Source of the DNA: Kappaphycus alvarezii
Taxonomy: Eukaryota; Rhodophyta; Florideophyceae; Gigartinales; Solieriaceae
Assembly (NCBI GenBank): GCA_002205965.3
Contig: NADL03000523.1
Coordinates: 1,736,001 to 1,800,000, forward strand
Direction of reading: 5' to 3'
DNA: 64,000 bases
The position numbers and the translations under genes are program-made. Shown here piece after piece: positions 1 to 64,000 of this stretch. The notes below the pieces were generated by a model. The model was not told the DNA's origin. It worked only from the letters and a program-made list of their open reading frames with translations, and ran no database searches. Position 1 is the stretch's first letter; every line of letters begins with the position of its first letter.

Positions 1-890
1 GGGCTCGTTTGATTTGACTTGACCGACTAGATTGAACTTTATGAAACCGTTAGCTGGTTCTGGCCGTTACTCAGCTGTACCCCTGTATTTATTTTCCTCT
101 AGGTAGACTAGCAAAGGCAGAATTTCATTGTCTAACGATAGCAGGGAGAGGTCTGTAGGAGACTCAAGGCCTGTGAAACAGTGTAGATTCTAACGTTTCG
201 CTACCCAGCCAGGTACGGTAACAAGGGATACTACGACAGAAAGCAGAGTTCGCCCAACAGGATGGACCCAATAGAGGAAGCGCTACCTATAAGGGGAACT
301 TAAAAGGGGAATTGCATACACTATTTGACTGTATATAGTGTGGATGGCTATGTCACCCACATACAGTATATGACATTTTAAACTAAAATACTATACTGTA
401 CCTGCCTTGAGTTTAATCTACCGGGTCACCTAGTATATTGATAAATCACATACTGTAACCCCATTAGAAAATTTTAAATTGTAATTAGTAGCACCTCAAT
501 GGATTTTCTATCTTCAATATGAGAGACCAAAGCCGATATGACCTGAATTTTCTCAGTTTCATTCAAACTGTTATGTAGAGTAGCAAAAGCCGTCACCAGT
601 TTTGTACTGAGGACGGATTTTGAGCTGATTCTATCACATTCAATTATCCCCCAGACCGTACTCTTGGCTTAGTAGGGCATACGAAGATAAAAAATCTGTG
701 TTAGACATTAACACGGGTGACATCACTGGAGACATTAAAGCGCAGATAATCCACCTTCAAATTGAATAGCTCGTCGATATAATACCACATGTATCAGCTA
801 AATCACCATTTTCCCGGCGACAACCATGAAGTGAAAATTGTTTTTCATTACTTCAATGTCCAATTGTCTTACGGAAAATTGGTCTTAAGC
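1..890. other. no gene seen
   Basis: I find no open frame with a recognisable protein here. The stretch is moderately AT-rich, with scattered copies of short strings such as ATACAGTATA and ACTGTA around 300-420. No RNA gene, LTR or terminal repeat is visible. Confidence 0.5.
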
Positions 891-914
891 CTTTTAGGGG
901 ACTAGATCTATAGA

Positions 915-990
915 GCAAAAGTTTGATTGTTTTACTCTTGGAAGATAAATTAGATCTACCTTAAAAATTTCCAGACAACCACAGTCTTGG
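915..990 (-). mobile_element. LINE-2 3' tail fragment (old copy)
   Basis: Read on the minus strand this resembles the end of LINE-2: a GATAGATC-like block, then ATCTTCC, then a run equivalent to AGTAAAACACCC. It is more diverged than the copies near 2.5, 3.1 and 13.1 kb but keeps the same order, including the upstream GGTTGTCTGG segment. No target duplication is visible. Confidence 0.5.
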
Positions 991-999
991 GCGGCGTCT

Positions 1000-2290
1000 G
1001 CATAGGTCACTTTCTTGTGTTTTTTGTTGGCCGAAAGTAGTACTCTGTCGCAGCAGTCCTTTTTTGTGCTTCATGTATTTGATAACACACTATCTACTGC
1101 TGAACCCGATGTCATTGCCCATATAATGGAGGGTAAGTCGATCTGCTGTAATATTTGAAATATGCAGTCAATATTATACCGGACTACTTTAGAGAGTAAC
1201 GAATACAACGATATTCTTTCTGTATAGCCATATAGATGCCAGTAACTACAAACTAAGCTCGCAGTACTGGACAATACAAAAGCATCAACTTGCCTCTGGG
1301 TTAAGATCAGTCGAACCTCGTATTATGTCAGTGTCCAAATAGGAGGGGCCTGTAATTTGGAGTGCTTTACTGATTGGAAATATAGGACGTATTTTTACGA
1401 AAAGTGGTGAAAGAGAGAGGGAGGCAGTCTGGGCGCTGCTAAAGAAGTAGTAGAGACGATGGCAGTGGGTTTCAGAAAGCTGGCAGCGAGGGGTCAATGG
1501 ATTGTAGCTAGATTACCTCAAGAATCAAGAAGACTCGCCCCTTTCACAGTGAGTACTGTCGCTATAGCGTACCACAGGTAGATTTTCGCTCAATTACTAA
1601 AAACTACAGTAGTATTTAAACAAAGGTGCTCATAAAAGTGTATTTACTGGAGGAACTATCATAAAGACCTGTAGCGTACCGTTACTTCAAATAAACTGGT
1701 TGCACATAATAAAGACTGGGTATAAATATCCGAAGGATTAACACCAATTTATAGAGCCATATCCCTTTTTAAGCTCTCTGTTACACCACTGTGTAATAGA
1801 GAACCAGAATAACGGCAGCCACCAAGTCTCTACTACAATGTGGTATAACAGCGAAATTGTCACAAAGGGGGAAGTTCTGTGTATTGAAGGGGCTGAAAAG
1901 GAGAAAGACAGAGCCAAGCGGGACTATCTTACAAGAGTTTTGTAAGACCAGCTGAAAGACATGACACTGTGGGCATCGCCTCAGCTTGTCATTGAAGAAG
2001 GGCGGATCGCACCCACCTGAAGGTATTCAAGGGCTCACATGAATACATGCCTGGTCATGTCTGTCAGCACCGTGAATGAATGCATAGGGTCGCCGATCCT
2101 CAAGTATGCATATTGGCACAACACATTACGGATGGGTCTAACCGCAAAATACACACCATTAACAAACTTTCATAAGTAAAACGTCGAACTGCACTTTACT
2201 TCTCGAATATAATCACGACAATCTAAGTATGCTTGTGGTTTAAAAAGTTGTATTAGTCAGGATGAGTTCTATAGGCGCACTGCACGATGT
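1000..2290. other. no gene seen
   Basis: There are only short frames without recognisable motifs. The 70-residue minus-strand frame at 1285-1497 is not supported by any family resemblance. Presumed decayed intergenic DNA. Confidence 0.45.
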
Positions 2291-2325
2291 CGTCAAATAT
2301 TTCTACAATGAGAAACGCTTGACTG

Positions 2326-2532
2326 ATGATAATCCATCCCCTGGTCCAGTTCCGAGTCAACGAGTGCCCTCTGTGCGGAGCCTCTGCAGCAACCCTCGCT
2401 GAACGATCCAAACATTTGCACTGCGGGGGAGTTTGCCCTTTCTCCGATATTCTACCTATTTTAAGAGGCATCGACATCTGCGGTGCCCTCGGGCCGGAAA
2501 TCTTTGAATTATTTTGCCTCCTAAGCTATTAA
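2326..2532 (+). pseudogene. LINE-1 C-terminal remnant
   Basis: The frame contains a segment reading AATLAERSKH, followed by GIDICGAL. The other LINE-1 copies in this window have ATLAEREKY and GIDIYGAL at the same spacing. That block is the extreme C-terminus of the LINE-1 protein, downstream of its nuclease-like domain. Only about 60 residues survive, there is no start, and the end has diverged. It abuts an opposite-strand LINE-2 fragment, so two lineages meet here tail to tail. Confidence 0.6.
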
Positions 2533-2854
2533 GGGAATAAGTTAGATTATTTTGCTCTTGGAAGATACATATTCGATCTATCCTCAAGAGTTACAGACCA
2601 CCTCACTTGACCCAAAAAGGGATGCCGACACAGTAGTGGGGAATGAACTACGCTCCCTTAAATGCAAATTTCAGGCCAGCCATAGAGCAGGCCGCAATGG
2701 AGATGACGGCTTTTGCAGCCTGCCTTTGCATCAAAATCTCCCGAACTTTTCCGTACGTCTCCATTTCCCTCACAACCACGTTCCTTGACACGTCATTCAG
2801 CACTGCGCATTCATCCGGGTGCCAAACTCTAAAAGCAGAGATTGGAGAAGGCAC
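2533..2854 (-). pseudogene. LINE-2 C-terminus with 3' tail
   Basis: On the minus strand 2854-2648 encodes a segment with WHPDECAVLNDVSRNV. It matches WHPDAFAVLTDVARNV in the LINE-2 copy at 42.9-43.3 kb. The frame ends near 2648 and is followed by about 115 noncoding bases ending at 2533. That noncoding piece carries GATAGATCGAATATG, ATCTTCC and a C-rich end, which is the sequence found alone in the many very short insertions of this window. This copy is therefore the physical link between those insertions and a LINE. Confidence 0.7.
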
Positions 2855-3048
2855 GAATATCTATGCTCAGTGATACCTCTGCCCACTCAAGAGTTTCACG
2901 ACTCCGTTATCTGCTTCACCTTTTGCCTTCACAGCATACAAGCCATTCTTTCCGATTAGCTTCTATTCTACCCTTCCTCGGCGCCTCTACGTGCTTGTTC
3001 CCAACGCTGTAAGGATTTTTCCCCTCAGAATGAGGTCCCAATAGCTGA

Positions 3049-3175
3049 GGGGGGAATTTTTGAGTTTAATTACTGCTGGAAGACATATTCGATCTATCCC
3101 AAATTTTTCCAGACAACCAAAATCGACTTATTCAGGTGTGCTGGCATAGTAATGGGGGAGTAAATGAAAATCCGA
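3049..3175 (-). mobile_element. LINE-2 3' tail fragment
   Basis: Minus-strand sense: the GGTTGTCTGG block, then GGGATAGATCGAATATG, TCTTCC and a terminal CCCCCC. It has the same order as 2533-2660 and 13105-13240. It is a 5'-truncated LINE-2 end with no coding part. The target duplication could not be defined. Confidence 0.65.
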
Positions 3176-3679
3176 GTATAAGAAGGAGAGCCAGGCCTTT
3201 GTGAGAAAGTAGGGAATTTGCTAACAGCACCATATCAAAAAGTTTGATATAGGAATCGGAGGCAGCGGTCTGGAGAACGGTGGTAAAAGCTGTTTTTGTG
3301 ACGTAGACCACGGCAATTAAGAGTTTTACGTAAAAAAACGGCATCGCGAATTTCTAGCCAATCTTAGTCTGTGAATGGGTTCGATAATGTTGGTATACTG
3401 TCATTGGCGAAAGTTATAAATCCTAGGAACTTGTATACAAGCCAAGTTGTAGGATCTATACTTCGAACAACAGCGCATTTACGTCAACTCAAATGTATCT
3501 TATAGCTCAATCAACAACCAGGTGGCGTTGGAAGGAAATGTTTTTTTTTCACTCTTGGGGAGGTATTACCATCAACTCGGCTCTTCGTTGAAGGACAATA
3601 ACCCACAGCATTGGTCAAAAGATCGACTGGAGATCGATAACGCCCCTTTTTTGATCTGTGAACACACATTGGGATGTCA
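3176..3679. other. no gene seen
   Basis: Two short frames (minus strand 3132-3344 and the start of a plus frame from 3522) have no recognisable motif. The plus frame runs into a low-complexity T-rich stretch that belongs to the repeated flank described next. Confidence 0.4.
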
Positions 3680-4194
3680 CCCTTCGAGCGTGAGTATAAT
3701 ATTAAGCGAGAAACTGAAGGTATTGTATTTACACGCCGACATTCTCTCTCTTTACTTTTCTCTTTTTAATTTATTTTCCTTTGTCTCTCCTTCTAATTTT
3801 TTTTTATTTTACGCGACGAAGTTTGCATTTATTTTTACTACTTTCTTTTTGGGGGATTAGGTTTATTAGATCCCCTAAATTCCCTAATCTTTTTACGAGC
3901 GATTGCCTTTTCCTTTGATGGTAGTTCTTTTAGTCTTTTCCATTTATTTGATCTTCTTCGCTCCTAAATATATTTTTCATAATCACCGTTTTACACGTGA
4001 TTTAGCCATAAATAACCCTGTTTAAGGCCGTTTTCAATAATTTCAACTGCAACACCAATCTATGACTACTTTTTTATTCAGTGGGCCTGTAAATATGAAC
4101 CTTTTTGTGCTATTTAGACACGACGGGCGCCACTAAAATGTTATCCAAGTCCTTACGATAACACAAAATCGACAATCCGCACTCCCCCCTTGAC
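3680..4194 (+). repeat. 5' flank of acidic-family copy A
   Basis: T-rich DNA that aligns with 48720-49060. Shared landmarks, in order, are a pyrimidine-rich block, GAGCGAT followed by CCTTT, GATGG, TTCTTTTAGTC or its variant, TTGATCTT, and CGCTCCTAAATA. The last bases (about 4165-4190, ACAATCCGCACTCC) resemble the start-codon region of the acidic gene at 37203 (ATGACCAATCTACGCCCC). The gene body resumes at 12177. I infer that this is the upstream half of copy A, separated from the rest by the chromovirus unit. Confidence 0.6.
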
Positions 4195-4428
4195 AGTGTG
4201 GTGTAAGACAAGATCTTGACAAGTCGGCGTCGGAGTCTTGGGCTCTTCGGGGCTGAGTAAGGCGATCGGGGTTCTCGGAGTCGACGGACGAGGCGCAGTC
4301 TTGGGGCCTTCTTCCTCGCCAATCGGTACTAATGGCGAGGTGGGCGGGGAACGAAAGTCGGCGAGGTCTTCTGAGTCGTACTTTGACGGCGACGGAGGGC
4401 GACCCTTTGACTTGCTGTTGTACGACAC
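4195..4428 (-). pseudogene. inverted partial copy of chromovirus ORF0
   Basis: The minus-strand frame reads SYNSKSKGRPPSPSKYDSED and continues into a Pro/Ser-rich segment with LSPEEPKTPTPTCQDLV. It parallels ORF0 at 5798-6030, is cut off at the left, and lacks the zinc fingers. As in the other arm there is no ATG near the start. Many of the differences from the right arm change the amino acid. Confidence 0.75.
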
Positions 4429-4565
4429 TGTGGGTTACCGCGTAAGGGTCAGAGTGAAAAACACAATGTTAGTCTCTGTTTGCAATCGGGCAGCTGAGAT
4501 AAATCTAGTAGAGATTTTATCCCAACTGGCGGATTGGAAAAACGCACAATAAGGCACAACTTACT

Positions 4566-4578
4566 TGCGATGCTACCA
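4566..4578 (-). other. primer-binding site of inverted LTR unit
   Basis: The minus strand reads TGGTAGCATCGCA three bases after the LTR end. It is identical to the site of the right-hand unit at 5648-5660. Confidence 0.7.
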
Positions 4579-4581
4579 CGA

Positions 4582-5099
4582 TGTGGGGTGTTAAGCGCAC
4601 ACGAGCAGATCAAGGTAGAACTGTGGTTGAAACTTTGGTTGAGGCTGGCTGGGTAAAGCCGGCCGCTCCAAACCAGGGTTTATATAGAACTGAAGATAGC
4701 TACAAACTAAAAGAAAATGCAGTCTAACAGTAGCGAATTCAAAGTTATTCCCGTAAAACAGCCCTGAACGTATCGTAAGTAGCGCTTTCAGAATTGTAGT
4801 CGGCAAGAGTGAAATACTCTGACAAAATGTAAGAAGTACATTGGTCCAGGTGGCATGGGATAGCAAGGCGATTTTTGATTGGTAAAGCAATGATGTAATA
4901 TCCCAGTGTGCAACTCGCCCGTAACTATTCCAAGTGTACCAATGGGGTCAAACGCTGTGTTCAGAACTATAAGGAAAGTGTAATGACAGCAAAGTGCCTA
5001 GTAGCCCTGGTTGCAAGGTTACCAGTGGTTTGAATCTACAGTACAGTATATGCAGTGAATTCTTGTAAAGCTGTAAGGTCTGTGAAGTGAAATACAACA
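4582..5099 (-). repeat. inverted LTR of chromovirus 1
   Basis: 518 bp, read on the minus strand from TGTTGT to CCCCACA, with a TATATAA box in the minus sense near 4680. It shares at least three variant positions with the 5' LTR at 5126-5644 that the 3' LTR lacks. It is thus closer to the 5' LTR than the two LTRs of the element are to each other. Confidence 0.88.
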
Positions 5100-5125
5100 G
5101 ACAGCCATCATGCACAGACTACGCT

Positions 5126-5644
5126 TGTTGTATTTCACTTCACAGACCTTACAGCTTTACACGAATTCACTGCATATACTGTACTGAAGATTCAAACCAC
5201 TGGTAACCTTGCAACCAGGGCTACTAGGCACTTTGCTGTCATTACACTTTCCTTATAGTTCTGAACACAGCGTTTGACCCCATTGGTACACTTGGAATAG
5301 TTACGGGCGAGTTGCACACTGGGATATTACATCATTGCTTTACCAATCAAAAATCGCCTTGCTATCCCATGCCACCTGGACCAATGTACTTCTTACATTT
5401 TGTCAGAGTATTTTCACTCTTGCCGACTACAATTCTGAAAGCGCTACTTACGATACGTTCAGGGCTGTTTTACGGGAATAACTTTGAATTCGCTACTGTT
5501 AGACTGCATTTTCTTTTAGTTTGTAGCTATCTTCAGTTCTATATAAACCCTGGTTTGGAGCGGCCGGCTTTACCCAGCCAGCCTCAACCAAAGTTTCAAC
5601 CACAGTTCTACCTTGATCTGCTCGTGTGCGCTTAACACCCCACA
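5126..5644 (+). repeat. 5' LTR of chromovirus 1
   Basis: 519 bp from TGTTGT to CCCCACA, ending three bases before the primer-binding site. It differs from the 3' LTR by one extra T in a T-run and about three substitutions. Confidence 0.9.
5540..5546 (+). promoter_or_regulatory. TATA box of the 5' LTR
   Basis: TATATAA lies about 105 bp before the LTR end. It is kept at 12072-12078 in the 3' LTR and in the inverted LTR. It probably marks the start of the element transcript. Confidence 0.6.
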
Positions 5645-5647
5645 TCG

Positions 5648-5660
5648 TGGTAGCATCGCA
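5648..5660 (+). other. primer-binding site of chromovirus 1
   Basis: TGGTAGCATCGCA, three bases after the LTR. The first 12 bases are the same as in the unrelated chromovirus at 29712, so both would use a tRNA ending GCGATGCTACCA. Confidence 0.75.
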
Positions 5661-5797
5661 AGTAAGTTGTGCCTTATTGTGCGTTTTTCCAATCCGCCAG
5701 TTGGGATAAAATCTCTACTAGATTTATCTCAGCTGCCCGATTGCAAACAGAGACTAACATTGTGTTTTTCACTCTGACCCTTACGCGGTAACCCACA

Positions 5798-6543
5798 GTG
5801 TCGTACAACAGCAAGTCAAAGGGCCGCCCTCCATCGCCGTCAGAGTACGACTCAGAAGACCTCGCCGACTTTCGTTCCCCGCCCACCTCGCCAATACTAC
5901 CGATTGGCGAGGAAGAAGATCCCAAGACCCCGCTTCCTCCGTCGACTCCGAGAACCCCCATCGCCTTACTCAGCCCCGAGGAGCCCAAGACACCGACGCC
6001 GACTTGCCAAGATCTTGTCTTACCCCGAGCACTGTCAGTGGCATCTCCCTTTGTTACGGTCGAAGAGCCTCGCACCCCTTTTCGATCGTTTGCCCTACCC
6101 CATCGACCGGCCTTCGATCCTTACCCCCGGTCCCGAGGAAGCCGTCGCGTCCGACCGTCTCGAACCCGTCAAGGCCACCGACAAGTTCAAGGGCTCCTCC
6201 GAGAAGGCTTCAAGTACTGCCGGACGCCGCCTCTGTGTCGATCCAAAGGGTGGTAAACCATCGAATCCGCAAGGCTAGGCCCTCGAAAAGGCCGCGATTG
6301 AACAAGAACCCGAAGTCCTCTCCGTTCCATTGTCGTCATTGTCAAGTGACCTGCTCCGGCCGAGTTCAGTACTTCGAGCACCTCCGTTCCCGTCGTCACA
6401 TCCGCCGTACAAGCAAGAAGGAGTACAAGTGCAAGGACTGCCGAATTGAGTTGTTCAGTGAACAAGATCTTGTCCGCCATCAGAACGGGGCTCAGCATCG
6501 ACTCACAGTCAGGGTCACAATTAGTATCTTTATTTTCCATTAA
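5798..6543 (+). pseudogene. ORF0: Pro/Ser-rich protein with two C2H2 fingers, frameshifted
   Basis: An extra coding region between primer-binding site and gag, where a chromovirus normally has only a short leader. The N-terminal part is in one frame (GRPPSPSEYDSEDLADFR, then Pro-rich). It shifts near the CCCCTTTT run at about 6083 into a second frame (PYPIDRPSILTPGPEEAVAS). It shifts again near 6220 into a third frame holding two fingers, each CX2CX12HX5H, around 6330-6400 and 6430-6500, the spacing of U1-type nucleic-acid-binding fingers. It ends at TAA 6541. No ATG precedes the first frame: a TAA lies just upstream, and a CACAG|TG acceptor-like site suggests the start may lie in another exon. 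Its role is unknown; capture of a host gene is possible. The inverted arm carries the same N-terminus, so the ORF was already part of the unit before the duplication. Confidence 0.7.
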
Positions 6544-6686
6544 AATTGCTTGTTTTTGAGTAACAAAAAGGAAAATAGAGCAATAAGTTCATTTCTCAAT
6601 CGACTTCGTGTGTGTGTTGTGTTCACCCTTCCGCTGTGATTGCAAGCTTTCCTCTGCTGCCCCCAGATCCTTGTAGTAGGACTTAC

Positions 6687-6896
6687 AATTGTAAGTCCGT
6701 ATCGCCATCAGGACCTAGACAGGACAACCACCGCAAAGCAAGAATCGGAAGAAGGGCTACTATAACGCACCCGACGTGACTGACGTCAACCCTTACGTCA
6801 GAGAAGGAACTTTTTGTAAGTGCTCCTGGCGGATTTGAACCCGCGACCACTTCATCAGAGCTGCTACACTTAACCACTAGGTCACCAGGACCGAAA
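6687..6896 (-). mobile_element. tRNA-derived SINE-like insertion
   Basis: The minus strand from about 6893 starts TCCTGGTGACCTAGTGG, a good pol III A box, followed by GGTTCAAATCC, a perfect B box. The acceptor-like ends TCCTGG and CCAGGA pair. The T-arm and anticodon arm do not fold properly, so it is not a working tRNA. About 130 bp of unrelated body follow, with TGACGTAAGG and TGACGTCAG motifs, ending near a perfect 20-bp palindrome at 6679-6698. It sits between ORF0 and gag. The target duplication is uncertain. Confidence 0.6.
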
Positions 6897-7138
6897 TTTG
6901 AAGGTGCAAGGAGAGCCAATCAGGTTATAAATCACAATTTTTTCAAAAATCATTGTTGGCATTTTGCTGGAGGCTTCGCCTCGTGGGTAGTTAGTCCAAG
7001 AACCATCTAGGAGACTCTCTGTTACTTCTAGTGTTACAGAAATCGTGTACACGTATAGCCACGTGTGCACGTGTAAAGTCGGAAACTTCTCTCAGATACC
7101 AGGACAAACACTGTTACAGCCTTTGTGAACCTAATCCT

Positions 7139-8079
7139 ATGGATCAGCCGCAAGTCACCCTAGAGTCCCTTACGCAAATGGTGCTTCAGTTGCAGCAGAA
7201 TCTTGAGCACGCCAATAACCAAATTGCGGCTTACAGATCAGAGCTTTCTATTGCAGCGCAAAAGGTATCCTCCTTAGAATCTGAACTCGTAAACGCCCGA
7301 AACCAGGCCAGCTCGTCAAATAATGCCCTAGTGGACAGTCAGGCTGGCCCAAAGAAAAACAAGCCAACTACATTCACTGGGAAAGGATCAATTGCTAGCT
7401 GGTGCGTTCAAATGGACAACTACCTCGGGGAAATGATGGCAATGGACCCCTACACATAGCACTCAGCTACTTGGCTGGAAATGCCCATGAATGGTGGATG
7501 GTCCACTTCAAGACAGAAGAAGGGAAAGGAATAAATTCCTGGCAGTCCCTGAAGGTTGCTTTGATCCAGCGTTTTGAAACGCTGAACAAAGAGAAGATCG
7601 CTCGAGACAAACTCGCCCGCTGGAAACAAGTCAAAGATGTTCCTACCTTCAACGAAGACTTCAACAAAATTATACTCGACATCCCCGATATTGGAGTTAA
7701 AGACCAGATAGATCGTTACTCTCGCGGTTTGAAGCCCTATATCTGGAAGGCGTTGTGCACCAAAGAATACGTCAACCTCTCCGATCTAATGAAGGATGCT
7801 GAGCGAGTAGAGTCGGCCTATCGGCGTTCTGGACCCGGTAACCTACCAAAGTCTTCTGGAGGAAGGAATGGAAATGGAAGCTCTTTTGCTGGAACCAGCA
7901 GTCCTGTACCAATGGAAATTGGGAACGTAGAAGTGATACCGGGGCTAAAAAGAAACACTCCCAATTTACAGAAGCTTGACAAAGAAGAACGTGAAAGATG
8001 TATGCGCGAAGGTCTCTGTCTCAGGTGCAGACAGAAAGGACACATGGCCAAGAACTGCCCAAAAGCCCGGAGGAACTGA
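7139..8079 (+). pseudogene. gag of chromovirus 1 (one frameshift)
   Basis: Starts at ATG 7139 (MDQPQVTLESLTQMV) with a coiled-coil-like, Gln/Glu-rich N-terminus. The frame is lost near 7450 and continues in another frame with YLAGNAHEWW and a retrotransposon-gag body. It ends in a zinc knuckle CLRCRQKGHMAKNC (CX2CX4HX4C) at about 8020-8062. It packages element RNA into virus-like particles. The single frameshift near 7450 splits capsid from its N-terminus. Confidence 0.85.
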
Positions 8080-8990
8080 TTGAAGGTCCCCAGTCAGTTC
8101 CAGTCATTGAAGAACCATTAGACAACCTTGTGTTAGACAAAGAAACTCGGGAGTTATCATTGAATCAAACAAAAAGGTCCATTGTGTCCACCATCAGATC
8201 GAATGCAACGTTCATTGAAACATTCTCCCCTGCATTCGAGAGAAATCACAAGGGCCTTCTCATTGTCAAGGGTACAATTGCTGGTGGACCAGCAAAAATC
8301 CTCATAGACCCTGGTGGTGAGATCAACTTCTTGAGTGAATCGTTTTGCAAGAAACATCAAATAAAGACCCGAGATTCCAGAGAGCTTGCTGAAATGGCCA
8401 ACGGTGCGGACCAGATACTTCAAGAATTGGTAAATGCTGTCATTGTACATATAACTGCCTATACTGAACCTCTGTACTTTGCAGTAAGCCCATTGAAGCG
8501 TTATGATGCAATTCTTGGGAAAGAATGGTGCGCCTCGCATGGGGCAAAAATCAATTGTTTTAATAATGAGGTGAAAATCGAACATAAGGGAAATTCATTC
8601 ATATTTATTGCTGATGATGCCGTAGTGAGTCCTTTTGTATCTTTCAATACCATAGTTAGTGATTTCGATGAGAAAAAAGAGTTATTTGCAGTTTTACTTA
8701 GACCGTTACATTCTAGTGAAACAAGAGCACCAGTATACCCTCGAGACATACAGAAGGTTTTGGAAACATTTGCTGACGTGTTTCCAGAGAAACTCCCAAG
8801 AGTTTTGCCACCGAGAAGGAAACAAGACTTTGAAAAAGAATTAAAGGAAGGAGCAGAACCAGAAAAGAAAGGTCTCTATAGACTTTCTGACAAAGAAATG
8901 TCAGAACTCCGAAAACAGTTGGACGAACTACTAGAAGCTGAGTTTATAAGACCTAGTAAGAGCCCTGGGGAGCTCCTATCCTATTCGTGA
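8077..8990 (+). pseudogene. aspartic protease and start of RT, chromovirus 1
   Basis: The frame carries ILIDPGGEINFLS, the retropepsin active-site region, with Pro and Gly where DSGA is usual. Downstream come YDAILGKEWC (the flap/C-terminal G region) and the RT approach [20 protein letters not shown]. It is shifted relative to gag, and a further frameshift at about 8985 separates it from the RT palm. DPG variants are known in other gypsy elements, so the variant alone need not mean inactivity. Confidence 0.82.
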
Positions 8991-9631
8991 GCAAGAAGGA
9001 TGATAGTCTACGGATGTGTGTCGATTACAGAGCCTTAAACCGGCTTACTGTAAAAAACAGCTATCCCTTACCACGAATTGACGACATTTTCGACCAGCTT
9101 AAAGGAGCAAAGTTCTTCAGCAAAATTGATCTTAGATCTGGGTATCACCAGATTAGACTACACGAAGATTCGATTCCATTTACCGCCTTCAGAACACGAT
9201 ACGGGCACTTTGAATTTCTTGTTCTGCCGTTTGGACTCACTAATGCGCCAGCAACTTTCATGAACCTAATGAATGACATTTTCAAGGATCAGCTCGACTT
9301 ATTTGTGATCGTCTATCTGGATGATATCCTCATCTACAGTAAGACATGGAAGGATCACTTGGATCATATTCGAACTGTACTCGAAATCCTCAGAAAAGAA
9401 AAATTGTTTGGCAAATTATCTAAATGTGTCTTCGGAGTTACAGAAGTCGAGTACCTAGGACACATCATTTCTCAAAGTGGTATTTCTGTTGATCCAAACA
9501 AGATAAGTGCAGTCATGGAATGGCCGATACCAAAGAATAAGCAACAAGTACAGTCTTTTCTTGGTTTTGTCAATTATTACCGGAGATTCATAAAAGGCTG
9601 TTCAATTCTTGCAAAACCCTCACAGAATTGA
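8987..9631 (+). pseudogene. reverse transcriptase, chromovirus 1
   Basis: Contains the RT blocks in order: [47 protein letters not shown] with the catalytic [12 protein letters not shown], and [12 protein letters not shown]. The sequence is well conserved and the catalytic residues are intact. A frameshift at about 9620 cuts the connection to RNase H. There is no start of its own; it is part of pol. Confidence 0.9.
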
Positions 9632-10401
9632 CGAAAAACGTGAATTTCCAATGGAGCCACACTCAAGATGATGCCTTCAAAGTACTCAAGCAAACACTTT
9701 GTAGCGCACCGGTTCTCAGAAATTTCGACGCCACACTGCCTATCTACGTAACCACAGATGCATCACAGTATGCAATTGGTGCAGTGCTGGAACAGGAAGA
9801 ATTAGGTTCTAAAAGGCCGGTCGCGTTTGCATCCAGGACTCTTAATGATGCGGAACAAAACTATGCGGCCCATGAAAGGGAACTTTTGGCCATTGTAGAT
9901 TCCCTCAAGTGGTGGAGATCATACCTTTATGGTAATTCATTCACCATTCACTCGGACCACTATCCCCTAAGATACCTAGAAACCCAAGAAAACTTGTCCC
10001 CGAGACAAGTGAGATGGCTGGAAAGATTAGTTAATTTCGACTTCAAGATAATACCCATCTCAGGAAAATCAAATGTAGTGGCGGACGCACTATCGAGGCA
10101 ACCACAAGATGTGCCGTCACCTTATCAACGAAACAATTCATTACTTCAAGAAGTTATTACCAAGACATCCTCAGAATCCAATAACATTTCGACCATATCA
10201 TTCACAAACACTGAGTTAGTGGGGTTGGTAGAAGATTATGGTAGGGATGAGAACCTCAGAACCCATTACCAAGATCCTAGAGCTCCCTTTGAGCGTCGAG
10301 GGATGCTTCTACTTAAAACAAGAAGATCTGTGTACCAGAAGGAAATTTCAGAGTCAAGCTCCTGCATGACTATCATTGCACTCCCAACACGGGACACCTA
10401 G
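9628..10401 (+). pseudogene. RNase H, chromovirus 1
   Basis: TTDASQYAIGAVLEQ (first Asp), AAHERELLAIV (Glu) and TIHSDHYPLRYL (Asp) give a typical gypsy RNase H. It ends with VADALSRQ and a connecting region. It lies in a different frame from RT. The frame ceases to match near 10310, where the integrase frame takes over. Confidence 0.88.
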
Positions 10402-11648
10402 GAATAAGCAAAACTATCAACAGAATATCACCAAAGTTTTATTGGAAAAATTTAAGATCGGATGTAATCCGATACATACGTTCCTGCCAATGCCAGAGAA
10501 CCAAAGCAACCAATCAGAAACCCGCAGGTCTTTTACAACCACTAGAACCACCGAAAACCAAATGGACCCACATAACCATGGATTTCATCACACCTCTCCC
10601 AAAGTCGAGAAATGGAAACAACGGCGTGTTAACAGTCGTTGACAGACTTTCTAAGATGATCAGAATAATACCAACGAAACCAAACACAGATGCTCCTGAA
10701 ACAGCACTGCTGTTCAAGAATCACGTATACCGAAATCATGGATTACCAGAGAATATCATATGTGACCGAGATCCCATCTTCATGAGCAAGTTTTGGACAA
10801 AACTTTTTGCTCTACTAGGAACAAAGATATCCCCCTCCTCTGCATACCACCCACAAACTGATGGACAATCGGAGATAATGAACAGGAAAATAGAGGAAAT
10901 GATCCGTGCTTTCGTTAGCTTCGACAAATCAGATTGGGATAATTTCCTGGTAGACTTTGAAGTTGCTTACAACTCCTCTGTGAATGTCACCACAACTTTC
11001 TCACCATTTTTCCTCAATTACGGAATTCAACCACGAACAGTACCCTTAGATGTTTTAGCTTCAGACAATCCAGCGGCAGCAGGTTTTCTAAAACATATGC
11101 AAGAAGCATTAAGGAAAGCCCAGAATCAGATCCGAAAATCCAATGAGTCCACCGCAAAATATGTAAACAAGAAAAAAAGGCCGTCTACGTTCAAGATTGG
11201 TGATAAGGTTTGGCTATCAACAAAGAACTTATCACTTGAAGATGCGGCTGGATCATGCAAACTGAACCCAAAGTATTGTGGTCCCTTTGAAATAACAGAG
11301 GACATTAACGGTGCAACTTACCGTCTGCAGTTATCTCAACCGATGATCGACAGAGGAATACATAATGCGTTCCACGCTAGCCTCTTGAAACCGTTCTTTG
11401 AAGATGAATTCAACCGACAAATTCCACCACCGCCACCACTCCAATTTCAAGATGGACATGAGGAATACGAAGTTGAGTCTATACTCGCTCATAAAAAAGA
11501 ACGTGGAAAAAATAAATTCCTTGTCAAATGGAAAGGGTACGGAGATCATGAGAACTCGTGGCTTCCCGAATCATACTTCAAGAATTCACAAGAACTTTTG
11601 AATAAGTACAAGCAGAACCTCAAGAATCGGGGCGATTCTTCTCTGTAA
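10320..11648 (+). pseudogene. integrase with C-terminal chromodomain, chromovirus 1
   Basis: The HHCC finger starts at HDYHCTPNTGHLG and ends CQCQR. The DDE core shows ITMDFITPLP, ICDRDPIF and TDGQSEIMNRK. The GPF segment reads KLNPKYCGPFEIT. The last 60 residues are a classical chromodomain (EYEVESILAHKK, FLVKWKGYGDHENSWLPE). The chromodomain usually directs insertion to specific chromatin. This frame is open from about 10320 to the TAA at 11646 and all catalytic residues are present. It is broken only because the rest of pol is out of frame. Confidence 0.9.
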
Positions 11649-11658
11649 GGGGGAGTGA
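11646..11658 (+). other. polypurine tract, chromovirus 1
   Basis: TAAGGGGGAGTGA immediately precedes the 3' LTR. The purine run is the expected primer for plus-strand DNA synthesis and overlaps the pol stop codon. Confidence 0.7.
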
Positions 11659-12176
11659 TGTTGTATTTCACTTCACAGACCTTACAGCTTTACACGAATT
11701 CACTGCATATACTGTACTGAAGATTCAAACCACTGGTAACCTTGCAACCAGGGCTACTAGGCACTTTGCTGTCATTACACTTTCCTTACAGTTCTGAACA
11801 CAGCGTTTGACCCCATTGGTACACTTGGAATAGTTACGGGCGAGTTGCACACTGGGATATTACATCATTGCTTTACCAATCAAAAATCGCCTTGCTATCC
11901 CATGCCACCTGGACCAATGTACTTCTTACATCTTGTCAGAGTATTTCACTCTTGCCGACTACAATTCTGAAAGCGCTACTTACGATACGTTCAGGGCTGT
12001 TTTACGGGAATAACTTTGAATTCGCTACTGTTAGACTGCATTTTCTCTTAGTTTGTAGCTATCTTCAGTTCTATATAAACCCTGGTTTGGAGCGGCCGGC
12101 TTTACCCAGCCAGCCTCAACCAAAGTTTCAACCACAGTTCTACCTTGATCTGCTCGTGTGCGCTTAACACCCCACA
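11659..12176 (+). repeat. 3' LTR of chromovirus 1
   Basis: 518 bp, TGTTGT to CCCCACA, with a TATA box at 12072. It is followed directly by the resumed acidic-family gene. Confidence 0.9.
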
Positions 12177-12456
12177 TCTCTTCTAGCCCCATTTCCAAAA
12201 ACCTTCACACTCGTTCAATCATCGTCTCTCCTTTACTCTCTTCGGGACCAACCGACGTAGAGGGCTACCTCTTTCGCCAAACCGGGGAACGTCCGACGAA
12301 ACTCGTTGCTCGTCACCTGGTTGAGACCAAAGCACAGTAATCAGTGGAAGAGACTTGGAAGAGGAGGATAGTAAGGTAGGGGCGTTTTTCGAGGAGTGGG
12401 TGGCCCCTGAGATGGTCTACGTGACGACAGAAGAGGCGATCAAGGACGAGTCTTAA
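12177..12456 (+). pseudogene. acidic-protein family, copy A (3' part, broken)
   Basis: The plus frame begins PISKNLHTRSIIVSPLLSSG, continues PTDVEGYLFRQTGE, and stops at a TAA near 12338. A second frame then gives VGAFFEEWVAPEMVYV and stops at 12454. Copy B at 37203 has IISKNRHP, GPTDREDYLRRQT and GETFEEWVAPGLVYEV in the same order. There is at least one frameshift, and the C-terminal CxxC segment is missing. The 5' part lies before 4195. Function unknown. Confidence 0.6.
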
Positions 12457-12984
12457 TAATAAAAAGAGGAATCTCAGGACGAGTCCTGAAAAGGCCAGCG
12501 TGACGTTCCAGATCAAGGTGAAATTCTCTACAAAATCGTTGAAATCTTGTACAACGTTAGTTGTGCGTCTAGCTGTGTTATGATCGTGCGAATATATGGA
12601 GGAATATCGTAATTAGGGAAACTAAAAAGCGCAGCCAAAAGAACGGAGATCAGATGGCGATATTAGAAAATTGTAAACAACAATTTAACAATTTTTTATG
12701 CGATAAAAGGGGAAACTTTTGGGTTAAGTGGGGTGGTTTACTTAATTTTCCTGATAAGAGCAATCGCAGACGAGACCTAAGTACAACAGGGCAGCCACTT
12801 ACATACCCTGAGAACGGAGGTTCTCTGCAATATGCACACTTTTTAGTTGTGGCCTTAAGTATCGCTTGGATTAGTTTACTGCGAGTGCAACATAGGGTGC
12901 AATTCCCATGGGCCTGTGCGGTGTGGCGGCGGCGGAGAAAACACCACGGCGAAAATGGGCATGCTATGGAACCGCGACTAAAAT
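12457..12984. other. no gene seen
   Basis: No recognisable coding sequence. The plus frame at 12654-13034 has no family motif and overlaps a LINE-2 fragment on the other strand. Confidence 0.4.
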
Positions 12985-13060
12985 ACTGCTGTGAGTCCTG
13001 TCAGCAGGCATGCGGCGTTCGAAGCAACCATTGACGCAGAATGCTGCTTTCGGAGTTTGT
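12985..13060 (-). pseudogene. LINE-2 C-terminal scrap
   Basis: The short block TCAGCAGGCATGCGGCG resembles 42930-42960 (GAGCAGGCATGCCGCG), which encodes the last residues of the LINE-2 protein on the minus strand. Too short to say more. Confidence 0.4.
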
Positions 13061-13104
13061 CCTTGAACTTACCAAAAAAGATACGTACGAAATATAGCGG
13101 AAAA

Positions 13105-13240
13105 GGGGGAAAGGTTTGGGTGTTTTACTCTTGGAAGATATATCCGGTCTATCCCATGGTTTTCCAGACAACCGCAATCAACTCAAAAAGGGTATACCGA
13201 CACAGTAATGGGGAAGGAACTACGCTCCCTAAAATGCTAC
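13105..13240 (-). mobile_element. LINE-2 3' tail, best long copy
   Basis: Minus sense: GGGAGCGTAGTTCC, CATTACTGTGTCGG, GGTTGTCTGG, GGGATAGACCGGATATATC, TTCCAAGAGTAAAACACCC, ending CCTTTCCCCC. It shares all of these with 2533-2660. The same last ~50 bases occur alone in the very short insertions. No target duplication is visible. Confidence 0.75.
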
Positions 13241-13249
13241 CTAGCGGAA

Positions 13250-13780
13250 AATGAGGAAGTGGAGAAACCCGAAAACGTCGTGTCAGTTCGGAAGGTTGTC
13301 AGTCAGACTCTGTCTAAAATACACAGACCTGCCCCTTTCCGCCTCTTGAAGTAACTATTTAACATCTCTAATCAGTAAAGCACCCAACTTTCCCATCCTG
13401 CAGTCCAAACAGAACCGAAGTCGTTCCAATTTGATTGCGTTGATTCCTAATTCGGAGAACTGAGGTCCAAGACATTGCTATTTGAATTCCTGTATTTATT
13501 AGACTACAAGCTAATAATGTTGCGGCAAACTCTGAGTTAAAAAGTCGATTGGCAGAAATACGGAATTAGCAAAACAAATACATCTTGGTTCTCCAATAAA
13601 TTTATATGCCATGCGGACCTTGCAAAACCTCCGTAAAACCCCCAAACCCCCAAATACTTTGTCCCCCAGACCACTCGCAGAAAAATCAGCCCCGTTTTCC
13701 CCTGCAATACACGCAATGGGGCTTTAAATTGAATTGCCATGTTAATTTAATCGATGAGTCGAATACACCTTCCATGAATT
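13250..13780. other. no gene seen
   Basis: No coding signal. At about 13783-13802 a short C-rich tail piece (AAACACCCAAACC then CCCCC) is flanked by TTTAATCGATG and TTTACTCAATG, possibly a decayed insertion of the same type as 13849-13893. Confidence 0.4.
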
Positions 13781-13848
13781 AAACACCCAAACCTTCCCCC
13801 TTTACTCAATGCACAATTGTAGCATGGGATGGTAAATATTGTGCTGTA

Positions 13849-13893
13849 GATCGCATATATCTTCCAACAGTAGAAACACCCAAAACTTTCCCC
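13849..13893 (+). mobile_element. 45-bp LINE-2 tail insertion, 12-bp target duplication
   Basis: Flanked on both sides by TATTGTGCTGTA (13837-13848 and 13894-13905), a perfect 12-bp direct repeat. The insert runs from GATCGCATATATCTTCC to AAAACTTTCCCC, the last 45 bases of the LINE-2 tail. It is a 5'-truncated retroposon with its C-rich 3' end next to the second repeat. Confidence 0.85.
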
Positions 13894-14132
13894 TATTGTG
13901 CTGTATAATTGTAGACATAGGTTAACATGTGTTGAAATTTTGTAATCCTCCGAAGTAAAAGCCGCAAGGGAAATCAGGAGTTTGGGAAGTAGGTTGGGAA
14001 GTAGACACTTCATGATGATCAGGTGCCACCAAGACAAGAACATTACGTGCAGAACAACAAAAAAATGAAACTGAATCGCTGTGGTGGGTTATAAGGAAAA
14101 CTGCTCGTATTTTACAGGAACACTTAAGTATG

Positions 14133-14231
14133 CTTGGCCAATATACGGTATCTACGCTCCGGTACAAATTTACAAATTTACTGGGTACCAACCCACATAT
14201 CTACCACAGTAAATTAACCCCCCATTTTCAT
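14133..14231 (+). mobile_element. 98-bp retroposon unit, copy 1, 10-bp target duplication
   Basis: Flanked by CTTAAGTATG (14123-14132 and 14232-14241), perfect. The insert begins CTTGGCCAATATACGG and ends TTAACCCCCCATTTTCAT. Its start coincides with that of the copy at 20809, so these two probably are full length. It contains a 9-bp inverted repeat, AATTTACTG and CAGTAAATT, about 25 bp apart. Confidence 0.85.
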
Positions 14232-14497
14232 CTTAAGTATGATCAGTGACGACTTATCCCTCACAACGCTCTAGTAAGTGAAGAGTAAATGAACCCCCCG
14301 TGTTCCCCTTTCACCGAGTGAATACTACGCGCATTGAATACTTATGAGACTCCGAGTGCCACTCCTACTTTAAGTTTTACGATATCTCAAAGGGGGAATG
14401 TTTTGGGGGCTTTTACTGTAGGATATTCCGGGCCACAACCGACTATAATTTTCAAATATTAAACCATTAAACCACCCCACATTCCCCTTCCCCCCCC

Positions 14498-14592
14498 TGT
14501 TGGAAAATATATTCGATCTATCCTAAAGTTTTTCAGACAACCGCAATCGACTTACAAAGGCGTGCACACACAGTAATAGGGGAGGAACGGAT
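14498..14592 (-). mobile_element. LINE-2 3' tail fragment
   Basis: Minus sense: GTGTGTGCACGCC, GGTTGTCTG, GGATAGATCGAATATATT, TTCCAACA. The extreme C-rich end is lost or altered. Same family as 13105-13240. Confidence 0.6.
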
Positions 14593-14626
14593 ATCTCAGT
14601 GCAAAGAGTAGTGTTGAAGCAGAAAA

Positions 14627-14672
14627 GGGGGAAAATTTGGGTGTTTTATTCTTCACAGATATATCTGAATAC
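14627..14672 (-). mobile_element. 46-bp LINE-2 tail insertion, 8-9-bp target duplication
   Basis: GCAGAAAA at 14619-14626 and 14673-14680, with the next G also shared. Read on the minus strand the insert ends CACCCAAATTTTCCCC. The 5' end is variable (GTATTCAGATATATC) relative to other copies. Confidence 0.82.
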
Positions 14673-14688
14673 GCAGAAAAGCAAATGA

Positions 14689-14798
14689 GGGGGATATTTG
14701 GATTATTTTAATTTATAAAACATGCGGTCGGTTTTATTCACGCTGCTGGAAGGGGGAAAGGTTTGGGTGTTTTACTCTGATTCTGCTGGAAGTGCTTT
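14689..14798 (-). mobile_element. 110-bp LINE-2 (subtype b) tail insertion, 8-bp target duplication
   Basis: GCAAATGA occurs at 14681-14688 and 14799-14806. Minus sense, the insert ends AATAATCCAAATATCCCC, the same subtype as the 3' end of the LINE-2 copy at 42803. It contains the 30-bp insertion 14753-14782 nested inside it and lies directly beside the insertion ending at 14680. Confidence 0.8.
14753..14782 (-). mobile_element. 30-bp nested LINE-2 tail insertion, 10-bp target duplication
   Basis: CTGCTGGAAG flanks it at 14743-14752 and 14783-14792. The corresponding uninterrupted site reads GCCGCTGGAAGTACG near 15798. The insert is only the last ~30 bases of the tail (minus sense AGTAAAACACCC to TTTCCCC). 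It is the shortest in the window. Confidence 0.78.
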
Positions 14799-14825
14799 GC
14801 AAATGATGACGCAAAGAAAACGTGG

Positions 14826-15090
14826 TGGTAAATCTTTACGAGTTGCACAGTATGGCACAGAAGCGTGCGGAGGGTATTCAGAAATTAACTACGAATGCGG
14901 GCGGCCGGTGAAAACCTGTCGCGCCTTCATCACTTGGAGACTAAACGCAAAACGGGTAACCAAGATGCGAAGCTCCTGTTGAGGGGAGGAACCGCGACGG
15001 GAAGCGGCGAAGGAAGCAAGGCGGTGGAAGAAACTCTGGCCGTCGTCGTTCAAGGCGCCATAGATAGCAACCCCGAAAGGATTTGATGGC
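14826..15090 (-). pseudogene. LINE-1 C-terminus and 3' end, copy without tail insertion
   Basis: The minus frame reads GVAIYGALNDDGQSFFHRLA, then SFAASRRGSSPQQELR, matching the ends of the copies at 21.4 and 25.7 kb. The 3' noncoding part (about 14826-14925) carries TGCATACT-type and TTTACCACC blocks found there too. It lacks the ~50-bp insertion that both of those copies carry: the site here is a single AATGCGGG at 14893-14900. This is an empty-site reference. Confidence 0.75.
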
Positions 15091-15099
15091 AAAGAAATC

Positions 15100-16400
15100 A
15101 GAGTACACCTTTTTGAATAATTTACCTCTTCATTATTTTTTGACAATAGCAACTTAAATTTTCTCATATTTCAATAGATCGGCAGTGTGTTGTCACGAAT
15201 TCATGCCTTTCTGTATTTCGAAAAAACTGTGCCAGAAACTCGTTCATGAAATGAACAAATACTGTAGTCCCCAAGAAAGGAAAAATTTTCATTTCTGCTG
15301 AAAATGAAAAGTAATATTTCTTGGCCCCCTTTGTTAAAGTAGATTACTATCGAACCAATCCCGTTGCACTTTGCCGTGCCTCCTATTCTGCCTCCTTATC
15401 AATCTGGACCAGCGGTAAATTCTCGTGTTGACCATAATGATTTCAGTGCATTTAGCTCCCCCTCCGTGACAACACTGTTAATACATCCTGCAGCGGACAC
15501 CACTCATACTAGTGCCATACAAAGTTACGTAATTGTTTAGCTATTGGCTCCTCAACGACCTACGCGCTGTCAGCCTCCCAGTCTTACAAAAATAGGGCCA
15601 CGGTGGCAAGGGACGTTGCTGCAGGGACTACAGAAACCTATGGAAGCGTGAGGACCGTCCTCATCCGAAGCCACTCTGCGGCGACTGTAGCGTAAACCTA
15701 ACATATGTTGTAGCTGGTACATACACACTACCACATAACACAAATGGAAAATTTTTGGTTGGTTTCATGTGTGGAAGACGTGGTCGATTATCTCAACGCC
15801 GCTGGAAGTACGCACAAGTTGACTGGGTATCCCAGCTTGTCTGTTACAGTAAATGACCACCCCTTGTTCACCTGCAATGGCAAGTGTTGCTCCATCCTTT
15901 CGGGGAACTCCAGCGTAATTCTGCGCAATACCTGCTGAATCGGTACAGAAACAACCAGTCTCGCTATTTCGCAATAGAGCGCAATAGGTCAGGTTCTCTA
16001 CTATGTGACAGGTACGGGTCGGCTTTCCCCCGGTACGCCCTAAACATGTTCAAGATAATGGGAAGAGGGCCAAAAGCTCTTCAGGGCTGGCTGTAAGCCA
16101 GTAAAGTAATGCATCTACCCTTTGACCTCCAAAACACTCAATCTGCTGTTTACAATGCAACTCATGCGAAGCTCTGCCGCTTTGGTCTGTGCATCCACGG
16201 TCGCACCATCCTGCTGCAACGGAAACGCAAAGGAAATGTAACTTTCTTCGTGACTACTCGCTAGTACGCGAAGCAGACAGAATATTTCCTACTCCTGACT
16301 TTCTTCCCACGCTCAACATCAAACGAACTACGCAGGTTGCCATTGGTCGTTCCATGAAAATCCTGCTAAATTGGTCTGCTTGCGTTCATGAAGAATTGCC
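15100..16400. other. no gene recognised
   Basis: Short frames only. A block at about 16010-16100 (encoding FPRYALNMFKIMG in plus sense) resembles 24110-24190 (IPQCMLDVFRIMG). It is a repeated segment of unknown origin. At 15797 ACGCCGCTGGAAGTACG is a LINE-2b-like sequence without insertion. Confidence 0.4.
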
Positions 16401-16421
16401 TATACTTCACCCTACAAGACG

Positions 16422-16469
16422 GGATAGGTCGGAAATATCTTCCAACAGTAAAACACCCAAACGTTTCCC
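16422..16469 (+). mobile_element. 48-bp LINE-2 tail insertion, 11-bp target duplication
   Basis: CCTACAAGACG flanks it at 16411-16421 and 16470-16480, perfect. The insert runs from GGATAGGTCGGAAATATC through TTCCAACAGTAAAACACCC to a C-rich end. It is among the cleanest examples. Confidence 0.87.
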
Positions 16470-16489
16470 CCTACAAGACGTGCTCCCTC

Positions 16490-17090
16490 CGTCTCGGGAA
16501 ATCGCCGTCCTGCATCTCTGACCCAAAATTCCCCTCTACTGCAGAATGACGTTTTAATTTCCAACGATTGAGCAGGTCTGATAGGCTCGAATGCCAACAA
16601 TTGTTACCAAACTAGTGCAAAATATTATCTTTTCATACAACCAATTGGACAGGCCTTGCACATTTACACGACCCGAGAGAAAAATATTCCTATGCTCGTA
16701 CCGATTCTCTAAGGCATTCTGTTTTGAAGAAGCCTTGGTAGTCCGCGTTTAACAGAAACAGAGCCCGGAGTAAGTCCATATGCTTTGATCGTTTGTGCAG
16801 CAATGTGACACATTGTTAAAGTTGGATGCGAACTACAAAACTCGCAGTATGCCCACACTTTGCAATCGGTTCCGCATCAAACTGCTTCCTGACAGGGATT
16901 TCTTGACAGGCAAAGCATCGACACAATCTCAAAAAAAGGCTGACGAGTGCCGCATCATAAGTTTCGAATTTTGAAATTGTCAACGAGCCCTGTAGCATCG
17001 TGTGCCACCGACGACTCCGCTGTGTATTGATTAACGTTGAATTTGTCATGTTAATGAGTATTTCAGTGGTATACCATTGGGAACCTGATT
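16490..17090. other. no gene assigned; downstream of secreted-protein gene
   Basis: A minus frame (16816-17127) overlaps the end of the gene at 17097 in another frame. It could hold a continuation of the Cys-rich protein if there were an intron or frameshift (it begins with WYTTEILINMTNSTL), but no further C-x10-C-x4-C module is visible. I leave it unassigned. Confidence 0.35.
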
Positions 17091-17096
17091 CTACAT

Positions 17097-18245
17097 TCAC
17101 CCTGCACGGCAGGTTACAGAACGACACTCCAACGCAAGATTTTCACATAAACGTCCTTCACACCTCAATCCCGTCAAATAATCACCGAGATTGCAACTTG
17201 CATTTTGTTGGATCTGCGTGAAACTGGAAGTTTGACCAATATCCAAGTTGCCCTCCAAGCTTGAGCACGCAATAGATATTCGGGAGCAGCTCTCGCCACC
17301 ACACGCCATTTGACTCACGAACATACCATCTGGACATCTAATCTCGCGGCCGTCGAACGACCATTCGCTCTGCCATTCAGGATTTCCCAAAAGGTGTATA
17401 TCCGCCGCATACACTAATTCTCTTCTTTCACATTTCATCCCCGAACATCTAACCGCACGAATTGGACTTGATACCACTTCGGATGTTCCGTCTGGCCCGA
17501 AGTATTTATTTTTCACTGTATCCGACGAAGGCCCACGAAGTTTTTTGCAGAAGTCCCTCTGAGCCTTCTTCTCGTTCACTGTTACCAGGACGCATTTTAG
17601 AGTTAGCTCGAGGCATTCCGCATCCAAACACTCTACTCCGTCAACGTAGTGAGAATCAGGGCACTCGTAACACTGATCAGGCGACTGCTTTTCCACTATT
17701 TCTCTGCTTTTCTCTCTCCGTGATGTCATTCTTCTAGAGAGCAAGTTCTTCTCATTAACAAGAGGGTGCGTTGTCAGCGAGTGACGATGTAAGGTTATGT
17801 CCACTCTCTCCCTTCCGTTCTTAGCGTAGGATCTCATTAGCCTCTTACAGGTCAAACTCACTACATTGCGAGCCGAAATCACGATCCGAGTCACCATCTG
17901 ACGCCCACTGCATATTGCTCTCCGGCGTGAAGAACTAATTCTTCTCTCCGACGATCTTCCTCCTGTTGGTAGAGACTCCGCTTGAGAACCTCTTGACATG
18001 TAGAAAACTCCCCCACCGCTATCTTGTGAACCAACCCCAAAAACCAAACCACTGTACTCTAGCTGGGTATCTGGTAATGCGATGTCGGTCCGAATCATGT
18101 CCCTGTTAACACGTGAATATGGTACCATCTGTGAGTATGTGACATTGGAGAAAAAAGCGGCAAGGGCAAGGCCATAGGTTAAATATTTTGAAATGCTGAG
18201 AAGAAGAAAGCTGGAAAAGTCCATATTTACCGAGTTCCGTCGCAT
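17097..18245 (-). CDS. secreted Cys-rich repeat protein
   Basis: An uninterrupted 382-residue frame, ATG at 18245 and TGA at 17097. A second Met at residue 8 begins a good signal peptide (MDFSSFLLLSISKYLTYG, then ALAAFF), with likely cleavage after about residue 38. Residues 90-190 are Arg/Ser-rich and basic. The C-terminal half holds modules of pattern C-x10-C-x4-C-x6-C at 195-218, 304-327 and 351-374. A fourth, around 267-272, has lost Cys residues. WQSEWSF precedes the third, as a Trp segment does in similar secreted proteins. Such modules occur, as far as I recall, in secreted proteins of oomycetes, algae and other protists; no activity is established. The protein is probably extracellular and disulfide-bonded. 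It is the only long frame in the window not attributable to a transposon. An extra exon downstream cannot be excluded. Confidence 0.72.
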   Translation of the reverse strand: MRRNSVNMDFSSFLLLSISKYLTYGLALAAFFSNVTYSQMVPYSRVNRDMIRTDIALPDTQLEYSGLVFGVGSQDSGGGVFYMSRGSQAESLPTGGRSSERRISSSRRRAICSGRQMVTRIVISARNVVSLTCKRLMRSYAKNGRERVDITLHRHSLTTHPLVNEKNLLSRRMTSRREKSREIVEKQSPDQCYECPDSHYVDGVECLDAECLELTLKCVLVTVNEKKAQRDFCKKLRGPSSDTVKNKYFGPDGTSEVVSSPIRAVRCSGMKCERRELVYAADIHLLGNPEWQSEWSFDGREIRCPDGMFVSQMACGGESCSRISIACSSLEGNLDIGQTSSFTQIQQNASCNLGDYLTGLRCEGRLCENLALECRSVTCRAG

Positions 18246-18826
18246 CAGGCACGGAGCAGTTGTAGCAGCGTGTTGGAAAGAAGCGATAAAGGTAAAGACA
18301 ATCGCTTTACAAAGAGCGACGCAAAGTGGTTTAAATGGCAGCTGAAATAGGGAGCTTATCGCTATGATGAACTTGATTCTAATTTGACAACATCATCAGT
18401 GTTCTCGGGCACACTTCTGTAACATTGTTTGAGAATTTTTCATTTTCCTACTCTTCCTACTCTTGATTGATAGCCACCACGTTCAAGGCTCGGTGCAAGT
18501 CTTGCCGAAACTGGGGAACGTATGAAAATAAGTGCTCTCTTTCCTCGTCGCCGGATTTTACAGAAACATTTTTGAAGCTTGTTTTTTGGTCCTCAGTCTC
18601 GTGAATGGTACATATTTCAATCAACTATCTTAGTCTGTATTCGCTCACTTGTAATCCTGTACTGAAGGTGAGTTATCATTCCACGTGGAATTTCTGGCCT
18701 TTCTGTATGCTGCAATGTGACACCTGACGGATTGTAACGATTCATCCTTCATTACCAAAATGACGACATCTCTGAATACTCTCCGCACACTTCCGTGCCT
18801 TAGAATTCATAAAGACTTACCACAAA
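18246..18826. other. upstream region of the secreted-protein gene
   Basis: No coding signal. As the gene is on the minus strand, its promoter should lie at about 18250-18450. I see no clear TATA box. Confidence 0.35.
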
Positions 18827-18837
18827 CATCGAAAATG

Positions 18838-18895
18838 TGAAATGGGGGGTTAATTTACTGTGGTAGATATGTGGGTTGGTACCCAGTAAATTTAC
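18838..18895 (-). mobile_element. 98-bp retroposon unit, 58-bp truncated copy, 11-bp target duplication
   Basis: CATCGAAAATG flanks it at 18827-18837 and 18896-18906, perfect. On the minus strand it begins GTAAATTTACTGGG and ends TTAACCCCCCATTTCA, the same 3' end as 14133-14231 but 5'-truncated by about 40 bp. Confidence 0.86.
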
Positions 18896-18906
18896 CATCG
18901 AAAATG

Positions 18907-20580
18907 ATGCACCTCGCATGCCTAGTCTTATTTACAACTGAAGAAAGTTGAGCAGAGTTGCATCCGTAGTATGTGGGAAATCTTTACGAGTTGTACAGTA
19001 CTATAGCAGCATCGGCTCCATACCATGACGTAAATCCTGTCCAACTTGATCAGGATCATTACTTTTTGTATCCTGTGGAGTTCACCAGCCTGATTTTGTG
19101 TAGAATATGATAGTTACTGAGTGTACAGTTTAAATATTCCAATCATACATTGACTGTGTACCATTACAACGGCATGCCGCCTTCGTGGGCTTGTGTAACG
19201 CAGTCTGTCTGTTGTCTGGTTTTTCCAAATCTTTCTAGATAGAACGAAGACGCCAAACCTCTTTTCCGTCAAATAGCGCCCTCTTTAAATCTCCCATGGT
19301 TTTCAGTCATTCGGAGTCTCGCAGTAGACACAACTCGTGTTTTCCCCAATTACGCAGAGCAATAAGGCGAAGAAACTGCTAGTACTATTGCCATACCGTT
19401 TGATATCTCCATTTACAACCAAACGTTCTTCCGAAACCATAGCCTGCTCATTGTCAGACTTCCGAAATCGATGTTGAACCTGAAATCTTTTGTAGGCCAA
19501 GGTTCTCAAATAAATCAATCTTTCCAAGTCTGTGCTGGCATCACTTCAGCGGGGCTGTGATTAGTCGAGAATTCCACCCTCTAAATCATTAGGCACAAGT
19601 AGAAAACATTGGAAACAGCGTAAGTTGCTGGTGTGTTTGGGTTCTTAAATATTTGAAAGGTATGAGTCGGGTTATTCCCAAGTATGTTCGAAACGTTTTA
19701 AAGTTAACAGGTAGTGTGGCACAAGTTTGCCTAAAGATCTGTACGGAAGCTATCGGCTAGGTGGTTTTTTGCTTGGAAGAATCTCGGTTTCGTTTGTAGG
19801 AAATAGTGATCTGCTAGGCGATTTGTCAGTACTGCAAAAAGCAACTAGTATCCAGAAGGATTCGATTTGACAAAGGAGGAACCCTTAACATTCTTTACTT
19901 CTAGTATGAGTACAGGACACCCTTTCTTCTCCAGGTATTGATTTGCTCGAACATTTATATTATTATTTTAGGGGATTTTCGGGTCATTCATTTCAGGGAT
20001 TCCTTTCGCCAAGTGTTTTACCGTATACTCTCATCGCTTTGTTTTGAGAGGTTTACTCACAATTGCCTGAGTATGAACCTCCTTATACTCTGAAAAAAAA
20101 TCTGGCACACACACACACCATGTTTATGATGTACAAGATTTGTCGATTGGACAAACTATAACAATTGACCGTCGAAATTGTTGATCGCATTATGGGATCT
20201 AACAGAAATATGCTGATGCTTACCTCAGCACAAGTTTACATTCCATCATATGAATTAAGTTGCAGTGACCATATTCTGTCTTGTATCGTGGGACTCCTAC
20301 TCAATACGGAAAAGCATGTTTGGATCCTCCCCGATTAGCTTATGCGTACTCTGAAACATTGACACTGGCACACCAATAAATATGACAAATACAGTCAGGT
20401 GCCAGATTTAGATTGCATAGTACCCCTTGTCTTAGATAGGGGGAGCCGATTTTCAAGAAGCTCCTCCTCTCAAAAATAAGCGGAAAAACTCATAGTGCAG
20501 GGCTGGAACCAGAAACCTGCGGTAGGCATTAAGTTTGACTTTTCCATGCAGAAATAAATTTGGCAAATCTAACCTCCACG
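18907..20580. other. no gene seen
   Basis: No recognisable protein. At about 18974-19003 is a 30-bp piece of the LINE-1 3' end (AAATCTTTACGAGTTGTAC). A short CA repeat lies near 20107. The minus frame 19303-19527 has no known motif. Confidence 0.4.
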
Positions 20581-20619
20581 CAGGAGGCACTTTATATATA
20601 TATAACCCAAACCGACCAC

Positions 20620-20665
20620 ATCTTCCATGCATTAAAATAACCCAAAAATTTTCCTCCTTTATCCA
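20620..20665 (+). mobile_element. LINE-2b tail insertion
   Basis: Sense ATCTTCCATGCATTAAAAT, then AACCCAAAAATTTTCCTCC, matching the subtype-b 3' end. Possible decayed target duplication: CTTTATATATAT before and CTTTATCCATAT after. Confidence 0.55.
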
Positions 20666-20808
20666 TATCCAAAAAATAGATTACAGTACTTTTGTTCTAT
20701 TTATAATTTTAAGTTGAAACTTTAATTTTCATTGGCCTCCCTTCCCCCTTGTGGTAGATTGGAGTGCCATCTACAGTTTTCGATGCATTTTACGGTTTCA
20801 CCATTGGC

Positions 20809-20906
20809 TTGGCCAGTATACGATATCTAAGCTCCTGTTCAAATTTACTGGGTACCAACCCACATATCTACCACAGTAAATTAACCCCCCATTTCATCAA
20901 ATTTTT
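20809..20906 (+). mobile_element. 98-bp retroposon unit, copy 2, 7-bp target duplication
   Basis: CATTGGC flanks it at 20802-20808 and 20907-20913. It starts TTGGCCAGTATACG, as copy 1 does, and holds the shared core GGGTACCAACCCACATATC. The end is CCCCCCATTTCATC plus a short T-rich tail. Confidence 0.8.
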
Positions 20907-21338
20907 CATTGGCAGTAACCTCCAGTGCGGCTTGTTTGCTTACTGGCTGCCTCCCTACTTGCTGGTCGATTGGAGCGCCATCAGTGCCATCAGCGCCATC
21001 AGCGCCTGCCGCAACCTTTCACGTACATACTCACTACCACCACACAAGTGAAAAAATTGGGATGTTTTAATAATTAAATAATAGGTTAACCTATGTTCCA
21101 AAGCACATCAAATAATTGGTACAAGTGGTCGGCGCACAAGGTGACCTGGTATGTATCAGCAACCTCATCTGTCACAGAAAATGAACCGTCCGTGCCCCCT
21201 ACTCTAAATGGGGACAATGCTTGGGTAGTTCAATATCGCACAGTACTGTACACTACCGTCTGTGGTAGATCTTTACGAGTTGCACAGTATGGCACAGAAA
21301 AGTGCGGAGGGAACTCAGAAATTAACTACGAATGCAGG

Positions 21339-21389
21339 CGGGATAAATCTTATATATTTTCCAAAAGTAAAACAATCAAACCTTTCCCC
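21339..21389 (+). mobile_element. 51-bp LINE-2 tail insertion in LINE-1 3' end
   Basis: Flanked by AATGCAGG (21331-21338) and AATGCAAG (21390-21397). It reads GGGATAAATCTTATATAT through AAAAGTAAAAC to CCTTTCCCC. The inverted LINE-1 copy at 25.8 kb carries the same insertion at the same site, while the copy at 14.9 kb lacks it. Confidence 0.83.
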
Positions 21390-21782
21390 AATGCAAGTAG
21401 TGGACGGAAACCTGTCGCGCCTGCATCACTCGGAGACTAAACGGAAACCCGTAACGGAGTCGCGAAGCTCCTGTTGAGGGGAGAAACTGCCACGAGAAGC
21501 AGCGAAGGAAGCAAAGCGGCAGAAAAAACCCTTGCCGTCGCCGCCCAAGGCGCCATAGATATCAATCCCGACGGGAGAGAGGAGGATATCGTTTTGGTTG
21601 CAGAATGTGCCGTAATGGCGATATTTCTCGCGCTCTGCAAGTGTTGCGGCAGCGCCTGCGGTAACCGTACTTTGCGAGATGTGGCGGCGAGCGGAGGGGT
21701 TAGCTACAGTACCGTCGAGAGCGATATCAGTACTGTGAAGCCGATAGGCACCGGAATGTAGGTGTCCATTTGTAACGCAGGG

Positions 21783-22217
21783 TGAGGACGAAACGGTCAC
21801 TGGTGCCTCTCGCCACTTTAGATTAAGGCCAAATGTTGTGATGACAGTTAAGAGACGAGCCGGTGATGTCTTGGCTGTTCAGGGCACTCCTGCGGATCGA
21901 CATGTGTAGGCGGTGGCAGTCATTTGGAATGCCATGCACGATGTGACACGTGTGTGTGATGGAAAACGCATGGGTGATAAGTGTAAGCTATAGATCTACC
22001 TTTAGTATGACACGTGATTCAAACTGACACATGCACTTCACATGTCTGCAACTGACACTACCACAATTGACGTCCGCCGGCGTTGATTGATCTTGATGTT
22101 AAAAACAGAGGAAATTAGTAGAAAAGGTACGAATGGGGACTGAGGTTCGAACACAATAAACCAAAAGGGCAGATCAATCATTTGATTCATCTGTTCAAAC
22201 TACTTTTGCCAACTATA
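21783..22217. mobile_element. 435-bp insertion with 5-bp target duplication (possible solo LTR)
   Basis: The LINE-1 copy at 25.4 kb reads GCAGGGGACTCC without interruption. Here CAGGG is duplicated (21778-21782 and 22218-22222) around 435 bp that begin TGAGGACGAA and end CCAACTATA. Length, 5-bp duplication and the TG start suggest a solo LTR, but the end is TA instead of CA and no matching internal sequence is in the window. Confidence 0.7.
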
Positions 22218-23489
22218 CAGGGGACTCCGAATTCAAAGACAAATTGGGAACCTGGTAAAGGAGCGAATGCTCGATGAGGGCGATGATACCAAGCTCCTTA
22301 CTGAAGCCTGCGAGAACGTTGCAGTGGATGTGATGTTGACGAGTCATGCCGTCTTCTTATTTGAAGGTGATGGCGTTTTGGTCGCTTAGATTCCCCCCGG
22401 CTAGAAGTGTCAGGCGATGAAGTAAACTACCCTGTCATTGCCCCTGTTTTGGCCGCTTGGATCTAAGACGGGTGCGACGTCGGCCGAACACCGGGAGCAA
22501 ATCGCATAAAGAGTGGATCCTGGAATAGCGGGATATCGAGACGGACAGCCAGAGCGACTTTACGCGCAGAGAAGGATATGTACTTACCGCTGTGGCGGTG
22601 AGAGAGCGAAAAAATAACGGCGGAGGAGGAGGATGTGCGCACGGAAAGGAGCTTTACCCGGTCGGATTCTGCCCCCGAAAATAAAAAGCGGTCGTACTTG
22701 GAAGGCATGAGCTCATTGATGATCGCAGACTGGAGCGTTTTACCAGGGACCGGCGAAAAACAAAGCTCTAAAGAGGTCGTAGCTGCATGCGACGAAAACA
22801 GCTGCGGATGGCGGGAGGATATGAGCAAAATGGCAGAACGAGGGGTCTTTTCCAGGTGGCAGTCGCGGAAAAGGGCCTGCAGGTCGGAGCATGACTCCAA
22901 AAGGATCGATCACTGATGCTGAGTAAGCTGCCTCGGTAGAAGTGGAAAGCAACAGAGATGGTACCTTTGTTAGGTATTCTGGGTAGCCAAGATACTTTTC
23001 CTTGGAGCTTTTCCCCCATTTTCGTCTACATATGGATCTCCTATATACTCACGGCTCGTATTAAATCCAACTCAGGCCTTCAAGCCGTACAGTGCGTTCC
23101 ACCAACACTACGAGGAATTGTACTAGACTATTAATAATACCGATCTGATATAAAAAGGAAATGATGAATACCTCAGGCCTGAGTAATTCGCTTCAGTTGC
23201 ATTGCTATAAATTATTTCCATAATTCAACTCAAATATGTGCGCGGCTAGCCTAAGGAACAAATTCCAATGTTCATAGTCAATTGGGCTAGTTCCCCTAGT
23301 CCCAATTGTTCTAAAATAACACACGAATGATGTACCCGTTCTCACTTGCACATTCAACAATAACTGATAGCTGCATCAATGTTATTTCCAACAACTTGTC
23401 TGCCCTTCCATGCACATAATGCCTTACATGCTATCCGTATCAGTAACGCGCTATTCCCTGGATATAATCGTTATGAGGATACTACTGGT

Positions 23490-23905
23490 GTTCTTTCGAT
23501 GTCGCGCCCGTCTTGGATCCATGCGACTAACACGCTCTGATCTGCAAATAAGAAAACGGCATACGTCGTCGAAATCACGTCCTCCGCAACCTTCTCTCCA
23601 TCTTTTCTAAGGAAGTTGGCATCTCAGTCCTCGTCGAATACTCGTCCCCCTTTCTATATCCCAATTTGGCTATTCACTGCGAGTCACCTTCATTACCACC
23701 GGACGCTTATGGTCCTCACACAAGTGAGACCGCTGTTAATGTTACTGTTACCCATCCTTCTGCTCGCTGCCAAATCTCGCCAAGTACACCTACATCAGGC
23801 GCTGTCGCGACACTCGCAGAGCTGTAGAAACATCGTCGTTACAGCAATTACGACCCCGTCTCCGTCTCCAGAGAAAGAATTCAATCTTCGATCGCAACTG
23901 AGCTC
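23490..23905 (+). pseudogene. LINE-1 copy, diverged
   Basis: Same order as 25137-25610 (GATGTCGCGCCCGTCTTGGAT, AAGAAAACGGCATACGTCG, CCAAGTACACCTACATCAGG, GACACTCGCAGAG) but with many changes and indels. No continuous frame remains. Confidence 0.65.
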
Positions 23906-24177
23906 ATGATTTCGAAGTATGACAGATTTTCTTGTCCACAGCAGCCCCAAACCGAATACTGTTCCTCTCCATGTGCACGCCGTCCTCCTCTTCTGTTTTC
24001 TCATCGCCTCCTCACACTACCGCGTTACGTATATGGTTCCCCATTTGAAAATTTAAAACCCTATTTTTACAAGTATTGGAAAACGATAATGTTTCCAAAC
24101 TGCGGTTCGGCTATCCCCCAGTGTATGCTGGACGTGTTCAGGATAATGGGTAATGTCATTCGTGTGCCTAAATGGCT

Positions 24178-24340
24178 GGATCGAAGCCTGTCAGCAGGCA
24201 TGATGCATTGGACATCACTGCTGCGGCGGCATGCCCCTGGGTTAAAACCGCTCGAACCGTCCCGTATTTCCCCATTGCCCCAACGGCCACGTTCCGCGCC
24301 ACGTCGGTTAGCACTGATTAGACATTTGGCTAAAGAAATC
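24178..24340 (-). pseudogene. LINE-2 C-terminal remnant
   Basis: TCAGCAGGCATG and, further right, ACGGCCACGTTCCGCG then GTCGGTTAGCAC match 42940-43060, which encodes the LINE-2 end on the minus strand. It is too decayed to translate. Confidence 0.55.
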
Positions 24341-24474
24341 TAATCCACATCGAATACAGGGATAAAAAATTTGGAACAATATTTTATCAAAGACCCATAA
24401 TTTTTGTTTATTGCTGTTCACCGAAAAATAATTTTATTAATTTTTCACTGGCCCACGTTTTATAGTGTATTGAA

Positions 24475-24690
24475 TGGAGGAAATGTTTGGTTTATTTTAA
24501 TGCAAAGGAGATAAAATCGATTTTTTCCACCGCTAATGCGTTATGCGGGATAAGTCGTCACTGATGGGTAACACTAAATAAATTCCTTACCCGGGCAACT
24601 ATGGGATAGATCGGATATATCTTCCAAGGGTAAAACACCCAAACCTTCCCCTACTTACGAGGGCCGTTTCAATGCCATACATGTGAAGCA
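24475..24690 (-). mobile_element. LINE-2b 3' end copy
   Basis: The segment aligns with 42803-42940: TTTATTTTAATG near the end, CCACCGCTAATGCG, GGGATAAGTC, CACTGATGGG, and GGGCC then CAATGCCA. It is split by the insertion 24596-24651. Confidence 0.6.
24596..24651 (+). mobile_element. LINE-2 tail insertion, decayed target duplication
   Basis: The insert holds GGGATAGATCGGATATATC, TTCC, GTAAAACACCC and ends CCTTCCCC. It is flanked by CTTACCCGGGC and CTTACGAGGGC; the uninterrupted relative at about 42917 reads CTTACAGGGCC. The empty site supports the insertion despite mismatches. Confidence 0.7.
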
Positions 24691-25130
24691 ATTTTTATGA
24701 TTGTCGGTTGGTTTTTTATTCTACCGTTAAAACTACTGGAATGATATTTCCAGCAAATAATTTTTTTGATTTAATGCTCACCTGGAGCATTATTCTTCAA
24801 TTACTAATGAGCATTAATTTAGTCTACAAAAAATTAGTATACTGTTCGAGTCATCTTTGCAGCTATTCTACTCTGATCTAAACAATAAATAGTCTTAGGC
24901 TGTTAGAAAACTTTAGAAAGCCTTGGGCTTTCGAACTTTCCAGGTCGCTCAGCTATCAACAAATATCAATATTTCTCTTTATTATTATCATCAGTGCTCT
25001 ATTCAGGCAATTTTATTATTCATTTACTTGTAATTATCTATTTAGGATCTACGAATTTTAGTTATTGTTTACAACTTGGAAGGTTTCTCTGGCTATCCGT
25101 CTCGGTATTGCTCTATTACAGGATCCACTC
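24691..25130. other. no gene seen
   Basis: AT-rich, no recognisable coding sequence or repeat. Confidence 0.4.
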
Positions 25131-25136
25131 GTTATA

Positions 25137-25950
25137 CGATGTGCTCCCGGTGCTCGGCCGACGTCGCGTCCGTCTTAGATCCAAGCGGTCAAAAGTAAGG
25201 CAATGAAAAGGTAGTTTATTTCATCGTCTGACACTTCTAGCGGGGGGATCTAAGCGAGCAAAACGCTTTGACCTTCAAACGAGAAAACGGCATGACTCGT
25301 CGACATCACATCCTCTGCAAAGCTCTCGCAGGCTTCAGTGAGGACTTTGGGATCATCACCGTCGTCGAGCATCCGCTCCTTTACCAGGTTATCAGCTCGT
25401 CTTTGAATTCGGAGTCCCCTGCGTTACGAATGGACATCTACATTCCCGGTCTCTATCGGCTTCACAGAACTGATATCGGTGTCGACGGTATTGCAGCCAA
25501 CCCCTCCGCTCGTCATCACATCCCGCCAAGTACGGCTACCGCAGGCGCTGTGACGACACTCGCAGAGCACGAGAAACATTGTCATTACGGTACTTACTGC
25601 AACCAAAACGATATCCTACTCTCCCTGTCGGGATTGATATGTATGGCGCCTTCGGCGACGACGGCAAGGGTTTCTTCCGCCGCCTTGCTTCCTTCGCTGC
25701 TTCTCGTGGCATTTTCTGCCCTCAACAGGAGCTTCGCAACTCCGTTACGGTTTTCCGTTTAGTCTCCAAGTGATGCAGGCGCGACAGGTTTCCGTCCAGT
25801 ACCTGCATTAAGGAAAGGTTTGAGTGTTTTACTTTTGGAAAATACATAAGATTTATCCCGCCTGCATTCGTAGTTAATTTCAGAGTTCCCTCCGCATACT
25901 TCTGTGCCATACAGTGCAACTCGTCTCGATCTACCACAAATTTCAACGAA
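25137..25950 (+). pseudogene. LINE-1 C-terminal domain, best copy
   Basis: In order: a CxxC start (MCSRCSADV, 25139 on) followed by LDPSG, then RRHHILCKALAGFSEDFG, then RMDIYIP and DIGVDGIAANP, then GAVTTLAEHEKHCHYG and GIDMYGAFGDDGKGFF, SFAASRG. This recalls the Cys motif, RHN and PD-D signature of a restriction-like endonuclease at the C-terminus of RLE-type non-LTR retrotransposons. Two or three frameshifts interrupt it. The 3' noncoding end (25790-25950) carries the LINE-2 tail insertion. Confidence 0.75.
25810..25860 (-). mobile_element. 51-bp LINE-2 tail insertion in LINE-1 3' end
   Basis: CCTGCATT occurs at 25802-25809 and 25861-25868, a perfect 8-bp duplication. The insert is the same as 21339-21389 in inverted orientation, so the insertion predates the duplication of this LINE-1 copy. 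Confidence 0.85.
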
Positions 25951-26337
25951 CATATGAGAAATCCTTTAGCACTTCAGTTCATTTTACGCTTTAGAAAAGT
26001 TTACCTTTTCTTTTGTTTTGAAACTACCATAGGTGGTCGACTGAAATGGTGGAGGAAGATACTGCCAAACGCTTATTCTAATGCGGGGCAAAGCGTGGAG
26101 AGGACTTCGTGCTGTAACATATGCGGTTTAGATCACTATTATATTCGAAAGAACCTCTGGATGAAGGGAAATCGGATGCTGTAAAGGGAAAGAAGTACGA
26201 AGAGTAAGGTAATGTTGAGAAGCATACTCTCGCAAAATATCGTATATAACTAATTTAGTCTCTGTAGGATCAACCATTGGGCCCAGTTGGTAAATAGAAA
26301 AGGGACTCATTCCTTATGTAGCAGAAATTAACAGGCG

Positions 26338-26581
26338 GTATGGTTTGTGGTCATGCAGTCGCCTGTTGTGTTTACTTTGATCTCGTGATTCTGGGAGTTA
26401 GGTACTGTAGCAAATGCAGAATGTACTCTCCTTCATAATTCTAATTGTACTCTCCAAATTAAATGTGCTCTCCTGATTATGGGGCAGTTAATCAGTAAAT
26501 TGTCTGACTCAATTTGATGATTAAGTATTAGGGAAAGGTTTAAATGTCAAAACGTAATGCAAAATTATCTGATATGCCACA
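26338..26581 (-). repeat. 3' LTR of Copia 1
   Basis: Aligns with 36256-36504: TATGGTTTGT, TGTTTACTTTGATCTCGTG, GTACTGTAGCAAATGCAG, ATGTACTCTCC, GGGGCAGTTAATCAGTAAAT, ATTAAGTATTAGGG. In minus sense it starts TGTGGCATATCAGAT. The other end is uncertain by a few bases. Confidence 0.82.
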
Positions 26582-27002
26582 GTCTGACACGCTCCCTCGA
26601 GTTGATATTCATAATCTTGAGTAGATCTCGATGGTAGCCAGTGAACTCCGATGGTTTTTTCAGGGATTTGGCCTTGTTGTACTCAGACGGATCGTAAAGA
26701 ATTTCAAATTCGTTAGATTCAACTGCTTCACGAACATGATGGTACTTAATAGCAATGTGCTTGACATGGCGAAGGCCCTGAGCTTTCTTCGTCGAATTTA
26801 TCGCTCCTTGGCTGTCTTGAAAGACTTTTGTAGCCATTTCATCCTCGAATTCGAGTTCCTTGAGAACGCCACGTGTCCAGTATACATCTCGAATACATGA
26901 ACACAGTGCTATAAACTCAGATTCTGCAGTAGAGAGAGCGATGCTGGTTTGTTTCTTAGATGTACAAATTACCGGAATCCATTCAAAGTGACCACCAATC
27001 AT
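26565..27002 (-). pseudogene. Copia 1 RNase H
   Basis: Open for 145 codons: TSKKQTSIALSTAESEFIAL is the hallmark Copia RNase H segment (Glu and surrounding residues). VFQDSQGAINSTKKAQGLRH and VKHIAIKYHHVREAV follow. It degrades the RNA strand during reverse transcription. The end of the frame runs into the LTR. Confidence 0.85.
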
Positions 27003-27034
27003 GAACGTGATCTTAGCTGTTCTTCATGACGTGA

Positions 27035-28102
27035 CTAGTCAGCAACGGAGTAAATTTCCATGAGAACCTTTCTAGATCCCTTCTCAATCACAATGCCAAA
27101 TTCCTTTGATCCTATCAAGTAGCGAGTGAGATACTTCATCGCATTCCAATTCCGAGGAGCAGGTGACGAATTGAGCTTTCCAAGTAGTGATACGGCAGTC
27201 GCTATATCTGGTCTGGTCCTCGTGGCCAAGTACAATAAGGATCTAAATATTTTCCTGTTGGGAGTTCACTCCATTGCATATTTTTTCTTTTCGAGGAGAG
27301 TCCTACGGGCCTCATATAACACATGTCCCATGGGGAGTGGCGACTTTGTCGTTTTAGCTGTCGTCAACCCGGCAAGCCCGATGATACGGTTAACGTAGGC
27401 CATTGTTATAGTGATAGAAACGAGCCATGGTCTTTAATGCTTACCCCAAGAAAGAAAGATAGCGCTCCGAGGTCAGTTGCCTCAAATTGTTTAGCCAACT
27501 CTGTCCTCACATACTTAATGAGCGAATCATCTCCAAATAATTCCATATCATAAATATACCATAACAGAATGACAATTTGTGCCCTTTTTCGAAGAATTAA
27601 AACACATTCATTCATTTGGAGTTCTATAAATCCAATTTGTTTTAGACGACTCCTTGGTTTCTTATAATAAGGTTTAGGGGCCCGTCATAGCCCATAAGGA
27701 CTCTTGACCAAGTGGACTACCCTTCCATCCGCCCCCTAATTGCCAGGAATGTTTGGGATTCTGACCCACACCGGGGTGTCTGATGGGAGATCTGCATAGA
27801 GGAAGGCTCCTTTAACATCAAATTGTTTACAGGACCATCTAAACGCTGCAGAGAGAACAAGAAGCAGCAGAACCACATCCAATACATACAATAGGCGCAT
27901 AAAAGTCCGATGATCAGGTTCCATTTGTTCGCTGCAAGTTTCCTCTTGCAACTAGTCTTGCGTTGAATCGTGCCGGTATCCCTTTCGAGTTCCGTTTTAC
28001 TCGGGGAATAAACGCAAAGGGTAATGGTTTCGCACTGGATGGTGGATTCTCGAGAGAGGCTACCCAGGTGTTGCTGCTTTTCAGGAGCTCAAGGTACTCC
28101 AT
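27035..28102 (-). pseudogene. Copia 1 reverse transcriptase
   Basis: Pieces in order: FNARLVARGNLQ, CKQFDVKGAFLYADL (with the first catalytic Asp), a YxDD box reading YIYD, FEATDLGALSFFLGV, and TRTRPDIATAVSLL. The first Asp of YxDD has become Tyr, which alone should abolish activity. There are stops and frameshifts between the pieces. Confidence 0.82.
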
Positions 28103-28396
28103 GATTGACTTTTCGAGAAATCACTCTCTTCAATTCAGAAAGCTTCCTTAATCTTCGGGCAGTCCACTGTGGATATTGATTTTGGGATATCATAGGCTTT
28201 GGCACGAGCTACCATCTCCCCCCCTCGCTCCCAGAGCTGTGCCCTGAGATCAGAGGAATGCGTTCCAAACGTTCGTGAAATTGATCCAAGGGAACGTCTT
28301 CACTGGAATCCCCCACATCATTGCGCTCCAAATTAAACTTCTTTCATCACATGGATCATCAATTTCGACAATAATCAATTGTTCTATGTGTGGGAG

Positions 28397-29421
28397 TTAT
28401 TTATCGGGAGCAGTGTCCTCAGTTGTTACCTCCTTAAGCTCCGGAAATTCATCTTCATAAAAGGAAACATGCTTCGTGCTGATTATTTTTATTGGCCCTA
28501 GTATGAAGTATACGCCGCCTTTGTCATGCCCGAGATTGATACCAGTAGAAGTTAGAGCTGTAAACTTGCTTGATTTGACTTTTTTACCAGGATCGTGTCG
28601 GTAGCTTACTTTGCACCCCAAAAAACGAACAAGCTTGATAGCTGGAGACTTTGTTCCAAATAAAGCTTCGTATGGGGAAACCCCCGTTTTTCTGTGCGGA
28701 ATTGCATTCTTACAGTCCATAAAATGATTAATGCATATGGCCAGTACTATAGTGGGAAGCCCGAGGCCGAGAGAGATGCACGTGCCGCGTTTATAATGAC
28801 ACTTTGAGATCTCTCTACTAGTCCGGTTGATGCAGGAGTATACCTGGAGGTTAGATATATTTCAACAACACTTACCTTTAACTCTTTTTGCCCCCTGGCA
28901 AACGCCTTAACCCCGTCTGAATGAAAAGACCTAACACTGCACTCTGCCCGGCGCGTGAACCACTTTGTAAATTCCAGTAAGATCGGATATACATCAGACT
29001 TGCGAGTAGTAGGCTTTACAAAAATGTACCATGTCGCCACATAAACGATTTTGACGAGATGGTTCTCGTCGTGTGGTGAAACTTGCTTGATTTTTCTGAC
29101 AAGATCTATGTGCAGATGGCCTATTTTATCAGTCTTTGTAACAGTTTTTGTGTAGGACTTCCGCAACTTACCATATACCCAGGTTTTGCACATAGGACGA
29201 CTTGAAGCTGTCGGTAACTCCCCGTTCTTGAGCATTTTTCGAATTAAGTCTACAGAACCTTGATGAATAAGGCGGCGATGCCACACTTCATATTGAATTG
29301 ATACTAGCCTCGATGCGGACAGCAGAGGCACTTCACATGAACTCTTACTGGACAGGCTGTCAGAGGCAGTGTCTTCCCTGTTCTCTGTTGATGTTTTACT
29401 TTCTGAGTTGTGTCCGGAACC
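28397..29421 (-). pseudogene. Copia 1 GAG-pre-integrase and integrase
   Basis: YEVWHRRLIHQGSVDLIRKM is the finger region, but downstream the expected C..C reads CKTWVYGKLRKS, with the second Cys lost. The core follows: HLHIDLVRKI, VRSFHSDGVKAFARG, YTPASTGLVERSQ. A second frame (28720-28397) gives IPHRKTGVSPYEALFG and RFLGCKVSYRHDPGKK. It is directly preceded by the chromovirus at 29422. Confidence 0.82.
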
Positions 29422-29709
29422 TGTAACCGACTTAGGGTTCTTACTGTAATGTACACCCTTCGACCAAGCTAGCTTACAGGACAGGCTGCCACGAGAACTT
29501 TTATGACTTTGGGCAATCGCCGTCGTCACCCCGACGGTGCGGGGCACGCCGACGGGACCAACTCCCGAGTACCCAAATCGCTACTTAAACTGATGAGGCT
29601 AACTGTAGAGCATGGGATAGAAGGGAGGCAACACGGGCGGAACGACGAACGCTAGTGTAACGAAACGAACAACAGGGTTTTGGTAAACGACCACGCTTCC
29701 CCTGTTACA
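29422..29709 (+). repeat. 5' LTR of chromovirus 2
   Basis: 288 bp from TGTAACCGAC to CCCCTGTTACA. No mismatch to 34368-34655 was found by eye. Confidence 0.95.
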
Positions 29710-29711
29710 CT

Positions 29712-29724
29712 TGGTAGCATCGCG
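29712..29724 (+). other. primer-binding site of chromovirus 2
   Basis: TGGTAGCATCGCG, two bases after the LTR. It shares 12 bases with chromovirus 1 though the LTRs are unrelated. Confidence 0.75.
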
Positions 29725-29767
29725 TTGCGATCCAGTGGTTCACAGCTGAAAGCGACGCACGAGTTGT

Positions 29768-30913
29768 ATGCCTCCAACTCGAATTCCTCCACCACCGACA
29801 CGTGTTCAAGGACCGCGCCGGGCAAAGGAAAGATCTAAGTTTGGTCTTTCACGACAAGCCATGAGTGCGAACATCACCGCGCAAGGTGCGCAAGGTGCAG
29901 GTGACTCCGGCACGCGACCCATAGAAGGTAGTGCAACAAACGAGGAGGTTATTCAGTCATTACGGTCAGAGATCCAGATGATGCGTCAGACGATGGCTGC
30001 ACAAGATGCACGCATAGAGAATTTGCTTACGCTAGTCGAGCAAGGCACAGTCAATCAAGGCTCTTCCGGAAACGCTGGAGAGGGCTCGTGCGATCTTCGC
30101 TCGATCAAGGCACCGCAGTTGTGTAGCTATGCAGGCAATCATGATGAGCGCACGTCTACTAAGGTGAAGTCATTCATTTACAATGTGAGAAAGGTCGGAC
30201 GTCTAAGTGGTTTCCGTGACCAGAAAATGGTAGAACTGGCTGATTGCTATTTACAGGATCGCGCTGCTGTCTGGATGATGGGATTGGAGCGCAATAATCA
30301 GAAGCCGAGAACAGTAGATGAGCTTCAAACAGCTATGCTTCGCGAGTTTGTCCCCCAAAATGAGCGCGCCCGTGCAAAGGCGAGACTTATGAAGATCAAG
30401 CAGTCATCGACAATGGACAGCTATATATCTTCTTTCCGTGATCTCGTAGAGTTATGCGAGACTCCTCTCTCGGAAGCGTATCTTTTCTTTTTCAATGGAC
30501 TCACCGATCGTTTTAAAGAAGAGTTTTGTAAGAAGTATCCCACAGGTGAACCGAATGATCTACAGGAAGTGTACGATCATGCCCGTGTTTTGGATTTGGC
30601 GAAGCAGTGGTCCTCAGGGAACATGGATACCCGCCCCAAGGACCGTCGCCCCGATATTAAAGGTGTAAAGAAGGATATCAATCTTTAGAAGGCTCGTGGA
30701 GAGAAGACAATGATGCCTGAGAAGGATCCTAAGGATCCTATCTGGGGTCCGTCGGATTCCAAACAGCGCAACCATTACCGCAAGCATAACCGTTGCTTTG
30801 AGTGTGGTGCGGCGTGGGAACCAGGACACAGATGTTCAATCGAAGAAAGCAACCAGAATGGGTTGCAGGTGGCAGGCCGTGGGGACAACCCAAAAGGCCA
30901 ACGCCGTCGTTAG
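29768..30913 (+). pseudogene. gag of chromovirus 2 with in-frame TAG
   Basis: ATG 29768 starts MPPTRIPPPPTRVQGPRR. A coiled-coil-like region follows (EIQMMRQTMAAQDARIENLL), then a retrotransposon-gag domain (AAVWMMGLERN, LREFVPQNERARAKARL). The frame meets TAG at 30686, then stays open to 30913. That stretch includes a knuckle-like CFECGAAWEPGHRC, the CxxCG-W-PGHxC form common in chromoviruses. The TAG could be a readthrough site or a mutation. The knuckle overlaps the start of the protease frame. Confidence 0.85.
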
Positions 30914-31449
30914 AGGCGGCCCATGTTAATCTAAACGGGGATGTACCCCTTCGTCTGTCCGCAATTGGGACAGAAACAGCAGGCAACAATGAAATGTATT
31001 ATGATTGTGTTGTCGGATGTGTACAGTCTGTTGGTCATCTCGACCCAGGGGCCACAGACAATTTTATAACCTCCGAGCTGGCTCAGCGAGCTTGTCTTGA
31101 AGTACGTGATTTTGTCACGAAGGTGGAGCTAGGAGACGGCTCCGAAACGAAGACTACAGGGATCACGAATGGTATCATTGGCCTAGACGGTTGCTTAAGC
31201 GAGCAAACTCTGTATGTAATCGAGCTGCCCGAGCACACGCCGTTAGTGCTAGGCCGATCATGGTTAAGAGAGCATAATCCTATCGTGGATTGGAGTAACT
31301 GCTCTCTCAAAGTCGTTCTGCCAGGTGGATCTACGAAATTGATACGACCTCGGCAAGTACCGCGCCATAGAAGCATATCCCTGAAGACAATTTCCATCAA
31401 AAGGATGAGAAAGATGCTGCGAAAGGGCAACGTTGAGCTTTTGCGGTGA
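30802..31449 (+). CDS. protease region of chromovirus 2
   Basis: The frame contains HLDPGATDNFITSELAQRA, the retropepsin active site (DPGA where DSGA is usual), then PLVLGRSWLREHNPIVDW, a conserved partner motif. It overlaps the gag knuckle frame and ends TGA 31447-31449, overlapping the next ORF. The final residues KMLRKGNVELLR would flow into the RT ORF after a -1 shift at CTTTTG (31438-31443). Confidence 0.82.
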   Translation: MWCGVGTRTQMFNRRKQPEWVAGGRPWGQPKRPTPSLEAAHVNLNGDVPLRLSAIGTETAGNNEMYYDCVVGCVQSVGHLDPGATDNFITSELAQRACLEVRDFVTKVELGDGSETKTTGITNGIIGLDGCLSEQTLYVIELPEHTPLVLGRSWLREHNPIVDWSNCSLKVVLPGGSTKLIRPRQVPRHRSISLKTISIKRMRKMLRKGNVELLR

Positions 31450-34193
31450 AGGTAATGCCTGCGGAGGGAAAGTCCAAGGTGGCGCCTGAGTTGGCATCGT
31501 TAGTCGGGGAGTACGGCGAAATTTTCCGAGATGAGTTGCCAGATGAACTACCACCGCAAAGAGGCGTTAATTTTGAGATCAATCTGAAAAGTGATTCAGC
31601 ACCTCCTGTGCGACCGGTTATCAGGCTATCAACAGATGAGCTAGCAGAGCTCAAACGGCAGTTGAAGGAGTTGGTCAACAAAGGATTTTTGCGCCCGTCA
31701 ATATCGCCGTATGGCGCACCAGTGTTTTTTGTGCGTAAGAAGTCAGGCGATCTTAGAATTGTATGTGATTTCCGCGCTCTCAACAAGATCACTATCCCAG
31801 ATGTGACACCTCTGCCACTCATATCCGAGGCCTTAGACCACGTGAGTGGGGCTACTGTATTTTCCAAAGTGGATCTTCTTGGTGCATACCACCAAATGCG
31901 TATTCGTGACGAGGACATCCCGAAGACCGCGATTCGAACACGATTCGGGTCTTATGAATGGACTGTACTGTGTTTCGGACTTACTAACGCGCCAGCCAGC
32001 TTCACACGTTTGCTGACGACGCTTCTACGAGACCTAAATGGCGAATGTTTGGTCATATTCCTTGATGATATACTTGTGTATAGTCGCAATATGGAGGAAC
32101 ATAAGAAACATTTGCGCTCGTTGTTTGATATCTTGCGCAGAGAACAACTGTTTGCAAAGCCAGCAAAATGCGAGTTTGGGAGCTCCAGTATCGAGTTCCT
32201 AGGGCACGTAGTCAGTGCAAACGGGATTGAGATGCAAGCTAATCTGAAGGATGCAATCCTAGACTGGCCAAGGCCAACGACGATTCGTCACGTCCAGCAG
32301 TTCATTGGGCTCGCGAATTATTACCGCAAGTTCATCAGAGGGTACGCTAATATCCTTCGGCCCGTGTCAGACATTTTAAGGTCGAAAACATTCGAGTGGG
32401 GTGAAGAGCAGGAGAACTCATTTGATGCGTTGAAGAAAGCTCTCACTACGGCGCCAGTGCTGGCACACCCCTCTTCTGAAAAAGAATTTATTGTTTCTAC
32501 GGATGCATCTCAATTTGCCGTCGGAGCAACTCTGGAACAAGACGGTAGACCAGTGGCTTACCTTTCTCATCGGCTAACAGACGCTGAAAGTCGATGGTGC
32601 GTAGGTGACCAGGAACTACTTGCTTTTATGATTGCCTTACGAGACTGGGAGGTTTACCTGAAGGGGAGAAAATTCACGTTCAGGACTGACCACGAACCCA
32701 TCCGCTATTTGCAGTCAAAGGCCAAGTTGTCAGGTCGCCAAGCCCGCTGGCTCGACACGCTACAGTCGTTTACATATGATACGTTACATGTCCCGGGGAA
32801 AGTGAATACTGTGCCAGATGCCCTGAGCCGACGCCCGGATCATGACATTCGTTTGCATTCCATTGCGCTAGGTGGAGCCTTGGATGAAATTAGGAACGCC
32901 TACCCCCACGATGCTTTGGCAAAAGAGCTGATTGAGTTCTTTAAAGACGAAACGCCGCCAAGCACACCACAGGGCAAACAACAAGCACAGAACTTTAAGT
33001 TTGAGAATGGAACTTTGCTATGGATAGCAAACGATCAGTCCAGAGTCTATATTCCGAACTATGGTGCCCTCCGGACAAATACTATCAAGGCATTCCACGA
33101 ACCTTCGCATTTTCATGCAGATAAGACGTATTCTGCAATGACGAGGCAAGTATATTGGCGTGGGATGTATGATGCCGTGCGTAGCTACTGTTCGCGATGC
33201 CATGACTGTCAGGTGAATAAGGTTAAGAACAGTCTCCCTGGAGGTAGCTTGCAGCCTCACGACATCCCCGAGAGCTGCTGGCACACTGTGTCTATGGATT
33301 TCTTGACGGAACTACCTATGGATGAAGATGCATTTGATTCTGTGTTTGTTGTCGTAGATAAACTCTCAAAAAGAGCAATCTTCATCCCCACCACGAAAGC
33401 AATTGATGCTCCCGGTGCAGCTCAGCTTTTGCAGCAGTATTTGTTTGCAAAGCACGGAGTACCACGTAAATTCATCTGCGATCGGGATCCGAAATTCAGA
33501 TCTAAGTTCTGGGAAGGTTTGACACGTATTTTTGAAGTCGACCTAAACATGTCTACTGCTGACCACCCAGAGACAGATGGCCAGTCAGAAGTTACGATTA
33601 AGACATTATCTGGAATGCTACGAGCTAGCATTCAGCGATCACCGAATCAGTGGAGTCGTATGCTCCCAGTTTTAGAATTCGAGTATAACTGTTCTCGAAG
33701 CGAGAGCACAGGCCTCTCCCCCTTTGAAGTAGACATCGGCCGAGTACCGTTGAGTGTGAAGACCAGAAGCTATTCTATTGAAGAAGTCCCGAGCCAGTCA
33801 GCGAGAGAATTGGCTGACCGCCTGGAAGCTTACCGCATTCTCGCACGCGACAATATAGCAGCAGCACGTGCCAAGCAACAGCACTACGCGAATCTTCGTA
33901 GGGATCCAAACGTGTCTTTTGAGAAGAATGAATTGGTTTTGTTACGTTCTGACGGCCTGGACAGCTTTAATAGATCGTCCTTACCAACTAAGTGGCGTCC
34001 GAAGTATTTGGGGCCATTGCGAGTGCTAGAAGTAATGAGTCCTGTTACTTATCGTCTGGAATTGCCTCCCACGATGTCGCGAGCACATAATGTATTTCAT
34101 GTTTCAAAGCTCAAGCGTTATCATCGCCCCGAGGGTGCCTCTGGCCCCTTCCAGTCGTCATTGATGCCGACGGGGCTGTCGAACACGAAGTAG
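31446..34193 (+). CDS. RT-RNase H-integrase polyprotein, chromovirus 2
   Basis: 915 codons without a stop. [52 protein letters not shown]. RNase H: STDASQFAVGATLEQ, GDQELLAFMIALRDW, RTDHEPIRYL. Integrase: finger ending CSRCHDCQ, then SMDFLTELPM, ICDRDPKFRSKFW, ETDGQSEVTIKTL, and the GPY-type KYLGPLRVLEVMSPVTYRL. All catalytic residues are present. The frame has no ATG of its own upstream of residue 4, as expected for pol reached by frameshift. It ends without the chromodomain, which lies in the next frame. Confidence 0.93.
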   Translation: MKVMPAEGKSKVAPELASLVGEYGEIFRDELPDELPPQRGVNFEINLKSDSAPPVRPVIRLSTDELAELKRQLKELVNKGFLRPSISPYGAPVFFVRKKSGDLRIVCDFRALNKITIPDVTPLPLISEALDHVSGATVFSKVDLLGAYHQMRIRDEDIPKTAIRTRFGSYEWTVLCFGLTNAPASFTRLLTTLLRDLNGECLVIFLDDILVYSRNMEEHKKHLRSLFDILRREQLFAKPAKCEFGSSSIEFLGHVVSANGIEMQANLKDAILDWPRPTTIRHVQQFIGLANYYRKFIRGYANILRPVSDILRSKTFEWGEEQENSFDALKKALTTAPVLAHPSSEKEFIVSTDASQFAVGATLEQDGRPVAYLSHRLTDAESRWCVGDQELLAFMIALRDWEVYLKGRKFTFRTDHEPIRYLQSKAKLSGRQARWLDTLQSFTYDTLHVPGKVNTVPDALSRRPDHDIRLHSIALGGALDEIRNAYPHDALAKELIEFFKDETPPSTPQGKQQAQNFKFENGTLLWIANDQSRVYIPNYGALRTNTIKAFHEPSHFHADKTYSAMTRQVYWRGMYDAVRSYCSRCHDCQVNKVKNSLPGGSLQPHDIPESCWHTVSMDFLTELPMDEDAFDSVFVVVDKLSKRAIFIPTTKAIDAPGAAQLLQQYLFAKHGVPRKFICDRDPKFRSKFWEGLTRIFEVDLNMSTADHPETDGQSEVTIKTLSGMLRASIQRSPNQWSRMLPVLEFEYNCSRSESTGLSPFEVDIGRVPLSVKTRSYSIEEVPSQSARELADRLEAYRILARDNIAAARAKQQHYANLRRDPNVSFEKNELVLLRSDGLDSFNRSSLPTKWRPKYLGPLRVLEVMSPVTYRLELPPTMSRAHNVFHVSKLKRYHRPEGASGPFQSSLMPTGLSNTK

Positions 34194-34372
34194 AGCGTAT
34201 TTTAGACAAGACCCGAGAGAATCGCAGGATTTATTATCTTGTCCAGTTCACTGGAGAGTCTGAGTCTGAGGCTGAATGGATCGCGAAGTCTGATCTAGGG
34301 CATTGCAAGGAACTCGTTAAGGAATATGAGAAAGCGCTGAGGACATCGCTTTCAAAGAGCGGGCGAGTGTAA
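34140..34372 (+). pseudogene. chromodomain of chromovirus 2, out of frame
   Basis: In the -1 frame relative to integrase: PVVIDADGAVEHEVERILDK, RRIYYLVQFTGESESEAEW, then ELVKEYEKAL. This is a chromodomain. A single-base gain or loss near 34135-34150 detaches it from integrase. The stop codon TAA at 34370 lies inside the first bases of the 3' LTR (TGTAACC). Confidence 0.78.
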
Positions 34373-34655
34373 CCGACTTAGGGTTCTTACTGTAATGTAC
34401 ACCCTTCGACCAAGCTAGCTTACAGGACAGGCTGCCACGAGAACTTTTATGACTTTGGGCAATCGCCGTCGTCACCCCGACGGTGCGGGGCACGCCGACG
34501 GGACCAACTCCCGAGTACCCAAATCGCTACTTAAACTGATGAGGCTAACTGTAGAGCATGGGATAGAAGGGAGGCAACACGGGCGGAACGACGAACGCTA
34601 GTGTAACGAAACGAACAACAGGGTTTTGGTAAACGACCACGCTTCCCCTGTTACA
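34368..34655 (+). repeat. 3' LTR of chromovirus 2
   Basis: 288 bp, apparently identical to the 5' LTR, preceded by the purine-rich AAAGAGCGGGCGAG. The second GAACC follows it. Confidence 0.95.
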
Positions 34656-35586
34656 GAACCAGCCTCATTTTTCGATAAATCAACGCTTTCGTAGTTCTTA
34701 GATGAATAATTGAAGTAGTCATCGGTTCTAGAAAAATTGCAAGATGAAGTAGAAGAATTGTCAGCAGCCCCCAACATATCCGATTCAGTTGAATTTAACC
34801 CATATGTCTCCATTTATTTGATTACAGCTCTCATTGCAAACTGCCCATCATTCGTTGTATAAACCATTGGGTTTTGTGATTTTTCAATGTAGTATATCCA
34901 TCACTATTGATACTCGCCGTTTCTAGTAGCTTGTAGTTTTTGTTTATATCCAATAAAAGCGCACATTCAGGTAAAAACACAGTGCAAAATCGAGCAAGAG
35001 AAACTGCTCGTATAGATAGCAAGTCCATAGCCAAGTCTTTCCAGAAAAGCGCGTTGGTAACTGACACGTCGGTTTCAATACTCTTAGTAGACCACGTAAC
35101 CTCATTTGTTACGGTATGTGTCGCCTTAATTTACGAGTTTTCTCCCAGAGCAATTTTAGCGTCAAATGGTTTCCTTTCCGAAAGCTTTTCAAGCTCGTTC
35201 ACCATGTGAATTGCAGTGCCAGAGTCAAGCATCATGATCGAGTGCTGCTTCACCGATGCTGTGTTTGCACGTGCAATGTAAGCTCGTTGTCTACTTGCCT
35301 TCTTGGCCCATTTCTTCCTTTTATCACTGGAATGGTCATCATCGTTATGCTCATCATCATCCTTTGGTTGGTGCTTTTTCTTATCAAATCTGAGATTTAG
35401 CTTATTGTCCGGATTGTTCACATTCAAGAAGCACTTGTATGTAGAATGTCCCTTCTGTTCACATATTCCGCAGTAAAAGGGAATTCTATCTGCATTTGCC
35501 GCACTTGCATTCCCATTATTTCGGAACTTCGAGTTTATGTCTCTGCTCTGTGCTCTTCTTGCAGGCTGCCTGGGACAACCATTCAA
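34656..35586 (-). pseudogene. Copia 1 zinc knuckle, protease and linker
   Basis: The minus frame from 35586 has CGICEQKGHSTYKC (CX2CX4HX4C), a Lys/Asp-rich linker, then MLDSGTAIHMVN, the DSG protease site. Later frames (35067-34831 and 34813-34656) give diverged linker sequence rich in Ser. The coding strip ends at the chromovirus target duplication. Confidence 0.8.
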
Positions 35587-36242
35587 TCAGTCTTGTCATC
35601 CGCCAAGGTCTTGATTGCTTCAATGACGGCTTTCAGTTCGGGTGCCTCGATTGAGCCAACGAGGAGCGTGATATTCATTTCGTTAGGAAGAACAGTGCCC
35701 ATGTTTGCATGCTCATCAATCATTCCTACTATTTTATAGATATCCAGGCCAATATCTCCTTTGAAAGAAGTAAACTTCGTTGACACAAGGTCTGACATTG
35801 TTGTAATTTTGGTGGCCGTCGATCTTGAATCATACCGCTCGTCCAAATTCTCAATCATATTGAATTGATTTCCAATGAATTGAAGCAAAACTATCAGTAC
35901 ACTGTTTGTCAATGACCTTACAATTCGGTTGGAAGCTTTCTCGCAATTCAGTTAAAACTTCTTTTACTCAGCCTGCCCTTCCTTGTGAGGGTTGTTTTCT
36001 TCCATAAGGGGTTGGCCGACTTCTTTCGCATCACAGAAAGCCTCAATCCGAATTCTCCACAACCTGTAGTCCAAATTATCATCGAACAGAGGTATGCTGT
36101 TTTTGTCGTCGTCCGTGCCCAGTTCGATTAGTTGTACGGGCAAAGTGAGAAGGACTTTGTTGATCAAGTAAGGGGATGAGCACTCTAGAGGAAGATAAAT
36201 CTTTGCTGAAGAAGAAGCTTTGCTAGCAATGCTCTGGGTCAA
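35583..36242 (-). pseudogene. Copia 1 gag
   Basis: Two pieces: SIPLFDDNLDYRLWRIRIEA and FCDAKEVGQPLM near 36100, typical of Copia gag N-termini, then a second frame with IGLDIYKIVGMIDEHANMG, LPNEMNITLLVGSIE. A stop near 35964 separates them. No ATG is found at the expected start. Confidence 0.75.
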
Positions 36243-36255
36243 TAACCTTACAAGC

Positions 36256-36504
36256 TGTATGGTTTGTTGTCATGCTTTCATCTACTGTGTTTACTTTGAT
36301 CTCGTGAATCTGGTGGTTAAGTACTGTAGCAAATGCAGAATGTACTCTCCTACCTTCATAATTCTAACTGTATTCTCCAAATTAAATGTGCTCTCCTGAC
36401 TATGGGGCAGTTAATCAGTAAATTATCTGACCAGTTTTGGTGATTAAGTATTAGGGAAAGGATTAACTGTCAAATATTAACGCAAATTGATCTGATATGT
36501 CACA
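36256..36504 (-). repeat. 5' LTR of Copia 1
   Basis: 249 bp, partner of 26338-26581. Minus sense starts TGTGACATATCAGAT and ends near CCATACA. Confidence 0.82.
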
Positions 36505-37202
36505 TCCTGGCAAAATTGAAGGACAGATTCGCGTTGCACTGCAATATGCGTTGCAATGCAGCTTCAAAAGGAGCTGTATCATCTTGTATGAGGTACTGAT
36601 TACTATATTTCGGAATATATCGAAAAGAATGAGGCGATTTCAACAGCCAGAGGGGTATGGAAAGTGCTACAAGCGAATGTATGCAGATGGCGACGTCACT
36701 TGCGAGCTTTGGCATTACTGCGGAGATCCGTATGGACCCGGTTAGGCGCAGATTTTTTTTTCGCCGTCATCTACAGGCCTATATTTTACTGTACTACCTC
36801 TCCTTGTCCAAATTTGCTTATAGTTCCGGTCCTTCCTCGTCCTTCCTGAACCTCGCTTATCATTACCGCTGTCCTCTCCAAATTTACTTCCATTTTATCT
36901 AGATATTTTTATACTGTATCTACCCCTCTGAATCGATCCCGAATCAAGTTCTTTTTCCCTTTTTGCTTACCTCCTCCTCCAACTTCGTTTTTTTTTGAGA
37001 AAAAGGGCGCAAATGCACTACTACAAAAATCCCTTGCAGATTTGTTTTACCTATTTCTAATCTATAGAACCTGCCCCGGGGGCCTATTTAAACCCCTTTA
37101 TTCCAAGTTTTAAACGTCCCCGATCATTTTGCTAATCACACCTCTCTCCCCTAGACACCCGAAACACCCTCCATTACCTCCCATTCCCCCAAATCTACCA
37201 AA
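36505..37202. other. upstream region of acidic gene B
   Basis: T- and C-rich DNA with CTATTTAAACCCC near 37086, a possible TATA-like element about 115 bp before the start codon. Frames at 36497-36902 carry no known motif. Confidence 0.45.
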
Positions 37203-37979
37203 ATGACCAATCTACGCCCCTCGAAAATCATTTCCAAAAATCGCCATCCCCGCCCCCTAAACTCTATTCCTCTACTCCCTTTCGGACCTACTGACCGCGA
37301 GGACTACCTGCGCCGGCAAACCAAGAAAAAGGTCATCTAATTCGTGCGTCGCCTCTTTATTGAGGATGAGGCGGAGGAGGTAGGTAAGGGGCGGGAGTGG
37401 GACATCGAAGAGGGAGCTGGGGAGACCTTTGAGGAATGGGTAGCCCCTGGATTGGTCTATGAGGTTAATAACGAGAATTAAGATGAGGATGAGGTTGAAG
37501 AGGAGGATGAGGATGAGGATGAGGCTGAAGAGGAGGATGAGGATGAGGATGAGGTTGAAGAGGAGGATGAGGATGAGGATGAGGCTGAAGAGGAGGATGA
37601 GGATGAGGATGAGGTTGAAGAGGAGGATGAGGATGAGGATGAGGTTGAAAAGGAGGATGAGGATGAGGATGAGGTTGAAGAGGAGGATGAGGATGAGGAT
37701 GAGGATGAAGAGGAAGAAGAGGAGGATGAAGAGGACGAGGACGAGTTGGATGAGGGAAATGGGGGCATGGAAAGTGTTGTACTGGTGGGGCCTGGACTGG
37801 AGAGTATGGATCAAGTGGTGCTGACGCTGGAACCGGATGGAGATATCTTTAGTAGTTTAGATATCTCCCACAAGGGAATAGAGAGCTGTGAGCCATTCGC
37901 AGATATTTGTGGGGACTGCTTGGACAGCATGGATATTTTAGAGGAGTTGTTTGGATCTGATTTAGAGAATGGGAAATAA
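37203..37979 (+). pseudogene. acidic-protein family, copy B, two in-frame stops
   Basis: ATG 37203 starts MTNLRPSKIISKNRHPRPL, with GPTDREDYLRRQTKKKVI next. A TAA at 37338 and another at 37479 interrupt one continuous frame that resumes each time and ends at TAA 37977 (258 codons). After the first stop: FVRRLFIEDEAEEV, GETFEEWVAPGLVYEV. After the second: an Asp/Glu repeat, then GNGGMESVVLVGPGLESMDQ and the end CEPFADICGDCLDSMDILEE. Copies A and D repeat these landmarks. No known domain is recognised; the CxxC near the end might bind metal. Undisturbed frame across two stops suggests either recent inactivation or stop suppression. Confidence 0.65.
37482..37740 (+). repeat. 30-bp tandem repeat encoding acidic tract
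   Basis: About eight units of GATGAGGATGAG-type sequence, each coding for roughly DEDEDE, Val or Ala, EEE. The first five alternate GTT and GCT, giving a 60-bp higher-order period. It is in frame with gene B. The opposite strand shows long Ser- and Leu-rich frames that are artefacts of the repeat. Confidence 0.9.
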
Positions 37980-38130
37980 GAGGACCTCATTGATTGTTAG
38001 TTTCTTAAGTATCTTCTATTTAGAGTATGTCATCCGCACAAATTGTTTCTGCGCATTTCCTGGTACCTTCTGTAGTTTTGTTCGGACTTTAGGGGTAGCC
38101 AAAAGTCTATATAAGCTGAGTAAACCGCTT

Positions 38131-38270
38131 CCTTATGGAGAGGTCAAGCAAGTTTGCAGGCAGGTTCAAGCTCAGTCCCAAATAGCTAGGAAGTTGAGAG
38201 TGAACTTCAGACCCAAGAAGCATTTATTTTACCCTAGTCACTAAGCATAAGTGGTAGACCCTGCCCCTTC
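38131..38270 (+). repeat. conserved 3' block of acidic family (B)
   Basis: Aligns with 57431-57570: AGGTCAAGCAA, AAGTTGA then AACTTC, and GCATA then GGTGG. In translation B gives KLRVNFRPKKHLFYPSH and D gives KLKVNFSPKKNFFSASP, both followed by a stop. The similarity is therefore kept at protein level and could be a final exon or a second ORF. Confidence 0.55.
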
Positions 38271-38755
38271 CATACTTGCTTGTAGCCCATTCAACTGTCT
38301 TCCCTATCCACTCCTTTTCGTTTGTTCAACTATACCACGGTAGCACTTTTGTCCCTTGCAACACCTCCTTCTTGGGGTAGTTGGTTCTGAATATCTCTTC
38401 TCCCGACGATTTACCCCTATCAGACTCATTGTAACTGATTTACAAACTATACCCGACAAATTTTTGACTTGGTATCAGGTTACTGATAGATTTTCGCAGG
38501 AGTGCAGCTAAAAGGAAGCTGCGCCAATCGACAGGGGAGAGCATTGTTTACCATTCATTCCACCTATTACCTCCAATTAAAGCATGAATTAGATTTGAGG
38601 GGGAAAATGAGTATCCGATGTTATAACGACATCAAATACGGGCACTAAAAGAGTAATTGCAAGTAGCTGAAGAGGGAAACAAGTATGGATGATACAGCAC
38701 TAAAACAAAGAAAGGGATGTTGGATGTGAAATAACACAAAGATCAGATGGTCTGG

Positions 38756-39435
38756 AATGACAACGATATGAGTAGAGGCATCCTCGTTTTCGATTCTAGA
38801 GCAGTTGCGTATATGATGCACGATCCCAAACTGTTTGCATCTGTGAAGAGATGTGTTGTTCCTTCAGTTACGATAGGAGATGGAAGCTAAACATGTCAAA
38901 ACAAGAAAGCGTAATCGGACCATCAGCAACAGATGATGATAGTTCAACATTTATTAATCAAAGAAATTCACTCTTTGTTCCACCACCGGATAGAAATCTA
39001 TTTTCTGTACCAAGATTAGATGCACAAGGATTTAAATTATGCTTCTGCGGCAGGAGATATGTGATTTGTTTCCAAGAGTACTGCTTCTATGAAAGAGATT
39101 CAGAGCTGTTTTATGTATTGATACTTTCAGGTAGTACTTCGAAAATTGAGGATGCCTCTGTCGCCTATGATGCCACCAGAGGAGAGAGATTGTGGAACCA
39201 GGGGCATTTTGATAGCATTTACTGTGTGAAAAAAGAATTCTACGGAAAAATTACCTTTCAAGGTCTAGATTTGACGAAGAAATTATCGCTGAAGTCTAGT
39301 AAACCACAACATGTGAGTCCTGGTGGCATCATATTGATTAACGTTTGTAGACCGTCACCTTTACCAACCATATGTGGTAATAGGTGCTTTCTTACCTTAT
39401 ACATGGAAAGTAAATATGGGTGGGGGTCCGACTAG
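38756..39435 (+). pseudogene. Copia 2 protease and GAG-pre-integrase
   Basis: FDSRAVAYMMHDPKLF corresponds to the protease DSGA-HM site with the Gly replaced by Arg. LFSVPRLDAQGFKL matches the region after the protease, and LWNQGHFDSIYCVKKEFYGK with ITFQGLDL the GAG-pre-integrase. The long frame 38851-39435 covers the latter parts. Confidence 0.7.
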
Positions 39436-39439
39436 AGGA

Positions 39440-39900
39440 CAAAGATAGGAGCTACGTACGTGGTTCCGCTTAGTGCAGTTGAAGTTCGAACCTAGGTTTT
39501 ACTGCAAGATCTAATGTCTATATTCAGTAGATGGCAGAGAATACGTAGCTTTACAGGACTATTTAAGTTGCATGGGATTTAGTGGGGCAATTTTGATCCC
39601 CATACTCCCCAGCGGAATTGGATTACGGAGAGATTCAACCAAACTCCAATGCATACTGCTTGTTCCATGCTGGCATAGCATGGATTCCCCGACACCTTCT
39701 TTGGGTAAATCATAGTTACAGCGGTGAAATTGCGCAATCTGATAGGGAATAAGGTGCAAAATGGTAAGACAACACACTAAGTCCTGACTGGAGGAGACCT
39801 AATGTCAGTAATTTGCGTATATTTGCATGTGAGGTTTGGATGGCGGACCCACGTAACAGAAAACAGAAATTGTACAACCTCACTCGCGACGGAATAGTAA
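39440..39900 (+). pseudogene. Copia 2 integrase remnant
   Basis: The segment HTPQRNWITERFNQTPMHTA followed by CSMLA corresponds to the integrase stretch around the catalytic Glu (TPQQNG-AER-N). The earlier core is lost in stops. Confidence 0.6.
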
Positions 39901-40039
39901 TCCGATGTTTAATAAAATGTAGCTACAGAGTGTGGAAAATTAAGAAAGGATGTATACACATTATCCTCACGTGTCTTTGAATGAAAATGTGTTCCACGCT
40001 AGTGAATGGTAAAAAAAAGAGTCTCCAGGAAGGGATGAA

Positions 40040-41520
40040 ACGTTTATCGAATTGACACGGCCTGTTGTTTGGATCTGGGAGATGTCCTTGAGATTTTTAG
40101 ATCTGAGAATAACGACTCCACCAATGGAGACGAGGGCTATGGGTCTACAACTGAAGGTCTCTAGACGATTAGTTCACTCCAAGACGGAGACGCTCAAGAA
40201 GCGGAAAATGCTCACATATTATCCAGCTCATAACAAACAAGTTCTTGAATCACAAGATGGCATAATCGTTCGTGTCCCAGATGTAATAATCTTCAGCATT
40301 CCTGAAGGAATGGAAAGTAACAATTGCCATCTTTGGAGCGAAGCTCTCTCAAAAGAAATTTATAACCTGCAAGAAAGAGGGACTTTGGTCAGTGAGGAAG
40401 TCCCAACAAGGGCCAAGGTGTTGGAGTCAAAGATGATCTTTGACCTAAAATGTAAGTCGGATGGAACAATTGAAAGGCATAAGGTTAGATTCGTAGTGCG
40501 AGGTTTCCGGAAAGGAAAATAATGTGTGTACATGCCGTAACGGTAGACATAGGATCAATTCGAATCGCGCTTGCGTCAGCTCCAAAGTGTGAAATAATTC
40601 ATCATCTTCATGTAAAAAATTGCATTACTTTATGACAATTTGGATGAATCAGACATTATCTACATCAAGCCTAAGAAAGGACTCTATATTGGCCTTCGAG
40701 ATAATCAAGCACTCACGTTTGTCGAGGAATTTTATGGCCTCAGGAAAGTTACGGAAATTTTGCTGAAGAAGTTCACAAAAAACCTATGTCTACTCAAATC
40801 AATTGAGTGCTTTTTCCGTACAACGCCCAATAGTATCCATGTATAGATTCAGTTTTGTGTAAATGATTTGTTGGTGGTGAGCAGCTCATAGTCTGCTCTT
40901 GATAAAGAGAAGGAAAATACCATGGAGGAATTTGTGATGAAGGACCTTGGTACAGTAAAATCATTCTTGGGACCCGAGATAGTATAGCGTGGGGATGGCG
41001 TGTCCCTCAATTAAAAAAATAAGCTCAGATACTGTTGGAAAATTTCTAATTGCGGAACTGTAAACCCATTACAAGGCCCATGTTATCTCCGAAAAAAACA
41101 TCTATGTATGACTCATAAGTGCTAAGCGGCAGTGGAGTCCGAAATTATCAAAAGGCGGTAGGTAACCTACTATTCTCGGCTACTTGCACAAGAAATTACA
41201 TTGCCGCAGCGGTCGCTGTAATTGAAAGAACGTCGAAAAAACCTGCGGTAGGAGACTGAAGCAAGTTTCATAGGATCTTCAGTACCTAAACTTGACATTG
41301 GATGTAGGAATGTGGTTCAGACTCAGAGACACCCCATTTTACATTACTAGGATCGGTTCGTTTGATTACTATTGGACTGAGAATTTGGATTCCAGACGAT
41401 CGATTAGCAGAGTTTGTGTTACTTTAATCAGAATTGCAATTTCTAGGAAGCGGAAAAAGCAATCTGTTACAGCCATATGGTCATGCGGGGCGGAATCGAT
41501 GACACTCTGAGGGCACAATA
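40040..41520 (+). pseudogene. Copia 2 RT and RNase H
   Basis: LWSEALSKEIYNLQERGT and IERHKVRFVVRGFRKG open the RT (frame 40052-40522). IIYIKPKKGLYIG and YGLRKVTEILLKKF follow, then FCVNDLLVVSS, where the YVDD box reads FCVND, and FVMKDLGTVKSFLG. RNase H traces appear at 41292-41510 (DSRRSISRVCV, and later AESMT). It is inactive. Confidence 0.75.
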
Positions 41521-42240
41521 AGCTGCGTAAATGGTTCCTATTATTGCTTACAGGACGTCATCTAATTGGTACAGGGCCTACATTACTGTATTAACATAAT
41601 AGGGCAGTCAAGTGGGTAAATTGGAAACGGTCTCCAAGCATGTGGATGTGTAGTGTCACTTCGCAAGAGATGGAATACCGGCTAGTATCGCCAGAATCGA
41701 ATATTGTACTTCTAAGAACACGCTCGCGGGCATATTAAAGAGACAGCTAACTGCAAAATGAGTGGAATTGCTGCGTCGTGAACTGCAGGTAGTACCTATC
41801 AGAATGGAAAACTGTACTGCTAAAGAGGGGAGTTGAAATTGACATTGATACAGCTATCAGTTGTTGTTGAATGTTCAAGTGAGAATGGGTACCTCATTCG
41901 TATTTTACTTTGTAACAATTGGGAAAGAGAGAAGTAGATCAAGTCATTGGGAAGATCAAGATTTGTTACCTTGGTTAGCTCGGCAGATATTCTAGTTGAA
42001 TTCTGGTAATATTTTTAGGAAAAAAACTGAGTCGAATCCCTTAGGGCTTAGATTTTCATCATTCCCTTTGGGCTTCAGGTCGAAATGCTTTGATGTATAG
42101 TAAAATCCCTAGTGCTGTTCGTGGAATCTACTCTATGACTTGAAAACCTGAGCTGAGATTACTAAGAGTCATGAGTATAATCTATGTTTATGAGTAAAAG
42201 CTCCAGAGAAAAAGAACTCGGCAACCTGACAGCTACCAGA
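41521..42240. other. no gene seen
   Basis: No recognisable protein or repeat boundary. It may include the lost 3' end of Copia 2. Confidence 0.4.
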
Positions 42241-42600
42241 CACACGTATATACCAAGGTCGGGGTGAGAGAGCGAAGAGAAAAGGACCAGGAGGAAGATG
42301 TGCACACGTAATGGAGCCGTGATCGGTCGGTTTCTGCTGTGGGCAAGAAAAAGCTGTCAGACTGCGAAAGCAGTCTTTCAGTTGTGGTCACATGTTGTAG
42401 TTTTTAACCGGGGACGGGCGAAGAAAAATTCACGAAAATCGAAGTAGCCATTAGATACGAAAACAGATCCTGATGGTGTGGAGATAGGAAGAATATTGCA
42501 GGCCGGGGTGTCTGTTCCAGGTATCTGTCCGAGAAAATGATCGAAATGACGGATGTAGGACGGAAAAACTGATTATGAAGTCGTTGTAAGCTACCTCGGT
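42240..42600 (-). pseudogene. LINE-1 middle fragment
   Basis: The minus frame has YLEQTPRPAIFFLSPHHQDL and FVNFSSPVPG, matching HLEKTPRSAILLISSRHPQL and LCFSPVPG in the copy at 22.5-22.9 kb. It ends at the insertion site below. Confidence 0.68.
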
Positions 42601-42605
42601 AATTT

Positions 42606-42647
42606 AATACATCTTCCAAGAATAAAAAACCCAATCCTTTCCCCCTT
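42606..42647 (+). mobile_element. 42-bp LINE-2 tail insertion, 8-bp target duplication
   Basis: GGTAATTT flanks it at 42598-42605 and 42648-42655 (10 bp if one mismatch is allowed). It reads AATACATCTTCCAAG through AAAAAACCCAATCC to a CCCCC end. The LINE-1 copy at about 22930 has the site without insertion (CCTCGGTAGAAG). Confidence 0.82.
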
Positions 42648-42802
42648 GGTAATTTGCGACGACCAAGACAGCACTTTGTGATTAATTATTAATCAAAATA
42701 TGATTAATTATTAATCAAAATATTGGTGTGGCATTAAATCCACTTACAATAAATGTTATTGTTGTATCAGCTGATTGGGTCTCCGGCATAAGCAAGGAAT
42801 CA

Positions 42803-43786
42803 AGGGGGGATTTTTGGATTATTTTAATGTAGGGAGGATTTGGTCTGCTGTATCCACGCCGCTAGTACGTTGTGTGGGATAAATCTTCACTGATTGGAAA
42901 ATCTAAATAACATTTCTTACAGGGCCAGCTCAATGCCAGAGAGCAGGCATGCCGCGTTAGACACGAATGCCGCGGTAGCGTTCCTTTGAGTAAGCACAGC
43001 TATAACATTACTATAGATATCAATCGCTTTAACGGCCACGTTCCGTGCGACATCGGTTAGCACCGCGAATGCGTCTGGGTGCCAGCCCCCAAGGGTGGAC
43101 AATGGTATAGGCACAGGCCTTCCTCGAGCAGCTGTCGCGAGCAGGGGTTCATACCTTCTACGCTTGGTGGAAATGGCTGCGTTGAGGGAGGTGAGTGGGT
43201 TGAAAGTATACACTCTACTATTAGAGGGGCCAAGAGGATTGACAAACATGACGTCAAAAAAGTCCGTTCCTCCGTTACTACTCATTGCCTGGACATCCGT
43301 CCTTGTGCAGTGATTCCCCTGTCGCTGCTTGATGGCTGGATAACGGGCTGCTTTCTGTTGGTCTTGGGCGACGAGTTCGACTTGGCCGTCGTGTAGTCGG
43401 GCTCAATGCCCGCCATGCAGGCAGTGCATGAAGTGATCCCTGTAGTAGTAGAGGACCTTAGGGAATTTTGTTCGCGGAAAAGGCGTATCCGGGGCGAAAA
43501 GTGGCACTTGAAGGTAGCACTGCAGCCACACTGAGAATTTTCGGGCGTCAATACTGGTCCCGAGGCCGAGGCACGGAGCACAATAGTCCCATTCCTTTGC
43601 GGCGGGAAAGCACATAGAAGCGCGGAAAGCATGCTTCTGTTGGTCGTGGAGGGGGATCTCTTCTTGTACTGCGGCATGGACTGCTTCTGTTAGTGTCCTG
43701 TTGCGGAGAGTTCTAGCTTGAGCAAAATAGAGGGAAGGAGTCGTGAAGGTAGCCAGGAGATCGACTACATAGTGTAAGGGCCCCAC
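42803..43786 (-). pseudogene. LINE-2 C-terminal half and 3' end
   Basis: Minus frames: RTLRNRTLTEAVHAAVQEE, FRASMCFPAAKEWDYCAPCL, ARKFSVWLQCYLQVPLFAP, then GTDFFDVMFVNPLGPSNSRV, ARGRPVPIPLSTLGGWHPDA. FFDVMFVNP fits the second-Asp part of a restriction-like endonuclease (DVTV-NPL in relatives). The 3' end at 42803 is C-rich, ending AATAATCCAAAAATCCCCCC. Its RT lies at 48356-48715, beyond the Copia insert. Confidence 0.78.
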
Positions 43787-43789
43787 AAT

Positions 43790-43930
43790 TGCTGAGCATG
43801 ATTAAAAATGTAGGAAATTACCTCCGATCTCTTACTTAAGCAAGCTAGCTCGAGACTTGTTGCCCTAGCTGCAGCTTGTTTCCACGGTGCAACGAAACAA
43901 AGGTTGATCTGGACTTCCTCAGCTTATTCA
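43790..43930 (+). repeat. 5' LTR of Copia 3
   Basis: 141 bp, TGCTGAGCATGATTAAA to CAGCTTATTCA. It aligns with 48210-48355 with many substitutions and small indels. TATGGGCCCAGGTGCC follows two bases later as a possible primer-binding site. Confidence 0.78.
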
Positions 43931-43985
43931 GTTATGGGCCCAGGTGCCCTTCCTTCCAGACCGAAATTTTCGTGGGACTTTAAGA

Positions 43986-44549
43986 ATGCCCCCTGGACGG
44001 ACGCAAAAGGCCCAAAAGAAAGGCTACTATGATGCAGTTAAGTTATGGAAATACTTTCATGATCCATTACCAGGTGCAAATGGAAACAAGACTCCGCTGC
44101 ACCTACAAAGCATTGTGCTGCAATCGAAACGTTATGGTCGCGCCACCGATATATGTAAGAAAGTATCTACTGAAATTGTGCAATCAGACAGCGAAGCTAT
44201 GGCTATTGCAAATGTTACTCACTGCATAAACTCGGTCTCCATTGTGACCAACACGTTTTCGAAATTCACGAACCTGGTCAGTACTGTACGCGGTGACAAC
44301 GAAACATTGGAGAGCTTCGAGACTAGTTTTGATGCTACAGTAAGTGCATATAATTCAACCGCACCGTCCCCTAAGCTGCTTGAGTCGCTTTTTGCCTTTA
44401 ATCTTGCTTTGAATGAAAAGTTAACTGATGGGCAAGGGGTGTCAATTTTCTCTGTCGCTTCACCTGAGGCATCCTCCAAAGCATCCTCTGATGGGAATGA
44501 CACGCCTACTGTTGCTTCTAGACAGCCAAATTCAGATTTAATCTCGTAA
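43986..44549 (+). pseudogene. Copia 3 gag
   Basis: ATG 43986 (MPPGRTQKAQKKGYYDAVKL); the first 188 codons are open to TAA at 44547. TLESFETSFDATVSAYNS is the Copia gag core, with FAFNLALNEKLTDG after it. Past the stop the same frame continues to about 44838 with what may be a ruined zinc-knuckle region (ARRRYIRMEGRTPALRNGKP). Confidence 0.72.
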
Positions 44550-44827
44550 ATCAAGGACAATGATGTATCCTCAATTCTACGCTCGCTTATTAACCCTAAT
44601 GCTGGAAAATATAAGCAAGGTACATCGTCGGTATTACCTGTAAATGCAGCTAAATTTAGAATGCATGCACGCCGAAGATATATAAGAATGGAAGGTAGAA
44701 CTCCAGCGTTGCGGAATGGAAAGCCAGATCTTCTTGTCATGACCGCAATGAACTGTGTCACTGGAAGGGAGATCCAGCTTTCAGAAAGGCAAAAGAATAA
44801 CCGCAAAACGACCTTAGGGCCCATCGA

Positions 44828-45055
44828 TTGCCTGAATTGATCAAAATAAGGCCCTTCTGGCTCTTTGGGAGTGGTAGGCATGCCAGGAAGTTGCCCCGCA
44901 TCATTGGATCTATTGACCTGAACATACTTTCTGATCAAGGAACGCCTGTTACTATACGGCACGTTATCATTGAAGGATCTTCTTCATCGGTGACTGGCCA
45001 CAATGTAACGCATAAATGCATTACTAATCATCTCGATGGAGATTTACTAGAGTAA
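44828..45055 (+). pseudogene. Copia 3 protease end and linker
   Basis: Open frame with VTIRHVIIEGSSSSVTGHNV and THKCITNHLDGDLLE, which matches the stretch after the Copia protease active site (V-HVPGL...SG-N). The DSG site itself is not readable. Confidence 0.55.
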
Positions 45056-45279
45056 ATTGTTTGTGACTCTGATCTTCCTAGCACTCCGCAAATCACTGAG
45101 TAAGACGCACACAGCTATTTAAGACATGAACAATTTTACCATTAGTCTCACCGATCAGTACACAATCCTACTTCAACCACACTGTGTGCTAATGCATTCG
45201 CTCTGACTTGGGATGAAGCTAAATGAATTGAAATCTGCGTACATGAACACGTGTGTGGCCACTCTAACTACAAAGATAT

Positions 45280-46449
45280 TCGTCTTTTGCTCCAACGCAA
45301 TAAAATTTGGAATAAAGAATGTGCTCACCACCTATCAGAAATTCTAGAGAGCTGTCCCAATTGCCGCATCGTCTCAAAGATTTCAGCCCTGCGTCTCTTT
45401 CAGGAATTTCACAAATTTTAATAACCTGGTCAACGTGGACCATTTCTGTCTGTACGATGACATCTTTACGTGATGGATGTTTGTGCTCGGTATTCGGTTG
45501 GATCCTCAGCTCAGTTACAAGCCCACAATTCATTCACAAAGACTTCCATTGTCGAGTATCTTAAGTCGCTGAGTACTGTTTTAGACCATCACCTCTTCGC
45601 CGCCACAGCAAGAACGCAATTAAATCTAAGCACAGAATTATCCGTGATATATATCTGCGCCTAAAAGCTGCTAGTCATGGCAAATCCACCAAGGTAATTT
45701 CTCTACAATCCATTCGCAATTCAAATTAATTGTATGGAAATGATGTTGCTTCTGCAAATGAACTAACCAAGGGTTATACTCGACCCGTAGTTCATGGCTC
45801 CCCCGTGAAGATCCTCACTGATATCATTGGAGACTATGATAAGCTTATTCTTAGGCGAAAGCTTAATGCTAAACTTCGTACGAAAGCTGTTAAAGACGCA
45901 CACATATAAGGAGGTGATCCCATTGAAGTATTTGCCGAGCTTGATTCACAAAAGCGCGGCTCTTAGTCTCAACCAACGCCTGATGTGAAGTATGATCCAG
46001 AGTCCCGTACTGTTACAATTACCAGTAGCAAATGAAGGCTTGTAGATACCGCCATAGAGGATGTATGGCATGCATTATCGCCCGAAAGTGCCCCCACAAC
46101 CGCAGTAAAAGATGCTGTAGATAGTTTTGATACGTCATGTGAAGAGTCGCTCAATCAAGACAGCACCGATATTAGTGAATTTATCCCTGGTAAGGATGCT
46201 TCTGATGCTTCTTTTGATAGTGTGAATGAGAAATCGACTCTCTCACCCGTTTCTGATATTCATATAAGCGAGGAACTGCTATTAAATATTCTGGACGATT
46301 CCTACTCGCCCCATTCAGCGGCCGCGAATCAGCTCAAGCCGGGTTTAGAACTGTTAAGCACATCAGTTGAAGACTTGCAGCAAAATTTTGAAAGTTTCGG
46401 AAGCAAAAATACCTCACTCGCCATCCGTAAGGCCTTCCCACGCATATAA
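45280..46449 (+). pseudogene. Copia 3 integrase
   Basis: Finger: ECAHHLSEILESCPNCRI. Core: VDHFCLYDDIF with the first Asp, and VMDVCARYSVGS in another frame. Then, past stops, NELTKGYTRPVVHGSPVKIL, GGDPIEVFAELDSQKRG and the Ser/Asp-rich C-terminal extension ending at 46447. It is broken by at least five stops. Confidence 0.7.
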
Positions 46450-46983
46450 TGAAAACATTTCATGCACCAGAGGAAGAAATATTCCTCAAGACCAGCTCTA
46501 AAGTCGCTTTTTTGATGTTCCATCTAACGCCAAAATAAAAAGAAGCACACAATTTACAAAATTGAAAATGTTGATGGGAAAAAATGCATTGCAAGGCACA
46601 TATTGCACCACACGGAAATGAGTACCACGATAAAAATAGGCTCATATCTGACAGCGTCACCTGCTTTCACTTGGGTTTCAGAATTTTAATTTCTATCTGA
46701 GTCATTTTCCAGTTTTATCTCACTAAATTTGACGTCCAGAGTACTTTTTTAGAGTCTGGAGAAGATGGAACAGATTCGTTAGTGATTTTCAAAAAGCAAA
46801 TGCACAAAGAAACGAGTTTAACGGCTTCTAAATATAGCCAGCTATGGACTGGTGAGAAAAGACGCTAAGTGGCAAAATAATTCTGATAACACATTCTATA
46901 AGGTGGTTAAAAAAGCTGTAGTGTGTATGTGCATCAGCTTCTTTACTAAATTCAGGATTGTAAACTCATTTTAATCGTTTTAA

Positions 46984-47990
46984 ATGCAGTGGATGACGTA
47001 CTTATTGGTGGACTTAATAGCGCAATTGAAATTTTTGTTCACGGTCTATTTAATCATTACAAGTTGGGAGCTATTGTCTCAATGTCAGGAGTTTTCAGGT
47101 TTTTTGGACTTACTGTTGATCAAGATGAAACCTAGCATATTAAGCTCTTTTCAGATGAAAAAAATTCATTCGTTGGAACCATTGATCATATACAGACTAC
47201 GAAGAAAACAGTTTGATGGCAAACTCAACTATGTTGGGCAGTCAGCCTTCATCTCAATCAACGGCTCCCTTGCATTTTTGGGTATGGCAAACATTCTTTT
47301 TGCCGCATTTGCATGCAGTCATTTACAGCAGTCAGATGGTGAGTACATCGTCAAGCATCTGTTTAAACAGAGTAATATGATAAAATTTGAAAAGCGACTT
47401 CGAACTACTTCTTCCTTTGTACGCCCATGGCAAAATGGTGCCTACCAAATTTCGGTGATTGTATATGGGGATGCCGCTAGACCTTCACATGCAGGACAGC
47501 TTGGTATTGTGGGTGATTTAATGATCAGTCTGCTCGAAAAGAGTTCATATTTTCACCCTCTTGTTTGGAGTTCCCTCTTATCGAAATGGCTGGTGAGTTC
47601 AATTGCATCTGTAGTAATTCTTGCAGCAGGTAATGCTTTAGATGAAGGGAAAATAGTTGTTAGCACCTGTAAGCGCTTGTCGTAAATCCAAGTGGACCTC
47701 TATGTCGTTGCTGGATCCCGAGATCTGTTTACATCGCTATCTAAGTGCCACACGCCGGAGGATATGTCATTTGCAGTGGAAGTTCAATTTATGAGGTAAA
47801 AATTTGAAACTTATCACCTGAACAGATTAATATTGCTCCCTGGAAGAGTACATCCTGCAGACGCCCTAACTCAGCTTGATACCCCCTTGGCTCAGACTTT
47901 GCAGCTACTTATATTTGATGGGACCATACCGCTTGATCTCTCAAAGATGGAATCTAGAGAGAGCACACAGTCGCTCGGCTAACAAAAAAG
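46984..47990 (+). pseudogene. Copia 3 RT end and RNase H
   Basis: VDDVLIGGLNSAIEIFVHG is the YVDD region, in a frame next to the long open one. FGLTVDQDET, EPLIIYRLRRKQFDGKLNYV, CSHLQQ, VYGDAARPSHAGQLGIVGDL (RNase H first Asp) and SIASVVILAAGNALDEGK (Glu) follow. A downstream frame gives LLPGRVHPADALTQLDTPLA and LLIFDGTIPLDLSKMES, the usual C-terminus. Confidence 0.8.
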
Positions 47991-48209
47991 AGAAGAAAGT
48001 TTTACTTCTTTCAATTAAGAGACAGTGAATTGAAATTTGACCAATATGTAGCTTGCTTGGAATTAACACACAGTGAATTGAAACGTGACTAGGATTCTGT
48101 TTTCATTCTGCACTGCAAAATGCTAATTGAACTCCAATGATACTGAACGTGGCAAGCCCTTCAACAATCCAATTCTACAGTCCAAGAAGTAGTACAAGCA
48201 CCCCGCCAT

Positions 48210-48355
48210 TGCGGAGAATGATTAAACTTGTAGGCAATTACCTCCGACCTCTTGCTTGAACGAGCTACCTTAAGACTTGCCGCTGCCGGGTAGATACAGG
48301 TTGTTGCCGCCGTGAAAGGCAACAAAGGTTGATCTGGCCTTCCTCAGCTTATTCA
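48210..48355 (+). repeat. 3' LTR of Copia 3
   Basis: 146 bp, TGCGGAGAATGATTAAAC to CAGCTTATTCA. It lies within the minus-strand RT frame of LINE-2 only by chance of an open frame. Confidence 0.78.
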
Positions 48356-48715
48356 CCGGTGGCGCGGTAGGCAGCCGGACCCAGCATTTGAGCAGGGGTA
48401 GGTGTATTTCTCTGCTGATGGCGTCGATAAACGAGAGTATTTCAACAGTGCGGGCTATTTGGTCGTGGCGCGCAATGATGTACCAGTCATCATGGTACCA
48501 TAGATGGAGCAAGAGGCTACCCACGGTGTCGTCCTTCTGGTTACTCGGTCGTAGGAGCTCATGGACCCTAAGTATGGCTGGGCACAAGACCAGGTCGAAT
48601 AAAAGTCGAGCCAGGCTATCCCCTTGCTTTAATTCCTTCATTTTGCGAATGACATAGGGGCCGTACCACAAGTGCGCTGGTTCGTTTGCATAACAGTACG
48701 AGACCCATGGAAGCT
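48356..48715 (-). pseudogene. LINE-2 reverse transcriptase fragment
   Basis: Minus frame: PWVSYCYANEPAHLWYGPYV, LKQGDSLARLLFDLVLCPAI (the QGDPL block), LLHLWYHDDWYIIARHDQ with YHDD as the catalytic YxDD, and IHLPLLKCWVRLPTAPP. The catalytic Asp pair is intact. The rest of the protein continues at 43786 on the far side of Copia 3. The 5' side is cut at about 48720. Confidence 0.8.
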
Positions 48716-48719
48716 TTTA

Positions 48720-49060
48720 AACGATAAAGTGGAGGTATTTATTTTGCGCACAGAAATTCACTTTTACGTTTCTTTCCTTATACCCTTTCCTTTTGTATAC
48801 AACTTTACTTTCTTTTCTTTTGCGTCACGATTTTTACATATCTCTATACCCTTTCCTTTTTCTCGGTTCTCTTTTTATGAGCGATCACCTTCCACTTAGA
48901 TGGAAATTCTTCTAGTCGTCACCGTTTATCTGATCTTTGTCGCCCCTAAATACATTTTTACTTAATCAATATTTCTACACATAATTCTCGTCATATATCA
49001 CCCTTTTAAAAGCGGTTTTCACTGAAACCGGCTATAGAACCCATGGACAATGGTTTAGGT
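48720..49060 (+). repeat. upstream-flank relative of the acidic family (C)
   Basis: Aligns with 3740-4040 in T-rich blocks, GAGCGATC, TTCTTCTAGTC, TTATCTGATCTT and CGCCCCTAAATAC. No acidic reading frame follows within 1 kb, so this is either a 5' fragment or a flank without its gene. Confidence 0.55.
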
Positions 49061-52000
49061 GCCTGTTCTTGTCTTGGTCGCCAGTTGCAGCGCTTGGAAG
49101 TGAATCATTGAGTCCCTCTGTGATTGAACAAGTAAAACAGCCAAGGTGATGCTGAAAGTCGAGTCCGCTTTGACTATTGTGTAAATACGAACAAACATGT
49201 ATTTGCTATTTCTTCGACGTAATTATTCAGTACATTTTGTGCTCATCTTCATCGAGAAAATATCTTTTTCAGACACAGATTGTAAAAAATTAAAATATAA
49301 TTTTCCGTAAAAAATACTTCCGATTGATTTAAAATTAATTTTCTTGAAAGAGAACTCAAAGTGGAAAGTATTATAAAAATGTTTAACAATCGCTGATCTG
49401 TGGGAAATCTGTAAGGATTAGATCTTTGTGTACTGAAGTATAAGAAAGATCTACCACCAAAAATTCATGTAAAGAATGTGAAACATTTCAAACAATATTT
49501 TAGACTACAGACCAACCATTAAAATTTCCTATAAGTGAGACGTAAATATTCAACTATTGCCTTGTTTTCGTTGATTAGAAAAATAAAGGACCAAAGAAGT
49601 CTTTGGAGAAAATATTCTCAGCTTCCTGTTTTTTGTCAATAAGCGGTAATCTTGTTTCATAGAGTATATTTTTCTGTAAGGGATGCGAAGCTCGGTGCCT
49701 TCCTAGTGCTCACTGTAGCAGTTATTTTTTTTGTGTGAGTTGATTTTTGAGAAAGATAATGAGAAAAATGAAAGCGACGATGATACTCAATTCTTATGTC
49801 GTGAAGGAATAGTAAGTCAATCCCCTTCAAATTTCTCAAATTTGTTTCCCAGCTCCTCCTGACATACTTAATAACAAAAATTGAACTAACAGAGACCTAT
49901 AATTCATACATAGCAAAGATCTTGATAAACGTTAGGCACATTTCTGAGATGCACACTCACTTTTTGTTTACAAGCTTTTTACCCAAAGCTGGTTGAATTA
50001 GACCCCAAGTTTTCTCTATTAAATTTTTAGGGTCTTTCCGAGATCTAAATAAAATTTTCACAGTTAGAATAATTCGTCCATCAGCGCTTAAATTCCAGGA
50101 ATATTAGGAAAAATGATCTACATCGGAGCCTCACCGAGATTAAGTATCTAAAAACCCCTTAAACATTTGGCTGCTACCAAAAATATCGAATTGAGGTCTG
50201 CGAAAAGTGAAATAGGTAATTAATCCTCCTTACTTGTAAGAAAGTGGAAATACTGACATAAAGCTCTGTTGAAATCTCTAAAGGTACCTTTTGCGAAATT
50301 CAGGGGCTTAAATCGATTTGGAGCATTCTATGAACGCCTATTTAGATTTAAAATAAAAGAATGGTACCTGCCACTTATGAAAGGGTGGATCCTCAGTCTC
50401 TTATTGCACGTTTTGCTAATTCCCAAAAGCCCCACCTCATTCTTGATTAAATCTTTCGAAAGTTCGCTCTACTTGTGTGGAAACACTTCATCCAATGCCT
50501 CTTTTCCTCAAATTGAGATTATTTGGGACCATTGTGAGATCTTAGCAACAATTACAGCCTAAAAATAACGCTACTAGAATTGAGATAGATGTTTGCCAAT
50601 CAGTCAAATGCAAAATAATTTTTCAAATGTTTTTCTTCAGAGTTTTTCTCTTCCTTTTTATTTTCAGTTCTGTCATCTTCATATTCCTTGGCTTGCCGAG
50701 GATTTTTATCTTCACTTATTTCTTACATTGCAGCCTTTAGTGGTATCAGTTTCATCCCTTGGATCCCATGCCAGCAAAACAGGATATGTTCTGCTCTCCT
50801 TACTCTTAAATTAAACAGAATAAAGGGGAGGAATCTTTTCTATGACCTAGTTTTTTACCATCTATCATAAGTCGTTGTACATTGATTGCCTCTTTTCTTA
50901 TTTCCAAGCACAAGGTTTCGTTCAACACTTTCAGATTTAAGTTCGTACCTTAAGCATGCCACTTCACCTCTAATAGACCTATTTTTAGAGTTCTCCAAAA
51001 TTCGTTTCGCTTTATTTTATGTAGACTACGCTATGTTGATGAAGATGTAAATAGATCTTTGCTGGTTATGCAAAGGTGAAACTTAGTATACAGTAACAGG
51101 AAATCTGATAGAGGATGAGAGTTGCTTTTAGTAGTCCTATGAATCGCTTCAAAAGAGCAAAGATTTTCAGCGACCGCAATAGGCTTCACAGGTCTCCTAG
51201 AACTATGGAAGAATCATGACAGACGGTGGAAGATAGAATTATAAACATGCGAATCTACTAGGAGTACAGAAATGAATCTAAGCTCTCAATATGTATCTGA
51301 GGGAGAGGCATCGGCAGGAGTGGTCAGAAAGAGGTAATACTCCTGACTATCTGTAGGACGCAGATATACACTAGGCAGTATTATGCTACTCTACAAGGTC
51401 ACATACGCGTGTAGTAAGAGCTATCTGTTACAGATATGACGCATGAAATGAGCAGAAATGGGAGGCATCGCTGCCAATCAAGCCAATAGAACTGTCCGTA
51501 GACGGGAGAAAGAGATTTATTATCCATCGACATTTTATCCGGGCTAATTATGGAGTTGAGGCTTTTTTCAAGGCCTTATTTTCAAATTTGCTCGGAGTTT
51601 CAATGCAGTGGTGATGACGACACATTGTAGAGTATGGCTGACACTATTATTTCGCATGTAAAACACTAGACACCTGTCCGTTGTCTAAGCAAAGTTTAGT
51701 TAGCATAGGACAATGTGTCTAATGACCACTGTAGTTTACATGAGCAGGAAGATGAATGTTTAGCAACATACATATGTTACAAGAGATTAATGCGTAAAAC
51801 GTAATGGTTCTGATTTCCCTACACGATCATCAAAAAGCTACGGAAACTGTCCTAGTGACGGCCATCATCATATGAAATCGTTGAAGTAAAGATAAAACTG
51901 TCCCCGAGACGTAGATCAACAAGCAAATTGAGGACCCTAAAATATAGTAAAATATTTGGATTATACGGGAAAACATGGAAATCAAGATCCGGACAGTATA

Positions 52001-53439
52001 GATGTGATTGAAAATGGTCAAAAATCTCAGTGCAGAAGTATCAATACCGATGCTGTACGGAATGCGGAGTTTCAGATAAATGTTGACTTGATAGCCTTAT
52101 AATTTTGCTACTGAATAGAATTTTATCATGACGGTAATATTTCTATTGAATCGTCACCTCAAGACTATCAATAAGCTTTATAATCAGGTAAGTGCTAATT
52201 CTTATATCCCCTCAAAATACCAGACTAATTTCGATTTGAAATCTGAAGGACATTTTTCAACAGCGGTACTTCGCTTTCTTTGGCTCATAATCCTTTTCAA
52301 CATCAGGACTATCACGTTTCAAGCATGTCGCCTAATCCGGCAGCATCAGGTGGTATCCCCCGTCATTGGTATCACGAGTTCTATCCTGTGTTCATATGCG
52401 ATCATCACTGCTGAAATTCTCACCCATACATTTCGCGCCCCACAGATTTGAAAACCCGATTGACATGGCAGATGATGACGATGGCCCAGCTTTAGGAGGG
52501 GTTGCGCTATTCAAATGATTGAAAAACTCATCATGCAGAAAGATACCATAACTAACGCCATGAGGATACGAACTGACGACCTGAAGGAGAAACTTTGCTT
52601 TTCCATGAAGAAAATTGCCAAGGATGCGTTATCCCATGCTTTATCTAGTGTCTATTCGACAAGTTACTGAATTGAGTACATATTGAAAATCCATAAAAGT
52701 TATTTTGAAAACTATTACATACCGCCCTTTTTTATCCAGACTTAATCTATCTGACTTTCTTGGCGATGATAAGCGTAAAAATTTCTGGTTCGTCGTTGAT
52801 TTCAGCTGCTTGAGACCCTGTTCATTCTTCTAGCTAAGAAATCTCCTCTATAATGACCCGTGCACAGGACCCCGACTCATTATCGGAAAACGTGTTAACA
52901 CACGAGCAAGGCTTCTGACTTCTGAAGTCAATTGTAGGCGACTGATTTCTACCTTATGGAAGACGAATTTTGTCAGTGGAACCGTTATGAAAGTTAATTC
53001 AAAAGAGAAGAACGGCCGTTTTCGCACAATGGTGACAGAAAAATGGGATATTTCAGATGGAAACAAGGTTTTCTCTTTTCATCTGGGTAAAGTTAGGTCC
53101 CAGAGGCTACGCTGACACCAAAAATCAGATAAATCTCTCCTCACTATTCGCTAGTGGTGATAAGGCAAGAAAGAAACGAGTTCCATTCGATGAATCCTCC
53201 TCTTGCCGAGCCCTCCGGTATTTTTATCCCGAGTGCAAGCCGGGCTACTACTCCGAGCTTAATTGAAATGCGAAATCAAACTACCAATTCTAATCTAGAA
53301 ATCAAAATGGGGGGAAGCGCTGATTGGTCCGATGCATTTGTTTATGCAAACGGACAGATGTGGAAAGAGGGTCACGTGAATGAATGATTGAATGAATAAA
53401 TTTCTGCGCACAAATGAAACATATATGGCCCGAGAGAGA
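49061..53439. other. AT-rich, no gene recognised
   Basis: Distinctly AT-rich with short frames only. The frames at 50269-50562 (97 codons), 52128-52451 (107 codons) and 53154-53387 (77 codons) have no motif I know. The last one ends just before the piggyBac-like region and might belong to its 5' part. Confidence 0.45.
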
Positions 53440-54540
53440 TTTAATTTTGGAAGGTCCAGGACCGCGTGACGTGTCGTCTTTCGACTACTTTACGTGAATG
53501 TTTCCAATGAGCTATATTTCATCTATTGTCGCAGCTACCAATATCGGCCTGGAAAGAGACAATATGCAACCATGCACATGTGGAAAAATTTTAAAATTTC
53601 GGTCACAGAAGATCTCTCTCAAGTTCGAAGATGCCATCTGTATTTGTAGAAACACCGAATTTCAGACGTATTAAATCCAGAGGCCGGGTTGAAAGTCCTC
53701 GCAGGTACATTTCTTTCAATGGTATAAGGCTCCTGACAGAGGCTGAAATGGAAAGTCCAATAAGACGATGGGACCTCATCACCGGTCTCGTGGATGCCAT
53801 AAATAAACATAGAAGACTAAATGTCAAACCAGCTGATCGCATCTGCGTGAATGAAATTATGTCACGTGGGTCTGGAATAGGAGGAAGATGGATTGAGAAG
53901 GGTATCTTCCGCTATGTCGCATTGGATAGGAAACCGTAAATTTCTTGCGAGCTGAGGACTGCTGCTTGCTGAAAGAGTGGTATCATGCTGTGTGTAAATT
54001 TTGTAAGTCAGCAGAAGATAATTTTAAAGACACAAGATAGCTGTTACGAGGTACAAAGGATCTATTGGACCTAGTTGGGCCTTGGTTTCGATCAAATAGG
54101 GTTTTATGTGCTGATTCACTTTTTTCGTCTGCGCAAGCATCTGAATTGTTGCCTGAAAGGAGTCTACGGTACACTAGAGTTGTAAAAACGGCCATAAAAA
54201 GCAATCTTATGAATTTATTTTCTCAGCGTCAAGTTACGAACTATTTAGAACATTTTACACTAAGTCCGAAGACTGACATTGGAAAAGGCATTGCTGCAGT
54301 TATGTGTGACGATCGTGACAGAAGATATTTTTTCGGTAAAGTTGGTTTTTCCGGGAGAGGCAATCCTATATACAGAGAAAGATAGAGACTTGTAGGTGGC
54401 CACGCAAAACTTGTAAGTTCGGAGATAGATATTCCTGACATGTGCGAGATGTACTATGGCGCATGCGCCATGATTGACCGTCACGACCGATTCCGTCAGA
54501 ATGAACTGCAATTGGGGGAAAAAACTTCAAGGTTAAGGAG
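53440..54540 (+). pseudogene. piggyBac-like transposase (DDE_Tnp_1_7), broken
   Basis: Pieces in order: GPRDVSSFDYF, MFPMSYISSIVAATNIGLER, WDLITGLVDAINKHRRLNVK, PADRICVNEIMSRGSGIGGR, WIEKGIFRYVALDRKP, then after stops SGIMLCVNFV, GPWFRSNRVLCADSLFSSAQ and RVVKTAIKSN. This is the piggyBac family fold (Transposase IS4-like, type 7) that cuts and pastes at TTAA. The first catalytic Asp (VDE in relatives) is Asn here (VNE), and the second (CADS) is kept. At least four stops or shifts are present. Terminal repeats and TTAA duplications were not identified. Confidence 0.75.
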
Positions 54541-56749
54541 TGGTCGATCAGATTAAGCGCTGCATTGCCCGTTATTTGTTCTGTTGATACCTGGAAACTT
54601 TACAAAGGATACAGAGTAAGCCATCACTCGATATTACTTTAGATTGGCTGGTAAACTAACTTAGACCAGTTACGACGACATGCTATTAAAGGAAAGGCAA
54701 GGTTCATCTAAAACCTCTGCAGGCGATAACTTTTTCGCTGAAGGGCACGAAACATATCTGGTTTCAGCCAAGAAAAGGAGGATTATTAAGGGACTGGAAT
54801 CAATTTTTGCCGAACAGTCAAGGTGCAAATTTTGCATCCAATACAGGTGGAAGTAAATTAATACTGGATATGTTAGTTCATTCAAGTACTTAGTCTTCAT
54901 CATTCACCCTGACTCTGACAAAGGATGTTTTCAAAAGCATTAAATATATATGAATGAGTTTGGAAGACGTCATTAAGTAGTACTTACATTTTTTTGCTTG
55001 AAGTCAGTTGAAATGTGATTTTGATAAAAAATAAAAATATAATTCTTTCTTTAGCCCCCTAAGAATCCATTCCACGTCTTTAAACTTGCGATATGAGCCT
55101 TACCATATTGCAGAATATCTTTTCACGTGATTTACCCGTATTTTCTCTCATGTACAATTGGGCGCACTAGGCGTCCTGAGGGCTAGGTTTCAACAAGGAC
55201 TCGTCGAGCTCCATCTACAGATAGATGTTCTGGAGTTCAAGTGAGCAATCTAGAACTTCTCAATTGAACATAGCTAGGAAAAATCTTTCATCTGGTGCAG
55301 TCCAGTAGCCCTAAGATTCCCTACTAGAGTCCAAGAACCACTGCGCAACACAGGAGATGTTCTTTATGTCGAAAAATAGTTGTTTCATATTAGAACTCCG
55401 AGTCGGGAGGGATTTGTTGATGAATTTATTGACCTTGCATAGAGGAAATAATTTCTGCCATTGCACGCTGGCCTGACACGAATAATTAAAATTTTCTAGT
55501 TTTTCATGATTTAAAGGTAATATTTATTGAAATTTTTATTTTTTCAGTTGGCAAAGATTTGTACTCAATTGGGTACATTTCATGATCGAATAGGCACTAG
55601 AGTTGGACCAGTTTTTTCCTATGCAAGATTCACTGCTCACGCGGAGGCCTCACAGACGGTCAAAAGGGTATAGAAAAGAAAATATGAGTTTGATAAGGTG
55701 ATTTGAGAGAGACTAAAAGCTATTTTCAGCAGAAAACGCCTCTTCCAATGCGTCATGTCACAATTGCCCAATAAAAGTAGCATCCGAAATGTTCAACTAT
55801 ATCAGAGGAAGGTGTGAAAATACTTCAATTCTCTCTCCATTTTTCGCCGTAAAGCGACAACTTGAGGACACTGGTCACTAAACTGCTCTCAGTCCCCCTT
55901 TCGACAAAATTATCAAGAATATTGGGACGCAGATTCTATGGACGGCAAAGAAAGGGAGAATATTTCGGATATCGGAGCACGTTTACGAAAATTATACTTG
56001 GAGAAAGCGTTTCGCTCCCTTATGGCTCATTTCGAAGCTCCAGTTTGCCATCAGTGATGTCCAGAAATCAGGAGAAACAAGGCAAGGACAATTTTTAGGT
56101 GGTCAGAAAGGATACATCTGGCACGAGAAGAATGAATAAAGAAAGACGGCGACTCCGACCGGAATTCAGAAACTGAGTTGGACAAGTGTAATGGAATTAA
56201 ACGTATATTGTTCTCGAATGCCGTAGAAAATTCTTTTTCCTCTTTTGCAGAAAAAACAAAGAACAATGCTGCTAAACGAAGGAAGTTTTTATCTGAAAAC
56301 CATCCCTTTCTGTAGTAAAGCGATGCTTTCCAAAAACTTCGGCCTTTTTCATCCCTGACCTTTCATGTTTTAAAAAAAACTCTTCCCAACTATTTTCCTT
56401 TAAGAAAAATCTTTAAGCGGGTTCCCCTACGAATTCAAATTCACTTTTCAAGTTTATTTTCTATTTTATCTCGAAGTAGTTTGGTCCTCCTTTTTCAAAA
56501 AATAATTCCTTCGATTAGTGAACCGCTTTGTCCCCCGAACTCTGTTACGATATTTTATCAAGCATATTTTTCATAATTTCCTGATTTTGTTCAAATTCGA
56601 AGCGGTAACTTTGCATTGCATTTTCTTTTTTGCCCGAGGACATGAAAATTTTCGAATACATTGCATTGTTTAGATTTCGATACAAACCTCGTTGAAGCAG
56701 AACCCTGTCATCAGCCACCCCAACGGCCCTTCCCTTTTCCGCCCTCAAG
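54541..56749. other. no gene recognised
   Basis: AT-rich DNA with a minus frame at 54670-54903 and a plus frame at 55862-56098 without known motifs. About 56560-56745 is the immediate upstream region of acidic gene D. Confidence 0.45.
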
Positions 56750-57283
56750 ATGACCAACTCCCGCCTGTCCTGCAATAGCTTCAAGGCATCTAGAGCCCCC
56801 CTGTCTTATTAATGCCCTGGCCTTGATGGCCAATAGGCTGACCGACTACGAAGAATATCACGGAAGGATGGAACTGGAATGCGTTACAAAGTGTGGCAGA
56901 CGTCAATGCTTAGAGGAAGCGGAAGAAACAGAGAAGGAGGTAGAGGAAGAGGAGCAAATGGAGGAAGAGAAAGAGGAGGAGACCGAGGCTGATGTGGAAG
57001 AATCGAAAGATGGGGAGGACGTGTTGGACCCATGGGCGCTACTGGTGTGCAACGGTGGTAGAGCTTCTTTGGGGGAGTTAAAAGATAGCCAGAGATTAAT
57101 CGTTATTTCTGATCCCTCCGTTGGGATGAGTCGGAGTTTGCAGGCCATGAGGAGGGATTGGGGAAGTAAGATATGTACCAGGAATCTATTATTCATTCTG
57201 CGCCGTTCGACGGAATTTGTATGGACTGCATTAGGGGTATAGATATTTTTGAGGAATTCTCTGGCCCTTATATCGAGGATTAA
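56750..57283 (+). pseudogene. acidic-protein family, copy D, frameshifted
   Basis: ATG 56750 starts MTNSRLSCNSFKASRAPLSY, like MTNLRPSKIISKN in B, and stops at once. Frame 56823 on then gives RLTDYEEYHGRMELE (compare PTDREDYLRRQT), an acidic tract rich in Glu, and VCNGGRASLGELKDSQRL. In a third frame the end reads APFDGICMDCIRGIDIFEE and stops at 57281, matching EPFADICGDCLDSMDILEE of copy B. Two frameshifts. The surviving end motif across different frames is strong evidence for common descent. Function unknown. Confidence 0.65.
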
Positions 57284-57430
57284 AATTGTTATAAAGAAAT
57301 ATAGATATTAATCCTGATGGTATCTGTTATTAGTCTTTCTCGTTCACACGATTCCTTTATATGAAATTTGTGGTACTCATTATGTTTGTTTGAGACTTAA
57401 AGATTAGCTTAAAAGTCTACTTTAGTGGAG

Positions 57431-57570
57431 CACGGTTCCGTCTCTTGTATAGGTCAAGCAATTTTGGATATGACTGCAACTGCGCACCCCAAGTTCTCGA
57501 GAAGTTGAAAGTCAACTTCTCCCCTAAAAAAAATTTCTTCAGTGCTAGCCCCTGAGCATAGGTGGTGGAG
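57431..57570 (+). repeat. conserved 3' block of acidic family (D)
   Basis: Partner of 38131-38270. It encodes KLKVNFSPKKNFFSASP in one frame, preceded by AGGTCAAGCAA and followed by TGA and GCATAGGTGGTGG. Confidence 0.55.
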
Positions 57571-57599
57571 CCTAACTCTTTTAAAATACCTTGAAACCT

Positions 57600-60500
57600 C
57601 TTGGTATCCCATATTTCACTTACATGCAGGAGGAATATAGTTCCAAAATCGTAACAATCAAGTTTTGATAAGAATATTAAAGATTCTTTCCGTTTTAGAG
57701 CTCAGGGAACACGACAAAAAAATGTATCTTAATGGCTTGGAAGCAAGATGAAAAATATCCTTCCACAAGAAAAGCTAATTTCATTTGACATTTTTTCTCG
57801 TTTAAATCATCTGATTACTGCTTCATTTTCACCTTCCCCATTTGTCTCCCGCTCTTCCTTCACATCTACAGACTCAATTACAGCTTTCTTTTGACTAGCC
57901 ACCGCGATATGTTTTGTTTTTCCCATAAATTTGATAATGGTCTGTACTAGATAATGTGGTAAGATCCAATTTATTTTTTTGTTAGGCTCTTGAAGTGTGG
58001 GATTTTGCGAAGGCAAATCAAACGTCTACCATAAAGTTTTGTGCTTCTGAACTTAGTTTCCATTTTCTACATCGTTCTGTTTGACAATGTTCTAGCTCAC
58101 TCATACACTATTTCGCTATGGTTTGCACTTGAGACTAGCTAACCTAAAGGTTCTCGGAAACTATGAAACAGATAGTTTCATTTCTTTTGTTAAATATCCG
58201 GGTATTTTCAACAGTGAAAGTCAAGAAACAACCTCTCTGCATAATTTCAGTCAATGTTAGACCAACTGAACTAAAATACAAGCAAACAGATCATCAATTT
58301 GGAAGTTCCAACCATTTCACGGAGCTCACCATTTTTTCTGCAAAATGTTTCAAATATAATTCATATGAACACGCAGGTTTCCACACAATGCCTTCCCTTT
58401 ACATAAAACTCTCAGAGATTCTTTCAAAAATGAGAAACCATTTTATGGGACAATGTTTTCAGATTTTCGGACAAATCGTCCAAACAACTTTACACTTAGA
58501 TATATTCATTTCTAGTTAATTTGTTAATTAGTTAATCTCATGTTGAAATCTAACTATGAGTGCTTTAATTTCAAAGAATTAACCTGAACTTTTTAATCTT
58601 TAAGTAAGGTCTTTTTTGAGGTCCTTAGAGAACTTAATGAAGACCTGTTTAGTTTTTATCTCACCTATGAATGGTACTCTGGCACTTGAGCACTATCCTG
58701 ATACGTAAAACACAATATTGAAAGATATCTCCCATTCAATGCCTCTTCATGACTGTAGTTTCTTTGATCAAGAAAAAATCTACGTTTCTGCAATTGTAAA
58801 TGTCCGATGGGGTCAGATGATTTTCACAAAACTCTTTCGTGAATTTTCATTTACAGAAAATCCTCTGTGTAGCGCTAAATATTACTTGTACAGTTTCATT
58901 ATCGTCCTATCTAGCGTTTTTGGGTAAAGATTTACTTAAATAAGCTTTTCGTTGCAATTTCATACGATTTACTTCAATTGCAATCGTTTCTGTATTTTCC
59001 GTCTTATAATTCTTGAAGCGAAACGGACCCTTACAGTCCTGCATCTCTCAGAGCTGGGTGCAGTATATTTCTCACATTTTCTACTTCCGGAACTTAACTG
59101 AAATTGGTTTCCTTAATCTCATTTTAGCTACGTTATGCAAGCAATTTCATATATTTTCATTTTGTTAATTCGCGACTGATTGGCGCTCACCTGTCGTAGG
59201 ATATTTTGTGACCTCGTCCCGTAAAGGGTCAGGTCGCGGCATATCGTCGAATAGACATTCCTTACAAAAAACCCAGGAGTTTGTTGCTGTACTACTGGCC
59301 TGGGAATAATATCTAATCCTTTTCTCGCAGTAATGTCAAGCCTTAAGGAAATTTGACAATAAACAATCTTTTCTGACAATGAGACCAGCAACTTCTGGAA
59401 ATTCCAAAATATACAGAGTAGGTTTCTTCAAATATAAATTCTTAAATTGCAGCATTAAAATCATTGCCCCAATAGCCACTAGTTACAATTTACAGTTCTT
59501 CACTTTCGGAAATGTGTAAATTTACTGGAATTTAATATTTACGAAATAATTTCATTTCCTGAAGTGAGACTACATGTTCAATGAGTGATTGAGGTGAAAG
59601 GTTTTGATATATAAGATTATAAGGCCAGCAGCGCGGCCGAGTGACCACATAAAGCGGGCCAAAGTCTTTTTCGGCACGCACATTATGTCGACGGATTCCT
59701 GCCGTTTTCATCACTTTTATACTAAAACTGCACTAACATTTACGTTTAATATGTCTATATACAAAGATAAAACTTTTACTTTTTCCAGAGCCTACAGAAG
59801 CTTGGCTCTGAAATTAAACAACAAAGTTATAAGCACAGCACTGAAGCTCCGCTTATACCTTTTTTATTTCAGAAGTACGCTTCAAATTGATGTCGGTACT
59901 GTGCAGCATATCTAGCTGTGGTTTAATCTTTCCAAAAAACTTTGATTTGTAGTGCCTAGGATGAGCTTGTCACAGTAAATGATCTCACCTTCTTCATGTA
60001 GGAATATTTCTGCACATTCAAGAACTAAATTCTCTTCCAATAATTTGTCTTTACACTGCTCTCACTTACTATTTTATCTGTAATTTCAAATTTTTTCGAT
60101 CCAAAAATCAGAGTTCATCTCTTTCAGCTTTAATCCAAGCTCATTTTATTCTACGGAGAACATTGTTCAATTGATCATCACTATATCCATATAAATATGA
60201 TCTAATCAAAAAGTTTTATATGTAAAATCTCGGCATTTCAGTTGCCGGAATACATTATGCTTACATTTCAAAACTGGTGGTCTGTTCTTAATACTAAACA
60301 AAAGTAAATCAAAACAAATTTGATTTATTTTTGTTTAGTAAACTCCTGGTAAATATCTCGTTTTTGTACTCGATTAAATTTTGTAACTTTTCTTTTCGTC
60401 AAATACATTTTAACAACGCCACTAAGTTCCTTAAATTGGTCAGATAAGCACCCGTGCTGATTCTAGGACCACTGCAACTAGAATAAATTCGTTACTGAAC

Positions 60501-63363
60501 ATATTTTGAATTCTTTCTGTGCAAAGTATTCGTCTACCTCTCAAAAACGGCCGCATTTGGTCCAAAAGCTGGTCTTGAAAATACAGCTGAACACATTGTA
60601 ACCTTTAGTAAAACTTTCATATCCCTTACTTCCACCAGTAATAGATAGCTTCTTTTGTTTTTTCATATTTCATTTTTATCAGCAACTGTTTCGGGACAGG
60701 GGAAACAGAATCATTGGTCGCATAATCATCGAAACACTCATGGGAGACTGCCGTTATCATGGTACAACGATCTAGTTAGATTAGCTTATCAGTGTAGAAA
60801 ACCTAAATAACTATATATGCGGCCACATAGCATTACTCATCGTGTGCAATTTAGACCTCCTAACAGCATACTGCCCCCAAACTATATTCCAGCCCACAAC
60901 GTAAAAGCGCTCTATTTGCCAAGTGACACAGTATTCAGCTCACCTACAATATTTAACTCCTCCAGAGCTCAGTGCCCAGATCTAGCTCCCTGTTTCTGGG
61001 TAGCTCTGAAGTACAAATTTTATCTGTTTTTCCTTCCCGTACCCAATATCGCCGCCGCAATCTATACAAACTTCCTTTTTACGACACAGAGCCGATTTTC
61101 CTCGGAAGTTACGTCATTTCAGGCCGAATAGAGACCTCATGAGCCCGTCTAGCCGTGAAGAGAACTGGCTTTCAATCAATCGTAAATCCATTTGTGTACT
61201 GTTAGGATGGAGTAGAAACGAAAAGTCAAAGAAACCAGCAGATAGATGTCAGAAGTGGTTGAAGAATCATGCGTGGTTTATAGAGGCGAAGTAAAGTTCA
61301 GGAATTGATTAAATAGAGAAAAAGATGTCAGAGGAAGACGACTTTCTTTATGAGAGAACAAATGGTGAGGTAGATATCATAAAAATTATAGAAACCACGA
61401 AGATTGTTCACGTCGAAAAGCAGCAAAAATAATTTCAATACTCTATAATTTACGTTAAATAGCCGACGGTAATCTGGGTTCTAGGCGTACTAGATCAATA
61501 TAATAGCATAGATAGCTCATAACTAATAAAGATCCTTGTAGAAATCTAGCCATTTGCGGTGATGTATGTTATTTGAGATCCAAAATTGGGTTATAACACT
61601 GCAATACACGAGAAAATGTAGTGTAGGCGAAAAGGCTGGTAAATCGGCTACAATTCACCATTGAAATACATTAAAAGCCCTGGTCTGTGATGGTTTTGCC
61701 TTAAAAGCTACTTGAAGACACAATTGCTCTCCCCCGCAAAGTCATGGAAAGGTGCATTTGAAATCAGCGTAGCTCTTTAAGTGCGTTTAATATGTAATTA
61801 ACCGGAGAAGAGGCGCATATGTGTAGTATAGCACTGAGAAGGGCTTGAATTTATAAGATGATAAAGACAGCGTGCCGATACTACGCCTAGCACACATTCA
61901 TTCTACTGAGTTCTTTGTTTATCGACTACCTTATTCGCAGCACTCTTTATAATTTCTATAATCCTTTCGGCTAAATAAACTTCCATTGGATCTTATTCTT
62001 ACTTTTTTTTCCAGCTAATTCCGTACTTGTTTAAAATTCTTTAAACAAGGGCAGTGGTTATTTTATATGACATTTTCTGATAAAATCGTTCCAGAGATCC
62101 GAAATATGTATAACTTTCTTCTCTTCAAATCTAAAGACGATTTTGATTAAGACTTTGCGGTTGTAAATGCAATCGACCATATCTTTTTGTATTAAAATTT
62201 CTATAAAAATATAATTCCTTTACGTTTTCGTCATTAGTGGCGCTCCCACGACGTCAATGAAACATATATCGAAAATGTTCGCCGATGAAATATTTAGAGG
62301 AGTTCTGATGGCGTAAATGTGTAATTTAAATGCAGCTATGGTACCTTTTAGTATTGTTCGAATCTTCTTAATTCATCCTCAACGACTAGTAGCCATCCGT
62401 TAGGAATACAGTTGTCTATTTTTACCCCTAAGTCTAATTTCATTGTATAAGGTACCTGATTACGATGAAGTCCTTCATAATGGAGATATACTTGAGCCAG
62501 CTCTTCGTTCCTGTCGAAAATGTTTCTTCTCGCAACATGAATTAGTTGGCTATTCCCTTGGTCGCAGAGCTCATTTGTTCATCCTACACTCGGTTCCATA
62601 AATGTATCAAGTGAGGGGCGGTTTCGAGGAGAAAATCATCAAGAGAGGAATTTTGTTTTGGAGGCGGTAGATTCAATTACGGGGATCAAGTAATTTTCGG
62701 TTATTCCCCAGTAGGGGTGGAGGCCAGATAGTACTATAACAGGTAAAATATTCTGTCCGATTAAGTGGTTATGCCAGGCCCGTTCTCCTCCGTCGCTTTA
62801 GTACTGATGGACTTATTCAATCCAAAGCCAAAGATTTACCTTTATAGGATTCTTCTAGAATGTGTCACGAGAAGCTTGGTAATCATTCTCCGACTTGAAT
62901 GGCTCTGGTGACAAAAAAATAACTCGAAACTTCCTAACGGCAATCAATATGAAGAGTTATTCCCTTTAGCAGGCGCAATATTTCAATTATGCCGAACTCA
63001 TTATTCTGCTTGTGCATTACATAGGACAAATCTTGTTACCTTCTTTCTTTTCCGCGTGATGGAATCCTATAGAAAAGCTTAAAAGGTCAGATACCAAAAA
63101 TATGGCTTCCACCAATTCAAACCTTTTCTATAAAGAGGCAGCGGTGTGAAAAGCAAAATGAATTCCCAGCAAAAGCCTTGATGAAATAGTGATAATATTA
63201 CTACGTACCAGTAATATTTCGCAACTTCGTCACATTTGTTGGTATCAATGCGTCCTTTACAACTATAATCCTTCCTTTATCCGCACAATCACCTCTTATA
63301 CCGACGAATAGCCCGCCTAGTTCGTCATAAAGCTCCAAAATGTTGCCCTCAGTGGTCGGTAAC
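57600..63363. other. AT-rich, no gene recognised
   Basis: Frames of 60-118 codons occur (58163-58519, 59604-59915, 60817-61131) but none has a recognisable motif or a matching partner. I see no LTR, LINE tail or tRNA here. Confidence 0.45.
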
Positions 63364-63840
63364 TTAATTAAATTTTTTCATTGCTTTAATTGCTATACGA
63401 AGGTGATCCTGATGTTTCTCTATATATGCAAAAAATTGAACGACATTCTTCAAATAAATCCCACCGAAAATATGTCCTTCAAAAACTGATCCATCATTCG
63501 CCGGGATAAAGGTGGCGCTTTCATACATCGGAACAGAATTATTTAGAACGTAAGAATAGAGAGTTAACAAAAAAACGAGCTCATTTCCTCATAAATAGCC
63601 CCCATTCTTCACTGTTATTCAAAAAAAGAAAGAATTACCGTTAAAAGTGGCGGTTAATCCCTTCATCTTTGCTAATTGACAAATATCGAACTTCATAATT
63701 GTATTCGGCATGTGGTATTCCACGAAGAACTCGTATGATTCATTATTCTTTAAGTAAATACTAGGGATTCGGTGTTTCAGGTGTTTTGGGATGTTTAAAA
63801 TTCCTAAGGTAAAATAGCATAGAGACGCGGACGGGGTCAT
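63364..63840 (-). CDS. hypothetical, possibly two exons
   Basis: ATG 63840 opens MTPSASLCYFTLGILNIPKH, with YLKNNESYEFFVEYHMPNTI and FDICQLAKMKGLTATFNG. It stops at 63619. A second minus frame (63570-63364) carries SATFIPANDGSVFEGHIFGG and YLKNVVQFFAYIEKHQDH, ending at TAA. Both look protein-like compared with the surrounding AT-rich DNA and could be joined by an intron starting at GGTAATTC near 63645. The splice is not proven, and I do not recognise the family. Confidence 0.28.
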
Positions 63841-64000
63841 AATTCCAGATTTTTATATGTTTTCAATATCTATACAGTATATTTGAATGTAACAAGGGTA
63901 GATACGACGTGCTGTATTGTACATTGGAAACAAATAATTTAATTTTAATGAGTTATGTGTAATTATGAATGCAGGAAAAAGTAGAAAGACTGTCCTTTCA

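Follow-up and report, generated by a model that had tools for sequence, protein, structure and literature searches.

The short inserts found in the window, the 64,000-nucleotide stretch of Kappaphycus alvarezii DNA that was analysed, are with a probability of about 0.9 integration products of several related LINEs of the restriction-like endonuclease (RLE) type, which were target-primed and severely truncated at the 5' end. A common 3' end, ragged 5' ends, target duplications, empty sites and RLE-LINE coding in longer copies together lead to this reading, and they bear out the first-pass annotation, which had proposed target-primed reverse transcription with extreme 5' truncation. The genome contains thousands of terminal 30-150-nt copies of this LINE family, many of them between short target duplications, and the most notable aspect of the system is the abundance of ultra-short products.

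When we examined the inserts cited in that annotation, each of them could be read directly in the sequence between its direct repeats (Table 1). The two inserts cited at 21339 and 25810 do carry repeats, but they are not separate events, since a single insertion was duplicated along with its surroundings.

Table 1. Copies of the LINE family and related coding remnants in the window
Feature	Position	Strand	Remarks
Family-a insert 13849-13893	13837..13905	+	12-bp duplications TATTGTGCTGTA at 13837-13848 and 13894-13905
Family-a insert 14627-14672	14619..14680	-	Between GCAGAAAA at 14619-14626 / 14673-14680; repeat of 9 nt when read on the element strand; about 4 nt of filler at the 5' end
Family-b insert 14689-14798	14681..14806	-	Between GCAAATGA at 14681-14688 / 14799-14806; site CA|TCATTTGC; interrupted by the nested family-a insert 14753-14782
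Shortest family-a insert, 14753-14782	14743..14792	-	10-bp duplications CTGCTGGAAG at 14743-14752 / 14783-14792; 30 nt, 26 nt of homology
Family-a insert 16422-16469	16410..16480	+	Duplications (C)CCTACAAGACG, CCTACAAGACG at 16411-16421 / 16470-16480
Family-a insert 21340-21389, 50 nt	21331..21398	+	9-bp duplication, imperfect today; related sites without the insert at window 14903 and L048:6438
Family-a insert 25810-25861, in inverted duplicate	25801..25869	-	Flanked on both sides by CCTGCATT; same event as 21340-21389
Family-a insert 42606-42647	42598..42655	+	8-bp duplications GGTAATTT at 42598-42605 / 42648-42655
Longer family-a copy, 137 nt	13106..13242	-	10-bp duplication TTTTCCGCTA
Family-a copy, about 42-48 nt	13753..13800	+	No clear duplication
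Family-a copy, about 56 nt	24591..24652	+	No duplication of at least 6 nt
Diverged family-a copy	915..986	-	Profile search
Longer diverged copy	2534..2857	-	3' end 2534-2666; LINE coding remnant 2660-2857 before the 3' end
Diverged family-a copy, 114 nt	3050..3163	-	Profile search
Diverged family-a copy	14497..14591	-	Last ~22 nt without profile match
Short family-b copy	20590..20662	+	6-nt repeats CTTTAT at 20590-20595 / 20657-20662 (weak evidence); site GGCA|CTTTAT
Long family-b copy, about 1.1 kb	42804..43967	-	5' limit inferred from similarity only; reverse transcriptase end 43866-43967, linker ORF 43406-43801, degenerate RLE ORF 42920-43402, followed by a 3' UTR of about 115 nt that ends in the shared tail
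LINE reverse transcriptase fragment (QGD...WYHDD), another copy	48273..48716	-	Aligned with the L042 and L047 reverse transcriptases; no Pfam match for the fragment alone

The copies differ widely in length and share only one of their ends. In 55 copies chosen by their tail, the 5' ends are ragged and the lengths run from 26 to at least 1,036 nt with a median of 56 nt, and thus the 30-110-bp inserts described at first form the main class but not the full range. Twenty-nine of these copies are 60 nt or shorter, while the share is 20/42 among those chosen by the exact tail, so that the median depends on sampling. Among the 29, three copies (L001, L059, and L062) are longer inserts than counted, since further element pieces lie upstream of them. 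The 5' ends concentrate in two zones, at distances of 35-55 and 100-125 nt from the 3' end. At single-nucleotide scale they are scattered, and no 3-nt bin is tighter than a uniform distribution would give (p 0.35). Copies sharing both ends exactly, which had been named as an outcome that would speak against target priming, were absent among the copies examined. The proposed constant C-rich 3' end is indeed common to the copies, but its position can shift by about 3 nt. At the junctions of 26 repeat-bearing copies, picked by hand from the 33 with a repeat of at least 6 nt, 8 have an extra 1-3 nt at the 3' end, and in 10 the 5' junction contains 1-12 nt of unexplained origin. The pattern TAAA…TTCCCC is common to several tail types, and a family-blind scan that started from duplications also favours TTCCCC ends, adding two further tail types with one copy each. 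The combination of a common 3' end with variable 5' truncation is that of target-primed retrotransposition.

Flanking repeats of at least 7 nt were found in 24 of 56 copies, compared with 2% of permuted pairings and 104 of 4,000 random places (2.6%), which contradicts the alternative outcome of flanking repeats at random frequency. The claim of target duplications thus stands for these 24 copies, but the other 32 have no common flanking word of at least 7 nt. In none of the 24 copies with a repeat of at least 7 nt do more than 5 nt separate the repeat from the 5' breakpoint. Among copies with a repeat of at least 6 nt, the duplication length varies from 6 to 12, in line with the variable lengths noted earlier. 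Among copies of 60 nt or less, 16/30 carry a repeat of at least 7 nt. The set of 56 leaves aside L005, L006 and L007 (near-identical to L004), L021 (near-identical to L020) and L054 (which overlaps L053); the length set of 55 additionally leaves aside W25810, the same event as W21369, and neither set contains the L049/L050 array copies, the copy in L046, which is cut, or four diverged copies from the window.

Related sites within the same genome, used as a stand-in for a second strain or species, lack the insert together with one repeat, cleanly at four sites and less cleanly at two, so that duplications of variable length are absent from the empty site. Units on contigs C45 and C60, which are spaced in tandem at 3.4-3.5 kb, supplied empty sites. 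These units were also considered as full-length LINEs and rejected, as L049/L050 gave no LINE protein match and each unit holds several inserts.

At the insertion point, marked here by a bar, there is a preference for CA| as read on the element strand, often within TTCA|CTTT. In the copies with a repeat of at least 7 nt, CA| occurs in 11 of 24 (p 9e-8; background 6.5%) and C stands at position -2 in 17 of 24, and when repeats of at least 6 nt are admitted CA| is found in 13/33. Ten extra sites outside the 24-copy set, hand-picked for a visible repeat and including the family-b insert of the window, show CA| at eight positions against the same background of 6.5%; the two without it are L042:4343 and L049:6868, and the L050 boundary CA|CATTGG is one of two possible readings.

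The tail GTAAAACACCCAAACCTTTCCCC was searched with up to 3 mismatches, and it gave 8,392 matches (4134+4258) in the 336-Mb assembly compared with 6 (3+3) for the reversed control. The exact 18-mer of the tail occurs 471+502 times genome-wide and 0+0 times in reverse, and the window holds ten tail matches at up to 3 mismatches compared with none in 100 shuffles. A search profile, built from copies that include the noted window inserts, detected 14 copies in the window, and 180 kb of stretches placed at random yielded 5; the best match of the profile to reversed sequence was no better than E 4.8. The window is therefore locally enriched, with about 220 copies per Mb compared with about 28 per Mb in the random stretches, which came from 17 contigs with a known tail match and the window's own contig. 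A 23-mer tile from the middle of the UTR occurs 3097+3123 times, nearly three quarters of the tail count, and at face value this argues against a short-copy share as high as in the sample; we consider that the comparison is probably confounded by subfamilies with different tails. A gapped pattern of tail plus mid-UTR tile proved badly spaced, as no more than 8 of the 23 long copies in the sample fit it.

The coding of the longer copies points to the parent elements. These copies encode a CCHC knuckle and an RLE, and overlapping copies add the reverse transcriptase, so that reverse transcriptase, RLE and tail are linked via overlapping copies and not within any single one. In the family-a copies L009 and L015, the RLE coding runs on into the tail. 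Reverse transcriptase pieces lie in L042 and the window, with short matches in L016, L035 and L066, and L047 matches PF00078 at E 4.5e-6 and 27.0 bits, under the curated cut-off of 29.6. A stitched reading of L047 found 38 relatives, and a profile from 15 of them best matches R2. When the relatives were compared with R2 chains in the PDB, the reverse transcriptase gave an i-E of 4e-24 and the CCHC plus RLE region an i-E of 4e-8. The RLE region of this genome matches the relatives with 99.7% probability, and it gave no direct sequence match in PDB or Pfam.

The zinc knuckle stands just before the endonuclease in L024, L047 and the relatives, with the spacing CX4CX9HX3C, and a spacing of CX2-3CX7-8HX4C has been described for LINEs (PMC5678591). 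The RLE residues described for LINEs, namely RH, PD, D, KX2KY and G-x-W (PMC5678591), appear in order across L024, L015, L004 and L047 taken together; the window RLE copy is degenerate, with RTD where RPD is expected and KRRRY. Long copies are broken by stops and frameshifts, and there is no intact copy among those read. With a reverse transcriptase, a CCHC knuckle and a PD-(D/E)XK variant, the parents have the features of RLE-type LINEs, and judged from sequence comparison their coding is related to R2. As regards the host, a Gypsy polyprotein gave top matches to unnamed proteins at 54-68% identity, its best named match over most of the length being to Closterium at 39%, and ten ORFs yielded one host-like domain.

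Based on these observations, we suggest that the element protein would nick dispersed target DNA preferably at element-sense CA|, that is, on a strand ending ..AAAG|TG, and that priming would take place on the nearly fixed, non-poly(A) 3' end of the RNA (TAAA...TTTCCCC). Reverse transcription would mostly end within 30-150 nt, and second-strand cleavage 6-12 nt away and joining would still happen, leaving a stub between short duplications. The order of these events is that which the products suggest; the tail is presumably recognised by the element protein itself, and early loss of the polymerase, not a short template, would account for the truncation. A tentative extension, which we hold to be somewhat less than an even chance, is integration without a long cDNA: the RLE LINE protein would be committed to second-strand cleavage and joining once no more than 30-55 nt had been synthesised, a second exit zone lying at about 100-125 nt, and abortive cDNAs would be integrated efficiently, giving several thousand stubs or more. 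Several subfamilies would retain the same terminal recognition end and the same CA| nick rule.

The closest competitor to early polymerase loss is that normal LINE RNPs copy short degraded 3' fragments of the RNA, the polymerase reaching the template end. This would give the same 3' end and duplications, and the 5' zones at 35-55 and 100-125 nt could be RNA cleavage zones; we consider it unlikely but worth keeping in view. Both accounts fit the tests made here. When folded, the 155-nt 3' end is less stable than its shuffles (200/200 fold at least as well, z +2.0), so that neither cuts nor stops are explained by a structure. Stalling at an RNA hairpin is unsupported by the same result, and also by the 58-nt 3' end, for which 164/200 shuffles fold at least as well.

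The remaining readings concern what the short copies are. The presence of 29 of 55 copies within 26-56 nt and only one within 57-78 nt might resemble the unit length of a non-autonomous element, such as a SINE, that measures about 50 nt and has a fixed length, a promoter of its own and a borrowed LINE tail. We regard this as very improbable, because the 5' ends lack any bin tighter than uniform, the short-copy sequence is continuous with the LINE 3' UTR of longer copies, and the window contains no tRNA and no Rfam match; neither a defined 5' end nor a head derived from a small RNA was found. It is also hardly credible that the stubs are old full-length copies eroded in place with flanking repeats by chance: long copies are indeed broken by stops and frameshifts, but the repeats of copies no longer than 60 nt, none of them more than 5 nt from the breakpoint, far exceed the random rate given above, and the clean empty sites without the stub and one repeat refute erosion for those copies. 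Some 50-nt copies begin with GGGATAG and end with CCCC, as a MITE-like DNA transposon with GGG...CCC ends would; this reading has practically no weight, since the 5' ends are not common to the copies, which already refutes it, the repeat length is not constant, and longer copies continue into LINE coding.

Standard repeat masking is expected to miss inserts of 26-60 nt, and a large class of retrotransposition may therefore be uncounted in such genomes. No title or abstract among the open-licence literature matches listed describes such ultra-short copies, which supports novelty only weakly. With a nick site and a termination point recorded by every stub, the genome provides a natural archive of dispersed RLE LINE nick sites, polymerase reach and second-strand finishing, the last of which has been described as very poorly understood (PMC6895275).

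The elements of the R2/RLE group (CRE, R2, R4, NeSL, HERO, and Utopia) likewise have a reverse transcriptase, a CCHC knuckle and an RLE. Copies of R2 with 5' truncation are known (PMC7650587), and R2 and the majority of RLE clades insert mostly at specific targets, the clade with many non-specific members being HERO (PMC4640811). Compared with this group, the insertions described here lie dispersed, their only preference being for CA|, and the sampled copies mostly measure 26-150 nt. EhLINE1/EhSINE1 of Entamoeba are R4-type elements. EhLINE1 is likewise a LINE with a short nicking preference, but its endonuclease prefers GTATT (PMC3118788), a nick sequence other than that found here. The short copies studied in Entamoeba are a defined SINE, whereas ours are ragged LINE ends. 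Vertebrate CR1 and L2 likewise have a fixed 3' end and mostly 5'-truncated copies; they are APE-type LINEs and have no long poly(A) tail. Among polymorphic insertions in Anolis, full-length copies make up less than 10% of CR1 and less than 7% of L2, and about 40% of the RLE-type R4 insertions are full length (PMC5389967). On a rough comparison, the median of about 50 nt here looks far shorter.

The first-pass annotation had described short inserts between direct repeats, and on direct reading of the window all of the cited inserts and their flanking repeats were present. When we searched for the shared 3' terminus (the tail) with up to three mismatches, 10 matches were found in the window, which is part of contig C519, and none in 100 shuffles. 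Across the assembly (336 Mb, 884 contigs) the same pattern gave 4134+4258 matches compared with 3+3 for the reversed pattern, and an exact 18-mer of the tail gave 471+502 against 0+0 for its control. A profile search, in which most of the copies recovered had also gone into building the profile, detected 14 copies in the window and 5 (one cut by the stretch end) in 18 random 10-kb stretches, whose contigs were drawn from a list of 18, 17 of them already known to contain a match. Based on these profile counts, the genome average is near 28 copies per Mb, and the window is therefore a cluster of copies.

We then examined 56 copies picked by their 3' end (30 + 17 genome loci, 10 from the window and 4 from the random sample, less five duplicate rows), with genomic copy L009 and the majority 3' end as the extension reference. 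The longest word common to both flanks was at least 7 nt in 24 of the 56, compared with 2.05% of permuted pairings and 104/4,000 random places, and in all 24 it ended within 5 nt of the breakpoint. Such repeats flanked 16/30 copies of up to 60 nt versus 8/26 longer ones. When the 21339/25810 insertion, present twice through duplication of its surroundings, was counted once, the shortest of the 55 inserts measured 26 nt and the longest at least 1,036 nt, where the reference stops, with a median of 56: 29 of up to 60 nt, 17 of 61-150 nt and 9 above. The share of up to 60 nt varies with sampling (9/13 for the window and random sample only, 20/42 for exact-tail picks), and three loci counted as short (L001, L059 and L062) carry more element pieces upstream, so that their true inserts are longer. 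In L059 and L062 one pair of flanking repeats surrounds each insert with its inverted or repeated internal piece, which looks like nested insertion or template switching; a nested insertion was seen in the window (Table). A mid-3' UTR 23-mer occurs 3097+3123 times across the assembly, nearly three quarters as often as the tail, which at face value points to a smaller share of short copies than in the sample. We attribute this to subfamilies carrying different tails, a reading short of genome-wide proof; copies with other tails were seen in the window (Table).

The second tail type, family b (TTAAAATAACCCAAAAATTTCCCC, up to four substitutions), gave 10 copies in the window and the other examined stretches and none for the reversed pattern, and it terminates LINE copies with restriction-like endonuclease (RLE) coding in the window (Table) and at locus L047. 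In a duplication-first scan, blind to family sequence and covering the 18 random stretches plus the window, which supplies part of the signal, an upstream 9-nt repeat accompanied 8/144 TTCCCC and 6/180 TTTCCC ends, while the rate was between 0 and 2.5% for the 16 remaining hexamers (top, CTCTCT, 4/160); among heptamers, CTTTCCC gave 4/49 and ATTTCCC 0/48. With 8-nt repeats the gap was narrower (6.25% for TTCCCC and 4.44% for TTTCCC vs 0.8 to 3.9%). The scan also revealed two new tail types, one copy each, both in locus L042, and TAAA about 20 nt upstream of the TTCCCC terminus is common to the observed types. A 54-56-nt sequence found three times at 100% identity (Table), with CAGTAAATTAACCCCCCATTT close to one end, may be a member of a further type.

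At sites in related repeats of the same genome, both the insert and one copy of its flanking repeat are missing. Window 14903 and L048:6438 are without the 50-nt 21339/25810 insert, whose repeat is 9 nt long. Inserts of ~60 nt (repeat ATACTCAG) and ~33 nt (repeat CTGGGA) in the C45 tandem array are missing from the C60 array, and a C60-array insert with a different tail (repeat CATTGGAATC) is missing from the C45 array. Two other array inserts were less clean: the repeat was short or imperfect, or the counterpart had diverged. The two arrays are related, and their stub sets differ in the units seen, as if the units had been homogenised after stub insertion; an Rfam search of the units gave no match.

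Table. Coordinates of features in the window and elsewhere in the genome
Feature	Location	Details
Tandem array	C45:512455-537103	unit ~3.44 kb; 10 kb of it is L049
Tandem array	C60:465373-479517	unit ~3.54 kb; 10 kb of it is L050
Long family-b LINE copy	window 42804-43967	RLE coding
Copies with other tails	window 2534-3163; 14497-14591	
Nested insertion	window 14743-14792	
Triplicate sequence	window 14174-14227; 18838-18893 (inverted); 20841-20896	
Gypsy-type element, a recent insertion	window 29422-34655	288-bp ends 100% identical; 915-aa reverse transcriptase/integrase ORF
Second Gypsy element	window 4200-12178	chromodomain; long repeats 99-100% identical; additional inverted terminal-repeat piece upstream
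Low-complexity (GATGAG)n	window 37482-37745	within 180-aa ORF, minus strand
Leucine carboxyl methyltransferase domain	L041:9319-9933	PF04072, E 1.3e-26; sole host-like domain in ten scanned ORFs

On the element-sense strand before repeats of at least 7 nt, C stood at -2 in 17/24 and A at -1 in 15/24; CA directly preceded the repeat in 11/24 (p 9e-8), in 13/33 copies with repeats of at least 6 nt, and at 8/10 further sites chosen by hand for a visible repeat. The CA background is 6.5% of dinucleotides and 20/346 chance words. The first-strand nick would thus fall on the other strand, at ..AAAG/TG. Within the repeat, a hand-picked set of 26 showed C at +1 in 15 (p 9e-5) and T at +4 in 16 (p 3e-4); the C-rich element end may inflate the +1 count, while position -2 is free of this.

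The simplest account of the stubs is target-primed reverse transcription with an early end of synthesis: a weakly preferred nick would prime reverse transcription at the target, synthesis would end early, and completion of the insertion would then be normal despite the short cDNA. The 5' ends are ragged to the single-nucleotide level and sparse between 57 and 98 nt, and a high stopping rate in two zones (35-55 and 100-125 nt) among the 55 copies is a lead rather than a result. Folding of the 3' end gave no support for RNA structure as the cause of stalling. Short RNA templates would yield products identical to those of an early end of synthesis, and we consider them a less likely but plausible source of the stubs.

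Upstream of the tail, family-a copies L009 and L015 encode the C-terminal endonuclease domain, and L042, L047 and the window contain reverse transcriptase, to which L016, L035 and L066 gave short matches. No single examined copy spans both reverse transcriptase and tail; the long family-b copy in the window bridges the two parts, as it holds the end of the reverse transcriptase region, the linker, the RLE and also the tail. PF00078 matched L047 at E 4.5e-6, below the curated cut-off, and the RLE part had no match in Pfam or directly in PDB. When a stitched L047 reading, joined from pieces, was used as the query, 38 relatives were found, and for an alignment of 15 of them the best PDB match was to chains of R2, a known RLE-type LINE, over the reverse transcriptase and separately over the CCHC zinc knuckle and endonuclease. 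An RLE alignment of K. alvarezii copies matched the same relatives over 178 columns. The LINE-endonuclease residues given in PMC5678591 are present across the copies taken together, the window copy being degenerate. These results identify the element as an RLE-type LINE.

No prior description of such ultra-short copies appeared among the matches listed in the open-licence literature. Published work already describes RLE LINEs, truncation at their 5' ends and their preference for short nick sequences (PMC4640811, PMC7650587, PMC3118788 and PMC5389967). What is unusual here is the product size in most sampled copies, together with the copy number, and also the one nearly fixed non-poly(A) end across subfamilies of a dispersed RLE element.
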